Program-made: the position numbers and the translations under genes
Shown: piece after piece, positions 1 through 64,000 of the stretch
How positions within the stretch are numbered: the first letter of the stretch is position 1
How the letters are laid out: the number at the start of each line of letters is the position of its first letter
Notes under the pieces: model-generated
Told to the model about the DNA's origin: nothing
The model's input: the letters and a program-made list of their open reading frames with translations, nothing else
Databases searched by the model: none
Origin: Allolobophora icterica
Taxonomy: Eukaryota > Annelida > Clitellata > Crassiclitellata > Lumbricidae
Length of the DNA stretch: 64,000 nt
Assembly (NCBI GenBank): GCA_963556255.1
Contig: OY744610.1
Coordinates: forward strand, 63,616,298-63,680,297
Reading direction: 5' to 3'

Positions 1-590
1 GGAAGACATAGAGGGAGTGAGATAGACAGAGGGATAGAGGGGAGTAGAGATACACACACAGAAAGAAACTCAGAAAGAGAGAAAGGTGGCCTAAGTAGCT
101 TACTACGAACATACTGATATGAAAAAGAGATATTACAACTTAATTACAAATTCGTGTGAAATAAAATAAGCAAACGTGGCTTCTCCTCTTGCAGTATATA
201 TTTCTTCTGTTTGAAATCAGTATTTCGCTTAAATCCAATTTTAAAGTTTCCTTTCGCCCTGTAATCAAAAAGCTGCTAGCTAAAAAACATGTTTTCGTAA
301 CAACAATCATTTAAAAAATACACGCCTTTTCCCATGCAACTATTAGTTCCTACTTGTACGTCTAATAATGCTCTCGCTTTAGAATAAAATAATATAGAAA
401 GCAGTCTGAAAGCTGCAAACCTAAAAAGCCTTTTTCTCGTGACGACAAGAAGTAACGCCTGCTACTGCTGCAAAATATCCATTCATTTTAAAGCAGCTTC
501 AATATGCTTTAGAATTACTTCTTTGAGAGCTAAATATCTAAAAAAGGAGCATTTTTGCTGTATAAAATCCGCTATTACTTGGCGTAGTTC
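1..590. other. 3' flank of the SAMD9-like gene, no gene seen
   Basis: AT-rich, low-complexity DNA. The first 80 bases are purine-rich with short GA runs. No reading frame, RNA gene or repeat is supported. I see no clear minus-strand polyadenylation hexamer directly downstream of the stop codon at 591, so the 3' end of the neighbouring transcript is not defined. Confidence 0.6.
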
Positions 591-959
591 TCAACAATGG
601 TGCTTTTTGTGTCCGTGATGGCCGTGCGGCTTCTTATGGCAGTGGCCGTGGCCGTGGTGGTGGCCGTGACCGTGGCCATGACCGTGGTGGGGAGGTGCTG
701 CAGGCACAGGGTTACACGGCACTACAGGCTGACAAGGGACAACAGGAGGGGCAACAGGTATTTCGGGCTGAGGAGGGACAACAGGTATTTCAGGCTGACA
801 AGGGGCAACAGGTTGAGAAGGATTAACAGGTATTTCAGGCTGACAAGGGACAACAGGTATTTCAGGCTGAGGAGGAACAACAGGTATTTCAGGCTGAGGA
901 GGGACAACAGGTATTTCAGGCTGGCAAGGGGCAACAGGAACTTGAGGGCAAGACATACC
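591..959 (-). repeat. Coding minisatellite: Pro repeat plus His-rich tail
   Basis: The last 122 codons of the SAMD9-like gene are repetitive. About seven imperfect copies of a 10-11 residue unit (P-E-I-P-V-V-P-[PC]-Q) are followed by a Gly-His alternating tail ending in Lys/His/Cys. At DNA level the unit is a 30-33 bp minisatellite, so length variation between alleles is expected. Cys occurs in several units and at the very end. Metal binding by the tail is an inference from composition only. Confidence 0.8.
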
Positions 960-3900
960 TGGGTCTTCCAGCACCACATCAAATGCCACCGGACCTGACC
1001 AGGTGAAACCAATTCGGAAGAAGACCGATGTCTCCCACTTGCTTCTGTGCTGGACTCTATCCAGTTGTATCTCGATCACGTGTTCGCTTAAGCTGAAGCT
1101 TACTTTCTTGCCCTCTCTGATGACGACTCCTCTGAACCAGACAGGGCAGTCGATATTCCGGTCAATGAAGATTCTGTTCAGACCGTCACCAGCGCCAATC
1201 GTGAACAGAACACGACTCGTGTAACTGCATTTGGTGTAACCTTGATTTCCATTCTTCTCGTTGACGGCTTTTCCCCATTCGTCTAGAATAGTCTTGAGCA
1301 GAAGAACGGTCTCCGAGTCTGTGGGACACGTACTAGTGGGCCAGTTTAGTAGAGAAAAGAAGAGATAAGTCTCAATCTGTATCTGGACGCAATGGGAGGT
1401 TTCTCTCATGGAAATGAGTTCCTGGCTCATTTGCTTCAGTTGTATGAAGAGGTCATGTCCCGGATTTTCCATTCTATTTCCACTCGTGATAAATATGAGG
1501 ATTGTTGTTCTGATAAAGGTCTGCACGTCTGTCATATTTCGGTCTGGCATCTTTAGATTTTCTTCAGCCAGGAGCTTAATCTGTTCCAGGGTTTTAAGGC
1601 TACCATGGCTGCAGTGCTCTAAACTCTTCCACAGTGTATTTCCTTTTAGTATAAAGATTTGGCGTCTCCTGTAGTGCTTGCTTGCTTCCGGGGAGAGACC
1701 GGAAGTCGCCTGACTCGAATCTCCCTCTCCCCCAAAGTAGCTTCTGAATCCTTCAGTCAGTTTAATGATCAGCTCTCGATTCTTCTTCATCCGCGGCTCC
1801 TGGATTGGAGTGTCAGTGGGCCAAGCAATTTCCTGGTAGTAACTTTCAAGCTCCTCCGATATATGCGTTATTCTAATCACGAGACTTCTGACATAAACAA
1901 TAGATTCTTGTTTCCACGATGTCATCCAACTTGGCACGTAGTCACACTCGGTAAGGAATCTGCGTAGCTCAGTATCTTGAAATCCGCTGATATGTTTGAA
2001 GGTGTCGATGAAGGCTAGAATGGTGTCTCCCTCGCAAATGAGTCCGCTGAGATCCTTGCCGACATTCTGTTCCTTCTGGAACATTTCTGTTGCGCGACGC
2101 ACGAGTTCGAGACTGGATTCCACTTCTTCGACAGTCACCGGTCTCTGTATCACCTGAAATCTGTGGAAGAGTTGTTCTTTATAGACAAGGCCACAAGTAT
2201 TCCAAACTGCCTCCTTCGTTGGGTATTTCTCCGTCGAACGCACGGCCCACTCTTCCGCTGAACTCCAGTCCTTCGTAAATATGTAGAAGCGAGAAAGCTG
2301 CTGTGCAATGCGGTGGTTATCCTCCAGTTCCAAGGCTCGCTTAAATATGTCTATCAACTTTGTTCGGTTCTGGCTGTGATCCTCCAGCACGCTTTGAATC
2401 AGAGGAGAAAACTCGTGCTTATACAGTCCATCTCTTTGTCGGACGCGACGAGTCAGCAGACTGGTAACAGTTTTCAGCAGCTGTTGCGTAGCGATGTCTT
2501 TGATTCGGAATATATCCGAATTCAAGAACTCCAACATGACGTCTGCAGGTGTTTCGTTCTCCGTAACAACTTCTCGGAAGACGTGGTAGGCAAGTAAACT
2601 GTGACTGATTCGAATTTTCTTCATCGGAAACGCAGCTCTGGTGTTCGAGCTGCAACTGATGAGGACCTTCAGGGATTCGCTGATTCGACTGAGCCACGTC
2701 GATCTAAACGGTCCTTGATCGTTTAGAAATTGGTCGAAACAGGAAGCTGGAATGCAGTGGAGGTCCGGGTCATATGCTCCAACAAATGCGACGTATTTCA
2801 GGAGAAGACGCTCGCTGTAGCTTGTTACAAACTTCACGAAACTCGTTGCTTTGCACTCAACGAAGTAGAGGTTGAAATTTTCTCGAAATATGTTGAACGA
2901 GATCAGCAGACGTGGATCGAGACGTCGTTTAATTTGCCATTCGGTTTCCATTTCTTCGTATCTGGATCGAAACCACTGAAGTTCCGCAGGACTCAGACTG
3001 TGACCGATTTCAAATCTTCTCTCACAATTGCTTGTGGTGGATTGCCCCTCGGAAGAGCAGCGCAGGCAGATGAGAAGTACGAAGGGAACAGGCGGCGGAT
3101 TCTCAATATCCTTTCCCAGATTGCGGGCCTCCAACTCCAAAGCCGCCTTGAGATCTTGAATCTGACTCTCGTCGTAGTTGTCCAGTAAAACAAGAACCGG
3201 TTTTGGATTGCAGGTTTCATTGTAAGTAAGCAGACGAGTGAGCTGGTTGGGCGTGTCTTTCGTGAGAGTTCTAAGTACGGTGCACCTGTACTGGTCCTTG
3301 AGCTCCCACAGAACATGTTTGGCTAGGGTTGTGGCACCAGATCCCGGCATATGGTAAATGGTCACCATTCCAACTCTGTCACTTGTTTCGTTAAGTTGTT
3401 GAGCAAAGAGTCTTTTTATACAGGAGACGATCTGTGGTTGAACGTCCCTCTTCAGAACTTGAGTCTGAAACCAGAAATTCAACCAGTCAACCTCTGCTCC
3501 CTGGTAGAACCGACGCTCAACGTCCAACTTCCGCTCGTTCAGCTTCTCGACATCGTTGCCTAAGACAATCACGGAGTTTGCCAGATGGGTCGAGCCCAGT
3601 ACCTCAAGGTCTTTCAACTCGTTCAGGACTTTCCTGCTGATGGAGACTTCTGAAGCTGTTGACGTTGCCAACTCCGTCTGTCCAACGGAGACATATCCCA
3701 CCAATTTCGAGAACACCTCACTGACCTGGAGCCATGGCATTCCGACAATACAACGCCGCTCAAACTCTTCTTCATTTCTGACAACTTTGAGTGTCACTAT
3801 GAGATGTTCCTTGAAGTTTGAGGCGAGCTGTTGGCTCTCACTAATCACCAGCCACTTAAATCTAAGACAGAAATCTTCGGCGGCGGAGAGCATCGCGTCG

Positions 3901-5306
3901 TAGTTTTCCGAAAGTAGTAGAAATACGACGATCCCTTGTTCTCTTGGAATGGCATCACGAAATAGCTCGACTGCCTTCAAAAACGCTGGTCTGCGCTTGA
4001 TGCTCCATTCAGAAGCATCCAGCACTGGCTCGCTTGTTTGGTGGAATCCGTTGCAGAAGATCCAAGGTTGAGAGCAATCGTCCAGGAGTTCAAAGATGTC
4101 GTTCTTGCCGGAGTTAAAGTAATCCACATTCAGAACGTTGGAAGTGGCTCCACTCTGTTCCACGTGGATGATAAAATCCGAATTAGGGGAAGATGCGTTG
4201 TCGAAATCAAAAACAGTCTTTCTCTCTATCGAGTGAAGGAATCGAGTATTTCCAGCCGAGTTTTCGACGCCTGAATTGGCACTCAAGACGAATATCGGGT
4301 AAACATTACCGTCCAGGTACTCTTCTCCGCGACAGAGCAACTTGGTCAGTTTCTCGCTTAGAACGTCGGATTGAACCCCATGTTTTCCTTCCTGGAAGCG
4401 CAGCTCCATCACACGTCTTTTAATTGCTACCTGTACTTTGTTCTCCATGAAACTCTTTAGATTTTCACCGGAACAACCAATCACCAATCCTTCGTGAAAA
4501 CGATATACGTTTGATATCTCATATTCTCTACGCTCGGAGCTTCTCAAGTCGCGGCGAATGGCCCTCGCAAAGAACGCCTCGTCCGTGCACAGCCTGTAAA
4601 CCGGAACGATGTCTATTTCGACCACGTACAACTGCGGTCCAGGACTTTTCCTCTTCACTTCAACGAGTCTCACCGGTCGAACGCAACTTCTCACGATCTC
4701 CAGCTGATCAGGACTGAAGCAGGTACCAATCACTCTACTCAGAACTTGCTGAAACTGATAACCATCCGCTGGGATGCCGTGTATCATTCCATCTTTATCA
4801 ACCCCAAAGTGACAAGTTCCGTTGACTCTATCGTTCAGACAGGCACATATAAACGGAACGATCTCGACTGAAAACTGATATAACGCCTCTTGACCGTCCA
4901 TGTCTTGAAGGCCGAAGAAGGCGTGTATCGGCTCGATTAGGTCGTCATTGGTGACCGATTCCTTAGAGAAGCAGGTGTGCTGATTATACGGTGTTGCGGA
5001 ACATCCTCGCCGGCCAAAGTTTTGAAACTTTTCCCAGAAGTAGCTGTTGTCGCTCACATCATCGCTTTTTCCTTCACCTGAAGCAGAATCCTCTGTCCTC
5101 TTGTTCAACTCTATGTCTCTGTTTTTGATGATCTTGCTTCGATCTCCGAACTTTGCCGCTGGACAGAAGGTTGCAATGTCGGCTATTGTTACTGTGCTTA
5201 GGACGTCGCCAGAGATCTTCTCAGACTTAAAAGTCTCGATGACGTCGTCTTCCTGTTGGATGGACTTGAGCCAACTGCAGACTTCGTCCACGGTCCAGTC
5301 TTCCAT
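591..5306 (-). CDS. SAMD9/SAMD9L-like protein with His-rich C-terminal tail
   Basis: Predicted 1571-residue cytoplasmic protein of the SAMD9/SAMD9L type, antiviral and growth-restraining factors in vertebrates. From the ATG at 5306: SAM domain about 1-65 (DWTVDEVCSWL); AlbA_2/Schlafen-like domain about 120-275 (NGTCHFGVDKDG), the region known to act on tRNA in human SAMD9; a middle region where vertebrate proteins have a SIR2-like fold; a P-loop NTPase with MPGSGATT at 653-660, which lacks the usual lysine, and a Walker-B-like PVLVLLDNYD near 703-712; then helical TPR-like sequence and a C-terminal beta-rich region. Length is close to human SAMD9 (about 1590). The frame is open 11 codons further upstream, but only from a GTG, and a splice-acceptor-like site lies there, so the ATG at 5306 is preferred. 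Residues 1450-1571 are unusual: PVVPPQPEI-type repeats, then a tail with 17 His among the last 32 residues. It is intronless across the coding region. Family assignment is strong; the function is inferred. Confidence 0.88.
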   Translation of the reverse strand: MEDWTVDEVCSWLKSIQQEDDVIETFKSEKISGDVLSTVTIADIATFCPAAKFGDRSKIIKNRDIELNKRTEDSASGEGKSDDVSDNSYFWEKFQNFGRRGCSATPYNQHTCFSKESVTNDDLIEPIHAFFGLQDMDGQEALYQFSVEIVPFICACLNDRVNGTCHFGVDKDGMIHGIPADGYQFQQVLSRVIGTCFSPDQLEIVRSCVRPVRLVEVKRKSPGPQLYVVEIDIVPVYRLCTDEAFFARAIRRDLRSSERREYEISNVYRFHEGLVIGCSGENLKSFMENKVQVAIKRRVMELRFQEGKHGVQSDVLSEKLTKLLCRGEEYLDGNVYPIFVLSANSGVENSAGNTRFLHSIERKTVFDFDNASSPNSDFIIHVEQSGATSNVLNVDYFNSGKNDIFELLDDCSQPWIFCNGFHQTSEPVLDASEWSIKRRPAFLKAVELFRDAIPREQGIVVFLLLSENYDAMLSAAEDFCLRFKWLVISESQQLASNFKEHLIVTLKVVRNEEEFERRCIVGMPWLQVSEVFSKLVGYVSVGQTELATSTASEVSISRKVLNELKDLEVLGSTHLANSVIVLGNDVEKLNERKLDVERRFYQGAEVDWLNFWFQTQVLKRDVQPQIVSCIKRLFAQQLNETSDRVGMVTIYHMPGSGATTLAKHVLWELKDQYRCTVLRTLTKDTPNQLTRLLTYNETCNPKPVLVLLDNYDESQIQDLKAALELEARNLGKDIENPPPVPFVLLICLRCSSEGQSTTSNCERRFEIGHSLSPAELQWFRSRYEEMETEWQIKRRLDPRLLISFNIFRENFNLYFVECKATSFVKFVTSYSERLLLKYVAFVGAYDPDLHCIPASCFDQFLNDQGPFRSTWLSRISESLKVLISCSSNTRAAFPMKKIRISHSLLAYHVFREVVTENETPADVMLEFLNSDIFRIKDIATQQLLKTVTSLLTRRVRQRDGLYKHEFSPLIQSVLEDHSQNRTKLIDIFKRALELEDNHRIAQQLSRFYIFTKDWSSAEEWAVRSTEKYPTKEAVWNTCGLVYKEQLFHRFQVIQRPVTVEEVESSLELVRRATEMFQKEQNVGKDLSGLICEGDTILAFIDTFKHISGFQDTELRRFLTECDYVPSWMTSWKQESIVYVRSLVIRITHISEELESYYQEIAWPTDTPIQEPRMKKNRELIIKLTEGFRSYFGGEGDSSQATSGLSPEASKHYRRRQIFILKGNTLWKSLEHCSHGSLKTLEQIKLLAEENLKMPDRNMTDVQTFIRTTILIFITSGNRMENPGHDLFIQLKQMSQELISMRETSHCVQIQIETYLFFSLLNWPTSTCPTDSETVLLLKTILDEWGKAVNEKNGNQGYTKCSYTSRVLFTIGAGDGLNRIFIDRNIDCPVWFRGVVIREGKKVSFSLSEHVIEIQLDRVQHRSKWETSVFFRIGFTWSGPVAFDVVLEDPGMSCPQVPVAPCQPEIPVVPPQPEIPVVPPQPEIPVVPCQPEIPVNPSQPVAPCQPEIPVVPPQPEIPVAPPVVPCQPVVPCNPVPAAPPHHGHGHGHGHHHGHGHCHKKPHGHHGHKKHHC

Positions 5307-5337
5307 TGGCTTCGTCGATCTCGTCAAATTCCAATCC

Positions 5338-5352
5338 ACTGAAAGTTTAGCA
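5338..5352 (-). other. Possible 3' splice site before the SAMD9-like start codon
   Basis: Read on the minus strand, a branch-point-like CTAAAC is followed by TTTCAG, with the AG at 5340-5339. It lies 32 bases upstream of the preferred ATG. This fits a non-coding first exon upstream (above 5400) spliced to the single coding exon, an arrangement also found in vertebrate SAMD9 genes. No first exon or promoter can be recognised. Confidence 0.45.
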
Positions 5353-5427
5353 GTTTGTAAAATCAGTTTATAGGTTTAGAGAATGGATACGGTCTTTTAA
5401 CAAGGAAAAATTAATTCCTTTGGTCTA

Positions 5428-5752
5428 ATAGATGGATGGATGGGTTGGCGGATGGATAGGTGGATGGTTTGATTTATGTATGAATGGATGGATGAATGGA
5501 TGGATGGATTGATGGATTGGTAGATGGATCGATGGATGGATGGATGGATGGATGGATGGAGGATTGATGGATGAATAGACGGATTGATGAATGGATGGAT
5601 GGATGGATTGATGAATGGATGGATGGGTGGTTGAGTGGATGGATGATTGGTTAAGCAGATAGCCGGATGGATGGATGTATTGACTGATGGATGGATGGAT
5701 CGATCGATCGATAGGTGGATGGGTGGATGGATTGATGGATGGAAGGATTGAT
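5428..5752. repeat. Degenerate GATG/TGGA tetranucleotide array
   Basis: About 325 bp of imperfect GGAT repeats with scattered substitutions and small indels. No coding potential. It sits just upstream of the SAMD9-like gene. Confidence 0.95.
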
Positions 5753-6852
5753 AAACTATTTAATTACTGAATTAATTGAAAGATAAACAAACGAACCTAA
5801 TCTGTATCATACAAAAAGTGCCTTGCATGTGAAGCTATGCATTAGTGCTTATATACGTTTATATATAATGTGATAGAGGCTTACATAGACATGATACGGT
5901 ACACGCCTGTATATAATATGATGAGGTTATATATACGTATATATAAATTAGAAAATGTGTGCTTCGCATGTGAAGGTGTTTTATGTCGAACATTATACTA
6001 TAGACTAGTGTATTTTCCCGTCATAATTATGACGTTGGTTAAAATGTTCTGAACGCCGTCGTCAAGACGACCGTCGTCAAGACGACCGTCGTCAAGACGA
6101 CAGTATAGTGACGTCACAAACGGTTTCACAATAGAACAGAAAGGCTTTGTGACGTAGCGTTATACCAGGACAAATTTGCATATAAGGAAACTATATGTAT
6201 AGATAATTCTCGTAATACTCCGTTCGCTTGCCATTCAAATCGTCACGATTGCCCTGCGGCTACCTCTACAATAGAGCTTCGACTTTGAGATCTTAATCTC
6301 TCTGCATATTTGCCTTGAGAGCATTGCATGCATGCCAAAACAAGACCCAGGGTCGTCATAAAATCCCGGCCTTAGGGTCAAAACTCACGATTTCTCCTTG
6401 GCTTTCAAGCACTTGGGTATCTAACTGCATCTTCTCTTGGGAGCTGCTTATCCGCGCCTTAGATTCACATTTCGGTGTGACCGTGCACGCGTTACAGATT
6501 TAATTAATAAATAATAATAATTTATACTACACGTTATAAAAGGGTTTCGTATATAATACAAAGATTGGATTGGCCCTAGAACTGTCTTCCATTGTTTAGT
6601 TTACTTAAGTTGCGTCTGTGTCAGCTTAATGTATGAAAAAACGAATTTGGTTGATTGATTGATTGATTGATAGATATATTGTTATTACGATGACATCATT
6701 TAAGACACCTTTAAATTATTTTATTTATGGCCTATATATAACTCATATTTTCGTTCAATTGCTGATAACGTTATGCTTCAAAGTTTTAAACACCTTCAAA
6801 TTAGTTGTTTCTGACCTATATTTTCCGTATTTTCGGTCAGTGTCATAATGTT
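5753..6852. other. AT-rich spacer, no gene seen
   Basis: Contains repeated TATATA-rich stretches (5840-5960), the short hairpin repeat at 6053-6101, and an inverted copy of the dispersed module M1 near 6690-6745 (GACACCTTTAAATT followed by TATATATAA). No gene is supported. Confidence 0.6.
6053..6101. repeat. 15-bp tandem repeat with self-complementary unit
   Basis: Three full copies of a 15-bp unit containing GTCGTCAAGACGAC, whose two halves (GTCGTC and GACGAC) are inverted repeats. Each unit can fold into a small hairpin, or adjacent units can pair with each other. No function is recognised. Confidence 0.85.
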
Positions 6853-7335
6853 CAATGTCCAAACTGCGAAGAACAAAGGAAGAGGCTAGAGAAAAATGGT
6901 GGGATGAGCAATGCAAAGATCTAGAAGACTTGCAACAAACAGGAAGACGCGACTTCGTGTACGAAAGAGTGAAACGAATATCAAGGAAACCATGGAAAGT
7001 TGGATGAATAAAGGTTTAAGATAAACAGGGTAGGATCCTGAATGAAATTAGTGAAGTCAAAAACCGTTGGAAAAAATATGTAGAGGAATTGTACATGAGC
7101 GAAAACAGAAATGGAGGATTAGATGATAATCATGACATGGAAGAAGAGGAATTATGGGACAGATCAGAGGACATGGGACCGGATGTGCTGGGAGAGGAAG
7201 TGAGAGCGGCCATAAAGGAACTGAAAAATAACAAAGCTGAAGGAATAGACAACATACCAGCAGAGATGCTGAAAAACCTGGGGTAAGGAGCCATGAAAGA
7301 ACTGATAAGGCTATGCCAAGATGTATATACCACAA
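6853..7335 (+). mobile_element. Non-LTR retrotransposon (LINE) reverse-transcriptase fragment
   Basis: Conceptual translation in broken frames gives linker sequence (KNRWKKYVEELY near 7060) and then EVRAAIKELKNNKAEGIDNI at 7197-7256, the conserved start of the reverse-transcriptase domain of many animal LINEs ('AIKxLKNxKAxGxDxIPAEM'). Internal stops (for example at 7284-7286) and loss of both ends show a dead, 5'- and 3'-truncated copy. The clade cannot be fixed from this length. Confidence 0.8.
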
Positions 7336-7502
7336 TTTTTTACGATAGTTAATGAGACTTGGAGCCATTGACGTCTTTGGGAAAATGCTCTACAATTTTC
7401 TACTAAGCCTTTTGTTACCACCACTTGCTACAGAGTTGTAGAATGAGAGGTCTGCGCCTCATCTAGCAATTGAACGAGAAATGAATAATATATAGCATCG
7501 GA

Positions 7503-7600
7503 AAGACAGGATTTAAAGGTGTTTAAGCAGAGTTTCACAATTGTACTAGTACTCAATGTGTAACGTCATCTTGTGGCTGCCATGGTCGTTGAATACGTTA
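7503..7600 (+). repeat. Copy of dispersed modules M1-M2
   Basis: Module M1 (ATTTAAAGGTGTTTAAGCAG) is followed about 50 bp later by module M2 (GTAACGTCATCTTGTGGCTG, then CCATGGTCGTTG). This is the leftmost clear plus-strand copy of the abundant composite repeat of this window. Confidence 0.75.
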
Positions 7601-8073
7601 CCTTACCTCTCTTTGTCTCTTTGTGCCGTCGGCTCTAGGAGCCCTAGCGATCGTCATGCCACACAGTCTCCGTTGCCGTCTTGCTACTTCTCCCAGTAGC
7701 CCTTGAGTCGCGCTTTGGCCTGGGAGTCCCACCTCAGCGCTCCGGCCTGGGAGTCCCTCCATCCGCGACCATCGGCGTGGTTTGGTGTGTGGCATGACGA
7801 TTTTCTTGGCATGATTAACAGGGGTGGTTTGCCATTGCCTTCCCCTGGTTTTGCCTGCCGTGCCCGTTCGTTCCCCCTCCTAGGAAGAGTACTTCCTAGG
7901 AAGGGTACTAACGGTCCGCACCACGAGAAGGTGGGCACGGAGGACTTTGGTTCACCAGCCCAGGTCGGATCCGAGTCTACGCTCATCAGAGTCGTCGGTC
8001 AGGTCGCCTCCCTGCTTTACTCTGTACCAGAGTGACTGGTGAACCTTTGCGGGCAAGATGCTAATACCTTACC

Positions 8074-8155
<82 letters not shown>

Positions 8156-8170
8156 TAATAATAATAATAA
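7600..8170 (+). mobile_element. Unclassified retroelement-like repeat ending in (TAA)n
   Basis: A GC-rich block with the internal motif GGGGTGGTTTGCCATTGCCT near 7823 and the twice-repeated GGCCTGGGAGTCCC ends directly in a (TAA)n tract at about 8078-8170. A simple A/T-rich tail suggests a SINE or LINE 3' end, but I recognise neither a tRNA head nor a reverse transcriptase. The long TAA/ATT reading frames here are microsatellite artefacts. Confidence 0.45.
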
Positions 8171-8182
8171 ATTAAATACCAG

Positions 8183-8343
8183 GACGGCCACTCCAGAGTC
8201 AACATCATTAATTAGCATCTTGCACCTGAGGGATCATATAATTTTACGTCGGGTAAAAAAAATAATAATAATGCGGCCACTCCAGAATCAATATATTTAA
8301 TTAGTATCTGACACCTGAGGGATCATATATACTTCGGGTAAAG
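8183..8343 (+). repeat. Two imperfect direct copies of a ~72-bp sequence
   Basis: Copies at about 8183-8256 and 8272-8343 share GCCACTCCAGA, CACCTGAGGGATCATATA and TCGGGTAAA. A weaker third copy lies at about 9303-9370 (TCCTGAGGGATTACGTGAAC). Each follows or adjoins AAT-type microsatellite, so the copies may be 3' ends of a small retroelement. The class is unknown. Confidence 0.7.
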
Positions 8344-9164
8344 AAAAATTTTTTTTTTGCATTGGGGTATAAAAGGCCCTGTTGACCAAGGTGTGCAAGG
8401 ACGCGGATACGGTCTGAATAGTTTCCACAAAGGTATGTCTCTCTGAGGCGGCGTGCCTTCAACTGCCTATCTGTTTGCCTCTTCATTCAACTCGATATTG
8501 ACAGTCTCTCGTGCAAACAGTTGAGTCTTTTGTGAGATTTTCAGACGATAAGGGAGACTGAAAAGTAGGCTATACAAAGAATGGCATTGTGTGAACAAAT
8601 CATATCACGGACAAGTGGTTCTCGACCTGTTGAGCTCCTCTGGGTAATTATTATTTTGGATTAGCACCATATCAATGCCTTGAGTGAAGGAATGAATGAA
8701 GGGATGAATGAAGGAACGAATTAAGAAACGAATAGTGCCGTTCACAGGTAAACATGTTATGCCACAAATCTGCTGATGTGCTTTTCCGCGAGCGATTTAT
8801 GTTGTAATTGTTATTGCTATAATAATAATTAATAGGGCCTAATAATAACAAAAAAATATAATAATAATAGTAGTAATAATCATTATTAATAATAAAATAA
8901 ATAATAATAATAATAATTAAAAAAAACCACAATAATAATAATAATAATAATAATCAGGGAGCTCGGGCGCCGCCTTTCAACAATAACAGGAGACCCGAGA
9001 GAAACCACATACCTGTTCTAGCGCCTATCAATCTGCAACCAAAGATTTAACGCAGTTGCGTTCACTGGCACATTCGCACAAATGGGGGAGGATGAGGCAC
9101 AGTAAACCAATTTTTCCACGCACCTTCTTAATCTCTTAAGAGCCTGAGGGTCACACCTAGGGCG
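8344..9164. other. AT-rich spacer with AAT microsatellite, no gene seen
   Basis: Mixed unique sequence and imperfect AAT/TAA tracts (about 8815-8960). No reading frame resembles a protein. Confidence 0.6.
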
Positions 9165-9170
9165 GCAAAA

Positions 9171-9265
<95 letters not shown>

Positions 9266-9302
9266 GTAATAATAATAACAATAATAATAATAATAATAAT
9301 AA
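9165..9302. repeat. (AAAT)n and (AAT)n microsatellites
   Basis: An AAAT tract at about 9165-9222 runs into an AAT tract to 9302. This position next to the TGAGGGATT-containing repeat at 9303-9370 mirrors 8078-8343. Confidence 0.95.
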
Positions 9303-9439
9303 TTGCCATCCCAGGATAATGCTATCCCTAATTTTTGAAATCCTGAGGGATTACGTGAACCTCAGGTAAAAATAATAATAATTATAATAGTAATAATATT
9401 ATTATTGTTATTACTATTTTATATTATTGCTGTTGTTGC

Positions 9440-9605
9440 AACTGTTGCGTATTTATTGAGCGCCATCATCTAATGTCCCCAGTATCAATCGATGGCGATG
9501 AGCAAATGTGAGTGAAAGACTTGCTCAAGGTCTCTATACAGTAACCGTCTCACAGGAGGACGATCGAACCCGTAATCGCAGCGTTATAAGGTTAACACTA
9601 TAACC
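9440..9605 (-). mobile_element. Possible tRNA-headed SINE, degenerate
   Basis: On the minus strand, ATAGTGTTAACCTTATAACG precedes a box-B-like GGGTTCGATCG (about 9562-9572), followed by a section shared with the better SINE at 25231-25480 (AAGTCTTTCACTCACATTTG compared with AAGTCCTTCACTCGCAATTG). This supports a SINE of related build. The tRNA head is weak. Confidence 0.5.
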
Positions 9606-12600
9606 AATCGCTAGGATAGACAACTGGACATCGAGTGGCAACAAGGGCCGTTAACGTCGATAGCAAAAATTGTTTTGAATATTTCTTGCTGTTCTTTTGG
9701 CGTGAGGATAAAGAGATGGAAACCCATTATCTACCATTCAAACGTGTCCCATGAGTATATATAGCACTGGTTATCGTTGTTTAGAGGTGTCTAAAAGAGC
9801 ACTATGAAATATTAGCCACGCCACCGTGTTCCATGGGTACATATAGCTCCTGATGATACTGTTTTAAAGGTGTTTAAAGAGCGCTTTAACCAATTGGCCA
9901 CCGTGTATAGATTATGTGTGGAAATCACTTCCATACTTAAGCGTCACTCCTAAAAATATAAGGCCTCTTCCAAGTTCCAACGTCGCTGAACTCTGCCACT
10001 GCCCGTACCCTGATAGGGTGCCACTCCCAAGCCTTGAAAAGTGAGGAGGGCGACGCAATCATATTTACTATAACACAGCGTCGTTAAACAACACCTAGCC
10101 AACCGCTGACATTAAACAGCCTATATTCACTGGAAAAGTAATGGCCATATATAATACGCACTGATGTAGGATACACCTTGCAACTCTAAGAACTAACGCT
10201 GAAAACTGACAATGTGACTCAGCCCAGAAGTAACTTGCAACTACTGCACTATAAAAATTGTCGTAACTACATGGCAGCACGTTTCTAATGCAGGCCTATC
10301 TGACTGACCGTTCTACAGCAGGTAATGCGCGTGCGCTTGCCAAATGCAAGCAGCCATATGCTACTAACTTATTTAGTTGCTAACTTAGTGTTACCAGAAT
10401 GCTCAATATAGCAGTGTTCTGGATTTAATGACATCTTGTCGACTTCAAATTTAAGAAAATTAACTCCCCTATAGACACCGAATCTTAGGATTGAGTAAAT
10501 TAAGAACGGCAATGCAAACTATATATATGTTTAGAAACAATCGATTTAAAGGTGTTTAAATTGAGCCGAACTTACTTCAAAGCTCTCAAGTCTTTAACGA
10601 CATCAGAGGCGTTAAAATCAACTTTGCCGAAATATACACTGACTTTTTGGTATTCAACCGAAATATTTAGCGTAACTGGTTTATTTGTCGGGAGACAAAC
10701 TGTTAAAGGTGTCTAATTGGACTGCGCACTTTATTCCAGTTTCAATATTTAACGACATTTTGTGGCTGCCAGAGCCGCTTACATCGACCTAAAACTTATA
10801 GAACCCTACGTAACTTTAATGACTTGTAAGGATTAGCGCAAGCTTCGTTTATTGCAAGGCTTGTTTGATTGGTTAGTTGCTGTTTAACGACTCTATGTCA
10901 TAGCAAAGGTGATTAGCATTGCTCTTCTTCTGTATTCAGGCCTGGGTCTGGCACTATTACAGTACGGGCTATAGTGGAGTAATTGCAACGACTTAATGAA
11001 AATTTTAAATTTTATGAAGAACAAATGGCAGATTCTTCATTTCGACAGAAATTATTTTTGGTGTAATACATCTTGGGCAAGCAAATAGAAACCTTGTCGA
11101 ATTTCACTTATAAGGCGAATAATTACACTTAAAAGAAGTGTCTAATTATTATTTGAACAGTTCCCACCGTTCCCAAAACATAGTTATGAATTCAGTCTCT
11201 TTGAGTTTCTCAATTGCAAAGAATGGGTTTTTATTCCAGGATACGGCAAATCAACAACTCAACTTTACGCGGATGCGAAGTTTATATATAAGGTGTGGAA
11301 TATCCGATTTAAAGGTGTCTAAACTGAGCTTAATTTATAATTTATAATTTATAATTCGTGTTTAACGACATCTGGCGGCTGCAAAAGCCACTGACGTCGA
11401 CCTTAGCTGTGAGAAAATTAAGTAATTTTAAATGACTCGTAGAAAAGTGATGATCATTAATAACATAAAGAATTGGACTGCATTCAACAGTTTAATAACA
11501 TCTTGTGGCACCAGAGGTCGTTAACGTCGACAAGAGATTTTCTCGTATGGTTCCTTTAAACCTGTTTAATGATTCTGTGTCGTAACGAAGATGATTAGCG
11601 TCGCCCTCCTCCTGTGTCCAGACTTTGGCCTGGCACGACCCGAACACGGTATAGTGGGGAGTTTATTGAATATATTTTCCAGTGTTTAACGACATCTTAC
11701 GGCTGCCAGAGCCGTTGATTTGTCCTCCTCTTTTTTCCAGTTGATTACACGATTAAATTGTTTAAATTAAATCAAATTAAGGTGATTAAACGGAGTTGTA
11801 TAAATGAATATTCAAAGTTTTTAAGGCCTGAATTAAGAAACACTGAAAGATGTCTAAAATGAGAATGATGGGAGTCTCTCGTGAGGGAAACTATATTTCT
11901 CTGACTGCAATACACTAGCATGAACTAGTAGCATTAACGACATCTCGTGGCTGCCAGGCCCTAGACATCGTATCAGAGAATTGTTTGTTGTTGCTGTTTA
12001 ACGACGCCACGTCCTATAAAAAATGATTAGAGGCGCCCTCCTCTTTTTTCCAGGCTTCGGACTGGCACTATCAGAATGCGGATAGTGGCGGAGATAATGT
12101 ATGAAACATACATGCATACATACGTACATACATATACAATTATACATACATACCCACACATGCATGGGCGTAGACTCTGGGGCAGCCGGGGCGCGTGCCC
12201 CCCAAAAATTCAGATTTACTGTACACCCAGTGCAACAAGTGTAGAATGAATCACCAAATCCCCTATTTTGGACAAGTTTAGGCCAGTGCATACATGCATG
12301 TATGCACACATACGTAATACATTGCTCGGCTAATGTTGTCCAATCAGCAGGCTTCAAATCTCTAGCGTTGGATTTCATATCCACGTCGCTGCCGTGAAGA
12401 GAAACTCATGGAGAAAAGATAAATGTCAACGATATCATATTCTACTAGTATTTTCAAAGATCATTAGCGTCGCCCTCCTCCTTTATCCAGGTTTGGGACT
12501 TGCACTGCAGAAGACGAGATCAACCATATCCTAATTGATTTTTCATTAAACTTAACTGAATTTATAGAAGAATGTGATCTCGTTTTAAAGGTGTCTATTA
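9606..12600 (+). repeat. Cluster of composite-repeat modules (M2', M3, M1, M2)
   Basis: Nearly 3 kb without a gene, filled with diverged copies of four modules. M1 (TTTAAAGGTGT[CT]TAA) is at about 9787, 9866, 10546, 10703, 11309 and 12583. M2 (TTTAACGACATCTTG, then GCCGTTGACGTCGAC) is at about 10578, 10765, 11358, 11690, 11940 and 12620. M3 (GATTAGCGTCGCCCTCCTCC, then GGCACT) is at about 10880, 11570, 11998 and 12460, and inverted at 9990-10090. Plus-strand order is usually M2'-M3-M1-M2. A separate short repeat at 12167-12210 matches 27821-27866 in inverse. Confidence 0.75.
12167..12210. repeat. Short dispersed repeat (GGCGTAGACTCTGGGG...GTGCCCCCC)
   Basis: Inverse match to 27821-27866. The GGCGTAG start and the palindromic GTGCCCC core resemble the ends of animal hAT-like DNA transposons, but no full element is visible here. 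Confidence 0.55.
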
Positions 12601-12612
12601 AAGATGCGTTTC

Positions 12613-13029
12613 TTAAGTTTCTAACGCCATCTTGTGGTTGCCAGGGCCGTTGACGTCAACATTTAGTTCGCCTCTTCGTTGATTATCCACAGGTAGAAAA
12701 GACGGTTTACCTGTTGTCATCTCCTTTTCGGTGTCTTCAATCGCTTTGTTCAAGATTTCATCGGCCAACCACGGCTGCGACTCTGGCTCCTTAAGCTTTA
12801 CGATGAACTTCGAGATGTCCTCATCCGACCTTGTCTGGAGAATCCTTACCATTTGCCTTGCCTTATCACTGGGAGTCTGTGCGAAATGAATCCTCATGAT
12901 TTCGCTTTCTTCGAAGACACGCTCCTGATAGAGGTATTCCGTGAGAGACTCCGTCACCTGGAGTTGCTCTGAGAGATGGTCCTGTACCCCACGGATCTTT
13001 AGACTCAACTTAGTCGAATATGTCGCCAT
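12613..13029 (-). CDS. CARD-domain protein or exon
   Basis: From the ATG at 13029 the frame codes for 138 residues. Residues about 8-92 read as a caspase recruitment domain: an amphipathic helical series with LSEQLQVTESLTEYLYQERV, FEESEIMRI, a DKARQMVRILQTRSDEDISK segment and a closing helix with PWLADEIL. CARDs pair with other CARDs in apoptosis and innate immune signalling. A splice acceptor (TACTTTCCAG) ends at 13071 and a donor-like ACAG|GTAAAC lies at 12711/12710, so the exon is probably 13070-12711 of a longer gene. The reading frame beyond the donor, to the stop at 12613, overlaps a dispersed repeat module, which argues that those last ~30 codons are intronic. No partner domain was recognised nearby. 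The domain call is good; gene structure is uncertain. Confidence 0.75.
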   Translation of the reverse strand: MATYSTKLSLKIRGVQDHLSEQLQVTESLTEYLYQERVFEESEIMRIHFAQTPSDKARQMVRILQTRSDEDISKFIVKLKEPESQPWLADEILNKAIEDTEKEMTTGKPSFLPVDNQRRGELNVDVNGPGNHKMALET

Positions 13030-13069
13030 ATTGTCTGATGTAACTGCAGTCGGCGAGGCTTGTTCAGGA

Positions 13070-13082
13070 CCTGGAAAGTAAT
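13070..13082 (-). other. Predicted splice acceptor of the CARD exon
   Basis: Minus strand TATTACTTTCCAG is followed by GTCCTGAAC. The AG lies at 13072-13071, 41 bases before the ATG at 13029. Pyrimidine content is moderate. The region just upstream is a microsatellite, consistent with an intron or 5' flank. Confidence 0.5.
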
Positions 13083-13087
13083 ATACA

Positions 13088-13180
13088 GACTTCTGTCTAT
13101 CTGTATGTCTATCTGTCTGTCTGTATGTCTGTCTGTATGTCTGTCTATCTGTTTGTCTGTTTGTTTGTTTGTATGTCAAT
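13088..13180. repeat. CTGT/ATGT microsatellite
   Basis: An imperfect (CTGT)n/(TGTA)n tract directly upstream of the CARD exon. A similar CTAT tract is at 13512-13548. Confidence 0.9.
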
Positions 13181-13274
13181 TTATCAATACATCCATGTTT
13201 TCTTGCAGAAGCAGCGACAAGTTTCTGTGTGCTTGTTATAAGCATATAAAAATCTATTTGTAACGGTAATTGTA

Positions 13275-13480
13275 ACTGTAATCTGACATTTATAAAGCGA
13301 GCACCCGACCGAATGGCGCCACGATCCGGGAGCGAGGAGAGTGAGACGCAGAAGTCCCTAAGGTATGATGGGGCAGAACCAATAAGACAAGAAGACAATT
13401 GCGCAGAAGGGTCAATATATTAACCTGAATACGCTGCCAGTGCAAAAGTATCCTGCATAAAGGAAGCCACTCGATCAAAC
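13275..13480 (-). mobile_element. LINE fragment, reverse-transcriptase C-terminal part
   Basis: In shifting minus-strand frames one reads LLHWQRIQVNIL and then APSYLRDFCVSLSS with RSGARF, the typical region after the reverse-transcriptase core of CR1/L2-type LINEs (compare LHWLPISQRINYRI and APAYLCELCCPLS in the copy at 48598-48978). Frameshifts show it is dead. It lies upstream of the CARD exon, in a probable intron. Confidence 0.65.
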
Positions 13481-13554
13481 GGATACATACACCTCCGAAA
13501 TCTAGCTGTTATCTCTCTATCTGTCTGTATCTATCTATCTATCAATCTATTGGT

Positions 13555-13690
13555 AATAGTTAGATGGATGGATGAATGGATGAATGGATGGATGGATGAA
13601 TGGATGGATGAATGAATGGATGATTGGATGGATGAATGGATGGATGGATGGATGGATGGATGAATGGATGGATGAATGGATGGGCGGACA
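13555..13690. repeat. GATG tetranucleotide microsatellite
   Basis: (GGAT)n with GAAT variants. The apparent Ser-Ile-His-Pro reading frame on the minus strand is a repeat artefact. Confidence 0.95.
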
Positions 13691-13699
13691 GACATTTGA

Positions 13700-14540
13700 C
13701 TGGGAGCAAGAGAATCACAAAAGATTTTCAGGGTAATTCTTTCATTTTCTAGAGATATTGTATTTGAAAAAAATGTATAAAGCAACAGCAACCCAGCTCT
13801 TCAATGCCTTTGCCTTTTGCGCCAATCTTCCAATTTTCCAATTCCTAACTTTATCCATCCGATCCTCTGCTTTCCAAGTTTTCTCGCCCTCAGCAAAACC
13901 AGCCTTAACCGCTCCACTGCCTCCTTCCTCTCTCTGGTCTCTCTGACAACCGGACTAGGATCTTTCGCTAACATCTCTAGACAAGACTAAGCGTTCGCGA
14001 ATTAGCTACTGCTCAGCGCTTAGCTTCTGAGTAGCGCTTTAGACATTTGTAGTTTACGGTTACGATTTTAAGAGAGAACTTGACGTTCCAGATAGGCTAA
14101 TTTGTTTTCAGTTTCTGCGTATAGTTATTCTGTTTAAAATCCTCGGATTACAGTGCTTCTTTCTAATCGGAGTAATTTCTTTGCGGCTAAGAATACTTTC
14201 TGTAATAGCAGAAGGCAGTCAGGTTGCTTACCTGTATATTAATCAATTCAATGCACCTGCTGCAGGGCGAGTCTTATCTGAAATGCGGCTTAAACCTTCG
14301 CCGACTGAATACGTCAGTGACTATTAATAGACTTCGTGACGTCTGTTGACGATGTGGGAAATTCAGACATATATGGCGCCGATAGGAATTCACTTTCACT
14401 TTCGTTTTCAATCGCAATGACTGTGCTGCAACTATGTGTAAAGGTGTAGCCAACAGGTCATGCTAGAGCGACCGTATTGCCTCAACCCTGCTAGTATTTA
14501 AATGCATTGATCAGGTGAGATACTTCAACACAGCCTCCAG
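13700..14540. other. No gene or repeat recognised
   Basis: Unique-looking sequence, possibly 5' flank of the CARD gene. No convincing exon, promoter motif or RNA gene could be supported. Confidence 0.5.
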
Positions 14541-14547
14541 TTTGAAT

Positions 14548-15240
14548 GGATGCCACGTCATTTAACGACGTCTTATAGCAACAAAGGCTGTTGACGTCGA
14601 CAGAAATTGTTTTGGCATGCTCAAGCTGCTGCGATTAAACGCAATGGTAGTTACTGGAATTCAGTATTTAACGACATCTTATGGAATCAAAGGCTGTTGA
14701 CGTCGAGAAAAACATTTCGAATAATGCAAAGTTCAAGTCTGGTAGTGACTAACGCAAAAACGGAATGGTAGTTATTATACTTCAATGATGATTTCAATTA
14801 AAGGTGTCTAATTCGATCAGTGTTTCCAACCAGGTTGCTGGGAACTGCTCAAGGGATGCCACAAGCGGATAACGCATCTCATTAATACACAGAATAAAAA
14901 TTATATAATTCATGGCCAATTCTAGCGTTCAAATAGACACGTTCAATTAATTGTGCTATTGTAAAATAACAGCTATAATTGCATTTTAGGGTAAATTTGT
15001 TCACCATGTTGTCATTTACTTAATTAAGCTAAGGCTGATGTCAACAGCATTGACTGCCATGAGATGTTGTTAAACGAGAAATATAAAAACATTCGACACC
15101 TTTAATTAGAAAAATCAGGACACTATAATAACTATGAATTACGTCGCACATGAATGATTTATTGAGCAAATTAATAGTTTAGGTCGACGTCAACGACTCT
15201 GACTGCCAGAAGATGTCGTTAAAAACGAACTATTAATAAA
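14548..15240. repeat. Composite-repeat modules, both orientations
   Basis: M2' copies occur at 14548-14625 (TTATAGCAACAAAGGCTG, then TTGACGTCGACAGAAATT) and 14665-14710, and M1 at about 14799. Inverted M1 (TTCGACACCTTTAATTAG) is at about 15094 and inverted M2 (TCGACGTCAACGACTCTG) at about 15183. Orientation changes near 15 kb. Confidence 0.75.
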
Positions 15241-15644
15241 TGATCTCATTTTGAGAGCCGGATGTCAAAGGCAAATATTTATATTTTCTTTCATGACCAA
15301 GCAGTCCAAGCTTGGGACTGGTACAACAGGAAAACGGTACTTAACTTGGCGGAATTAAGGCATTTAACTAGATGAAAATCCACATCGCCATTTCCAAATT
15401 GCAAGGTTTTCGGCGTTTCAACCGGTTTCTGGTCCTTGTTAATGTAGAATATTGAGGTTAATAGCGGATCTAATTTGGATTCTATTATCAATGACAATTT
15501 TTTATTCGAGGACTAGAAGAATTTGGTGATCGTACTCGTAATCATAAATTGCAAACTTCTAAAGCGCTACTCTAAAGCTAAGCGCAGGGCACCAGCTTAA
15601 TCACGAGTTTCGTTGGGATGAAAATGTTTGTAAGACCGAAGATT
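15241..15644. other. No gene or repeat recognised
   Basis: Short spacer before the satellite. The 68-codon minus frame here shows no recognisable domain. Confidence 0.5.
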
Positions 15645-17148
15645 GTATGGATTAGGGTATGAATTTGATGGATTAGGGTAGGAATTGGATGGATTAGGGT
15701 AGGAATTAGATGGATTAGGGTAGGAATTGGATGGATTAGGGTAGTAATTGGATGGATTAGGGTAGTAATTGGATGGATTATGGTAGTAATTGGATGGATT
15801 AGGGTAGGAATTGCATGGATTAGGGTAGGAATTGGATGGATTAGGGTATGAATTGGATGGATTAGAGTAGAAATTGGATGGATTAGGGTAGAAATTGGAT
15901 GGATTAGGGTAGGAATTGGATGGATTAGGGTAGAAATTGGATGGATTAGGGTAGGAATTGGATGGATTAGGGTAGGAATTGGATGGATTAGGGTAGGAAT
16001 TGGATGGATTAGGGTAGTAATTGGATGGATTAGGGTAGGAATTGGATGGATTAGAGTAGGAATTGGATGGATTAGGGTAGAAATTGGATGGATTAGGGTA
16101 GGAATTAGATGGATTAGGGTAGGAATTGGATGGATTAGGGTAGGAATTGGATGGATTAGGGTAGTAATTGGATGGATTATGGTAGTAATTGGATGGATTA
16201 GGGTAGGAATTGGATGGATTAGGGTAGGAATTGGATGGATTAGGGTATGAATTGGATGGATTAGAGTAGAAATTGGATGGATTAGGGTAGGAATTGGATG
16301 GATTAGGGTAGGAATTAGATGGATTAGGGTAGGAATTGGATGGATTAGGGTATGAATTGGATGGATTAGGGTAGTAATTGGATGGATTATGGTAGTAATT
16401 GGATGGATTAGGTTAGGAATTGGATGGATTAGGGTCGGAATTGGATGGATTAGGGTATGAATTGGATGGATTAGAGTAGAAATTGGATGGATTAGGGTAG
16501 GAATTGGATGGATTAGGGTAGAAATTGGATGGATTAGGGTAGTTATTGGATGGATTAGGGTAGAGATTGGATGGATTAGGGTAGGAATTGGATGGATTAG
16601 GGTAGGAATTGGATGGATTAGAGTAGAAATTGGATGGATTAGGGTAGAAATTGGATGGATTAGGGTAGGAATTGGATGGATTAGGGTAGGAATTGGATGG
16701 ATTAGGGTAGTAATTGGATGGATTATGGTAGTAATTGGATGGATTAGGGTAGGAATTGGATGGATTAGGGTAGAATTGGATGGATTAGGGTAGGAATTGG
16801 ATGGATTAGAGTAGAAATTAGATGGATTAGGGTAGAAATTGGATGGATTAGGGTAGGAATTGGATGGATTAGAGTAGAAATTGGATGGATTAGGGTAGGA
16901 ATTGGATGGATTAGGGTAGGAATTGGATGGATTAGGGTAGAAATTGGATGGATTAGGGTAGGAATTGGATGGATTAGGGTAGGAATAGGAAGGATTGGGG
17001 TAGAAATTGGATGGATTGGGGTAGGAATTGGATGGATTAGGGTAGGAATTGGATGGATTAGGGTAGAAATTGGATGGATTAGGGTAGGAATTGGATCGAT
17101 TAGGGTAGGAATTGGAAGGATTGGGGTAGAAATTGGATGGATTAGTTG
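15645..17148. repeat. 21-bp satellite array, about 72 copies, with TTAGGG in each unit
   Basis: Consensus unit GGATTAGGGTAGGAATTGGAT. Variants replace AGGAATTGG with TAGTAATTGG, TAGAAATTGG or ATGAATTGG, and a rarer unit with TTATGG recurs at about 15777, 16175, 16386 and 16725, separations close to multiples of 21, which points to higher-order repeats. Because 21 is divisible by three, all minus-strand frames stay open for hundreds of codons (7-residue repeats such as NPSNSYP and HPIPTLI). A single one-base loss near 16770 shifts the frame. No evidence of real coding use. Confidence 0.95.
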
Positions 17149-17149
17149 A

Positions 17150-17290
17150 CAGCAATTTTGAGAAGAACGTAAATATACGCCTGGGGAAGACAAATGCTGC
17201 TATTGGAAGGATCGAAAGGACATGGAAAATCAGCGGTCACAGTATGAAGACTAAGATTTGTCTTTATGATGCCATAGTGTTACGGTGTAC
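17150..17290 (+). mobile_element. LINE reverse-transcriptase C-terminal fragment
   Basis: Translation from about 17155 gives NVNIRLGKTNAAIGRIERTW and then MKTKICLYDAIVL, the conserved segment just after the reverse-transcriptase core in many animal LINEs ('RIxKAxxAFxRLxxVW...TKxxLYxAxV'). It begins exactly where the satellite array ends, and similarity stops near 17290. Confidence 0.75.
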
Positions 17291-17399
17291 GGACCGTGCT
17301 AGCCAGAGATTTAAATCTCAAAAAATAAATAACTATCGGTATGCGAACCGACAACCGACCGCACAGTTGTGCATGGGACGTGTTTTCTTACCGAGGTAG

Positions 17400-20020
17400 C
17401 TAACCGGACAACAATCAAACGGAATCTTATGGCATCAAAGGCCGTTGACATCTATGCTGGATGGGAACGTCTTTGAATAGAGACCCTGTAGATGCGCTAT
17501 ATAAATTTACTTGATTGATTGATCGAGGGAAAGCGTTCTGTAGAGCTCTCGCTTTTATTTGATGCAAGCGCTATTACTGTTAAAAAGGCTGAACTTCAAC
17601 TGAAGTTAGTCGTTCTAGCGAGATATCCAGTGATTGACCGAAACTGAATTAGTTGTAGGATGGATCCAGAGTATAACGACGGCTTATAGCAACAAAGGCC
17701 GTTGACGTCGGCAGAAATTAGTTTGGCATGATACAGCCTTTGTTCGTCAGTTTAACGACACTGTTGTAAAAAGATGATTAGCTTCGCCCTCCTCCTTTTA
17801 ATTGTTTGGACTAGCACTGGCAGAGTAGGCCTACTGGCAGAGTTCATAATGAAATAAACGAATGATGATAAACTTAAGCTGTAACACAACTTTTTTGTTC
17901 TACCGTATTTTATAGCACACAAAATACTAAATTTAAGGTGTTTAAGGAAAGCCTAATAATTGTACTGCTTTTATGCAGTGCTGAATATCTCCACGCACTA
18001 CTGAAGTTTGGAAGGGGTGCAATATCAAAAGAAGTTCTAATCTTACAACTTGCGGCTGTGATTGACGTTTAACTCACGTGACTCATTAAGTAACTACCGA
18101 TCCAAAGCAATAAGCGACGGAATGAAATGGTGTTATTTATAGCATCGAAATACGGCAAATTCAGGTGTTTAAGGAATACACAATAACGTTTTACTAGTAT
18201 TTTCTGCTCAACATTACGTCGCTGCGGTTGACGTCTACTTTTTATATTAAATATTCACAACGGTAACAGACGATTGTTTTTATTCCAAGAGTTTTAACGC
18301 TTCTTATGACATGAAAAACCTTTGACGTCTATATTTTAAAAACTAGTGAATATTTCTCACCGATTTTTAATTATGTGAATATAACCTATTTTATTATTAT
18401 CCAAAAGATTGTAGTTTACCTTAACTGTCATCCCAGTTCGTCCGAGGTAATTATTGAACGAAAATACAGAATTTATAGGGTGTTAAATATCCGTTTTCAA
18501 GGTGTTTAAGAGTAGCCTTAAAATTTTACTAGTATGCACTACGCAGTGCTCAACATTTGATTACTTGAGCCATTGATTTGAATTTCTGTGTGACCTCTCG
18601 CGAGTTCAACAGTCTGCAATAATAACAGTAATAATAATACTACTAATAACAATAATTATAATCATAATTTTTATAATAACATCATGTAGCTGTAGTTGAC
18701 GTCAACTTCAAATTTAAATATTCACAGTGGTTGTGGACGACTTAGTAGGATTCTAAGAGTTTAATAGCATCTTATTATCTCAAAGCCCGTTGACATCGAT
18801 AGGAAACTTTTTATTATCCGAAAACTATTTAATGACGTTGGTTTGCTACGCGAAAGTGCATTGAGTTTAAGATTTTTATTTATTTATTCCAGATATTCCA
18901 GATCGTAATGCTTAATTAAACAAATAAACATATAATAGTCCAATATTAAATAGTTAAATAAATGTTGTTGTGTATAGTTTCAGCGAAGAAAAGTCAGCAG
19001 CTACCTCTCGTTCCTTATTACGTCCAGGCTTGAACATTGTATGTAAACAGATAGAGATGGTTTGATGTTAAATTAGTAAGATTAAGAAAATGAAGTCGCT
19101 AACACTTCATACCATGGCTGATACCATGTCTAATTATAGCATGTGAAATAAAATTGCATAACGACATCACTCGATAACCTGCCACTGTCCGTTGTGTTGA
19201 ACTCGATAGAACGTTTAAACTTTTAAAGGATATTAAATCGCTAGTTTTGACCCGAAGCAGAGAAAGGTTACCTATCAGCGATGGATGGATCCAGGGTTTA
19301 ACGACATCTTATAGCAACAAAGGCTGTTGACGTCGACAGAAATTAGTTTGGCATATTACAGCTCTAGTCTAACAGTCTAACAGCGAGTGAATGAAATATG
19401 GTATATATAGGGCTAGACTGAAATAAGTTAAAGGTGTCCAAAATGAGCCTTATATAAAATGTTACATGAAATAATTGTTTAACGACATCTTGCGCTGACG
19501 TCGACTTTACGTTAAACAAAATTATTTGTTTTTATCTTATTGCAGGAGAAATACAGAAAGTTGAAAAACGACTGTGCGAAAATAGGAAATATAATATAGA
19601 GTTAGAAAAAATTTTAATTAATTACGATATTAACCACTCTTAATGCTAATGAAAGCCACAATTTACGAGCTTACCTTACATTAACTTACCTTACCTTAAT
19701 TTACATTACTTTACCTTACCTCACCTTATCTCTGCCTGCTGACTCCTACGGACTCCTATCTTAGCTTACCTTGCCATACTGAGGACTTAGTGGTTTCTTC
19801 GGTAAGAGCCTTGAGGTGTGTGCCTAACGGTGGCAATTTCACGTCTGCTGAAAGGACTCCATGCAACGACCCTGGACAAGTTTCTTTGAGTACAAAAGAG
19901 CAATGAGTTCGGATGTAAGCGACACGTTGTTACATATGTAACGTTACATCTGTAACGTTGCACATAATGTAACAGACAGGTGTAGGTTATCGAGTGTATT
20001 GTAAGAGATGTAATTTACCA
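17400..20020 (+). repeat. Composite-repeat modules and AT-rich spacer
   Basis: One well-ordered unit runs M2' (17657-17740), M3 (17750-17840), M1 (about 17932), with further M1 at about 18166, 18499 and 19430, and M2/M2' at 17425, 18300, 18775, 19280 and 19480. Minor contents: AAT-type microsatellite at 18615-18680, part of the tRNA-SINE family near 18990-19120, TTACC-type simple repeat at 19665-19760, and inverted GTTACATATGTAAC near 19930. No gene is supported. Confidence 0.7.
19280..19365 (+). repeat. 86-bp copy identical to 55399-55484
   Basis: A module M2' copy that matches 55399-55484 at all 86 bases, although 36 kb apart. Other copies of the module in the window are clearly diverged. 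Confidence 0.9.
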
Positions 20021-20089
20021 AATGCAATATACCACTTGTAATGTAGAAAATAGTAGCCTATAGATACCACTTGTTACGCGAAAGATATA

Positions 20090-20770
20090 ATTCTTTCATT
20101 CGTTCACTCATTCAAGGATTTATATAGCACCCCTTCCAGAGGGTGCTACTCAGAGGCGCTCCCGACACCAGCATGCTCAAATAGTACAGTTTTAAGATTA
20201 GCATTGAACAGGCCATTGGGGAACCCATGTCACATGTGGAGCTCTAAGGGAAGTCTACTCCAGACTACCGGGCCCACCAGACCATGCAATCCGAGCGAGC
20301 ACATATCGCAAATTGGGGTCAGCTAACAGCTTATGCTAGATCGCTGCGTGGTCTCACAGTACTAAATCGCGTTCTCGCCAATGATGCGCTTCGAGAAGTT
20401 GCGACTTGCGAGAGCAAAAGCATTCGCTAAACTCCTATATGCCATCCTAGCGTGTTGGGGATTAGCCTCTTCACCTGATTGTTTAAGATTAGATCGTTTT
20501 ATTAGGAGGTTGCGGAGAATGAGGTTTGTTAACGAAGAACAACTGACTATGGCTGACCTTGCGAATTCTGCTGACTGCCGATTACTTAGTCTATTAAGAA
20601 CAAATAAGATCACGTCCTTTGGCCTGTTACCACCAGTCCATAAAACTGTATTCATTAATTCATTTGAAGATTTATATAGCGCCCCTTCAAGGTAACTACT
20701 CAGAGGCGCTCCCGACACCAGTACGTTCATATAAGACAGTTTTAAGATTTGCAAGAAATAGGCCAGGTAT
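20090..20770 (+). mobile_element. LINE RT fragment between two LINE/SINE tail copies
   Basis: Two direct copies of one tail sequence (ATTTATATAGC, then CTACTCAGAGGCGCTCCCGA) lie at about 20105-20240 and 20655-20760. Between them, the plus frame at 20381-20640 reads LLYAILACWGLASS, DRFIRRLRRM, QLTMADLANSADCRLLS, then LLPPVHK, matching the region after the reverse-transcriptase core of CR1/Jockey-like LINEs. The same tail ends the LINE at 48497-48978 and the SINE at 25231-25480. Truncated and without an active domain. Confidence 0.7.
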
Positions 20771-20984
20771 ATTCATTGCGTCCGCAGAATCACCAGTGCT
20801 GTCTTCCAATTAAAGACAATAGAGACAATAAACAAAGACAATATTTCCCTAACACTGTATTCAACATTATTTACTTTTCAAAACTCTATGTTTGTCAGCA
20901 TGTGTTTACTTTATTGACAATAAATAAATCTAAAAGTAGTGTCATCGATCTAATAACATCGCATAAAGTGAGGACTACATTTAT

Positions 20985-22050
20985 ATTCCGAGAGAAAAGC
21001 CTATTTAAAGGTGTCTAGGCATAGCCAAACAATTTTAGTAGTAGGCTATTCAAAGTATTCAACGACATCTTGCGCCCGCCAGGGCCGTTGAAGACGACCT
21101 TACCTTACATATACTCTTCAGAAATTTTTTCTCGTCCTCTAATCTATCCATTTTTATTCCGAGGTCTAACGTCGTCTTTTGACATCACAGTTGGCGGATT
21201 ACAAAAGTGTACAATAATAGTAGTTTCAGTTAAACGGCACTGTTTGATAACAAATATCACTAGCGTCGCCCTCTCCTTAATCCAGGTTTTGGGGTTGGCA
21301 CTGCCAGAGTACGAGCAGTGGCGGCAGTGCTCGAAATCGACCGGAACGCATCGGAACGCCGTTCCGGTTCGTCAAATGAATTAGCGTTTCCGTTCCGGTT
21401 CGTCAAATGAATTATTGTGGAAAATACTATGAAATTAACGTGAAAGCTCCCATATCTTTGACTAGCGTACCGTTTCGTAAAATTTTCCATTTCGAGCACT
21501 GAGTGGCGGAGTGAACAATGGATGGATGGATTCAAATTTTAACGACATCTTATAACAACAATTCTGAAACGACCGGTGTAACGGTGTTCAAAGTTAGCGT
21601 AAAATAAGTCATAGATTTAGTGTGCAACGCCATCTCGTGGTTGCAGTTGATATCAACATTGTTAAAGCCGTTTAAAATATCGATCCTTTGATCTACAGAA
21701 AACGCGAAACTTTATTTTATATATTACCTCGGTTTATCTTGCTTTAAAGGTGTCCAGAGTTTAACGACGTCTTATAGAAACAAAGGCTGTTGACGTCGAC
21801 AAAATTATTTTGGCATAATACAGTTCAGTACAGGTATTTTAAATTAAAATGAGAAATGTGTACGTTCTGAAATGACCGATGTTACAATGTCCAAAGTCAG
21901 CGTAATATAAGTGGTAGCTGTAGTGTGTAACGACGTCTTGTGGTTGACAAGGCAGTTATATTAATATCAACGTTAACTTAGCCGTTGAACATGTAGATTT
22001 ATTAAGCAACCGAGCGAATGAAACTGATGATTATATTACCTAAGTTTCAC
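20985..22050 (+). repeat. Composite-repeat modules
   Basis: M1 at about 21005 is followed by M2 at 21060-21105 (AACGACATCTTGCGCCCGCC, then GGGCCGTTGAAG) and M3 at 21235-21335. M2' copies are at 21535 and 21760-21830, M1 at 21743. A 35-bp stretch (TTCCGTTCCGGTTCGTCAAA and neighbours) is duplicated at about 21355-21410. No gene. Confidence 0.7.
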
Positions 22051-22053
22051 TTG

Positions 22054-22470
22054 ATTTAAAGGTGTCTCTGGAGAGCGGCGTCTGATGCCAATCCTGAGAG
22101 GCAGCCATTGGTATGAAGTATTAGCGACTTCACTTTCTTTGCCTCGGCATATAATAATGGATGGCCATTCGTCTTTCTCGCCGCCTGATCATTCCCTGAC
22201 AGCGTACGGTCAGTGTATTCAATATAGCTGAGTTGGCTAGGGGGCGCTAGTGGAGTCGAATGACGAAACATGTTTCTGCTCTGTTGGAAATTTGAAACTC
22301 GGAACGTGAATTGACAGCCGATCGGGCTAACCACTAGAACAGCGTTGAGCTTGTCATTAACTGAGCGCCTCTGAATAAGCTGGTTCCCTTCGTTCGCATG
22401 ATTAAGTGAGTTGGCGCTGAATAAATTCGAAGATTACGATTGCGCTCTCCACAGACACCTTAAAGTTTCA
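22054..22470 (-). mobile_element. tRNA-SINE copy bounded by inverted M1 ends
   Basis: Outer ends are imperfect inverted repeats of about 24 bp: TTTAAAGGTGTCTCTGGAGA at 22055-22074 against GCTCTCCACAGACACCTTAA at 22444-22463. Inside, the minus strand carries a tRNA-like head (CTAGTGGTTAGCCCGATCGG, box A type) and further family sequence (GCGCCCCCTAGCCAACTCAG). Two related copies are at 23423-24025 and 28765-29270. Confidence 0.65.
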
Positions 22471-23422
22471 AATTTTATGCTATAATTATGGTAACATCCT
22501 CTTTATAACTGCTAAACTTGCGTTTTCTTCACATATATTTTGGCTGTTTAGTTAAGATTAAGGTGTTTTACCTGCTATACAGAAATTGTCTTTTAAAGTA
22601 TTATTTTTTTATAGAAAGCGCCACTTCTCGTACTCTGGTAGAACCAGTCTGATGCATGGAAGAAGAGAGACGATGATGCTAATAATCTTGTTATTAACAC
22701 AGCCTCATTAAACAATTCCTACTGTAAATATTATGTTCAAATTATTGTGTTAAAACGGAAGTTGAGAACTGTTCAAAAATATTATCTGCTCTCTTCGTCA
22801 ACGACCTTTGATGCCAAAAAGATCTCGTTCAATTCTTCCATCCAATCCAATTTCTGACTTACAGCCACTCACTAAAACCTCTCTAAGGCAACCGCGTCAC
22901 TGTTCGGGTGGTGCCAGTTCGCAACTGGATAAAGAAGGAGGGCGACACTGATAATCTTCGTTGTAAGGCAGCGTCCTTAAAGTCAATCAGAAATGTTTAG
23001 TCAACGGATTTTGACGTCATTTAGAGGATTTTAGGCAGACGGAATTTCTTTTTTGTTGTTGTTTAAAGTTTAGTTTAAAGTATAAATTCAATATCAGTAC
23101 GGTACAGATTTCGCGCGTAAATGGCGCGAAAACCGAATTTCTCGATTAACTCGTATTAACTCGTATAATCTCTTGATTAACTCGTATAATCCTTTACAAT
23201 GTTTCGATTATTTCGTATGTAATCAGGCATAATATCGAATCGCATAATTTATCCTGTCTATCAATGTAGAAAACAAACTCTCTCGATTCAACGATTCGAC
23301 GCATCAACTTCTCGACGCCATTTTTTCTATAGATATATAGATCATTTTCCAGCACTCCACTTAATACCAAAAAAAACAGATATAAAGCGAAGCTAACAAA
23401 ATTATAGCACCAGAATATATAA
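22471..23422. repeat. Inverted composite-repeat modules, no gene
   Basis: Inverted M2 is at 22795-22830 and inverted M3 at about 22905-22985 (GAAGGAGGGCGACACTGATA). The rest is AT-rich unique sequence with short CTCGTATAATCTC repeats near 23150-23200. No gene is supported. Confidence 0.6.
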
Positions 23423-24025
23423 CTTTAAGGTGTGTAAGGTGAGCGTCAATTACAGGATAATAGTCTAATGAGAATGTAAAAATAGCCTCAGCATTCAGTG
23501 ACATCTTGCGGCTGCCAGGGTAGCTGACGTCGAACTTACATTACACTACTCTATATCCAAAATTGAAGTATTGGTCATAGCATTCGGTTTCCCCCAAGAA
23601 CCTTTTCTAAGGGATTACATAAGATCCTAATCGTAATCTTAGAATTTATTCAGCGCCAACACACTCAGTCATGCGAACGAAGGGAATCAGCTTATTCACG
23701 GGCGCTCAGTCAATGACAAACTCAACGCTGGTCTAGTGGTTAGTCTGCTTGGCTGTCAGTCTTACGTTCGGGGTTCAAGTCTCCGACAAGGCATGATCAT
23801 GGCATTTAGACTTCACTAGCGCCCCCTAGTCAACTCAGCTATAATAAATACACTGACCGTACACCATCAGTTAGAAGATCAGACAATTAGAAAGACGAAT
23901 GGCCACCCATCCTCATATGCCGAAACAAAGAAAATGAAGTCGCTTATGCTTCATACCAGTGGCTGCCTCTCGGGATTTTTATTATAGCGTCAGGCCCGCT
24001 GTTACTGGACACCTTTAAATAAAGT
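23423..24025 (+). mobile_element. tRNA-SINE copy bounded by M1 ends
   Basis: Plus-strand SINE with the clearest internal promoter: box A TGGTCTAGTGGTTAG near 23731 and box B GGGGTTCAAGTC near 23772. The body then contains CACTAGCGCCCCCTAGTCAA. Flanks carry M1 (ACTTTAAGGTGTGTAAGGTG) on the left and its inverse (GGACACCTTTAAATAAAG) on the right. The homologous body at 22054-22470 is inverted. Confidence 0.7.
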
Positions 24026-24950
24026 TTCTCCTTAGCTATATATAATCATCAGTTTCAGTTCTTCGGTGCATGCTTGTAGAGTCCGACCCATTGAATTTCT
24101 CTTGAGGAAAATAAGCTGTCTTAATTAATGCGATAGAAACGGTGAGAACTGTGACAAAATAAATTATGCCGACGTCAACGGCTCCTTTGGTGTCATAAGA
24201 TGTTAAACTCTGGATCCATCCTACTTACTTACTTTACATCGGTTACTTCAGAACGTATATTTCTCATTTTAGTGTTATGGATAGATTATGTTGAGTCACT
24301 ATTTTGACTGTAGCTTCTTAAAAATTCAAAAGCTGAATAAGAATTTCATATCGAAGGCGCTGTAGGCGGCGATTATCGTTCCTTATGGTTGTCAGAGCGG
24401 TTTACGTCAATTTTATTTTAGACTAGTTAGACACCTTTAAAAGGGTTATTCCGATTTGTATATTTACAAATTTCGATTGATCAGTGGCCATATATAAAAT
24501 GAGAGCTGTCAAAATAATTGGACACCCTTTTAATTGAGATTTTCGCTCTATAAGTAAAAACTCGGATAGGCTTAATTGATTTGATAGCTCGTTTCGGTTC
24601 CTGGCTAAGACTTAACTTAAAGCGATCAGCGACGGTGGTATATAAATAATCGAATTGGATGGGATTGAACTGGATTGGATCGGATTGAATTCCTCAGATT
24701 TGAGCGACACTTTGTGGATGTTAATGTCGTTTAACTTTACATCGATATTACGTAAGTATTACGTATTTCAGCAAAATATATCTAAGAGCGGCAGCTTTAG
24801 TAGTTCCATTGTCTTCGATATCTTGTGGCTACCAGGGCAGTTGACGTCACTGTTAACACATTTCCTGACTTTGGGATGGCAGCATCTGGCACTATTGGTT
24901 AAAGGTTGATTCAAAGGATGGAGAATATCAAAAAGTGAACAGCAAAATCG
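24026..24950 (-). repeat. Inverted composite-repeat modules, no gene
   Basis: Inverted M2' is at 24170-24230 (GCCGACGTCAACGGCTCC, then TTAAACTCTGGATCCATCC). Inverted M1 is at about 24427, and M2-like CTTGTGGCTACCAGGGCAGT at about 24822. No gene. Confidence 0.65.
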
Positions 24951-25830
24951 ATAACTATATAGCATTCGTAAAAGCGATTTAAAGGTGTCGAAATTGACCT
25001 CAAAGTTATCAATAGAAATCACTGTTTTTATTACATCTAGTGGTTGGATGCAGACTGACAATGGATGCTGTGTCGGTACCTACAGCTGTATGGCACATAT
25101 TATAAGCGGTTCTATTGTAGATCTACGCTGTACGCACCATCTTTAAACTCCCTCATGGAGACAGTACTCATCCATTGTTTGTCAGTCTATACTAGGAGTC
25201 ACGTCATTTGACTTGATTAGTAAACTGCAATTTTTTTATCTTTATTTATTTATTTATTTATTCCGGATATTTCTATAGCACCTCTCGAAGTCTACTACTA
25301 CTGAGAGGCGCTCCCGACTACAGCATTGGTATACTGTGTCGGAGTTTTCACGCCGAAGCGCCACGAGCAATTGCGAGTGAAGGACTTGCCCAAGGTCCGT
25401 ACGCAGCGGCTAGAGTGGGATTCGAACCTGCAACCCTTCGGTCACAAGGCGCCGAACTTACCACTGAGCCACCACGCCCTACAATGTTTAGATTTCAAGA
25501 GGAAACTGCTACCTGCATACTAATATAGGTATTTTTTATCTGAACCTGGAACCACACGATCAATATACTAGATCTTGCAGTAAACACACGAGTCTGAAAT
25601 GTTACGCTTACTCAAATATAAGGCATATTTTGGTTTTGTTTCGTGGGTCTATACGCTGTAGCATTCCTTGCCAACTGAGTTAATTCTCTGCCTGTTGTAA
25701 ACCATTTGAAAACACAATAAAACGGTGTTTGATGGAATCACTGCATGTGTGAAACATATGATGAATGGTTGATATATGTGTAATTTATAAATCTACTGCA
25801 GAAACATAATCTCGCATAGATTTATCTACT
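24951..25830 (+). mobile_element. Decayed LINE 3' region, split by a SINE
   Basis: M1 (24978) is followed by about 600 bp that recurs at 50385-50780, 54230-54760 and 57640-58170, in part at 27880-28070 and 55040-55210. Its translation in shifting frames resembles the end of a LINE protein (a 'WNSLPTEL...LKRxLMESL'-like ending at about 25670-25735), so it is probably the 3' end of an L2/CR1-type LINE. This copy is interrupted by the SINE at 25231-25480, which the other copies lack. Confidence 0.65.
25231..25480 (-). mobile_element. Full-length tRNA-derived SINE with (AAAT)n tail
   Basis: Read on the minus strand from 25480: box A TGGCTCAGTGGTAAG, box B GGTTCGAATCCC, a tRNA-unrelated body (GTCGGGAGCGCCTCTCAGTA), then an (AATA)n tail ending in A-rich sequence near 25231. 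The tail section GGAGCGCCTC...GGTGCTAT is also the 3' end of the LINE at 48497-48978. Insertion is shown by the empty homologous sites near 54340, 57765 and 50390. Confidence 0.85.
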
Positions 25831-25839
25831 GCTATATAA

Positions 25840-26800
25840 ATTCAATTGCCAATGTGTGCACAATTCACCCTCTGGCGATGCCAGTGAAAAGCAGGAGGGT
25901 GACGCTAATCATCTGTTATGACGCAGCGTCGATTAACACGCGAGCATAGCAAACCATCGCACAGCTCCTCGTGGTTAGGATGTCGTTTCCCTGTCGACGT
26001 CAGCAGTCTATGATGCCATAAGATGAATTTTAACTGTATGGACTAACCCCGCCACTAAGTTTTTGCTCCTCTTCAACGGTCTTCATTTTTGTCTCACTGT
26101 TACATTAATTCAAGTATTCTACTCCTTTCCGTTCTAATCCTGTACTAATGCATTTGTTAATATGAGATCGTTCTTAACTACAAACCCTGGCAGCCGCAAA
26201 ATGTCGTTAAACACTGAGTGCTCATACAATTTTAGAGCTGTGCTTAAACACCTTTAAATTGTATCTCTCAGACGCTATATATATTTTATTTTGTACAATC
26301 TCTAGATCATCGGCTCATGTTGTTAACTCTGAATACTAGTACAATTTTGAAGACACCTCTAAATCGTGACTTTCCAATGCTATATAAATTTTTCGTTCAA
26401 TCGTTAGTTAATCTGGACAATCGTCGAACGTAGCAAATTGCTGTAACAAAACCAATTTAGTGAAAATTATACAGAAGTTTTTCCTAAAGACGTCAATGCA
26501 GTTAGTCTCTTTAGCTGTCGTTGAAACCTTGGATTCAAATACAATCTGTGGATGACATTCGCTTTATAAATTACAGCAGAAAAGCGGTCCTGTATTAAAC
26601 AGGGCTATAATTTTATTAACCCAAACAAATTTCTGCCGACATCAACGGCTTTTGTTGCCATGAGATGTCGTTTAACTCTCGATGCATATATATTTTCATG
26701 TTACCGAAAGTTGATGCTAGCCTCTTACAGTATGTTAAACTCTCAATCATTGACTTACGACAGTGTGCTAGCGTACATTAATGTAAAGCTAACATCGCTG
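25840..26800 (-). repeat. Inverted composite-repeat modules
   Basis: Inverted M3 is at 25868-25940 (GCAGGAGGGTGACGCTAATC), inverted M2' at 25990-26035 and 26632-26680, inverted M2 at about 26185-26215 (GGCAGCCGCAAAATGTCGTT), and inverted M1 at 26245 and 26352. Forward order here is M2-M1-M3-M2', the exact reverse of plus-strand copies. No gene. Confidence 0.7.
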
Positions 26801-26822
26801 AGCAGTTATGAAAGACCGACGA

Positions 26823-27090
26823 TCTTCTTCTTCTTCTTCTTCTTCTTCTCCTTCTCCTTCTCCTTCTCCTTCTCCTTCTCCTTCTCCTCCTCCTCCTCCT
26901 CCTCCTCCTCCTCCTCCTCCTCCTCCTCCTTCTTCTTCTTCTTCTTCTTCTTCTTCTTCTTCTTCTTCTTCTTCTTCTTCTTCTTCTTCTTCTTCTTCCT
27001 CCTCCTCCTCCTCCTCCTCTTTCTCTTTCCCTTTCTCGTTCTCTTCCTTTTTCTCTGCATTCTCTTTCTAATCTTCCTCCTCCTCCAATC
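26823..27090. repeat. Long polypyrimidine tract (TTC)n/(TCC)n
   Basis: About 265 bases of almost uninterrupted pyrimidine made of TTC and TCC blocks. The poly-Ser, poly-Pro and poly-Lys/Glu frames are artefacts. Such mirror-symmetric tracts can adopt triplex DNA in principle. Confidence 0.95.
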
Positions 27091-27129
27091 TATCCCTCTT
27101 CCTCTTCGTCTACCTATTCCTCATACTCT

Positions 27130-27380
27130 CTCAAACTAATACAGCTCTGAAAAAGGCTCGCAGATGGCAATTATGTCAGAAGATCCATACTGCAGAACAG
27201 CTGATTTGATCGAGCTCTACCGGAAATCGCAGTTATGTGACCATTGCATTCATCAGCTCTGGCTACCTCCTCATGAGGACAAGTACTCACTTCGCAAGAG
27301 AGTATATCCTTTCATTCTGCCTCTTGTTAAATCTAAATTGTTTAAAAGCAGCTTTCTTAATCAATGTATCTTGAATTAAA
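27130..27380 (+). mobile_element. LINE C-terminal fragment
   Basis: The plus-strand frame from about 27164 reads RTADLIELYRKSQLCDHCIH, LWLPPHEDKYSLRKR, then VKSKLFKSSFLNQCIL, a typical end of a Jockey/CR1-type LINE ORF2 protein ('LLPP...YxLRxR...FxxSFLxRxL'). The stop codon at 27377-27379 is probably the genuine ORF2 stop. Everything upstream is lost to the microsatellite. Confidence 0.75.
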
Positions 27381-27539
27381 TTCAGTTGCGCATGCGTAAC
27401 TTTATAATCTGCTCCTGTTATAGATTATTTTTCAAATGTATGTAATCGTTGTAAACATGTAATGCAGTTGCGCTTCTTACACTGTAGATACCAACAAAGG
27501 CTACATACTTACCTACATACTTAACACGGGCTGTCGTTG

Positions 27540-27870
27540 TGCCATTTTAATGAAGGAATGAGACCCGGTCAACTCTGGCGGTCCTCGTGCCCTAAACAAT
27601 GGAAGGCAATCCCCATAGTCCTCTGTGGGGGAAGTGCACACCAGACTCGCTGATGGAAGACGAAAACGGAAGAAAACAATAAGGAAGAAAGGAAATGGTC
27701 AAGGAGAACGAAGAAAGAATACGAAGGAAGCAAAACACAAACACTAAACTTGTCCAAAATATTGGGGGGGATTTGGTTATTTATTCTACACTTGTTGCAT
27801 TGGATGTACAGTCCATCTCAATTATTGGGGGGCACGTGCCCCGGCTGCCACCCCAGAGTCTACGCCTATG
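27540..27870 (-). repeat. Unclassified dispersed repeat, hAT-like end
   Basis: 27821-27866 is the inverse of 12167-12210 (GGCGTAGACTCTGGGG, then GTGCCCCCC). Neighbouring sequence contains GGAAGGCAATCCCCATAG, similar in style to 7823. No transposase frame is present. Confidence 0.45.
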
Positions 27871-27879
27871 TCTAGTGTG

Positions 27880-28110
27880 TATCACTTTAAAACACAGTTT
27901 AAACGGGATTTGATGGAATCACTGTGTGTGTAGCATAAATTATGATAAAATTAATCTGTATGCACTACTGCACAAGCATTGCCTTGTATATTTCTGGACC
28001 TTGGCACATTTCTTAACTGGTTTGCTTCACCCTTTGGTGGTCAGTGTTATTGCTCTGGATACAGAACTGGCAGAATCTAAGAGCTGTTAGTGAACTGACT
28101 TTTGTATAGC
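27880..28110 (+). mobile_element. Partial LINE 3' region copy
   Basis: Shares AAACGGGATTTGATGGAATC, CTGTATGCACTACTGCACAA and the following stretch with the copies at 50620-50780, 54590-54760 and 58010-58170. Followed, like them, by module M1 (28128). Confidence 0.6.
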
Positions 28111-28760
28111 AGTTTTGATACACGATTTTAAGGTGTCTTAGTATGTCAGTTTTAGTTATCACTATTATCAGTATAATCGCTTTTGAACGACATCTTGCGG
28201 TTGCCCGGACGGTTGACCTTACTTTATATTAGTCATTACATAGGCCTACTTTTAGTGCTACAGCTTAAGCAGAAAGTTCAAAGGTTTACCGTCGGCCCTT
28301 ATGACATCCATCCTAAGGCCGTTGACAACAACATTACCGATTGAGCATAGCGTCTGCTTAACGACGCTGCGTTACAACAATGAATTACCAGCTTCACCCT
28401 CCTTCTCTAACCAGCTGGGAACTGGCACCACCTGAATAGTGGCGGAGTTAACGACATCTTGCGGCTGCCTTAGAGAAATTTAAGTGGGTGGCTCTGCGCA
28501 AGAAATTTAATTGGATGCGAGAATTCAACGAGATCTTATAAAATCAAAGGAGGAGTTTCTGTTTAACGACACTGTGTGAATCACAAAGACAATTAACATC
28601 ACCCTCTTTCTTTTTCCAGGCTTGACTGGTACTATGCAGTGGCGTTTTCTACAATATTCTTAATTAAAAGACACTTTCTTTCAGTTACGTAGAACACTTT
28701 GCTAACAGCTTGTCACTTAAACATGAAGCGAAACTGATTTAATTATAGCCTCAAAATATC
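28111..28760 (+). repeat. Ordered composite-repeat modules
   Basis: Order: M1 (28128), M2 (28188), M2' (28300), M3 (28355-28445), M2 (28450), M2' (28520), M3 (28560-28650). This is the densest clean example of the module succession in the window. Confidence 0.75.
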
Positions 28761-28764
28761 AAAC

Positions 28765-29270
28765 TTTCAGGTGTCTAAGGAGAGCATAAACACCGAATAA
28801 TAGCGCGTAGCGACCTCTGACGTCCAACCTTAAATTACACTTCTGCAATTCCTAACTAGAAGCATTGGTCATTGCGTTCGGTGTCCTCCATGAGCCTTTT
28901 CTAAGAGATTACAGAGATATGTAATCGTAATCGTAATCCGATTTTATTCAGCGCCAACTCACAAAGTCATGCGACGAAGGGAACCAGCTTATTCACAGGC
29001 GTCCTACATTCGGGGATTCAAATTTCCAACAGGGCAGAAACATGTTTCGAAATTTTGACTCCACGAGCGCCCCCTAGCCAATTCAGCTATAATGAATACA
29101 CTGACCGTACGCTGTCATTGGGAAGATTAGGCGGAGACATAGACGAATGATCACACATCCTCATATGCCGAGGGAAAGAAATTTAAGTCGCTAATACTTC
29201 ATACCAATGGCAGCCTGCCGGGATTAGGGTGAAGTACCGCTCTCAGTGAACACCTAGAAATCAAGTTAAA
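28765..29270 (+). mobile_element. tRNA-SINE family copy with lost head, M1-bounded
   Basis: M1 (TTTCAGGTGTCTAAGGAGAG) on the left and its inverse (GAACACCTAGAAATCAAG) on the right enclose the family body: ATTTTATTCAGCGCCAACTC, GCGCCCCCTAGCCAATTCAG, AGTCGCTAATACTTCATACC. Compared with 23423-24025 the tRNA box A region is deleted. It ends about 190 bp left of the Polinton. Confidence 0.65.
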
Positions 29271-29459
29271 TTTAGGCTATATATAAATATATGTGTAAGT
29301 CGACGTAATCGACCCTGGCAGCCGCTAGATGGCGTTAAACACTTCAACGCTACAAAATATTTTTAGACTCAGTTGAACACCTTTAACTCGATTAGTTCAG
29401 TTGTTATATACTTCGGGTTTTCGTCAAATAATTAGGTGCAAGATGCCAGGATGCAAGGA

Positions 29460-29858
29460 AGTAGATGACAAGTGAGCGTTTTGACGCAGGCTGTACAGAA
29501 GCGATTTGATATATTAGACTGTCTCTACAGAAAAGGGTCCACAGAGGGCCCACAGGATCCACGGACCCTTATCAAAGATCAGTTTCCAAGCAGTGCCTAT
29601 GGCTATCATGGCTAGAAGTCTTTTGAATCGCGATGACAAGTGAGTGGGCTAACGCAGTGCGCTATAGAAGTCCTAGAATACAAAAGACCCTCTCTACGGA
29701 AGCCTTTAACGCAGGCCCAATAGAAGCCTGTTGATATAAAAAGACTGGCTCTGAAGAAGCCTGGCGCTACAGAAGTCCAGGGCTTTTATCACAATTGGCT
29801 ATCAAAAAGGAGTGGAAGATTTTGAACGCAGGCTCAATAGAAGGAAGCCTGGGCAGGC
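29460..29858 (+). repeat. Left terminal inverted repeat, 399 bp
   Basis: Inverse of 46314-46712 with one difference seen by eye: G at 29764 against the A-equivalent at 46408. No indels. Similarity stops after GCCTGGGCAGGC. Near identity suggests a recent insertion or continued correction between the ends. Confidence 0.95.
29483..29844 (+). repeat. Subterminal repeats inside the left TIR
   Basis: Five imperfect copies of a ~20-bp motif, consensus RACGCAGGCYNNAYAGAAG, at about 29483, 29651, 29708, 29759 and 29824, with mirror copies in the right TIR. The outermost 38 bp (GATGACAAGTGAG, then ACGCAG, then AGAAG, from 29464) is repeated 168 bp further in, at 29632. Such iterated ends are plausible binding sites for integrase or the replication machinery (inference). 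Confidence 0.7.
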
Positions 29859-29919
29859 AACTGTTTTCTCGCGAACAATCGAAAACCCCAATCCTTTAAT
29901 CAACCAGTCAATCGAAATT

Positions 29920-29929
29920 TATATAAATA
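29920..29929 (+). promoter_or_regulatory. TATA-like element before the first Polinton gene
   Basis: TATATAAATA about 58 bp upstream of the ATG at 29988 and just inside the left TIR. Position and sequence suit a TATA box; no other promoter motif is claimed. Confidence 0.4.
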
Positions 29930-29987
29930 CAAATAAAGTATTTTTCAATTTAAATAAATGAATACGTTGTGGTATACATAAATCATA

Positions 29988-30263
29988 ATGTTAGGACAAA
30001 ACTTTTGCATTTGGCTCGGTATAGGTAAAACATCCCTCTGCTGTCGCAGGTGCATTGGGGAGTACTGTTTCAAACATTTGGCACGACTGCGAAACGGTTG
30101 TGGGACAAAACCATGTGCCAAATGTGGAAGGGGTATAAAAACACACGTGGGTGAGTGTATGAAATGTGGTTATTTCGCTAAATATTTGAGAGCTCGACGA
30201 GGTGGGTTAGTTCGCGAATTTAATAAAGAATGGAAACGTCTATCATCTATTTCAATAGACTAG
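29988..30263 (+). CDS. Small Cys-rich protein, probable zinc binder (Polinton)
   Basis: 91 residues. Cysteines are spaced as zinc ligands: C19-x2-C22, C27-x2-H30, then C43-x2-C46 and C57-x2-C60, with a basic C-terminal third (YLRARRGG). No signal peptide or membrane segment. It is the leftmost gene, just inside the TIR and upstream of the polymerase in the same direction, so a role early in the cycle (regulation or replication) is possible but not shown. I do not recognise a named family. AATAAA-like sequence follows the stop (30266-30272). Confidence 0.7.
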   Translation: MLGQNFCIWLGIGKTSLCCRRCIGEYCFKHLARLRNGCGTKPCAKCGRGIKTHVGECMKCGYFAKYLRARRGGLVREFNKEWKRLSSISID

Positions 30264-30349
30264 ATAATAAAAAATTTCTATTTAAAGAAATGATAAACTT
30301 ATTATATTAGAGAAAAGTTTGCCACAGTAATATAAACTAATTTATTACT

Positions 30350-31669
30350 ATGGCATTGTCTACGAATGAAAAAATTGAACAATTGTTGGGTGAGTTTACT
30401 GGTCCCCCCGCTCTTCGAGCTGTTCTACAGAATATCTTAGACGAACCTATCCCAGATGCGGTCAAAAGGCGCTTACTACAGCCACTGCTTCCAAGGCCAA
30501 TTCCTCCAGTGCGCAAGCATAGAGGGGCAAAACGTAAGGCCCTTCTGGCACAATTCGACCCACTCCTAATTAAGAAGGATAGAGGTGGACCACCACCCTT
30601 TCTAGTACACAAAGAGCTCGCCAATCAGCTTCTGAGAGACTTTCGTGCAGAATTACCTCTTAACCACAGGCTGGAAGGAGATGCGTTGGCTTTCTTGAGT
30701 GCAATGGAGCACAACATTGAGTCGCAGCTAAACGAAGAGCTCTTAAAAAATGGCGGATTCAAATACTCTCAAGTGCTGACTGTTGATTTAGAAAAGTTGG
30801 CACCGACCCTTGACAATGTGTATGATGGCAACGCAGCTCCTGGTACTATTACCAACACGGCTTACTTTCGAAGCAAAGCAGTACCAGTTACCAATGCGGG
30901 TAAAATCCAAGGGACTATACGGAAGGCCAAGGCCGAAATACTAAAACTCCTCGAGGATTACACCAATGAAGGGTCGGGGTGGAGGGTGAGGCGGGTCGTG
31001 GCGCTAGACCTCAGTTTTGCAAGATATAAGCCTTTCCGAGGCAAGAGCTATTTCCCAACACCGAAGTATATCCCCTATCATTCAGTCGTTAATGTGAAGA
31101 ATGAAGACAACCGTTGCTTCGAGTGGGCAATATTATCGGCAATGTACCCAGCAGAACACGACCCTCAACGCCCAACTAAGTATCGTGCCCACCTCCACGA
31201 GCTAAACTTTGACGATATAGAATTTCCAGTGAAGGTTACAGATATCGGTAAGTTCGAGCGTCAGAACCCTATGGTGTCCGTATCGGTCTTCGGATGGAAC
31301 GAAGGGTTATATCCAATCTGTGTATCAAAGCAGACCAATAGAGACTACAATATCGATCTTCTACTGTTGGCCAGTGGCGTAAATGAAAATTTGCATTTAC
31401 AGAATCACCACTACGTCTGGATTAAAGACCTTGGCCGAATTCTTCGTCAAAATAGTAAACACAACAACAGGAAACATCCATGTCGTCGCTGCCTACACAT
31501 ATTCTGTAGACAAGACTTGCTGGATGCTCATATCAAGGATTGTCAGGGCATCAGTAAGAAGCCTCAGCGGATTGAGATGCCTAAGGAGGATGAAAACACC
31601 CTCAAATTTCAGAGCCATCGCAAACAGATGCAAACCCCATATATCATATACGCAGACTTTGAGCGTTGA
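30350..31669 (+). CDS. Protein-primed DNA polymerase B, N-terminal part (frame broken)
   Basis: 439 residues coding for the N-terminal part of the Polinton family-B polymerase, which copies the element from protein-primed ends. Visible: the conserved NRCFEWAILSAMYP block (near residue 260), a C2HC-type zinc motif (CRRCLHIF...DAHIKDC) at about 378-398, and the start of the exonuclease domain, YIIYADFE (Exo I), right at the end. The frame then meets a stop at 31667-31669, while the rest of the protein continues in the frame one base back from about 31663. No slippery heptamer is evident, so this looks like a one-base loss or an assembly error rather than programmed frameshifting. Confidence 0.88.
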   Translation: MALSTNEKIEQLLGEFTGPPALRAVLQNILDEPIPDAVKRRLLQPLLPRPIPPVRKHRGAKRKALLAQFDPLLIKKDRGGPPPFLVHKELANQLLRDFRAELPLNHRLEGDALAFLSAMEHNIESQLNEELLKNGGFKYSQVLTVDLEKLAPTLDNVYDGNAAPGTITNTAYFRSKAVPVTNAGKIQGTIRKAKAEILKLLEDYTNEGSGWRVRRVVALDLSFARYKPFRGKSYFPTPKYIPYHSVVNVKNEDNRCFEWAILSAMYPAEHDPQRPTKYRAHLHELNFDDIEFPVKVTDIGKFERQNPMVSVSVFGWNEGLYPICVSKQTNRDYNIDLLLLASGVNENLHLQNHHYVWIKDLGRILRQNSKHNNRKHPCRRCLHIFCRQDLLDAHIKDCQGISKKPQRIEMPKEDENTLKFQSHRKQMQTPYIIYADFER

Positions 31670-34110
31670 ACGTGCCAGTCCTAAATGCGGCCATGAATCC
31701 CAACGAGAGCAACACCAGACAGATAGCTGAGCAGAAACCGTGTAGCTTCTGTTATATAGTGGTCCGATACGATGGCCGCACGAAGAAACCAGTTTTATAC
31801 CGCGGAGAAAACGCCGTGGAGGAGTTCCTACAACAACTACAAGGCGAGCTAGCCTCTATAAAACAAAGGCTGGCCACCCCAGCTAAGATGGTTATGTCAG
31901 CGGCCGATCGTCAATCATTCCGCGAGGCTATCGAATGTCACATCTGCGGAGATGCGCTCGAAGCGGACAGAGTTCGTGACCACTGCCACATTACCGGTAA
32001 GTACCGAGGTGCCGCTCACAGCGAGTGTAACTTAAAACTTAGAATATATCCCGATAAGTGCAAGGTACCGGTGGTCTTCCACAATCTGCGAGGTTACGAC
32101 AGTCATCTCATCATGCAAGCGATCGGAAGTTGTGAGGCCGCACAGGATGAGGAAACTGAAATTAACTGCATCCCAAACAATATGGAGAAATACATGACAT
32201 TCAACATAGGACAACTACAGTTCATCGACAGCCTCCAGTTTCTAAACAGTTCGTTGGATAAATTATCAGGAAATCTGTCGCTTGAGGATCTGAAAGTCAC
32301 AACTGCGTATATAAACGAAAACTTTGTTCATAACGAACGGTTAAAATTAGATCTGTTGAGGCGAAAGGGCGTTTATTGTTACGAATACATCCACGATTAC
32401 CACCGCTTCGAAGAAGACCGACTTCCACCCAAAGAAGCGTTCTACAGCAGGCTCTCACGAGAGAACATTTCTGATGAGGATTATCAACACGCCCAACGAG
32501 TATGGAATGAATTCGACTGTAAAACGCTGGGCGACTATCACGACCTGTATCTCCGCACGGATGTACTTCTACTCGCAGATGTCTTCGAGACCTTCAGAAA
32601 CACATCGATGAAACACTACAGTTTAGATCCGGCAAATTACTTCAGCCTGCCAGGAATGGCCTGGGACGCTTTGTTGAAAAAGACAAAAATCGAGCTCGAA
32701 CTTTTAACCGATATAGATATGCATTTGTTCGTAGAGAAAGGTCTCCGAGGTGGAATCTCGATGGTATCTAAGCGCTTCGCAAAAGCCAACAACCCGCAAT
32801 GTCCAGATCATGATACTACGAAGCCAGAAAACTGGATCATGTATCTCGACGCTAATAACCTGTACGGCTGGGCGATGCAACAGCCATTACCAGTTGGAGG
32901 ATTTAGCTGGGCAAGTCCAACTCTCGATGAAGTGTTGGAAACTGCGGACGACGCGCCTGAAGGCTTCCTTCTCGAAGTCGATCTTGAGTATCCGGAGCAC
33001 CTCCACGATGCTCACAACGACTATCCCCTAGCACCGGAGACCCTGACTGTCCAAGAGGAGTGGTTGAGTGACTATCAGAATGTGCTTATGAACGAGTTGG
33101 GAAGCAAGTTCACAAAGCATGTGAAGTTAGTACCAAGCCTACGACCTAAGGAGCAGTATGTGGTCCATTATAGAAATCTCAAACTCTACCACTCGTTAGG
33201 CCTACGAGTTGCTAAAATCCATCGTGCCATTAAATTCAGGCAGGAGGCATGGATGGCTCCATACATTGAGATGAATACGAAATTGAGAGCGAAGGCAACG
33301 TCGGAATTTGAGAAGGATTTCTTCAAACTGGCTAATAATGCGGTCTTTGGAAAGACCATGGAAAATCTTAGAAAAAGAATTAGGGTCAACCTGGTACCAT
33401 CCTCAAAAGTTGATAAACTTCGTAAACTAATTGCCGACCCGGCCTACATATCACACAAAATCTTCAACGACCAACTCGCCGCGATTCACAGTTTGAAGAA
33501 CAAGCTCAAGTTAAACAGACCTGTATATGTCGGCCAGGCTGTCCTCGACCTCAGCAAGCATCTGATGTACGACTTCTGGTACAACGATGTGAAAAACGAG
33601 TACGGCAACAATGCTCAACTCTTATACACAGACACTGACAGCCTGTTATTTCAGGTGGAAACTCCGAACGCCTATGCCGATATGTGGAACAAAAAACACC
33701 TATACGACTTTAGTGAGTTTCCTAGAGACAACCCGTACTACGACGTCGAGAACAAGAAAGTCGTGGGCAAGTTCAAGGATGAATGTAACGGAGTGGCCAT
33801 CGCCGAATTCGTAGGATTGCGTCCGAAGATGTACTCGATCTTAAAATCGGGCGGTTCAGAGATCAGGAAAGCAAAAGGCGTTCAGAGAGCGGTTGTGAAG
33901 AAGGATCTGCACCACGAGCTATACAAGGAATGCCTGTTCGAACGAGAGGAAATGCGGCACACACAAGTCGTGATTAGAAGCCACGACCACCAGATCGGAG
34001 TGTACGAGCAGAATAAGATCAGCCTCTCTCCATTAGACACAAAAAAGTGGATAGGGGCCGATGGGATAACAACGCTGGCATACGGGCACTACAAAATCAA
34101 CGACGGTTGA
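31666..34110 (+). CDS. Protein-primed DNA polymerase B, exonuclease/polymerase part
   Basis: 814 codons continuing the polymerase in another frame. The frame opens without an ATG (first ATG at 31693). Motifs by residue from 31666: an endonuclease-VII-like zinc motif C91-x2-C94...DHCH105-108...H118-x2-C121; Exo II FHNLRGYDSHLI 138-149; Exo III YLRTDVLLLADVF 295-307; palm motif A YLDANNLYGWAM 393-404; motif B KLANNAVFGKTMEN 554-567; motif C YTDTDS 654-659; and PKMYS near 720. All catalytic motifs are intact here. The 3' end overlaps the convergent integrase gene by 14 bp. Confidence 0.92.
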   Translation: MNVPVLNAAMNPNESNTRQIAEQKPCSFCYIVVRYDGRTKKPVLYRGENAVEEFLQQLQGELASIKQRLATPAKMVMSAADRQSFREAIECHICGDALEADRVRDHCHITGKYRGAAHSECNLKLRIYPDKCKVPVVFHNLRGYDSHLIMQAIGSCEAAQDEETEINCIPNNMEKYMTFNIGQLQFIDSLQFLNSSLDKLSGNLSLEDLKVTTAYINENFVHNERLKLDLLRRKGVYCYEYIHDYHRFEEDRLPPKEAFYSRLSRENISDEDYQHAQRVWNEFDCKTLGDYHDLYLRTDVLLLADVFETFRNTSMKHYSLDPANYFSLPGMAWDALLKKTKIELELLTDIDMHLFVEKGLRGGISMVSKRFAKANNPQCPDHDTTKPENWIMYLDANNLYGWAMQQPLPVGGFSWASPTLDEVLETADDAPEGFLLEVDLEYPEHLHDAHNDYPLAPETLTVQEEWLSDYQNVLMNELGSKFTKHVKLVPSLRPKEQYVVHYRNLKLYHSLGLRVAKIHRAIKFRQEAWMAPYIEMNTKLRAKATSEFEKDFFKLANNAVFGKTMENLRKRIRVNLVPSSKVDKLRKLIADPAYISHKIFNDQLAAIHSLKNKLKLNRPVYVGQAVLDLSKHLMYDFWYNDVKNEYGNNAQLLYTDTDSLLFQVETPNAYADMWNKKHLYDFSEFPRDNPYYDVENKKVVGKFKDECNGVAIAEFVGLRPKMYSILKSGGSEIRKAKGVQRAVVKKDLHHELYKECLFEREEMRHTQVVIRSHDHQIGVYEQNKISLSPLDTKKWIGADGITTLAYGHYKINDG

Positions 34111-35110
34111 GTATTCTATCGGGGGGTAACTCAGTGCCCATAGGCACTAGAAGCAGCTCCTCACGGACAAAACCGCGGCCAGGCCCATCAACTAGATGGT
34201 ATAAAGCCGGTTGCTCAGCCTGCCGAACAACATCCAAAATAGCGTGGATTGTGAGCGACCAGTTTGGGTCGGTGGCGCGTTTGCTTCCACCCTCAAGCTC
34301 GCCGGGAGCGTACAAATATCGGACGAGAACGTCGTGCCCGAGAACAGGCTCATCCAAGCCCCACAAACGAGTTTTCATTTGTGAATGAGAGGGCTTCTGT
34401 GTCACTTTAGCAGCTTTCATCGCTTCAACCGGCTTCATGTCGAGCAAGCGCGTCGGCTCATCGTTCAGTGCAGCTACAACTTCGGGCAATCGTCGAACCC
34501 ATTCCACTGACCGTTCGGATGACCCCCTTGCATCCAGGAGCAATTCCTGAGCGTATTGAGCACCGAAGAGTCGCTCAGCTAGAGTACGGTTAAAGCGTTC
34601 AACGATGCCCTGTTGGCGATGATTTCCGGCCTGTCCGCGTCTTACAAGAACGTCGTGCTTCGCCAGCAACGGTGTAAAATCACCCATAAATTCGCGTCCA
34701 GGATCGACCTGAAAGAGACGAGGCCAAGTTAATGGGCCCCTCTTATAGATCCGGCTTAAAGCGGCGGCGACTTCGGTCGCACTTTTGTTGATCAACGGTT
34801 CAGCTTCTTTGTATCGTGAGGCAACATCAACAACAGTGAGAGCGTATTTATAAGTCTTTCGACCTACTTTATCGTGAGGTAAAAACAAGAGATCGGCTTG
34901 GTGTACCGCGTTTGGTCGATTTTCATCGAACTTTGGACGCGGTATGCGGCGTGGAACGGGAAGATAAATCTGCCACACAGCTTGTTTCTTCAACCAATCA
35001 CGAGCCTCCGCCTCGGAAACTTTGGCGGCTGAGGCTAGTTTCTTCACCGCAGCCTTACCTCGCCAGTAACCTTTAGGGCTGTAATAGACGGCTGAAAGGT
35101 GCTTAGACAT
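34097..35110 (-). CDS. Polinton integrase (retroviral-type, DDE)
   Basis: 337 residues from the Met at 35110, the start that matches the conserved Polinton integrase beginning (YYSPKGYWRG). The frame is open up to an ATG at 35164, which would add 18 hydrophobic residues and overlap the upstream gene's stop as ATGA. Catalytic triad: D73 (HQADLLFLPHD), D136 (FQVDPGREF) and E171 (GIVERFNRTLAERL), the last two about 35 residues apart as in retroviral integrases. An N-terminal helical zinc-independent region precedes it, and a C-terminal SH3-like part (near YHLVDGPGRGFVREELLLVP) follows. It joins element ends to host DNA. It converges on the polymerase gene with a 14-bp tail overlap. Intact. Confidence 0.93.
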   Translation of the reverse strand: MSKHLSAVYYSPKGYWRGKAAVKKLASAAKVSEAEARDWLKKQAVWQIYLPVPRRIPRPKFDENRPNAVHQADLLFLPHDKVGRKTYKYALTVVDVASRYKEAEPLINKSATEVAAALSRIYKRGPLTWPRLFQVDPGREFMGDFTPLLAKHDVLVRRGQAGNHRQQGIVERFNRTLAERLFGAQYAQELLLDARGSSERSVEWVRRLPEVVAALNDEPTRLLDMKPVEAMKAAKVTQKPSHSQMKTRLWGLDEPVLGHDVLVRYLYAPGELEGGSKRATDPNWSLTIHAILDVVRQAEQPALYHLVDGPGRGFVREELLLVPMGTELPPDRILNRR

Positions 35111-35160
35111 TTCAGTAAAACTATATATTACAAACAGGTAAACACATACACAAATGATTT

Positions 35161-35748
35161 TCATTTGCGTCGCCGTCCAACACCCATCCCCAGCCTCGAC
35201 TTCGCTGTCATAATGGCCGATACGAGCCGGGCATCTTTCTTTTCATAATCCGGAGTTTCATCGGTGAGTGCGATCTTCGACGCGGCTGCAGCGAGGATGT
35301 CATCTGCGTGGTTACGCCCTGGGGTATCTTTATGAACTGCGTAAGCCACATCATGGTGGAGGCACGCACGGTCGAGCTGATTAACACCGTGATAGCGCTG
35401 TGACAGCCGTTTATCGAGTTTTGTGAATGGTCCACAGTAAGAGTACTTTCCTGTATTCTGAAAAGAACCTCCCGGATTATCTTCCGAAGACATACCGGAT
35501 GGTAGGCTCATATGCATCTCAGGCAGAGGCAGAATATTAAGAGCGCTATTCAGTAGAGAGCCTCCATAAGTCTCACGAGACTTATGCTTTCGCACTTTAG
35601 AAGGCAAAATTTGGCTCTTCTTTGCACCGCAGACGGCACAGGTTCCCTTCTTGGCTGGCCGACCGTTTCGTAACTCGACGATTGTTTCATTTGAAGTCTC
35701 AGTATGTTTCTTACATCGTAGGCAATACATTGTGTTCGTTGAATACAA
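35161..35748 (-). CDS. Phospholipase A2-like protein with N-terminal zinc ribbon
   Basis: 195 residues from 35748 (a second Met at residue 7, 35730, may be the real start: MYCLRCKK). C9-x2-C12 and C37-x2-C40 form a zinc-ribbon-like head. Residues about 101-160 look like a secreted-type PLA2 fold as in parvovirus VP1: calcium-loop YCGPFT at 104-109, LD at 111-112, catalytic dyad H132-D133 in ACLHHDVAYA, and HADD at 147-150. The C-terminus is basic (GRRRK). In parvoviruses such a domain breaches endosomal membranes; by analogy this could serve entry (inference). It lies upstream of the integrase on the same strand, its stop overlapping the longer integrase start, and diverges from the ATPase gene. 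Confidence 0.82.
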   Translation of the reverse strand: MYSTNTMYCLRCKKHTETSNETIVELRNGRPAKKGTCAVCGAKKSQILPSKVRKHKSRETYGGSLLNSALNILPLPEMHMSLPSGMSSEDNPGGSFQNTGKYSYCGPFTKLDKRLSQRYHGVNQLDRACLHHDVAYAVHKDTPGRNHADDILAAAASKIALTDETPDYEKKDARLVSAIMTAKSRLGMGVGRRRK

Positions 35749-35768
35749 TCATAACTCGTTGTCTCTAT
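35731..35768. promoter_or_regulatory. Compact divergent promoter region
   Basis: Only 20-38 bp separate the start of the leftward PLA2-integrase pair (35748 or 35730) from the rightward ATPase start (35769). Promoter signals must therefore lie within the coding parts or be shared. CTCTATATGG at 35763-35772 spans the ATPase start; no clear TATA box is seen. Confidence 0.35.
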
Positions 35769-36455
35769 ATGGAAATAACAAATTTCGATCTCGAAGCCGA
35801 CGATGGGAAAAAACACCACCATTGGTTGTTGCCATCAAGCATACGATGCATAATCTGTGGGCCTAGCGGATGTGGAAAAACAAACTTACTGCTTAACCTT
35901 CTGTTGAAGAAGGGGTACCTGCGTTTTGATCGGCTATACCTCTACTCAAAGTCTCTGGGACAGGAAAAATATCAGTTTCTTCGGGACTGGATAACAGAAC
36001 TCGAAAAAGTTGCCGGGAAGGAAGTGGCTTCCTTTCACTCTTGCTCAGATGAAATAGTTCCAGTTGAATCATTAAATAAGAATGCCAGAAGCCTTCTAGT
36101 GTTCGATGACGTCATGCTTGAAAAACAGTCGCCCATCGAAAGGTATTTCACTATGGGTCGACACGGTGGCGCGGACTGCTTCTACTTAACGCAGAATTAT
36201 TTTCGAATTCCGAAGCAAGCGATCCGTGACAATGCTAATCTTATCGTCCTCTTCAACCAAGACAGCAAAAATTTGCGAGCCATTCACGATACGTTCGTAG
36301 GCGGCGACATGTCTTTCGATGAGTTCCGTACGTTCTTCAGCGAGTGTGCTGCCCAGCCATATGGATTCGCAGTCATAGATTTGACGTCCAAGGTGTACGA
36401 TGGAAAATATCGTTGCGGGTTCGATCGCTTCTATAAGCCCAAGGCAAGTATTTAA
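35769..36455 (+). CDS. DNA-packaging ATPase (FtsK-HerA/A32 type)
   Basis: 228 residues from the ATG at 35769; the frame is open further upstream but overlaps the divergent PLA2 gene and shows no family similarity there. Walker A GPSGCGKT is at 31-38, Walker B LLVFDD at 109-114, and the family's conserved LTQNYFRIPKQAI at 140-152. These features match the genome-packaging ATPases of Polintons, virophages and other double-jelly-roll viruses, which pump DNA into preformed capsids. Intact, usual length. First gene of the rightward virion block. Confidence 0.93.
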   Translation: MEITNFDLEADDGKKHHHWLLPSSIRCIICGPSGCGKTNLLLNLLLKKGYLRFDRLYLYSKSLGQEKYQFLRDWITELEKVAGKEVASFHSCSDEIVPVESLNKNARSLLVFDDVMLEKQSPIERYFTMGRHGGADCFYLTQNYFRIPKQAIRDNANLIVLFNQDSKNLRAIHDTFVGGDMSFDEFRTFFSECAAQPYGFAVIDLTSKVYDGKYRCGFDRFYKPKASI

Positions 36456-36495
36456 AGACACGATATAGACAACATATAGTCGACATACAATCACG

Positions 36496-37599
36496 ATGTG
36501 GACAAAGGTTTCGTCTAAACAGGAGCGAGACGCCCTGACTCAGGACTATTTAGCTCGCAGAAATCGATTGAGACAGCGTTTCGTGGATGAGAAACTCGGT
36601 GAAGCCAACCTTCAGTACGATGCGGCAAAGCTTTTCAAACCAATCGCCACAGCCACGGCTGAATCCCAGGTGGCTACGTCTAAGGAGTTGCAGAAAGTTA
36701 CCAGCGCTTTACAGGATTTGCCGGCGCAGATTTCAGAGTCTGCTAATTTTAACCCGATAGCGGCGTTGTTCGGTGATTCAGCAGGAACATTAGCTGCTCC
36801 AGCCCTTCCAGCGCTTCCAGCCACCCGTATCCCCCACGCATTGTTAGTCGATCCAAACAAATATCTCAACGTCGAGGCAATCATAAGGCACGGTTTCAGA
36901 CCTCCGAGCGAGCTCGATTTATCCGACAAGGCAGGTGCTGAAAAGATAATCGATGAGGTCAATCACTATAATCGCCACACCCTGGGCAAAGAGAAAAAGA
37001 AAGCTAATAAGCAAGGAGACGAAGAAAAGGTAGATGCGGTGACTGCAGATATCGAAGCCCTAAGGGAATATAAAAAGCGAATCGATACACTGATAGAGGG
37101 CCACAGCCTCATCAAAAAGGGAAAGGGTTTCAGTGTTCCAACCGTTCCTCTGAAATTACAAGGTAACGCCTTGGGTGAGCTCTCCGTCGACCCCGTCGCG
37201 CTGTCTGCTGGTAGACTAAGAGTGTTTAAAGGTGGGAACCTCGTGCTCGAAGCTCCTGCCGATGAGTCATTGTTCAGCCTGTTAACGAAACGCTTCGTTA
37301 AGACTAAGCAATATTCGCCTCAGGCAATTGAAACTTTCAAAAAGCTCGTACAGATGTCTGGTCTGCCTATTCATGGCCGGAAAAGTAAAAAGTTCCAGCT
37401 GATTCGAGGCGGCGCGGTGCAATTTTACAACGATCCAAACGCCCTGGTAGAGAGGTTGCAGCTTTTGGTGGCCTCTAGGGCCGCGGGAAACACTGGTCTC
37501 GGCAACGAAATCTCCGCCATTCTCGACGAGTTACTGCGTTCCGGTGCGATCTCCAAAGAGCTGGCACTCGAATTGAATAGAAACATGCTCATAAAATAA
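36496..37599 (+). CDS. Conserved Polinton-type late protein, function unknown
   Basis: 367 residues. N-terminal third helical and charged (about 1-75), then an Ala/Pro-rich linker (APALPALPATRIP, about 100-112), a Lys/Glu-rich coiled-coil-like stretch (about 155-200), and a C-terminal domain with HGRKSKKFQLIRGG and LLVASRAAGNTG. The segment IRGGA fits the adenovirus-protease consensus [MIL]xGG-x. It sits between the ATPase and the penton-like gene with a 10-bp gap to the latter, so a virion or assembly role is likely. I recognise the C-terminal pattern as recurring in Polintons but cannot give a function. Confidence 0.75.
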   Translation: MWTKVSSKQERDALTQDYLARRNRLRQRFVDEKLGEANLQYDAAKLFKPIATATAESQVATSKELQKVTSALQDLPAQISESANFNPIAALFGDSAGTLAAPALPALPATRIPHALLVDPNKYLNVEAIIRHGFRPPSELDLSDKAGAEKIIDEVNHYNRHTLGKEKKKANKQGDEEKVDAVTADIEALREYKKRIDTLIEGHSLIKKGKGFSVPTVPLKLQGNALGELSVDPVALSAGRLRVFKGGNLVLEAPADESLFSLLTKRFVKTKQYSPQAIETFKKLVQMSGLPIHGRKSKKFQLIRGGAVQFYNDPNALVERLQLLVASRAAGNTGLGNEISAILDELLRSGAISKELALELNRNMLIK

Positions 37600-37609
37600 A
37601 GCACACAAG

Positions 37610-38401
37610 ATGGAACGCTCGGAGAAACTGCTCGAAGAAATTAGAGAACTTTTACAGCCTAAGGAAAATTTTAGTATAGTTGTTTCCTCAGATACTACAG
37701 GGTGGACCACGGCTTTCTCACCACCGCTGTACCTGGATCCAAAAAGACGCTTTGAGCTTGCTTTGGTCAATCTTGAAACTTATAATTCGATTCCCAACAT
37801 CGATAGTACAAATAACAAGTTCGTCTACAGCACCGACAATGGTGTGACGTGGAAGACGATCATTTTGCCCGACGGAAGCTACGAGATCGCACAGATTAAT
37901 GATGAAATCGGTAGGCAGTTAGAAAAGCAAAATTCTCCGACGGGTGTGGCACCACTCGGCTTTAATTCTCCTATTACCATAGGAGCTAACGCATCTACCC
38001 TACGCGCCTTCATAAAAATTACGAATGCCCTATATAAGGTAAATATGGCTCAATCTACCATCAGGCAAATGCTCGGTTTTAACCCTCAGAGGCTTGGTAG
38101 TGGTTATAAAGAGGGAGAAAATCCAGTCGATATTCTCCGCGTGGACACAATCCTGGTAAATTGTGACATTATCTCTGGATCGTATCGAAATGGTGGCCAG
38201 CTGCCAGTAATCTATAGTTTTTTCCCGGATGTGTCGCCCGGCTACAAGGTAATCGAGTCTCCGAAAAATCTGGTGTACCTACCAGTTGCACCGGCTGGTA
38301 ACGTACAGGGCATTCGTGTGTGGCTGACCGACCAGAATGGTGAACAATTAAACCTCCGCGGTGAGACAGTAACTATAAGGTTTCACATCCGCAGTGCGTA
38401 A
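37610..38401 (+). CDS. Minor capsid protein (penton-like, single jelly-roll)
   Basis: 263 residues, beta-rich. Characteristic Polinton minor-capsid features: an N-terminal strand region with PPLYLDPKRRFELALVNLET, then YNSIPNI, the strand LPDGSYEIAQINDEI, and the C-terminal GEQLNLRGETVTIRFHI. In Polintons and virophages this protein forms the pentameric vertices. Located two genes before the major capsid protein. The 3' end overlaps the next frame by 8 bp. Intact. Confidence 0.87.
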   Translation: MERSEKLLEEIRELLQPKENFSIVVSSDTTGWTTAFSPPLYLDPKRRFELALVNLETYNSIPNIDSTNNKFVYSTDNGVTWKTIILPDGSYEIAQINDEIGRQLEKQNSPTGVAPLGFNSPITIGANASTLRAFIKITNALYKVNMAQSTIRQMLGFNPQRLGSGYKEGENPVDILRVDTILVNCDIISGSYRNGGQLPVIYSFFPDVSPGYKVIESPKNLVYLPVAPAGNVQGIRVWLTDQNGEQLNLRGETVTIRFHIRSA

Positions 38402-38882
38402 ATGTTCACACTTAAATATTCTAATGTTGGTTCTTGGAATTAAAAAGCGGCGTCGTGTCGTGGGTGGCGGACTTTTCGACTGGATACCCAAAATCGCGGG
38501 TTTCCTTGGCCGTGCAGGCTCCTTCATTTCGGCGAATAGAGGCACAATCACAAACGTTGCCAAGGCGGTTGGTAATGTCGCGAAAGCCGGCGCCACAACA
38601 GCATCTGCCGTCAGGCAAATTGTTGATGCCGTGAAAGCGAGACGCGCTGCAGCCGTAAATGAAGCTCATTTACGAAATGAAAATTCAGCTGCCGCGCCCG
38701 TTGTCCCCGCACCTTTGGAGAAGGCGCTCAGCGACAAGAGCATCGAATACTTAAAACAACTGGCTGTGAGTCCACCACCCGTTGTTCCGACAATGGCTGA
38801 CATAAACAGCCGCATTGCTGGATCCGGTTTCAAGACTATAAAGCCGAGTCGTTGTGGTAGGGGTCTGTTTCTTGCAAAATGA
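38394..38882 (+). CDS. Adenovirus pX/pVI-like small virion protein
   Basis: 162 residues from 38394; an internal Met at 38424 (MLVLGIKKRRRVVGGG) is an alternative start. A basic patch (KKRRR) is followed by Gly-rich and amphipathic helical sequence (LFDWIPKIAGFLGRAGSFIS), Ala-rich helices and a Pro-rich spacer. The C-terminal segment IAGSG matches the adenain consensus [MIL]xGx-G. The composition resembles adenovirus core and membrane-lytic precursors. It starts inside the end of the minor capsid gene. Assignment by composition and location, not by firm homology. Confidence 0.65.
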   Translation: MRKCSHLNILMLVLGIKKRRRVVGGGLFDWIPKIAGFLGRAGSFISANRGTITNVAKAVGNVAKAGATTASAVRQIVDAVKARRAAAVNEAHLRNENSAAAPVVPAPLEKALSDKSIEYLKQLAVSPPPVVPTMADINSRIAGSGFKTIKPSRCGRGLFLAK

Positions 38883-38993
38883 AAAAAATTTCCGACTAAT
38901 TCACAAAACGGAAAAAAATGTTTAACCCACCACATATGAAATTAATTTGCAACATGATTAATAATTGAAGCTTGAACTTTTTTAACTATAATA

Positions 38994-40289
38994 ATGGCGG
39001 CATTTGACGTGCCGAGTGAAACGTTGGACATCGCTTCGGCGGTGCCCGATGACAATAGCATCGAATCGTTTGAATACCGCGAGTATGAGTCACAAAATCC
39101 CGCGGCTATCAACAATGGCCAGGCCATACAGATAGACATCCAGAACCAAGACATTTTCACGCAGCCTTCTAAGAGTTACCTTCTTGTGGAGGGCAGGATT
39201 ACATCAACTGGCGCGGCTTACATCGCAGACTCGTTGGTGTCATTCATCAACAATGCTATCCCGTACATGTTTTCTCAAATTCGATACCTGGCTAACAATA
39301 CCGAGATAGAGAATGTCATGTCACCTGGGCAAGCCACGACGATGAAAGGCATGCTGGTATACGGCGATGATTTTTCCAAAGGCGAAGGTTTAAACATGTG
39401 TTGGCAGAAGGACACGAGTGCGGCGGCGGCGACCGCGAATATCGGCTTCGAGGCCCGTCGACTGATGATCATTGGAAAACCCGTCCCTATTGGCACATTT
39501 TCATTCATCGTTCCCTTAAGACATCTATTCGGCTTTTGCGATGATTACCACAAAGTCGTATACGGGATTAAACACTCCTTACTGCTGAGCCGGCAGGGAG
39601 ATGCAGACGCGATCTTCAAGGAAGCCGCTGCGGCCAATGGCCAGATCGCGCTGACTAAACTCTCCTGGTTCATGCCGCATATAATACCCGCTTTGGAGTA
39701 TAAAAGCATGCTAATGAAGCAGATTGAAGCCAAGGTTAAGGTACCTGTAGCATTCCGCGCCATGCAATGCGACAACATTGCGGTGCCACGAGCGACGACT
39801 TTTTCCTGGCGTTTGAGTGTTAAGTCGGGCACGGAAAAGCCACGCTGGATTCTTGTTGCTTTTCAAACTGGAAAGAATGCGCATCAAGGCCAGAATCCGG
39901 CACTGTTTGACCATGTGCAGGTTCGCAACATTTTCGCTATGCTCAACAGCGATCGATACCCGGTGGTTGACATGAATCTTGACTTCACCAAGAGGACAAC
40001 CTCTCGCGCTTACAAGGCCCTACGTGACTTCAAGGAAGAATATTGCGGCATAGACGCGCGTGAATCGTCATGCCAACCGACACCAATCGAATTTGTAGAT
40101 TTGTTTCCGATCTTCGTCCTGGACGTGCGCAGGCAATCTGAACGACTAAAAACCTCTGTACAGGACATACAAATCAAGGTGGACTTTAACGAAGGGGTAC
40201 CAAATAATACGACGGCATATGCCGTCCTGATCAGCGACCGACTCCTGAATTTTGAATCGGATGGCAGCAAATTCAACGTCGTCTACTAG
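38994..40289 (+). CDS. Major capsid protein (double jelly-roll)
   Basis: 431 residues. The pattern is that of Polinton/adintovirus major capsid proteins: N-terminal acidic segment, LEVEGR-like strand (SYLLVEGRIT), FINNAIPYMFSQIRYLANNTEIE, PIGTFSFIVPLRHLFGFCDDYHKVVYGIKHSLLLSR, and the C-terminal jelly-roll with PRWILVAFQTGK and LNSDRYPVVDMNLDF, ending in FVLDVRRQSERLK. Family members form the trimeric hexons of icosahedral shells. Length is typical and no lesion is seen. Flanked by the two pX-like genes. Confidence 0.93.
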   Translation: MAAFDVPSETLDIASAVPDDNSIESFEYREYESQNPAAINNGQAIQIDIQNQDIFTQPSKSYLLVEGRITSTGAAYIADSLVSFINNAIPYMFSQIRYLANNTEIENVMSPGQATTMKGMLVYGDDFSKGEGLNMCWQKDTSAAAATANIGFEARRLMIIGKPVPIGTFSFIVPLRHLFGFCDDYHKVVYGIKHSLLLSRQGDADAIFKEAAAANGQIALTKLSWFMPHIIPALEYKSMLMKQIEAKVKVPVAFRAMQCDNIAVPRATTFSWRLSVKSGTEKPRWILVAFQTGKNAHQGQNPALFDHVQVRNIFAMLNSDRYPVVDMNLDFTKRTTSRAYKALRDFKEEYCGIDARESSCQPTPIEFVDLFPIFVLDVRRQSERLKTSVQDIQIKVDFNEGVPNNTTAYAVLISDRLLNFESDGSKFNVVY

Positions 40290-40346
40290 AAATCGGTTTT
40301 TCACATTTAGATACAAGGCCCTCTTTTAGATATATTTTTTCCAAAA

Positions 40347-40853
40347 ATGAAAACTGAATACGTTGCGTTCGGCCTTTCACTGACCGACGGGCAAAAGCAA
40401 ACATTGGCTAAAGCTGCGCGTGCCGGCACTGGTGCCACGATCCGACTCGCTCATGGCCAGCTTCGCGGAGACGACAAGCTCGCGCTGACAAAAGTTCAAG
40501 CCGCCCGAATCGTGAAGAAGATTTCGGAAGGCGTTGGCATGGAGCTGAGATTCACCAAAACGCAACTGAAAAAGATGACAAAATCGGGCGGATTTCTTCC
40601 ACTACTGGCTCTCCTCCCGCTGCTTTTTGGTGGGTTATCCGCGGCGGGTGCCGTGGCTGGTGGGACCGCTGGGGTAGTAAAGGCTGTGCAGAGCAAACAG
40701 GCCAGCGACGCTGCACTGGCGGAGGCGGCGCGTCACAATCGCGAACTCGAGGCCCAGGTCCGCGGGACTGGTTTATATCTCGGGCGGGAGACTCATGGTG
40801 GCTGTTGCCCAATGTGTAAAGGATCGGGTCTCTACATCGGACAAAAAAACTAA
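40347..40853 (+). CDS. pX/pVI-like protein with hydrophobic Gly-Leu segment
   Basis: 168 residues. A basic N-terminal half (KTQLKKMTKSGGF) leads to a strongly hydrophobic segment (LPLLALLPLLFGGLSAAGAV) at about 82-101, a Gly/Ala helix and a polar tail with two GLY[LI]G-type boxes and CCPMC. LFGGL fits the adenain consensus [MIL]xGG-x. This layout recurs directly after the capsid gene in Polintons and resembles adenovirus pX/pVI, so a capsid-bound, membrane-active peptide is likely. Its stop is at 40851-40853, where the coding similarity of the next gene already begins. Confidence 0.72.
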   Translation: MKTEYVAFGLSLTDGQKQTLAKAARAGTGATIRLAHGQLRGDDKLALTKVQAARIVKKISEGVGMELRFTKTQLKKMTKSGGFLPLLALLPLLFGGLSAAGAVAGGTAGVVKAVQSKQASDAALAEAARHNRELEAQVRGTGLYLGRETHGGCCPMCKGSGLYIGQKN

Positions 40854-40918
40854 AACCTCTTAGCAACTTCGATATAGAGAAAGTTGCCAGGGCGCTGCCG
40901 CATTTCCGCGGTGTTTTC

Positions 40919-41224
40919 ATGCGAGATGGTCTGCCCGCCGTTGCTCGTGAGAAGGAGTGTGGAGTTGTTAATTTAGATTCCGGTTCCGGCGACGGTACTC
41001 ACTGGGTCGCTTATTGGATAGATGGACCTACAGCCGTCTATTTTGACAGTTATGGGCTGGATCCGCCTCTCGAAATTTCTCGATATTTAAAAAATCCTAT
41101 AAGAACACAGACGTTCCAGCTGCAGGGTCCCGATGATGTGGTCTGTGGTCATCTCTGCCTGACCGTGCTAAGAGAGCTCACTGCTGGAAAGAATTTTGAA
41201 GATATCATTCTTGACCTATGTTAG
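40919..41224 (+). CDS. Adenain-like cysteine protease, N-terminus without ATG
   Basis: 101 residues from the only ATG. Catalytic set of peptidase family C5: His in DGTHWVAYW, Asp in VYFDSYG, Gln in the QLQGPDD stretch and Cys in VVCGHLCL. It matures capsid precursors in adenoviruses and presumably here. In-frame similarity to the family continues upstream of the ATG to about 40850 (SNFDIEKVARALPHFRGVF), next to the stop of the preceding gene, but no ATG occurs there: the codon at the expected start is CTA. Either the start codon is lost, initiation is non-AUG, or the N-terminus is supplied by splicing. The catalytic core is intact. Confidence 0.82.
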   Translation: MRDGLPAVAREKECGVVNLDSGSGDGTHWVAYWIDGPTAVYFDSYGLDPPLEISRYLKNPIRTQTFQLQGPDDVVCGHLCLTVLRELTAGKNFEDIILDLC

Positions 41225-41251
41225 ACTTCCGTCACCTTTTTGTATATAAAA

Positions 41252-41308
41252 ATGCCGGTTGATAAATTTGGAAGAGACGGTGGAGGTGGGGTGGGAGGGG
41301 GCAGATAA
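41252..41308 (+). CDS. Fibre-like gene, 5' end in another frame
   Basis: A short frame of 18 codons begins with MPVDKFGRDGG, a start I associate with Polinton fibre-type proteins, and runs into a G-rich tract (41279-41301) coding for glycines before a stop at 41306-41308. The frame of the following fibre gene is already open across this tract, with matching repeat-like sequence (AGLVHKAGD) before its ATG. This suggests a length change in the G run separated the two parts. Its status as a real start is moderate. Confidence 0.55.
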   Translation: MPVDKFGRDGGGGVGGGR

Positions 41309-41343
41309 GCGCCGCTGGGCTCGTCCACAAAGCGGGTGATACC

Positions 41344-43407
41344 ATGATGGGAATTCTGTCGGCTGGAGGTTTTCGGCTGACAAACGTGGGAACGCCCACG
41401 ATGGAAACAGACGCCGCGACAAAGGCTTATGCAGACATCATAGATCAGGACAACTTACAAATCACCGGTGGAACGATGTCTGGCGTTCTAAAAATGGGTG
41501 GTCACAAAGTTACTGGGCTGCCCACAGACACAGCAACGTCCGATAGCGACGCTGCGAGTTGGGCACAAGTGGTACGATACGCGGACCAGAAGGCGACCGC
41601 GGCCGAAAATCATGCAGACCAAAAACTTATCGATGCCAGGCAGTACACGGACGAGAAGAATGCGGGGCTGAGAGATTCTGTTAGGCGGTATGCAGATGAC
41701 AAGGACCTTATTGTTAAAAGTTATGTTAACGAGCAAGATGTTATCGTCAGGAATGCGTGCGTGCTCAAATCAGGCGGCGTAATGACTGGAAGTTTAGTTA
41801 TGGGTGGCCACCGAGTTACTGGGCTCCCAACAGAAATTTCAGGATCCGATAGCGACGCAGCGAGTTGGAAACAAGTGTCAACAGCGGTCGCTGGCGCTCT
41901 AGTAAAACTCGATAGAGTACCAACGGAGTCGTTGCATGTGGTGAATAAGCGGTATGTAGATTCCCGCGACGCTTCTTACAGACAGTACGTGGATGAGAAG
42001 GTCACCACCGCTAGAAGATATGTGGACGAGAAGCATGCTATCGTAAGAGGCGGGCATGTGCTCAAAAGCGGCGATTCTATGACTGGTGATTTGACCATGG
42101 GTGGCAAAAGAGTGACTGGGCTGCCAACAGAAATTCCAGGATCCGATAGCGACGCCGCGAGTTTGAAACAGGTGACGCAGCTGATCAGTAACGCCACTAA
42201 GAATAATGATACGGCGCCGGCTGGACCAAAGTACTTGACTAACAAGCGGTATGTGGACGCGAAAAACGCTGAGATTGGAGCTTCAGTTAGACTCTATGCG
42301 GACCAGAAAGCTGAAGCTGCTAAGACGTACGCCAACGAGCAAGATGTTATCGTTAGGAGCGCATGCGTGCTTAAAGCTGGCGACGCAATGACGGGTGATT
42401 TAACCATGGGTGGTAATAGAGTTACTGGGCTCCCTACGAGCGCAGCAACGTCCGAAAGCGACGCGTCGAGTATGGCACAAGTATCGAAGCTGATCGCCGA
42501 CAACATGACAAAGAGTGATAGAGTACCAACAGAACCGTTGCATGTGACAAATAAACGATACGTTGACGTGAAAAACGCTGAAATTGGAGCTTCCGTTAGA
42601 CTCTATGCGGACCAGAAAGTTGAAGCTGCTAAGAGGTACGCCAACGAGCAAGATGTTATCGTTAGGAGCGCATGCGTGCTCAAATCCGGCAGTACCATGA
42701 CCGGTGATCTGGCTATGGGTGGCCACCGAGTTACTGGGCTCCCAACAGAAATTCCAGGATCCGATGGCGACGCTGCGAGTTTGAAACAAGTGACGCAGCT
42801 GATCACCAACGCCACTACGAAAAATGATACGCCGCCCTCGGGACCATGGTACCTGACTAACAAGCGGTATGTAGACAGTGAGATAGCTAATGAAAGGCGA
42901 TACGCGACGAGCATCAAGATTCTCAACTACAGCGGCCACATTCCGCCCCTATCCAGAAACGTTTCCGAAACGGGTTTTATTGCCTCAGCCAACGAATCTT
43001 TACCCACTAACCCGCCTCATATGGCATTCAACTCGGGTGTGAGAGGTGAGTGGAAGACGGCGTCCACATCGAGAGCCGATATTGAGATTCGGGTTAGTGG
43101 GACTTGGTTACAGATTGAATGCCCGACGACTGTGCGAGTATGGAAGGTTAGTCTGGCTGGGGGATCTAGTCCTACTGCACCACGTATCACGTCCTGGAAG
43201 ATTTATGGGATTCCCGATAATGAAAATAGATTTGATGGGCTCATCACCTCCAATGTCACTTTGACTAATTCTGCGCAAGAGTTCACCTTCACAACTCAGA
43301 GTTTATACAAAAAATTCAGGCTGATGGTCTTGGCCACCAGCCCACCACAAGCTACTTTTGGAATATCACACTTCCAGATCTATACATATTTTAGACACGG
43401 GGGATAG
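41344..43407 (+). CDS. Fibre-like protein: five-repeat shaft and galactose-binding-like head
   Basis: 687 residues from the first ATG of this frame. The shaft (about 40-520) is built of five ~100-residue repeats, each with a glycine box (MTGDLTMGG.RVTGLP), an SDSDAAS turn and a helical heptad part (NKRYVD, ASVRLYADQK, EQDVIVR), a pattern of trimeric phage and viral fibres. Glycine boxes lie near 41478, 41780, 42079, 42388 and 42697. Residues about 535-687 form a separate beta-rich domain (WLQIECPTTVRVWKVSLAGG, ITSWKIYGIPDN, KKFRLMVLAT, ISHFQIYTYF) resembling F5/8-type C (discoidin) galactose-binding domains. Located after the protease in the virion block. An attachment role is inferred. The 5' end appears frame-broken. 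Confidence 0.8.
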   Translation: MMGILSAGGFRLTNVGTPTMETDAATKAYADIIDQDNLQITGGTMSGVLKMGGHKVTGLPTDTATSDSDAASWAQVVRYADQKATAAENHADQKLIDARQYTDEKNAGLRDSVRRYADDKDLIVKSYVNEQDVIVRNACVLKSGGVMTGSLVMGGHRVTGLPTEISGSDSDAASWKQVSTAVAGALVKLDRVPTESLHVVNKRYVDSRDASYRQYVDEKVTTARRYVDEKHAIVRGGHVLKSGDSMTGDLTMGGKRVTGLPTEIPGSDSDAASLKQVTQLISNATKNNDTAPAGPKYLTNKRYVDAKNAEIGASVRLYADQKAEAAKTYANEQDVIVRSACVLKAGDAMTGDLTMGGNRVTGLPTSAATSESDASSMAQVSKLIADNMTKSDRVPTEPLHVTNKRYVDVKNAEIGASVRLYADQKVEAAKRYANEQDVIVRSACVLKSGSTMTGDLAMGGHRVTGLPTEIPGSDGDAASLKQVTQLITNATTKNDTPPSGPWYLTNKRYVDSEIANERRYATSIKILNYSGHIPPLSRNVSETGFIASANESLPTNPPHMAFNSGVRGEWKTASTSRADIEIRVSGTWLQIECPTTVRVWKVSLAGGSSPTAPRITSWKIYGIPDNENRFDGLITSNVTLTNSAQEFTFTTQSLYKKFRLMVLATSPPQATFGISHFQIYTYFRHGG
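41460..42895 (+). repeat. Five ~300-bp coding repeats in the fibre gene
   Basis: Direct repeats with spacing of about 299-309 bp. Repeats 4 and 5 share long identical DNA stretches (for example GAGCAAGATGTTATCGTTAG), indicating recent expansion or gene conversion within the gene. Confidence 0.85.
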
Positions 43408-43425
43408 TCAGTAGTATAGAAAAAT

Positions 43426-43971
43426 ATGGCTGACACGCACTACAAGATTCGGGGGTATCTCCGTCAACACGGAGAAATAGACATGTGCAAATACAGCATA
43501 GACAGTCTAGGTGATGTGGGCCACTGGGGGTACGACATCCCGAAGCCCACCGCAGAGCTATTGACCGCGGTGCCTCAACAGCACATCGACTTCGTGTCTG
43601 ACGATTACCACAACCGCGATATCTATACGGCGGCCGGAACGGTAACCACGACTGCGTGGCAAACTCTTCCATTGACCGCTGCGCGTTTTCCGTGTATAAC
43701 TTTGCAAACCACCAATCAGGGGGTTTCGTTAGAGGGCGGGTTCTGGAAGCTTACAATGTTTGGTGTTAGTACCGGTGATGCGTCAGTTCGCATTATTACA
43801 GCCGCGGGTAGCATCGATCGTACAGTTGACATTCAAAGTGGACAATTTGATGCATCTAGGGCAATATTCGTTCCAGGACAAACGAGTTTCCGAATTGAAG
43901 GCAAAAAGAGAGGCGTTGAAAGTACTTCATCTATCGACTTAAACGTAACTTTACTAATAGAGCAACTATAA
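43426..43971 (+). CDS. Unassigned Polinton protein, beta-rich
   Basis: 181 residues, 18 bp after the fibre gene and 7 bp before the next. The N-terminal part (about 1-60) is polar with several His/Tyr; from about 70 on, alternating hydrophobic and Thr/Ser-rich strands (TVTTTAWQTLPL, FWKLTMFGVSTGD, SVRIITAAG, TSFRIEGKKRGVES, SIDLNVTLLIEQL) suggest one beta-sandwich. No signal peptide or membrane segment. Position beside the fibre suggests a spike, head or fibre-partner role. Family not recognised. Confidence 0.7.
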   Translation: MADTHYKIRGYLRQHGEIDMCKYSIDSLGDVGHWGYDIPKPTAELLTAVPQQHIDFVSDDYHNRDIYTAAGTVTTTAWQTLPLTAARFPCITLQTTNQGVSLEGGFWKLTMFGVSTGDASVRIITAAGSIDRTVDIQSGQFDASRAIFVPGQTSFRIEGKKRGVESTSSIDLNVTLLIEQL

Positions 43972-43978
43972 AAAAACA

Positions 43979-44584
43979 ATGGCTTTGTATCCAACGCTTA
44001 CGGAGCCGACAATTTCGTCAGACACGAAGTCGCAGACTTTTCGTCTGCAGAAGATTGGTGAAGTAGAAGCATTCCTGAGATCTGAGGCGATAAGTCGGGG
44101 ACAACTATGCAAGAAGTATAAGAGGGTTGTAGATGTGGCTAATGGGGCCTCGGCCGGCCTTGCTATAGTTAGTCTTGGAACTGGGGTGGGTGGGGCAGCT
44201 ATGTTAGCCACTGGTATTGGTTTTATTCCTGGTATTGTTCTAGAGAGTTTGGCCATAGCTACGAGTTTTCTGGATATTATTGGAAATGTTATTAGCCGAT
44301 CGTTTGTTGCTAAAGCTTCAAAACACGACGAAATTTGTATTTTGGCGGAAAGTAAACTAAACACTGTTCATGACCATATTTCTAAGGCGTTGGAAGACAC
44401 GGCTATTAGCGATGAAGAGTATAAGCTTATTCTGGGAGAGGAGGAGAAATATAGAACGATGAAACGTGATATACAAAGCAAGAATGGAAAAAAAGAGTTG
44501 CCGAGTCAAAGCAAGGACCAGATGGTGGCAGAACTAATCAAGAAACTAACAAGCGCTGGGCCTTCTCCGCGAACCTCAAAATAA
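43979..44584 (+). CDS. Unassigned Polinton protein with hydrophobic glycine-zipper hairpin
   Basis: 201 residues. A helical charged N-terminal region (about 20-50) is followed by two hydrophobic stretches rich in small residues (ASAGLAIVSLGTGVGGAA and IVLESLAIATSFLDIIGNVI, about 57-105), then a long charged helix pair (KHDEICILAESKLN, ISDEEYKLILGEEEKYRTM) and a Lys/Ser-rich tail. Such a layout is seen in membrane-inserting or pore-forming proteins and in BH3/apolipoprotein-L-like families, but none is firmly recognised. I have the impression the pattern recurs in invertebrate genomes. Last gene of the rightward block; the AATAAA at 44580-44585 overlaps its stop. Confidence 0.7.
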   Translation: MALYPTLTEPTISSDTKSQTFRLQKIGEVEAFLRSEAISRGQLCKKYKRVVDVANGASAGLAIVSLGTGVGGAAMLATGIGFIPGIVLESLAIATSFLDIIGNVISRSFVAKASKHDEICILAESKLNTVHDHISKALEDTAISDEEYKLILGEEEKYRTMKRDIQSKNGKKELPSQSKDQMVAELIKKLTSAGPSPRTSK

Positions 44585-44585
44585 A
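44580..44585 (+). terminator. Polyadenylation signal overlapping a stop codon
   Basis: AATAAA spans the TAA stop (44582-44584) of the last rightward gene, which fits compact viral-type gene organisation. No downstream GU-rich element was verified. Confidence 0.45.
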
Positions 44586-44705
44586 AGTTTTCATCGTAGG
44601 TGGTTGGAGTAGTGAGTCTGTAATTCCTAGCGCGCCACCGCCGTACGATTAGGAGGGGGTCAACATTTTGCCGACGTTTCGTAGTAGTGTCACATCCATA
44701 TTTAG

Positions 44706-45290
44706 CTTCTAATAATGCGGAAGGCTTATTTTTTCTAATTTACAACGAAATTTACAGGGGGTCCAAATTTGGCAAACGGTCCCGAAGTCATACCACACCC
44801 TCATTAAACCGCAGAATGCTTAATTTTTCTAATTTACAACGAAATTTATGGGGGGTCCAAATTTGGCAAACGGTCCCGAAATGATACCACACCCGCATTT
44901 TACCGCAGAATGCTTAATTTTTCTAATTTATAACGAAATATATGGGGGGTCCAAATTTGGCAAACGGTCCCGAAATGATACCACACCCGCATTTTACCGC
45001 AGAATGCTTAATTTTTCTAATTTATAACGAAATATATGGGGGGTCCAAATTTGGCAACCGGTCCCGAAATGATACCACACCCGCATTTTACCGCAGAATG
45101 CTTAATTTTTCTAATTTATAACGAAATATATGGGGGGTCCAAATTTGGCAACCGGTCCCGAAATGATACCACACCCGCATTATACCGCGGAATGTTTGAT
45201 TTTTTTAAATTTATAACGAAATATATGGGGGGTCCAAATTTGGCAACCGGTCCCGAAATGATACCACACCCGCATTATGCTGCAAAAGGC
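44706..45290 (+). repeat. 94-bp tandem repeat, six copies
   Basis: The landmark TCCAAATTTGG recurs at 44762, 44856, 44950, 45044, 45138 and 45233, giving periods of 94, 94, 94, 94 and 95. Each unit contains GGGGGGTCCAAATTTGGCAA, GGTCCCGAAATGATACCACA and a poly-T stretch. Copies 3-5 are nearly identical. Located between the last gene and the right TIR. Confidence 0.95.
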
Positions 45291-45458
45291 CTATCGAATG
45301 TACTATGTTTAGCCTTTTTCTGTTATGTGCTTTAGTAAATATACACCACAGATAAACGAATGATCTTTCTTGCGCGGTAAACATGCTGTTTAACCCATTT
45401 TCGCGCTGACTGACCTCTTTTTGAAGTGAATATAGGTTTTCCAGGTCGCTTTAAAAAC

Positions 45459-45704
45459 TTATGTTCGTTTGGCAATGACTATAGACAGTGTGCTAAACCA
45501 CATGTTTTTATGATATATAGACAATGCAACAGCCACAAGGTTAACGAGCACAGCAAAAACCACGGTAATTCCATACACGCATTTATCTGAACTGGACTGC
45601 TTAAAAATAGCAGTGGGCTCAAAAGCCAGACGACCTGGCAACACAGTTTCAACCTTTCGGTAAACAGACTCATTCAGGCTATTACTTTGTACATAGCAGT
45701 CCAT
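45459..45704 (-). CDS. Possible small membrane protein (Polinton right end)
   Basis: 81 residues with one hydrophobic segment (VYGITVVFAVLVNLVAVALS) near the C-terminal half. It is the only sizeable frame between the 94-bp repeat and the right TIR together with its neighbour, and runs opposite to the virion block. No family recognised; it may be a non-coding shadow. Confidence 0.3.
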   Translation of the reverse strand: MDCYVQSNSLNESVYRKVETVLPGRLAFEPTAIFKQSSSDKCVYGITVVFAVLVNLVAVALSIYHKNMWFSTLSIVIAKRT

Positions 45705-45897
45705 ATATTGTAGTGCTGCAGACTTTCAAGCAAACGTGGTTAAGCAACGTTTCAAGCAACACGATGATTACACTCGTTTTATTAGGCGGAGCCACCGCAA
45801 CCAGAAACAAGAGAATAAATAACTTGAATACATAACTAGAATAAATAACTAGAACGGGGTGCAATTGAGAGGAAGCTCGAGAGAGAGGCTCTGACAC
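45682..45897 (-). CDS. Possible small hydrophobic protein (Polinton right end)
   Basis: 71 residues, largely hydrophobic (VIYSSYVFKLFILLFLVAVA). It overlaps the next minus-strand frame by 23 bp. The two could be pieces of one spliced or frame-broken membrane protein, or chance frames in AT-rich DNA. Confidence 0.25.
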   Translation of the reverse strand: MSEPLSRASSQLHPVLVIYSSYVFKLFILLFLVAVAPPNKTSVIIVLLETLLNHVCLKVCSTTIYGLLCTK

Positions 45898-46313
45898 AGA
45901 TGATAGTCTTCTGAGCCACTTAAAACCTTGTAATGTTATGTTATGTTATGTTAAATAGAGGTTTATATGTTATTAAACAGAAAGCGGTGCACTGCTTCAT
46001 TATAACGGTTATAAATATATTAATAACCTACTACATATATACAAACATAATACGAGCACTCTACATCTGATTAACGGCATGATCAATGGTTAATAGTTCT
46101 GTTGTGCGCGAGGCCTCATATAGGCTTATAAACACATTCCATGGCTAAAGGCAACGATGAATGGTTGTTACTGACCTAGATTGCGCGAACTAATGCGCGA
46201 GAGACTGTAAACAACAGGTGCGGGATCAGGCAGTGTATAGACTACATCAATTACTTGGCACGCACACTTCCCTTCCCTTTTTAGTTGATGGTGTTATTGA
46301 GCCATTTATCAGC
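45898..46313. other. AT-rich spacer inside the right TIR, no gene seen
   Basis: Contains (TTATG)n at 45933-45953. No coding or repeat structure otherwise. Confidence 0.6.
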
Positions 46314-46712
46314 GCCTGCCCAGGCTTCCTTCTATTGAGCCTGCGTTCAAAATCTTCCACTCCTTTTTGATAGCCAATTGTGATAAAAGCCCTGGACTTC
46401 TGTAGCGTCAGGCTTCTTCAGAGCCAGTCTTTTTATATCAACAGGCTTCTATTGGGCCTGCGTTAAAGGCTTCCGTAGAGAGGGTCTTTTGTATTCTAGG
46501 ACTTCTATAGCGCACTGCGTTAGCCCACTCACTTGTCATCGCGATTCAAAAGACTTCTAGCCATGATAGCCATAGGCACTGCTTGGAAACTGATCTTTGA
46601 TAAGGGTCCGTGGATCCTGTGGGCCCTCTGTGGACCCTTTTCTGTAGAGACAGTCTAATATATCAAATCGCTTCTGTACAGCCTGCGTCAAAACGCTCAC
46701 TTGTCATCTACT
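46314..46712 (-). repeat. Right terminal inverted repeat, 399 bp
   Basis: Inverse of 29460-29858, ending in CTTGTCATCTACT. The inner edge is GCCTGCCCAGGC. Confidence 0.95.
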
Positions 46713-47144
46713 AAGGATGTTATTATTTTATTATGTTATTATTATTAGGTAGCAAGGATGTTATTATTTGACAAGGCTCACTCAACCAGTTAAAGCATAA
46801 CCACCTTCGTATCTCGAAGCTGACCGTCATTTTTCAAGCGATAGTTTTTTCAAGATGCATCTATGCACAACCTGTCTAAACGGCGGCGTTAAGTAACGTT
46901 TTCAAATCAAACCACTAAAGAGCATTATTTTATAAATAACATTCTATATTAAATTTTCCAAAGACTTTCATCCCTATGATAAGACAGGGAGGGGTCCAAA
47001 ACCCAACTCCGCTGCGTGAGCAAAGGAAAAGGCCTACCTCCAGTCACCCCAATGGGGTCTTCTAGTTGGGTAGTTAGCCACCACCACACCTGTCTTGGAC
47101 CCCATACCTCAACATATTGTTTCTGTACAGTGCTTTGTAATGAC
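46713..47144. other. Right flank of the Polinton, unclassified
   Basis: Starts with AAGGATGTTATTATT, which is repeated about 41 bp further on (46754). A GC-richer block at 46980-47110 (CACCCCAATGGGGTCTTC) looks repeat-derived, but I cannot classify it. No gene. Confidence 0.5.
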
Positions 47145-48480
47145 GTCAATCTTCTTTGAAAAATGCGACGTCGTTAACTAAACGTAATCAAATCAACTGG
47201 TTAGTTCTACCATCAAATTTTAAAATTATATGCATGGCCGATGTCAATGGCCATGGCATCCGCAAGATGTCGTTAAACAATAACTATACGAATTAATTGT
47301 GCACAGTTGAGACGTCTTTAATTCAGTTATTTTCGACCCTATAAATTTCTCATTTTTGGCAATTGGTTTACCAATTATTCGTACTCTGGCAGTGTCAATC
47401 CCAAGCGTGGAAAAGGAGGGCGACGCTTTTCATCTTTGTTACGATACAGTGTCGTTAAACAGCAACTAACCAACAAATTTCTTTAATGTAGGCCTATAGT
47501 CAAAGTTAACGGTTCTGTCAGCCGTAAGATGTCGTTGGACACAACAATATCGGTATTGTCAGGACTTTTGAGAATTCATTTTCCTTACCGCCTTTACATG
47601 GTGTGTGTATTCACTCGTTTACGCAATGCAAACAGTTTGAATCGCTTCCGAAATCTTATCCTCTTGTGACTTGTCCTTCTTCTTCTCAATTTCTTCATCT
47701 TCATTAATCAGTAGCTTCTATAATTGCTTCTTTTTTTTGAACAATTTTCTACATTTTCTTGAATTTACTAGAACCAAAGTCAAATGTTTTCCAGGAATTT
47801 TCATGTTCCTCAATGAAAATCCAACTAAACTTAACAGGAGAAATGTCTACAATTCTTAATTTTAATAAAGAAATTAAAGTCTTTACGATTTAATTAATCC
47901 AGCAATGTTTCTCAACTCACGGGCCTTTCCCATATTTAGCACCTTCGCTCGTAAATGGTGGCTTTCATTAGTATTAATAGTGGTTAATGTCGTAATTATG
48001 TCAATTGTTATAACCCTATATATTTCCCATTCCATTAGACGTTGATTTAACTTTCTATATTTTTCCTCCAATTAGTTAAAAACAACTCAATTTGTTTAAC
48101 GTACGGTTGACGTCAGCGCAAGGTGTTGCGTATCAATTTCATGTTAAATATTATATTATGCTCATTTAAGACACCTTTAAATTAGTTGTTTCTTACGCTA
48201 TATATTTCATTCAATCATTAACAGAGTCACTCAAAGATATCGTTCAAAGCACAGTACGGTGGAGTTGAAGGCAAAATGTCGTTATGCAATAATTATTTCA
48301 TTCCACATAATATTATAATTGGATATGAAAATATAGACACCTTTAAATTATTTCCTTCTGCCCCTACATAACCTTTGTATTACATTATTCAATCGCTGAT
48401 GCAGATTCTTACAGACTAGGAGTTGTTGAGCTGAAAACTGTACATACTATAAATATGTTAACAGTTTTTAAAACCATTTG
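47145..48480 (-). repeat. Inverted composite-repeat modules
   Basis: Inverted M2 (47233-47275), inverted M1-like (about 47308), inverted M3 (47390-47465) and inverted M2' (47505-47545) appear in the order expected for one unit on the minus strand. Further inverted M1 copies are at 48170 and 48337. No gene is supported. Confidence 0.7.
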
Positions 48481-48496
48481 CATATAGGTCTATTCA

Positions 48497-48978
48497 TTCT
48501 TTCATTCATTCATTTAAAAAATTTAATATAGCGCCCCCTCAAGTTACCTACTCAGAAGCGCTCCCAGCCCAACCACGGCAATATAAACTGGACTTGATTA
48601 ACTTATAAAAAAAACAAGCGAACTATTCTTAGGCAACAGGCGTATCTGCAATGGGAGTTGATTCCAGATGGAGGGGCCAACCACAGAGAAAGCACGACGC
48701 TGCCTAGTTGCGGTCGTAGAACGAGGAACCAAGAGTTCACCCGAAGAAGGAGAGCGAAGGGCTCGGCGGCCAGTCACACGAGACAAAGGACAACAAAGCT
48801 CACATAAGTAAGCCGGGGCACAGCCAACAAGGCATCGCCAGATCAATGCAACTATTCTATAGTTGATGCGTTGCGAGATGGGAAGCCAGTGTAGTGTGTC
48901 ACGCATGTAGGCTGAGGCTGAGACAGAGGCACGTTTAGGACCAATGAGACGCGCAGCTGGTATTGATTGATTACTCAT
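48497..48978 (-). mobile_element. CR1/L2-type LINE 3' end with its tail
   Basis: The minus frame 48978-48598 reads TLHWLPISQRINYRIVALIW, APAYLCELCCPLSR and FSVVGPSIWNQLPLQIR, the classic C-terminal part of CR1/L2-type LINE ORF2. It is followed by a tail (GGGAGCGCTTCTGAGTAGGT, then GGGGGCGCTATATTAAA) and (GAAT)n. The tail matches those at 20090-20770 and of the SINE at 25231-25480. 5'-truncated. Confidence 0.85.
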
Positions 48979-49079
48979 GTAAACAATTTAACTAAAATTA
49001 AAATCTCATGGCCTCTGATTTTATATTAAGACGTTTAACTTTGGAATAAATATTAAATCTTTGATGAAATGCTCCCTCG

Positions 49080-50180
49080 CTTTCGTGCAAGTCACTGAAA
49101 ACGACTTAATTTTGTTTAAGGTATGGTCGACGTCAAAGCCAGGCGTGTTAATACAATTATTTCATGCTACATTTTATAATTAGATAAGAAAATGTTAGAC
49201 ACCTTTATATTAGTTGTTTCTGACTTCATATATATTTTATATTTCCTTCAATTTCTGGTGGCACACAAGATAAATAATCTGCAATCGAGAAACTGAACTT
49301 ATATGCAAATAAATGTTTAAAGGATGTCTTGCAACGGCCACAGAAGCCATAAGATGTTATTAAAGTTTTGTAATAATAATATTAATAGCAGCATTCGCTT
49401 AGAAAACGCCTCATTGATCTCCTGCGAGTCACTGAAAACCACTTAATTTCCTTCAACTTATGGTCGACGTCAACGCCAGATGTCGCTAAAGAATATGGCG
49501 CTACGTATTCTATTCTATTTGGCTTAGTTGTGTCATCTTTAAATCGATTATTCAGATCCTATAGCCTTAGCTATTAGTACCAACAGTGCCAGGTAACGCC
49601 AGTCCCAAGCATACAGAAAAGAGGAGGGCAACGCTAATCATCTCTGTTTTGAAACAACGTCGTTAAACAGCAACTAATCAACACTCATCTAGTTAATATC
49701 CCTGTTATCAACAACACTCAACATCCGTTCCGTTAACATATAGAGCTCCTCTGACTAGATTTTCTGATAGAGGCGCCATATAAATTCCTAAAACTACAAT
49801 CGATGTATTCTAGTCGCGGTCTTTGAAAAACTGTGTAATTCGAATATATAATATAGTCTGTGGAATAATACTCGCTTTTGACCGCGGTTTGACCCCGGCT
49901 TTTGCACGGAATCTGTGCGTCTTCCTCCAGTCACCAGGTGGCAACAGGCAACTAGAAATCGACGCTGCTATGGCGACGGACGTAATAAGGGCAACATTTA
50001 TTTAACTATTTAGTATCTAACTATTTCTATGTCTATTTATTGAACCATTTATTTATTGGCCCTTAATTCTTTGTGTATCCATTCATTTTATTATTTATTT
50101 ATTTATATTTATTAATCATTATATTTAATTTGTTATCTTATCTCAATATAATTGAATGTTTATTTCAGTTTTCATTTATT
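49080..50180 (-). repeat. Inverted composite-repeat modules and AT-rich spacer
   Basis: Inverted M2 is at 49120-49150 and 49460-49490, inverted M1 at 49197, inverted M3 at 49585-49665 (GAGGAGGGCAACGCTAATCA). 49850-50000 is homologous to 52335-52475 (GCGTCTTCCTCCAGTCACCA compared with GCGTCTTTCTCCAGTCACCA). 50000-50180 is TTTATT-rich. No gene. Confidence 0.65.
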
Positions 50181-50840
50181 TCCACTTAAATTTCTTTATG
50201 GTAGAGCTTTTTTTCAGGGAAAGGGACAGGACCTTGCACAACTGACGAATGTTTATTAAGTTGAGAAAATCAAACAAGATGCAGATACGATTACTATATA
50301 GCACTTTGAAAAACGATTTACAGACGTCGAAGTATATCGCCATCTGTAATCTCCATATAGTGTTTGTCATTGGACTGAATTAACAAACTCCAGATTTTAT
50401 ATTCATGTTTAGATTGCGAAGGGAAACTGCTATCTGCAAATCTCAATGGTATTTTTTTATTCGAACCTGGAAATACGTGATCGTTTCACTGGATCCTGCA
50501 GAAAATATCGCAGTTTTCTCTTTTGGTTCATGGGCCAACTCTGTGGAATTCTTTGCCCACTGAATTTAATATTCCTGCCTACTGTACACTGTGCAGTGTA
50601 CACCATTTTGAAACACATATAAATCGGTATTTGATAGAATCACTATGTACTATGTTTGACATAAGATAAGTGGCTGGTATGTGCATTTAATAAATCTGTA
50701 TGCACCGACTGCACGAGCATCAACTTGTACATTTCTGCACCCTGGCACATTTCTTTACTTTGGTTTGATGGCCAGTGTTACTGTGTATGGAATAAGAAAT
50801 AAGAAAGGATCGATCCTGACAAGGTTAGCAAATGATCATT
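50181..50840 (+). mobile_element. Decayed LINE 3' region copy
   Basis: Homologous to 54230-54760 and 57640-58170 (shared AAACTGCTATCTGCAAAT, TTTTGGTTCATGGGCCAACT, CCTGCCTACTGTACACTG, AATCACTATGTACTATG). The end of a LINE frame is recognisable but full of stops. Followed by M1 at 50865. Confidence 0.65.
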
Positions 50841-51180
50841 ATATACCATCTGAGATATACGATTTTAAGGTGTCTAAGTAGATCATTATTAGTTGTCACT
50901 GTTATCAGTAGTAATCACTACTTAAAGACATCTTGAGGTTGGCCGAACAGTTGACCTTACCTTTCATTATACTGCATTTGATTGAGCAACATTCATAAGG
51001 TTTACCTCGGCCTTTAAGCCATGAAATGTTGTTAAAAAGAAGATTATCAGCGTCGCCCTCTTTCTTTACCCAGTTGTGGACTGGCTCCTCCAGAGCAGTG
51101 GCGGAAAATATGGCATCACCCTCTTCCTTTTTACATGCTTCGGACTTAATCTTGATAATAATAAATAATAATAGTAATAA
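50841..51180 (+). repeat. Composite-repeat modules
   Basis: M1 (50865), M2-like (50925-50955), a second M2'-like stretch (51010-51035), M3 (51045-51105). AAT-type microsatellite follows at 51155-51185. Confidence 0.65.
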
Positions 51181-51184
51181 TCTT

Positions 51185-51470
51185 CTTTATTATTTCAAAC
51201 TGACAGACGCAGTAAGATCACATTGAAACATGACAGTAGTGCCTTTCCCGATCGTTTTCCGTTTTCTCCTCTGTTTCTTCTTTTTCTTTTCTATGTTATT
51301 TCTTCCGTCGGTGTAGTAAACCTTGTGTCGGGTTTCCGTTGGTCTTCGTTGCCAGCCATCCTCGGCCTTAACTGACCGACCCGTCCGTCGTCCACCCGTC
51401 CACCACCACCACCACCACCAGTCCACCACCACCACCACCCAGCTACCTAATCCCATTTCACTTAATCACG
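51185..51470. other. Repeat-derived spacer with (CCA)n
   Basis: 51245-51310 is related to 56150-56215 (TTTCCCGATCGTT, then CCTCTGTTT), so it belongs to a dispersed element. CCA microsatellite at 51400-51440. No gene. Confidence 0.55.
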
Positions 51471-51560
51471 ATGGATGGATGGATCCAGAGTTTAACGACA
51501 GCTTGTGGCATCGAGGGCCGTTGACGTAGACAGAAATTATTTTGAACAGTTACGGTTGTA
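51471..51560 (+). repeat. Module M2' copy
   Basis: GATGGATGGATCCAGAGTTT, then GGGCCGTTGACGTAGACAGA: a diverged relative of the identical pair at 19280 and 55399. Confidence 0.75.
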
Positions 51561-51625
51561 CCCAATGCAGAACCGTCTATTATGTCTGGGGTTTTCATTA
51601 ATTCTCTTTATTTCTCCGGGACCAA

Positions 51626-51952
51626 TCACATTAAATCATCTGAGAGGCGTACACGCCGTGTATACGAGCGTTGTATTAAATTGTATTGTATTGTATTCGG
51701 GTAATTATAAAACCTTCTAGCGGGAGGGCCATTCAGAAGCGCTCCCAGTGCGAGAGACCCCGAAAGAAAAAAAGCTTTAAGAAAGGTAAAAGAAGAAGAG
51801 ATGTTAATTGAGAGAATAGAACAACGAACGAACGGAGGAAGCTTATTCCAAAGAGACGTTAATGAAAGAAAATCAATGTTAGAGTTTAGCAGAAGTAGAA
51901 ATCCAACAAAGAAGTAGGAAGACAACGGCCAAGACCGCTTCCTTCCAATCAT
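51626..51952 (-). mobile_element. LINE 3' end fragment
   Basis: The minus frame contains FLSLTSLWNKLPPFVR, the 'WNxLPxxVR' landmark near the C-terminus of CR1/Jockey LINE proteins, followed by GGGAGCGCTTCTGAATGG and a (ATACA)n-like tail. The rest is degraded. Confidence 0.65.
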
Positions 51953-51959
51953 ATTGTTT

Positions 51960-53021
51960 CAGCGATATCAATCCTATCCCTTCTATTATATTCGCATTAC
52001 GGTTCTCAAGAGAATGAGTTTATGCTCGTCTTCTAATATGATTAGAGTTCCGAACGAAAATGAGCAATTTATAGAGATAGAATAACCCAATTTAAGGTGT
52101 CTAAGCAGAGTTTTACAATTGTATTGCTTCTTTGTTATCGGCGCCGTATAAATTCCTAATCACAATTGCAGTCGCTAATTTTAAGCAGAATTTTCAGATA
52201 ATAAACCTGATGTAATCTGTTTTGAAGAAACACACTTGAAACCAAACCAGAATTATTATTTACCTGGGTACAATGTAGACTATATTTTTTTGCAGTTGTA
52301 TTCTTTGAGATACTTTGTAATCGGATATCTGCGTTCATAGTCTGTCGAATTGTCCTCGTTTCAGACCGAGAATTGACCCCGTCTATCGTCCTGGATCTGT
52401 GCGTCTTTCTCCAGTCACCAGGTGGTAGCAGTCAACTAGAAATCGACGTTGCTATGGCGACGAACGTAATAAAGAACGAGAGGCAGTTGCTGACTTTTCT
52501 TCGCTGAAACTATACACAATAACATTTATTTAACTGTTTATACCTTTATTTTTTTAAACTATCAATTTATTAAATTGTTTATTGGTCACTTAACTATATG
52601 CGTATTCATTCGTTTTATTATTTATTTCTATTTATTTATAATTATTTTGTATTTAGTTATATCTCTATGCAATTGAATATTTATTTATTTGTGTGCAATT
52701 AATTTTCTTTTTCCCAGCGGAGGAAGGGAGAGACGGAGAGAGAGGGGGAGAGAAAGAACACTGGCTGGAGTATAGATGGGATACTAACCGGTTCCTGAAA
52801 TAATCACAAGTGTCTGCTGCACACTCTTCCTCAAACTGTACTTGGATTGGTAAGTGAAATATCAGCGATTACAATGAATTACACTCTCAGAAATTCACAC
52901 AACACACTGCACACTCCAGCCAAGTCACCCGCACTCGGCAATGTCAACTGCGTACTCTGTGCTGGAACAGATACTCTATTCCAGGCCCTGACACTAACGG
53001 AATAGATGATCGAAGGTCATT
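51960..53021. other. No gene recognised
   Basis: Contains an M1 copy (52090, AATTTAAGGTGTCTAAGCAG), a block shared with 49850-50000 (52335-52475), TTTATT-rich DNA (52520-52700) and a GA-rich run (52720-52760). Confidence 0.55.
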
Positions 53022-53029
53022 CCCCAGAT

Positions 53030-53345
53030 CAGTGCTTCCCAAAGTGGGTTCCGCGGAACCTTAGGGTTCCATGAGGGGAAGACAAGGGTTCCGCGAAGCA
53101 ATTTTATAAGTGTTGTTTGAATGTGTTGTTACATTATAAATCAGATTCACAGGTGAAGACAAGGGTTCCTTGGAGAAATTTCATTTAAAACAATTTCTAA
53201 TCTAATTTTTATCGATTAAAACTGTGCACATCTGGATCACTGTTCGAAAATATTGTACCAGAATATGTTGTATTTAGGTCGGGGTTTCGTCAAAACATTT
53301 TCAAGTCAAAAGGGTTCCGTAGCCAAAAAAGATTGGGAAGCACTG
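53030..53345. mobile_element. hAT-type MITE with 8-bp target duplication
   Basis: A 316-bp element with inverted ends CAGTGCTTCCCAA and TTGGGAAGCACTG. It is flanked by perfect 8-bp direct repeats CCCCAGAT (53022-53029 and 53346-53353), the target-site length of hAT transposons. The interior has repeated GGGTTCCGCG motifs and no transposase, so it is non-autonomous. Confidence 0.9.
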
Positions 53346-53439
53346 CCCCAGATGATGCTCCATATCCAGCCCAGGATTAGGATGAACGTAGCCAGTTGCA
53401 GTAGACCGGAAGCCAGGTTGAGTGCGCATGCGTGAACCG

Positions 53440-54229
53440 GTCTGTTCATCCCTGTTGTTCCGCAGCAGAAGACGCTGAAGGCGGCGATTATCGTTCTTTC
53501 GCAAGAAAAATACAGAACCTAAGATTTCATCAGTTTATGGCTGTCAGGGCCGTTGACGTAAATTATACTTCAAACTCTAATTGGACACCCTTAAATCGAG
53601 TTAATCAGGGTTATATATGCACATTTCGATTTATTGTAGGCGGTACGTGGAGTCAGCGCTGTACAAATAATACAACACCTCTTTTAAGTGAGATATTTGC
53701 CCTATAAGTAAAAACTCGGATGACGCGAACCTTGCTCCTGAGTTAACCTGATTGAGTCATCGTCTAATGCCTTGTACATGACGAACACGTTGCTAGAGAA
53801 GTCATCGTGTTGGATTAGATTGAATTGCATTGATCAGATATGAACGACACCTTGCGGCTGTCAGGGCCTTTTACATCGATATAACTCAAGTATTTGGTAG
53901 ACCACTATGATAGATCTAAGAACAGCAGCTTTAGTAGTTCCGATGTTTTTCGACATGTTGTTGCTACCAGCGCCGTTGACGTCGCCGTCCGTATTTTTTG
54001 GCTTTGGACTGGCACTACCTGGTACTACTGAGGAACGTTGACTAAACCGATAGAAAAGCAATTAGATGTAAGCTTTGTGAACGATTATACTATATAACAT
54101 TGTAAAAGCGATTTAAAGGTGTCGAAAAAGATCACAACGTGATCAGGAGTAATCACTGTTGAAGAACATCTTGCGGTTGCCAGACTCATATTGGATGCTG
54201 TATCGGTTCCCGATGCACATTGTATAAAC
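53440..54229 (+). repeat. Composite-repeat modules
   Basis: M2 copies at 53530-53560, 53845-53875 and 53945-53985, inverted M1-like ACACCCTTAAATCGAG at 53586, and M1 at 54112 followed by M2 at 54160. No gene. Confidence 0.65.
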
Positions 54230-54950
54230 AATTCCATTGTAATTCTACACTATTATCACCATGTGTAAACTCCCTTATTGAAACAGTACTCAGCCCTGGT
54301 TAGTCAGTCTAGGAATCCTGTCATTGTACTGGATTGACAAACTGCAGATTTTTATATCTATGTTTAGATTGCGAGACGAAACTGTTATCAACAAATCACC
54401 TTTGGTATTTTTTTTTATCTGAAGCTGGAAATATATGATCGTTTCATTGGATCTTGCAGTAAATATCGCACATATTAAGCTCGCAGAAATATTAGGCAGA
54501 TTTCTCTTTTGGTTCATGGGCCAACTCTGTTGAGTTCCTTGCCCACTGAGTTAATTTTCCTGCCTACTGTACACCATTGTAAAGTACATATTAAACGGTA
54601 TTTTATAGAATCACTATGTGTATCATACGATAAGAGGCTGATATATGTGTAATCAATAAATCTTTATGCACTAGTGGACAAGCATCAACTTGTACATTTC
54701 TTGGACCATTTCTTTACTAGTTTCGAGTCATGCTTTGATGGTCAGTTTTATTGTGTGTATGGAAACAGGAATGGGAAAGAAGCAGTTGAGCAAAATTGTT
54801 CCTTTTGGGTTTACCCGTTGACACTAAAGAACTACTGCAGCAAATTGTAACTTGAACTTGTATTTTGAGCATCATCATTAAAGCTTATGAATCGTGAACT
54901 GGATTGAATTTAAATCGATAGTACATTAATATTATATAACCAGCCTAGAG
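54230..54950 (+). mobile_element. Decayed LINE 3' region copy (SINE-free)
   Basis: Same region as 24951-25830 but without the SINE: CTGCAGATTTTTATATCTAT (54342-54361) runs directly into GTTTAGATTGCGAGACG. It therefore records the empty site of the SINE at 25231-25480. Confidence 0.7.
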
Positions 54951-55640
54951 AAATGAAATCTAAAAGCGTTTAGCGAAATTACATTTATATAGCATCTGAG
55001 ATAAACGGTTTTAAGGTGTCTAAGTAGATCAGTATACATGTAAGTTTCAAATATCAGTTAAACCGGTATTTGATACACTATATGTGTAAAATATGATAAG
55101 TGGTTGATATATGTATAATTAATTAATTTGTGTGCACTAACTGCACAGATTTTGCTTTGTACATTTCTGTTCCTTCGTGATGGTTTTTTTCGATGCCATT
55201 TCTTCTGTTGGTCAACTTCCTTTCTAACATAATAATCGCAGCATAATATTTACAGTATATAGGAGTTTCTGTTTAACGAATTTGTGTCAATACAAATAGC
55301 CTTTTTTGTATCCTTTGTATCTTTTATCGTATTCAGTGTTACTGCGCATGGAAATAGACATGAAAAGGCGAAAGCCCGCCATAAATATCTAACAGCTGGA
55401 TGGATGGATCCAGGGTTTAACGACATCTTATAGCAACAAAGGCTGTTGACGTCGACAGAAATTAGTTTGGCATATTACAGCTCTCATATTTATTTTATTT
55501 TATATTATTTTTATTTTTATTTCATATTTTATTTGGCATATTACAGCGATTAGCGAAAATGACTTTATAGCAAATTTCTTTCACGATTTTAAGGTGTCTA
55601 AGTAGATCTTAACGTTTTCAGTAGTAATCACTTTTGTAAT
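54951..55640 (+). repeat. Composite-repeat modules with a partial LINE copy
   Basis: M1 at 55012, a partial LINE 3' region at 55040-55210, M2' at 55399-55484 and M1 at 55590. No gene. Confidence 0.65.
55399..55484 (+). repeat. 86-bp copy identical to 19280-19365
   Basis: A module M2' copy that matches 19280-19365 at every base; the similarity ends sharply on both sides. Confidence 0.9.
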
Positions 55641-56240
55641 AACTTTTCTCTTAAAATGTGTAGTTCAGAGACTTTGTCACAAATTAATTGGTTACATTTT
55701 TTGATTGTAATATGCAATACGAAATAATATGCTGTATTGTCTTTCGTGTACGGCGCTATGCGTTTCATAGCGCTTTTTGATAAAGAATATACTTTTTTAC
55801 TTACTTAATTACAGAAGTCACCATTCGCTTTGGAATTACACTGTATTCCATCAAGAGCTTTTTCATCTTCCTCTACCAACCAGATTCCTCGAGGATACGT
55901 GCTCCTTCCTTTAGCGTGTAGATTTTCTTAAATTCTTGTTTTGCTGTATTTTCTGTTGTTTTCTGCTTCGTTTGCACGTTCTTGTTGTTCTCGATGTTAT
56001 TTGCGCGCCTTCACCAAAGCTACGCCTTCAGAAGTCGTCGGTTGGTGTGGGATTGCACTTTACCCGAAAGAGTGGCCAGTTCTTCCTTCTGCTAACCCGC
56101 TTCTTCCGTCTGTCAATCCGACTTCAGCTTCGTCTTCTTCTGGTGCCTTTTCCCGATCGTTCTCCGTTTCCTCCTCTGTTTGTTTTTTCCGATGCCATTT
56201 CTTCTGTTGGTCTTCTGTTGGACTTCTAGACAGCAGCTAC
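55641..56240. other. No gene recognised
   Basis: Pyrimidine-rich sequence with a part (56150-56215) shared with 51245-51310 and 55185-55220. The ~100-codon frames here show no family features. Confidence 0.5.
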
Positions 56241-56249
56241 TAAGTTATG

Positions 56250-56770
<521 letters not shown>

Positions 56771-57159
56771 AACTTGTTTCTGAAGCCTGATAAACCATGG
56801 GAGGATTTCAAAAAGCTCACGATTTGTACATTTACATCCAGTGCTTGAAAAGTGCCAGCGACCTCAGCACCTAGCCATGGAAAGTAGTTTTATCACATGG
56901 CGGAATTTTTATGAGGCCCACAGGTCAGAAAATTCTGAGCGAATTGTTTTTTTTATATAAAATACAAAAGGCATTTGGTATTTGCAATAACATTTTGCAC
57001 GAAGGACTTTTGTAAATACGAATTCGGAATTCTCTGCAGTCTGTATTTAAAGTTAATTTCCTTGAATAAAATAAACTACTCACGTTTTCATTTAAATATC
57101 GATTTCACAATTTTTTGTGTAAGGAAAAGAAGTCTTGGCCTAAATGGAATTTTTTTGGT
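56771..57159. other. No gene recognised
   Basis: AT-rich spacer without recognisable features. Confidence 0.5.
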
Positions 57160-57268
57160 CTTGGTCTCGGTCTTGGTCTGGAGGCTAAAAATCTTGGTCT
57201 TGGTCTTGGTCTTGATCTTGAAGTTCAAAGTCTTGGTCTTGGTCTTGGTCTTGGTCTTGGTCTTGAGG
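57160..57268. repeat. TTGGTC hexanucleotide minisatellite
   Basis: Imperfect (TTGGTC)n interrupted by GAGGCTAAAAA and AAGTTCAAAG units. The Leu-Val and Lys-Thr frames are artefacts. Confidence 0.95.
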
Positions 57269-57349
57269 TTTAAGGTCTTGATAACAAGACTGCCTGGCAC
57301 TATTATGAACTTTGAATGAAAGGACCATGAATATCAAAAAGTAGTAGTA

Positions 57350-57615
57350 GTTTCAGTTTAGCGACGCTGTGTCAAAACAAAGATGATTAGCGTCGCCCTC
57401 CTCCTTTATCCAGGTTTGGGACTGGCACTGTCAGAGTACGAACAGTGGCTTTTAGCAATGCTATATAAATATCGTTTGCTGTTCAATATCAAAAAGTGAA
57501 CAGCAAACGATATTTATATAGCATTGCTAAAAGCCATCTAAAGGTGTCGAAATAGATCACAACGTTGTCAATAGAAATCCCTGTTGAAGGACATCTAGCG
57601 GTTGCCAGACTCACA
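57350..57615 (+). repeat. Composite-repeat unit M3-M1-M2
   Basis: M3 (57356-57445) is the cleanest copy: GATTAGCGTCGCCCTCCTCC, then GGGACTGGCACTGTCAGAGT. M1 follows at 57497-57560 and M2 at 57588. Between M3 and M1 lies the palindrome below. Confidence 0.75.
57446..57536. repeat. Perfect 40-bp inverted repeat with 11-nt loop
   Basis: Arms 57446-57485 (TGGCTTTTAGCAATGC...TGTTCA) and 57497-57536 are exact reverse complements. The loop is ATATCAAAAAG. The right arm is the head of module M1 (TATATAGCA), so the structure is two M1 heads facing each other. Confidence 0.97.
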
Positions 57616-57639
57616 TTGGATGTATTGGTTCCCCTTTCA

Positions 57640-58230
57640 CACGTTGTAAACTGTACTGTTGTAATTCTACGCTATTCGCACCATCTTTAAACTCCCCACG
57701 GAGACATTACTCAGCCCTTGTCTGTCAGTCTAGAAGTCCTGCCATTTGACTTGATTAGTAAACTGCAGATTTTTATATTTATGTTTAGTCTTCATTCTTC
57801 AATAGGAAACTGTTGCCTGTATATTTTTCTAGGTAGTTTTATTCTGAACCTGGAATATACTAGATCTTGCGGTAAGTATGTGAGTCTCACATATTACACT
57901 CGCACAAATATAAGGCATTTTCAATTTTGGTTCGTGGGCCTACGTTGTAGCATTCCTTGCCCACTGAGTTAATGTTCCTGTCTACTGTACACCATTTTAT
58001 AACACACTAAAACGGTGTTTGATGGAATCACTGTCTGTGTGAAACATACGATGAATGGTTGATGTATAGGTAATTCATAAATCTTCTGCTCAAACATAAT
58101 TTCGTACATTTCTGCACTTGCACATTTCTTTACTAGTTTCGACTTGTTCTTTGGGGATCAGTGTTACTGTGTACGGAAAATGACAGAGGAAAAGGTTCGA
58201 TAAATCTAACAATTATGCCTGAAATGATGT
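57640..58230 (+). mobile_element. Decayed LINE 3' region copy
   Basis: Homologous to the copies at 24951, 50181 and 54230. TTCGTGGGCCTACGTTGTAG, then AAACGGTGTTTGATGGAATC, then the end near 58170. Followed again by M1 (58258), as in all other copies. Confidence 0.65.
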
Positions 58231-58234
58231 TTAT

Positions 58235-58400
58235 ATAGCAGATGATATACGCGATTTTAAGGTGTCGAAGTAGATTCTAACGTCCAGTAGTAATTACTGT
58301 TGAAGGACATTTGCGGTGGCCCCGACCATAATTGACCTTACCTTATATTAATCATTACATACTTTTCTTGCTACCGATTACGCAGCAATTCATAAGGTAA
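58235..58400 (+). repeat. Modules M1-M2
   Basis: TATATAGCAGATGATATACG, then TTTTAAGGTGTCGAAG, then AAGGACATTTGCGGTGGC. Confidence 0.65.
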
Positions 58401-58460
58401 GGCAAGAGAAAGAGACCTCTCAATACATCATCGAGCTCTTCAAATGCAGGCGATGTTTCG

Positions 58461-60362
58461 ATGTCAAAGAATATCCTTGATACACCTAAATCAGACAATC
58501 AACATAAGTCCGACGTACTACTTGAAAACCAGGAAATCTTGTCGTCTTCAGCCAGTGTAACTGATTCATACCAAACGGGTTTCGCCGAAACTTCTGGAAA
58601 TATAAACGGTAAAGGTGCAGATGAAGACAAACGTGGTAACTATAAATCAAATTCTGTTGAAGATATGAGAAATTTCTTATGTAATTCCTCCGACAATCTT
58701 CGACATGATAATGTCACGCATTTTGAATCGTACTTTGAGTCAACGGCAAAAAGACGATCATATTCATTGGAAAACCGGCAAGGTCTGGTGATAAATGGGA
58801 ATTATACAAAAACATTGATTAAAGATGACTTCTTGAAGGCAGTCCCTACTGAGAAGCTCCAGGATCGGCGGTGTAGGATGGATGGCCACCCACAAGCACA
58901 CCCGAAAAAGAGACTCAAGACAAGTATTTATAAAAGTCCGGTCATTGATAGCGCTGAGAAATCTGTTTCTCAGAAATGTGTAACAGTTGATGTGATATGT
59001 ATTGATGAATCTGCTGCATGTCAAGATGATGCAAATTTTCAGGTTTTAAGTGATATTGAAATGATTGAAGTTTCAAATGCAAATATGGTAAGACAAGAGA
59101 AGATCATTACCATGAATAATTCCACAATGTTGACAAATGAGGTGATAAATGATGTAAATAAATCAATAACTGACCAAGTTATTGAAAACAAAATTAACCA
59201 TAAATCCCGTCCTCCTCTGACTGAGGAAAAAAAGAAGCTCTTACGGGAAGTTCAGTCACGAACTGTGTATATAGATGGGCATAAAGATGATCTTCGTAAC
59301 TACTTCAAACACATGCCTCGTCAACTCAACAAGGAAATAGTTGAGAAGACCAGGGGAGAGGTTGACAAGGTTTTTGTAACTCAACAAGGTGTACTGAAAA
59401 TAATTGCTAAAGATGAAGCTCAGAAAAATCAACTTCTTAAGATACAATCATTGAATGATAAGCCTGTGAAGACTAGTATTCCCTTTTCTTTGACTTCTCA
59501 ACCTGTTTATAACAAACCACTTCCTGTGAAAAGACAGGAAAACGAGTACTTTGTTAAAGGGGTAGTCTTTGGTTTACTTGAAAGTCAAGAGAATTTAAAT
59601 GAAATAGCATTGGAAAATGGAGCCCATCATATCCATAGAATTGGTAATTCCGAATTTAGCAAAGCGACTTTGATTGCTTATCCCAAAGGGACTGTTTTGC
59701 CAGAATTTTTGGAAGTGAATGGCAGTAGGTATAGAATTAATCCTTTTGTGCCTAGACCTTTGAGATGTGATCATTGCCAAATGTTTAGTCACTCTAAATT
59801 ATTTTGCAGACGAGAAGTTGTGTGCAGTAGATGCAGTGGTAGCCACTCTTATGTTGACTGTCCAGATAAAACTAAATTAAGATGTGCTAACTGTGGTCAG
59901 AATCATAGTGCTGCCCACAGAAGCTGTCCAATGTATTTAAAGATTCAATCTGCTCTGAAAATAAGAGCAGAGCAGAACGTTACTCTTGCTGATGCTATTG
60001 TCAAGGTTGATGAGGTCCAGCATCAGAATGTTCCTGTCAATGCTCTTAAAACAAACAATTCCACCTATTCTTCAAAAGTTAAAACTGGACTAGAAACCCA
60101 AACAAGAGTAATAAATACTTCATTAGATATACAAACACCAACTGATGTGCAAATTAATTCTACTGTACAAACCTCTTCTGATGATGTAGTCAAAAGGTTT
60201 TTGTCATTCAATGACAAAGATTACAAGGCAGTATATCACAGCAAGCCAGCGAATAACACAGTAGAAGATTATGACCCAATTATGAAGATAAAAGTGTCCT
60301 TTGTTCTTGGCGTATTGGCAACTATTGCAAAGGCTGAGTCAAAAAACAGGCACAGTTTGTAA
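58461..60362 (+). CDS. LINE ORF1 (gag-like, zinc knuckles)
   Basis: 633 residues from an ATG. The N-terminal half is polar and Asn/Ser/Lys-rich. The centre (about 265-430) resembles the RNA-binding region of Jockey-type ORF1 proteins. Three Cys/His knuckles follow at about 435-492: CDHCQMFSHSKLFC, CSRCSGSHSYVDC and CANCGQNHSAAHRSC. In Jockey-type elements this protein binds the element's RNA and helps target it. The frame is fully open, so the copy is young. The stop at 60362 lies about 80 bp before ORF2. Confidence 0.85.
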   Translation: MSKNILDTPKSDNQHKSDVLLENQEILSSSASVTDSYQTGFAETSGNINGKGADEDKRGNYKSNSVEDMRNFLCNSSDNLRHDNVTHFESYFESTAKRRSYSLENRQGLVINGNYTKTLIKDDFLKAVPTEKLQDRRCRMDGHPQAHPKKRLKTSIYKSPVIDSAEKSVSQKCVTVDVICIDESAACQDDANFQVLSDIEMIEVSNANMVRQEKIITMNNSTMLTNEVINDVNKSITDQVIENKINHKSRPPLTEEKKKLLREVQSRTVYIDGHKDDLRNYFKHMPRQLNKEIVEKTRGEVDKVFVTQQGVLKIIAKDEAQKNQLLKIQSLNDKPVKTSIPFSLTSQPVYNKPLPVKRQENEYFVKGVVFGLLESQENLNEIALENGAHHIHRIGNSEFSKATLIAYPKGTVLPEFLEVNGSRYRINPFVPRPLRCDHCQMFSHSKLFCRREVVCSRCSGSHSYVDCPDKTKLRCANCGQNHSAAHRSCPMYLKIQSALKIRAEQNVTLADAIVKVDEVQHQNVPVNALKTNNSTYSSKVKTGLETQTRVINTSLDIQTPTDVQINSTVQTSSDDVVKRFLSFNDKDYKAVYHSKPANNTVEDYDPIMKIKVSFVLGVLATIAKAESKNRHSL

Positions 60363-60445
60363 TCAGCCATGCAGCGTCTAAGTTACTTTTTGATAATGAT
60401 ATAGAATTTAGATATAAAGAACAGTAGTTTCATTTTTTGTCCACT

Positions 60446-61972
60446 ATGGCGTTGACCATTCTTCAATGGAATGCACGTGGTTTTCGAGGTCATAAAGACC
60501 AACTTAAGAATTATATATTGAAGTCGTACATTCCACCGGATGTGATATGTCTGCAAGAGACCTTTTTGAAAAATCAAACTAAATCACCAAAATTGGATGG
60601 CTACAATATTATACGAAAAGATTGCTCAAGTAATGAAAAGGGGGGTTTAGCTATTTACTTAAAAGAGGGCCTAAACTTTAATGTACTAGATGTGGACGAA
60701 GTTACAAACATTGAAATTCAAGGTATTGAAATTAAAACTTTAAGTGGTCATTTAAAAATATTTAATTCTTATTTCACACCTTCATATACATTTAAAAAAG
60801 AAGATATTCAGAGTATTTTTCCACATGAGCACATCAGCAAATCAATTGATGAGGGCAGATACACTATAGGTATCTTTTTGGACTTATCTAAGGCTTTTGA
60901 TACCCTTAATCACAGTATCCTGCTTGGTAAATTACCTAGGTATGGTATTAGAGGCATTGCTCTTACTTGGATTTCTAATTACCTCAACAATCGATGTCAG
61001 CAGGTTGTTATCGACGGTACTTTTTCTGATATGGCTTTCTTGACATGTGGTGTTCCTCAGGGCTCAGTTTTGGGTCCGTTGCTTTTTCTTTTATATATTA
61101 ATGATATATCCGAGTGTTCCCACATACTTCACTTAATTTTGTTTGCTGATGATACGTCAGCTTTCATTACAGGAAGTGACTATCAAGTCCTGACGACCTT
61201 AATCAACAATGAATTGATCGTTCTCTCAACTTGGTTTAGAGCAAACAGATTATCTTTAAATCTGAAAAAAACCAACTACATATTGTTTTCTGGTATAAGA
61301 AAAAGGGTTCCCTCAATACCTCTTAAGATTGTAATGGATGACATCGATATAGTTAGTGCCTCTTCAACTAAATTTTTAGGTATTATAATTGATAAAAATC
61401 TTAGCTGGTCTGAGCATATTCATATTGTTGAGAATAAAATAGCTAAAACTGTAGGCCTACTCTATAAATTAAGGAAATTCCTAAACAAATCTATGATGAA
61501 ACTTGTATATTCAAGCTTGGTATTACCTTATTTGCAATACTGCACTGTGATCTGGGCAGGAGGCTACTCCTACAAACTTAAACGTCTACATATTCTTCAG
61601 AAGCGTGCAATACGGGTTGTGAATGGTGTTGGTAGTATGTGTCATACATCTGTACTGTTTAAACAGGACAGGTTGCTTAAACTTGTAGACATTTTCCATA
61701 TGCAACTATCCGTCTTCATGTTTTGTCATCGTCGTGGTTTGCTTCCAGGCTGTTTTGATAGCTATTTTGTTACTAATGACCAGGTGCATCAACATATGAC
61801 GCGTAGCAGAAACAATTATCACCTGTACACTTGCAAGTCAAACACTCGACTACATACTGTAACCGTTCAAGGGCCTAAATTATGGAATTCTCTTCCCAAT
61901 TATATTAGATCTTGTACTTCTGTGGCATCATTTAAGTCAAGTTATAAACTGTTTCTTATAACCCAATACTGA
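60446..61972 (+). CDS. Chimeric LINE ORF: Jockey-type endonuclease start fused to L2/CR1-type RT
   Basis: 508 residues from the ATG at 60446. Residues about 1-120 are the N-terminal half of an AP-type endonuclease (ILQWNARGF, VICLQETF, GGLAIYLKEG). From about 130 the sequence switches to a reverse transcriptase already in motif A (GIFLDLSKAFDTLNH), with motif B CGVPQGSVLGPLLFLLYIND and motif C FADDTS, and the L2/CR1-like C-terminal part (GPKLWNSLPNYIR). The rest of the endonuclease and the RT fingers are missing, so it cannot be a working ORF2. The in-frame fusion is best explained by insertion of a truncated LINE at about 60820. Confidence 0.8.
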   Translation: MALTILQWNARGFRGHKDQLKNYILKSYIPPDVICLQETFLKNQTKSPKLDGYNIIRKDCSSNEKGGLAIYLKEGLNFNVLDVDEVTNIEIQGIEIKTLSGHLKIFNSYFTPSYTFKKEDIQSIFPHEHISKSIDEGRYTIGIFLDLSKAFDTLNHSILLGKLPRYGIRGIALTWISNYLNNRCQQVVIDGTFSDMAFLTCGVPQGSVLGPLLFLLYINDISECSHILHLILFADDTSAFITGSDYQVLTTLINNELIVLSTWFRANRLSLNLKKTNYILFSGIRKRVPSIPLKIVMDDIDIVSASSTKFLGIIIDKNLSWSEHIHIVENKIAKTVGLLYKLRKFLNKSMMKLVYSSLVLPYLQYCTVIWAGGYSYKLKRLHILQKRAIRVVNGVGSMCHTSVLFKQDRLLKLVDIFHMQLSVFMFCHRRGLLPGCFDSYFVTNDQVHQHMTRSRNNYHLYTCKSNTRLHTVTVQGPKLWNSLPNYIRSCTSVASFKSSYKLFLITQY

Positions 61973-62100
61973 ATCTACCACTATAATTTTCTAATCCCAT
62001 CCTATTCATTCATTTTATTTATTTTTCTTATTTTTCTCGTGGTATCCTCGTGTTATATTAATATTAATTTTATTATTGTGATTAATATTATTAGTGTTGC

Positions 62101-62178
<78 letters not shown>

Positions 62179-62590
62179 TATTAGTGTTGCCAATGATGTG
62201 ATTAAACTGTTGACATATGGACGGTCTATTACCAGCCACTATTTTCTTATATAATAGGAGGACTCGATAAGCTCATCTGAGCTTTTTTCCCCTATTGAGT
62301 TGATAAATGGGCCGGGGTCGTCCAATGAACATAGGTTATAGGCCTATTACTCGTAATCAAATTTCAGAGTATAGGAGATTTAGGTATTAGTAGCTCCCTG
62401 TCCTTGACCAGGAGCTCGTTGGGAGATCCGGTGTCCCGATAAGGTAAACCTTGACGTGGTAAATTGGTTTAGTTCCTCGGTGAGGATGTTGTCAACTGTT
62501 TTGTTATCTAAATAGACTGTTGTTAATTATCGAACAGTTGTCAAATGTAAAACTTACTGTAAAGTCGTCAATTGTCAATAAAGTTTGTCA
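60822..62590 (+). mobile_element. 5'-truncated L2/CR1-like LINE inserted in the Jockey-like LINE
   Basis: Begins within the RT domain (EHISKSIDEGRYTIG), ends ORF2 at 61972, then a ~600-bp 3' UTR with an (ATT)n tract (62098-62180) and a possible hairpin (GATAAGCTCATCTGAGCTTT, 62267-62286), ending near AATAAAGTTTGTCATCA (62577-62593). Junction positions are approximate to about 10 bp. I found no certain target-site duplication. Confidence 0.65.
62098..62180. repeat. (ATT)n microsatellite
   Basis: Nearly perfect ATT tract in the 3' UTR of the inserted LINE. The poly-Ile and poly-Asn frames are artefacts. Confidence 0.97.
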
Positions 62591-64000
62591 TCACATAAAA
62601 GATCAATTATTGTTGGTGATTTTAATGCTCATAATAAATTATGGGGTTGTTCTAAGACAAATAAAAGAGGGGAAATTATAGAAGAAATATTAACAGAAAA
62701 GAATTTAGTTGTGCTTAATACAGGTCAAGCTACACGTATCACATCAAACCAATCAAATTTGAATTCTGTTATAGATTTGAGCATATGTTCACAAGATGTA
62801 GCTCTTAATGCTAGACATAATGTCACCAATAGCAACATGAGCTCGGATCATTATGCTACTATAACTACTATTAATGAAGAAATCACAATAGAGTATAATT
62901 TAAGTATGCATCTATGGAAATTAAAAAAAGCGGATTGGAAGAATTATGAAGAACTAAGTAAATTTTCAATAACAAGAGATATTTTAGTTGATAAAAATTT
63001 TGACGCTAATTTCAATAATTTAGTAGATTGTATTACTTCTATAGCGAATCAATCAATTCCTAGTAAAAATCTAAAAAATAGAAAGAATAAAAATAAAAAA
63101 TTTAGACCTTTACCATATTGGAGTGATAAATGCAGTGAAGTCATTTATAAAAGAAATCAGTTTAGGAATAAAATGAATAAAACAAGGGAGTTAAATGATT
63201 ATTTGGAATACAAGAAACAAGAGGCTATAGTTAAACAGACACTTAAAACAGAAGCAAAAACTTGTTGGCAAACATATTGCTCTGAACTTACGGATCAGAC
63301 AAAATTGGGCTCTGTATGGACATGGGCAAGAAAAATGAATGGTATTGCAACCTATAGTTCATTTCCTACTCTGAATCGTAATGAATTAATAGCTGAAACA
63401 AACCTTGAAAAAGCTAATCTTTTAGCTAACAATTATGCAAGTACTAGTAGTACCCAAAATTATAGTAAAAAATTCTTAAATTATATCAAAGATAATAATT
63501 TACAAAATAACCCTAATAGAATTGACAGTAGTCCTGTTCATGAAATGGAAATCTTAAATGAGAGGTTTTATCTTAATGAATTGAAACAAGCTATAAGATC
63601 AGCAAAAAATAATAAGTCACCGGGTGATGACAAATTACCTTATGAGTTGTTAAAACATCTTCATAAAAATGCTCTTAAAACCCTATTAATATTTTATAAT
63701 GAAATCTGGGAGGAAGGGAAATTGCCAACTGACTGGCATCATGCCATTATTCTACCATTATTAAAACCAAATAAAGACGCCTCGGTTCCAGAATCTTATC
63801 GACCTATATCATTGACTCCAACGATTTGTAAAGTAATGGAAACAATGGTAACAAAACGTCTCCAATGGTTTTTGGAAAAAAATAACCTTATTTCAAAAAA
63901 TCAGTCTGGCTTTCGAAAATATAGAAGTACAAATGATCAAATCCTTAAACTTCAGGATAATATTCTTAAAAAAATTAAAAATAAAGAACATGTTTTGGCT
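62582..64000 (+). CDS. LINE ORF2, second endonuclease half and RT start (partial, open at window end)
   Basis: An uninterrupted frame of about 473 codons from 62582 to the window edge. SIIVGDFNAHNKLWG (62603-62647) and SSDHYATI (about 62839-62862) are the GDFN and SDH motifs of AP-type endonucleases. Then follow a basic linker (KNLKNRKNKNKKFRPLPYWS) and the start of the reverse transcriptase: LKQAIRSAKNNKSPGDDKLP, ESYRPISLTPTICKVMETMV, NQSGFRKYRSTNDQ. Jockey-type. It has no start of its own and continues the endonuclease begun at 60446. The catalytic RT motifs lie beyond the window. Confidence 0.85.

What the first reader, a model, noticed from the sequence alone, without database searches (positions are those of the whole stretch)
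29460..46712. Complete adintovirus-like Polinton with almost identical ends
Both 399-bp terminal repeats, all replication and integration genes and a full virion gene block are present in 17.25 kb. One difference between the ends suggests recent insertion. Major capsid, penton-like, packaging ATPase and protease genes mean the element has, or recently had, the parts of a virus.
Basis: partly seen in the sequence, partly recalled or inferred. Interest (0 to 1): 0.85.

Follow-up and report, generated by a model that had tools for sequence, protein, structure and literature searches.

The report
Mosaic Polinton virus family, frameshifted protease
This is one young copy of a virus-like jumping element that is present in hundreds of places in an animal genome, whose copies are patchworks of one another and whose capsid-maturing protease seems to be made only when the ribosome slips.

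Summary
The element is real: 399-bp inverted ends with one mismatch, a target-site duplication, and Polinton replication, integration and virion genes. This copy is not complete: its polymerase frame is broken, while the frame is open in 14 of 15 other sampled copies.

A junction probe has 390 exact places in the 1.12-Gb host genome; the 97 best-scoring capsid genes are all full length without stops (97 of 1983 candidates scored). All 16 paired copies have target duplications, 14 of 5 bp and 2 of 6 bp. Copies are strong mosaics, and deep differences are mostly silent. I read this as a recombining replicating population; conversion between inserted copies is the rival.

The new point: the adenain-type protease has no ATG before its conserved N-terminus and overlaps the PX gene in the -1 frame. 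A slip site, A AAA AAC, sits directly before the PX stop in 16 of 16 copies, with partial support from metagenomic relatives. I infer a Gag-Pro-like PX-protease fusion; no frameshift was measured and no stimulatory fold found. New variant of a known kind.

The parts
29455..29459 (.). left copy of 5-bp target-site duplication AAGGA
29460..29858 (+). left terminal inverted repeat, 399 bp, starts AGTAGA
29988..30263 (+). ORF of 91 aa, cysteine-rich, unknown; one of the most swapped modules (0 to 26% nt difference between copies)
   Evidence: weak zinc-ribbon match only, E 0.046
30350..31669 (+). polymerase B, N-terminal part (frame broken after this in this copy)
31693..34110 (+). polymerase B, C-terminal part, DNA_pol_B_2 E 1e-23
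34097..35164 (-). rve-type integrase, 355 aa, E 2.7e-10
35161..35730 (-). DUF5679 + phospholipase A2-like protein, 189 aa
35769..36455 (+). packaging ATPase (Pox_A32 type, E 2.7e-8), 228 aa
36496..37599 (+). ORF of 367 aa, unknown
37610..38401 (+). candidate minor capsid (penton) gene, 263 aa; identity inferred from position and a weak DUF5901 match
38424..38882 (+). ORF of 152 aa, unknown
38994..40289 (+). double-jelly-roll major capsid protein, 431 aa, E 9e-55
40347..40853 (+). PX: Adeno_PX-like core/minor protein, 168 aa (Pfam match below cut-off, E 0.003)
40844..40850 (+). slip heptamer A AAA AAC in the PX frame, directly before the PX stop codon
40820..41224 (+). adenain-type protease frame, open from 40820, no ATG before 40919, -1 relative to PX
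41344..43407 (+). fibre-like protein, 687 aa: five repeats of about 100 aa that look like phage tail-fibre repeats (recalled; PDB tail-fibre match only E 0.051) and a weak discoidin-like (F5/8C) C-terminus
43426..43971 (+). ORF of 181 aa, unknown
43979..44584 (+). ORF of 201 aa, unknown
44720..45278 (.). 94-bp tandem repeat, 5.9 copies
46314..46712 (-). right terminal inverted repeat, 399 bp, ends TCTACT
46713..46717 (.). right copy of 5-bp target-site duplication AAGGA

Best explanation
A member of a Polinton/Maverick (adintovirus-like) virus-transposon family that occupies hundreds of places in this animal genome; the 16 copies sampled by their ends inserted recently. SHOWN: ends, target duplications, gene set, number of junction places, mosaicism, excess of silent changes at depth, and the overlap of PX and protease with a canonical slip site. 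INFERRED: (1) protein-primed replication from the inverted repeats by PolB and insertion by the rve integrase, making mostly 5-bp duplications; (2) packaging by the ATPase into a capsid of the jelly-roll protein, with a fibre for attachment; (3) recombination between different types while several genomes replicate in one cell, which made the mosaics; (4) a fraction of ribosomes translating PX slip back one base at A AAA AAC, pass the PX stop and make a PX-protease fusion, so that PX carries a small fixed share of protease into the particle, as Gag carries Gag-Pro in retroviruses. The window copy itself is a dead end for replication on its own because its polymerase frame is broken.
For: Ends and TSD in 16 of 16 paired copies, 14 of 5 bp, 2 of 6 bp. 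390 places with the PX-protease junction. 97 of 97 scored capsid genes open over 431 aa (97 of 1983 candidates were scored, best first). Polymerase open full length in 14 of 15 other copies. pN/pS between copies 0.027 ATPase, 0.060 capsid, 0.097 polymerase C part, 0.155 integrase, 0.214 protease. PHI: 0 of 1000 permutations reach the observed value in each of three segments; minimum recombination events 8, 77 and 35. Frameshift: protease frame opens at 40820, first ATG 40919 lies inside the conserved motif; the 31-nt overlap holds A AAA AAC; 16 of 16 copies keep it and 97 of the 100 places listed of 390, my count. 20 of 64 PX relatives end in KN against 0 of 240 capsid and protease hits, at varying distance from the preceding motif. 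In 2 of 4 PX/protease pairs that share source and contig length the two reading frames together force A AAA AAC or A AAA AAT before the PX stop. 15 of 29 protease relatives with enough upstream sequence, among them 15 of the first 17 in order of score, carry KK at the matching place (at least three of the 29 were placed wrongly by the crude motif). The protease frame folds as adenovirus protease (pLDDT 89.4; best match E 2.6e-7), and residues 11-33, upstream of that ATG, are confidently folded.
Against: No downstream stimulatory fold beyond chance (z -0.46 for 80 nt, -1.11 for 140 nt). A canonical slip heptamer in a 31-nt overlap has about a 3% chance by itself (15 in 4673 codons of this element). 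One of the four pairs gave A AAA AAG with only 3 consistent codons, and one could not be tested. Of 120 protease relatives, 92 reach the conserved start region and 86 of these begin with M as called: many relatives, including close ones that carry KK, do have a start codon in the protease frame upstream of it, so in them an internal start within PX is possible; only the host family here was seen to lack one. A conserved C-terminus alone is not proof: the consensus of the capsid relatives also has a conserved end. Within the near-identical cluster (4 to 7 copies by gene) the virion genes show no significant excess of silent changes (ratio 0.55, p 0.10), so selection on the virion in the latest burst is not shown. 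No RNA, protein or particle data were available.
Confidence: 0.68

Rival explanations
1. The mosaics arose after insertion, by gene conversion between copies already in the chromosomes, and the family spreads only as a transposon inside cells.
For: Hundreds of similar places exist, so conversion has many donors. Two of 16 copies have ends of two different types. Virion genes in the near-identical cluster show no significant selection.
Against: Divergence of up to 26% between modules whose frames stay open needs lineages that were kept functional. Capsid pN/pS is 0.060 and ATPase 0.027, while the ends within a copy are almost identical (0 differences in 12 of 16), so most divergence predates these insertions.
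Confidence: 0.3
2. The protease is not made by ribosomal slipping but by slippage of RNA polymerase on the A7 run, by splicing, or by an internal start (here only the ATG 40919; in many relatives a start codon further upstream inside PX).
For: The run is seven A long and copies with longer and shorter runs exist (2 of 100 places listed). No stimulatory fold was found. Gene callers start 16 of 120 relatives at or after the internal ATG position, and 86 of the 92 that reach further begin with M.
Against: In this family the internal ATG would remove a helix and a strand that are modelled with high confidence and are conserved in relatives. The KN ending right before the stop in 20 of 64 PX relatives fits a slip site in translation; transcript slippage would also fit in part.
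Confidence: 0.28
3. A set of fossils: the family is old and dead, and open frames are a result of looking only at the best-scoring copies.
For: This copy is broken; scored hits are the best of a longer list (97 of 1983, 65 of 1723), and the fetched copies were chosen by end identity of 99% or more.
Against: 97 of 97 capsid and 61 of 65 fibre genes without stops; ends identical within 12 of 16 copies.
Confidence: 0.08

Closest known systems
Vertebrate Mavericks (PMC8097293: results part 1, section 13 and search passages read)
   Same: 12.7-24.6 kb, inverted ends of a few hundred bp, PolB, ATPase, integrase, capsid, protease, purifying selection, several intact copies per genome (up to 38 reported)
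   Different: Here target duplications are mostly 5 bp (14 of 16) against 6 bp reported; more places (390 junction places, not all shown to be whole copies); mosaicism measured; protease in the -1 frame of PX; fibre-like gene
Adintoviruses (PMC11071296: section 16 and search passages read)
   Same: PolB, rve integrase, adenovirus-like capsid and adenain; [quoted passage not shown]
   Different: Here the partner of the protease is PX, not hexon or penton; slip site supported by 16 copies and in part by relatives; integrase chromodomain not detected
Retroviral Gag-Pro frameshifting (recalled; A AAA AAC as the MMTV gag-pro site is recalled, no call)
   Same: Same heptamer class just before the stop of a structural gene, protease in the -1 frame
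   Different: A DNA-virus type element with adenain-type cysteine protease; no relation by descent claimed
Adenovirus protease, adenain (PDB 1avp, 4piq)
   Same: Profile match E 1.3e-6 and fold match E 2.6e-7
   Different: Shorter, lacks its own upstream ATG; adenovirus uses a separate pVI peptide as cofactor (recalled)

Membership tests
Polinton/Maverick | long terminal inverted repeats | tested here: met
   399 bp, one mismatch
Polinton/Maverick | 6-bp target-site duplication, as reported for intact vertebrate Mavericks (PMC8097293) | tested here: inconclusive
   16 of 16 copies have a duplication, 14 of 5 bp and 2 of 6 bp. A range of 5-6 bp for Mavericks is recalled from the early literature, not checked here
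Polinton/Maverick | type B DNA polymerase of the protein-primed kind | tested here: met
   DNA_pol_B_2 E 1e-23; protein priming itself is inferred; broken in this copy
Polinton/Maverick | rve-family integrase | tested here: met
   E 2.7e-10
Polinton/Maverick | double-jelly-roll capsid and packaging ATPase | tested here: met
   E 9e-55 and 2.7e-8
Polinton/Maverick | adenovirus-like cysteine protease | tested here: met
   no Pfam match
Polinton/Maverick | single-jelly-roll penton | tested here: inconclusive
   weak DUF5901 match, fold prediction failed
Adintovirus | PolB with N-terminal OTU-like domain | tested here: inconclusive
   no OTU match in the N part with E up to 1; not folded
Adintovirus | integrase with C-terminal chromodomain | tested here: inconclusive
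   only rve models found with E up to 10; a diverged chromodomain could be missed
Adintovirus | hexon recognisable by BLASTP against adintovirus references | not tested
   no reference sequence was in hand
-1 programmed frameshifting | in-frame X XXY YYZ heptamer in the overlap of two frames | tested here: met
   A AAA AAC at 40844-40850
-1 programmed frameshifting | downstream stem-loop or pseudoknot (usual, not always present) | tested here: inconclusive
   no nested fold better than shuffles; pseudoknots were not tested
-1 programmed frameshifting | fusion product observed | not testable with these tools
   needs reporter or protein data

The most novel reading that the evidence does not exclude
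A currently or very recently transmitting, freely recombining DNA virus of an animal has left hundreds of proviruses, many of them intact, in its genome, and this virus lineage makes its maturation protease only as a PX-protease fusion through -1 ribosomal frameshifting, a retrovirus-like dosage trick in an adenovirus-related lineage; the polymerase N-part travels with its own type of terminal repeat while virion genes are shuffled.
Probability: 0.42. Interest if true: 0.82.

Novelty: new variant of a known kind. Interest (0 to 1): 0.62.

Why it matters
Whether Polintons are transposons or viruses has stayed open; young, intact copies in number are seldom at hand. A genome with hundreds of similar places, whose sampled copies are young mosaics of diverged but open modules, lets one ask where the recombination took place and which genes are under selection. 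The PX-protease overlap gives a simple testable prediction: capsid protease dosage is set by a ribosomal slip, as in retroviruses.

Tried and rejected
IMG/VR scans with the capsid and with a 35-sequence capsid alignment found no relative (the tool says that records near the window's own genome may be left out). One GTDB scan found a single 4.1-kb contig binned as a Balneolales bacterium (L097, capsid 43% identical); its gene order differs and it does not bear on the PX-protease overlap. PDB searches with the capsid gave nothing. The penton fold prediction failed. No paralogous empty site was found: the joined flanks of the window match only the two flanks themselves and three partial places nearby. 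The host species was not identified: the three protein searches went to capsid, protease and PX, and four requests for a mitochondrial marker gene did not complete. A census of terminal-repeat ends over the genome did not complete, nor the one integrase search. Idea rejected: that the polymerase frame break is itself a programmed frameshift; it is absent at that place from 15 of 15 other sampled copies. Idea tempered: that polymerase-N diversity is low in the whole family; the probe has 178 exact places against 390 for the junction, and the sampled copies were chosen by end type. In one search an all-against-all comparison of PX and protease relatives also gave 22 fitting combinations, all with A AAA AAC or A AAA AAT; most of these mix different contigs and they are not counted. 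Searches for print on frameshifting and Polintons. Only the passages and section 16 of PMC11071296 were read for it; PMC12567637 also holds both terms and was not read. Further searches of print. Papers: PMC8097293 (results part 1, section 13, passages), PMC11071296 (section 16, passages), PMC10294476 and PMC4028283 (passages); others seen only as listings. My notebook gives 98 of 101 for the slip site; a recount of the rows gives 97 of 100, used here.
Full report
What is there. The two arms 29460-29858 and 46314-46712 are 399 bp and differ at one position. The flanks carry AAGGA on both sides. Between them I take fifteen ORFs of 91 to 805 aa as genes or gene parts, the polymerase counted as two (which lists further ORFs, mostly antisense to these). 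Pfam names the polymerase (E 1e-23), the rve integrase (2.7e-10), a DUF5679 plus phospholipase A2-like protein, the packaging ATPase (2.7e-8) and the double-jelly-roll capsid (9e-55). The fibre-like protein has five repeats about 100 aa long. That they resemble phage tail-fibre repeats is recalled; the PDB match to a tail fibre is only E 0.051. Its C-terminal part matches a phage tail family (E 7.3e-5) and, below the cut-off, a discoidin-like domain.

This copy is not complete. The polymerase lies in two frames, 439 and 805 aa. In 15 other copies sampled gene by gene the polymerase is open over its full length in 14; the integrase in 14; the phospholipase-like gene in 13; the ATPase, the 367-aa ORF and the penton candidate in 15; the capsid in 14. 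The breaks fall in two of the 15 copies. The 152-aa ORF ran off the fetched pieces, the fibre and the two last ORFs were not fetched as such, and the PX comparison was split in two copies, so these are not part of the counts.

A large family with young members. The host genome is held as G000, 1.118 Gb in 328 contigs. The end repeat gave 40 scored matches, the best of 469 candidates, all 99 to 100% identical. They make 16 pairs (the window included) and 8 singles. All 16 pairs have a duplication at the target, 14 of 5 bp and 2 of 6 bp, at different sites. Within a copy the ends differ at 0 positions in 12 of 16; the other four have 1, 1, 3 and 6, and 6 of these 11 differences fall on three positions that mark an end subtype. 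Leaving those out gives 5 in 6384 aligned sites, or some 40,000 to 400,000 years at assumed rates of 1e-8 to 1e-9 per site and year (my arithmetic; rates recalled, host unknown). These copies were chosen for similarity of their ends, so the age is not that of the whole family. The capsid protein gave 97 scored places of 1983 candidates, 97 of 97 over 431 aa, 99% identical or more, with no stop. The fibre gave 65 of 1723, all 95% or more, 61 of 65 without a stop. A pattern across the PX-protease junction has 390 exact places and none for its reversed control; how many of these are whole copies is not known.

Mosaics. Between copies the genes differ by very unequal amounts: polymerase N-part up to 0.3%, integrase up to 6%, capsid up to 3.9%, 367-aa ORF up to 12%, PX up to 14%, 91-aa ORF up to 26% (maximum over pairs). 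The pattern changes from copy to copy: one copy is 0.10% from another in the integrase and 8 to 23% away in penton candidate, PX and the 91-aa ORF. A PHI test gave 0 of 1000 permutations at or below the observed value in each of three segments, with at least 8, 77 and 35 recombination events (one copy with a large deletion was left out of two segments). pN/pS over all pairs: ATPase 0.027, capsid 0.060, polymerase C-part 0.097, phospholipase-like 0.127, integrase 0.155, protease 0.214, penton candidate 0.217, 367-aa ORF 0.254, PX 0.259, 91-aa ORF 0.276, polymerase N-part 0.79 on very few changes (partial genes dropped, hence 15 of 16 copies for polymerase C-part, integrase, phospholipase and capsid; one phospholipase copy with a stop was kept). 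In the near-identical cluster (4 to 7 copies by gene) seven virion and accessory genes have 22 amino-acid and 12 silent changes, ratio 0.55, p 0.10, and the polymerase 15 and 14, ratio 0.29, p 0.001. So selection on virion genes is clear for the deep divergence and not shown for the last burst. I read this as a recombining population of functional genomes from which copies were inserted; conversion between inserted copies is the main rival.

Ends and polymerase. The 16 copies chosen by their ends all carry nearly the same polymerase N-part, while a 45-base probe of it has only 178 places in the genome against 390 for the PX-protease junction. The 91-aa ORF between them is of a very different type in 3 of 16. 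This suggests that end type and polymerase type travel together; the two are only about a kilobase apart, so linkage alone may explain part of it.

The protease. Its frame opens at 40820, and the first ATG, 40919, lies inside the motif FRGVFM. A profile of 40 sequences finds adenovirus protease (E 1.3e-6) and African swine fever virus S273R (2.9e-6) in the PDB. The predicted model (mean pLDDT 89.4) matches adenovirus protease best (E 2.6e-7), and the residues between the slip site and the ATG form a helix and a strand with high confidence. The frame overlaps PX by 31 nt in the -1 direction, and the last three PX codons and the stop read CAA AAA AAC TAA. The heptamer and its near flank are unchanged in 16 of 16 copies although the surroundings vary and two copies have a 3-base insertion nearby. 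Of the 100 places listed of 390, 97 keep the heptamer (my count); as the sampled copies are young this is weak support. Canonical heptamers occur in frame 15 times in 4673 codons of this element, so about 3% chance for the overlap.

Relatives. Of 64 PX relatives 20 end in KN, none of 240 control proteins does; the distance from the preceding GLYL motif varies (GKKN, SKN, GSKN, RPQKN and others), which points to the stop, not the motif, as the anchor. Of 29 protease relatives with at least seven residues upstream of the LSN-type motif, 15 have KK there, among them 15 of the first 17 in order of score; at least three of the 29 were placed wrongly by the crude motif. For four PX/protease pairs with the same source and contig length I asked which codons fit both frames: two give A AAA AAC or A AAA AAT followed by a stop over 13 codons, one gives A AAA AAG over 3 codons, one cannot be tested because the protease was called from the internal ATG. 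Against the reading: of the 92 of 120 protease relatives that reach the conserved start region, 86 begin with M as called. Many of them, also close ones with KK, thus have a start codon in the protease frame within PX, so an internal start is possible there. More distant relatives lack KK, so the arrangement seems limited to one clade. No stimulatory fold was found.

What is known. Vertebrate Mavericks with several intact copies, inverted ends and purifying selection are in print (PMC8097293). A preprint on animal viruses proposes -1 slipping for some adintovirus pentons and potential hexon-adenain fusions (PMC11071296, section 16). The PX-protease case and its support across copies and relatives were not seen in the searches named under Tried and rejected, which show listings and some passages only. 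I therefore call the element a new variant of a known kind.

Noticed in passing
window 591-5375, minus strand: Uninterrupted ORF of 1594 aa related to SAMD9 (PDB SAMD9 E 2.5e-72; SAM domain), with a His-Gly-rich tail; suggests an animal host. That SAMD9 is an antiviral factor is recalled.
   Followed up: partly
window 12613-13419, minus strand: ORF with a CARD domain (E 1.7e-11), possibly a second immune-type gene near the element.
   Followed up: no
window 15642-17145: 21-bp tandem repeat with 71.7 copies and strong GC skew.
   Followed up: no
window 44720-45278: 94-bp tandem repeat, 5.9 copies, inside the element; may explain part of the length differences between copies (16.7 to 17.9 kb by the places).
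   Followed up: no
G000:C2:31064152 and G000:C1:103368138: Two copies have left and right ends of different subtypes, not expected if the ends are always copied from each other.
   Followed up: partly
G000:C19:19516762-19540995: One copy spans 24.2 kb between its ends, about 6.4 kb more than most others; where the extra DNA lies and what it is was not worked out.
   Followed up: no
window 29988-30263: The small ORF beside the left end exists in types 25% apart although the end repeat and the polymerase N-part on either side are nearly invariant in the 16 sampled copies.
   Followed up: partly
L097: A 4.1-kb contig binned as a Balneolales bacterium encodes a related capsid (43%) followed by a polymerase N-part; probably a binning error of a eukaryotic virus.
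   Followed up: partly
protein hits P0002-P0005: Metagenome contigs of up to 10.8 kb encode capsids 78 to 82% identical to this one; whether they are free viruses or host DNA could not be told.
   Followed up: no
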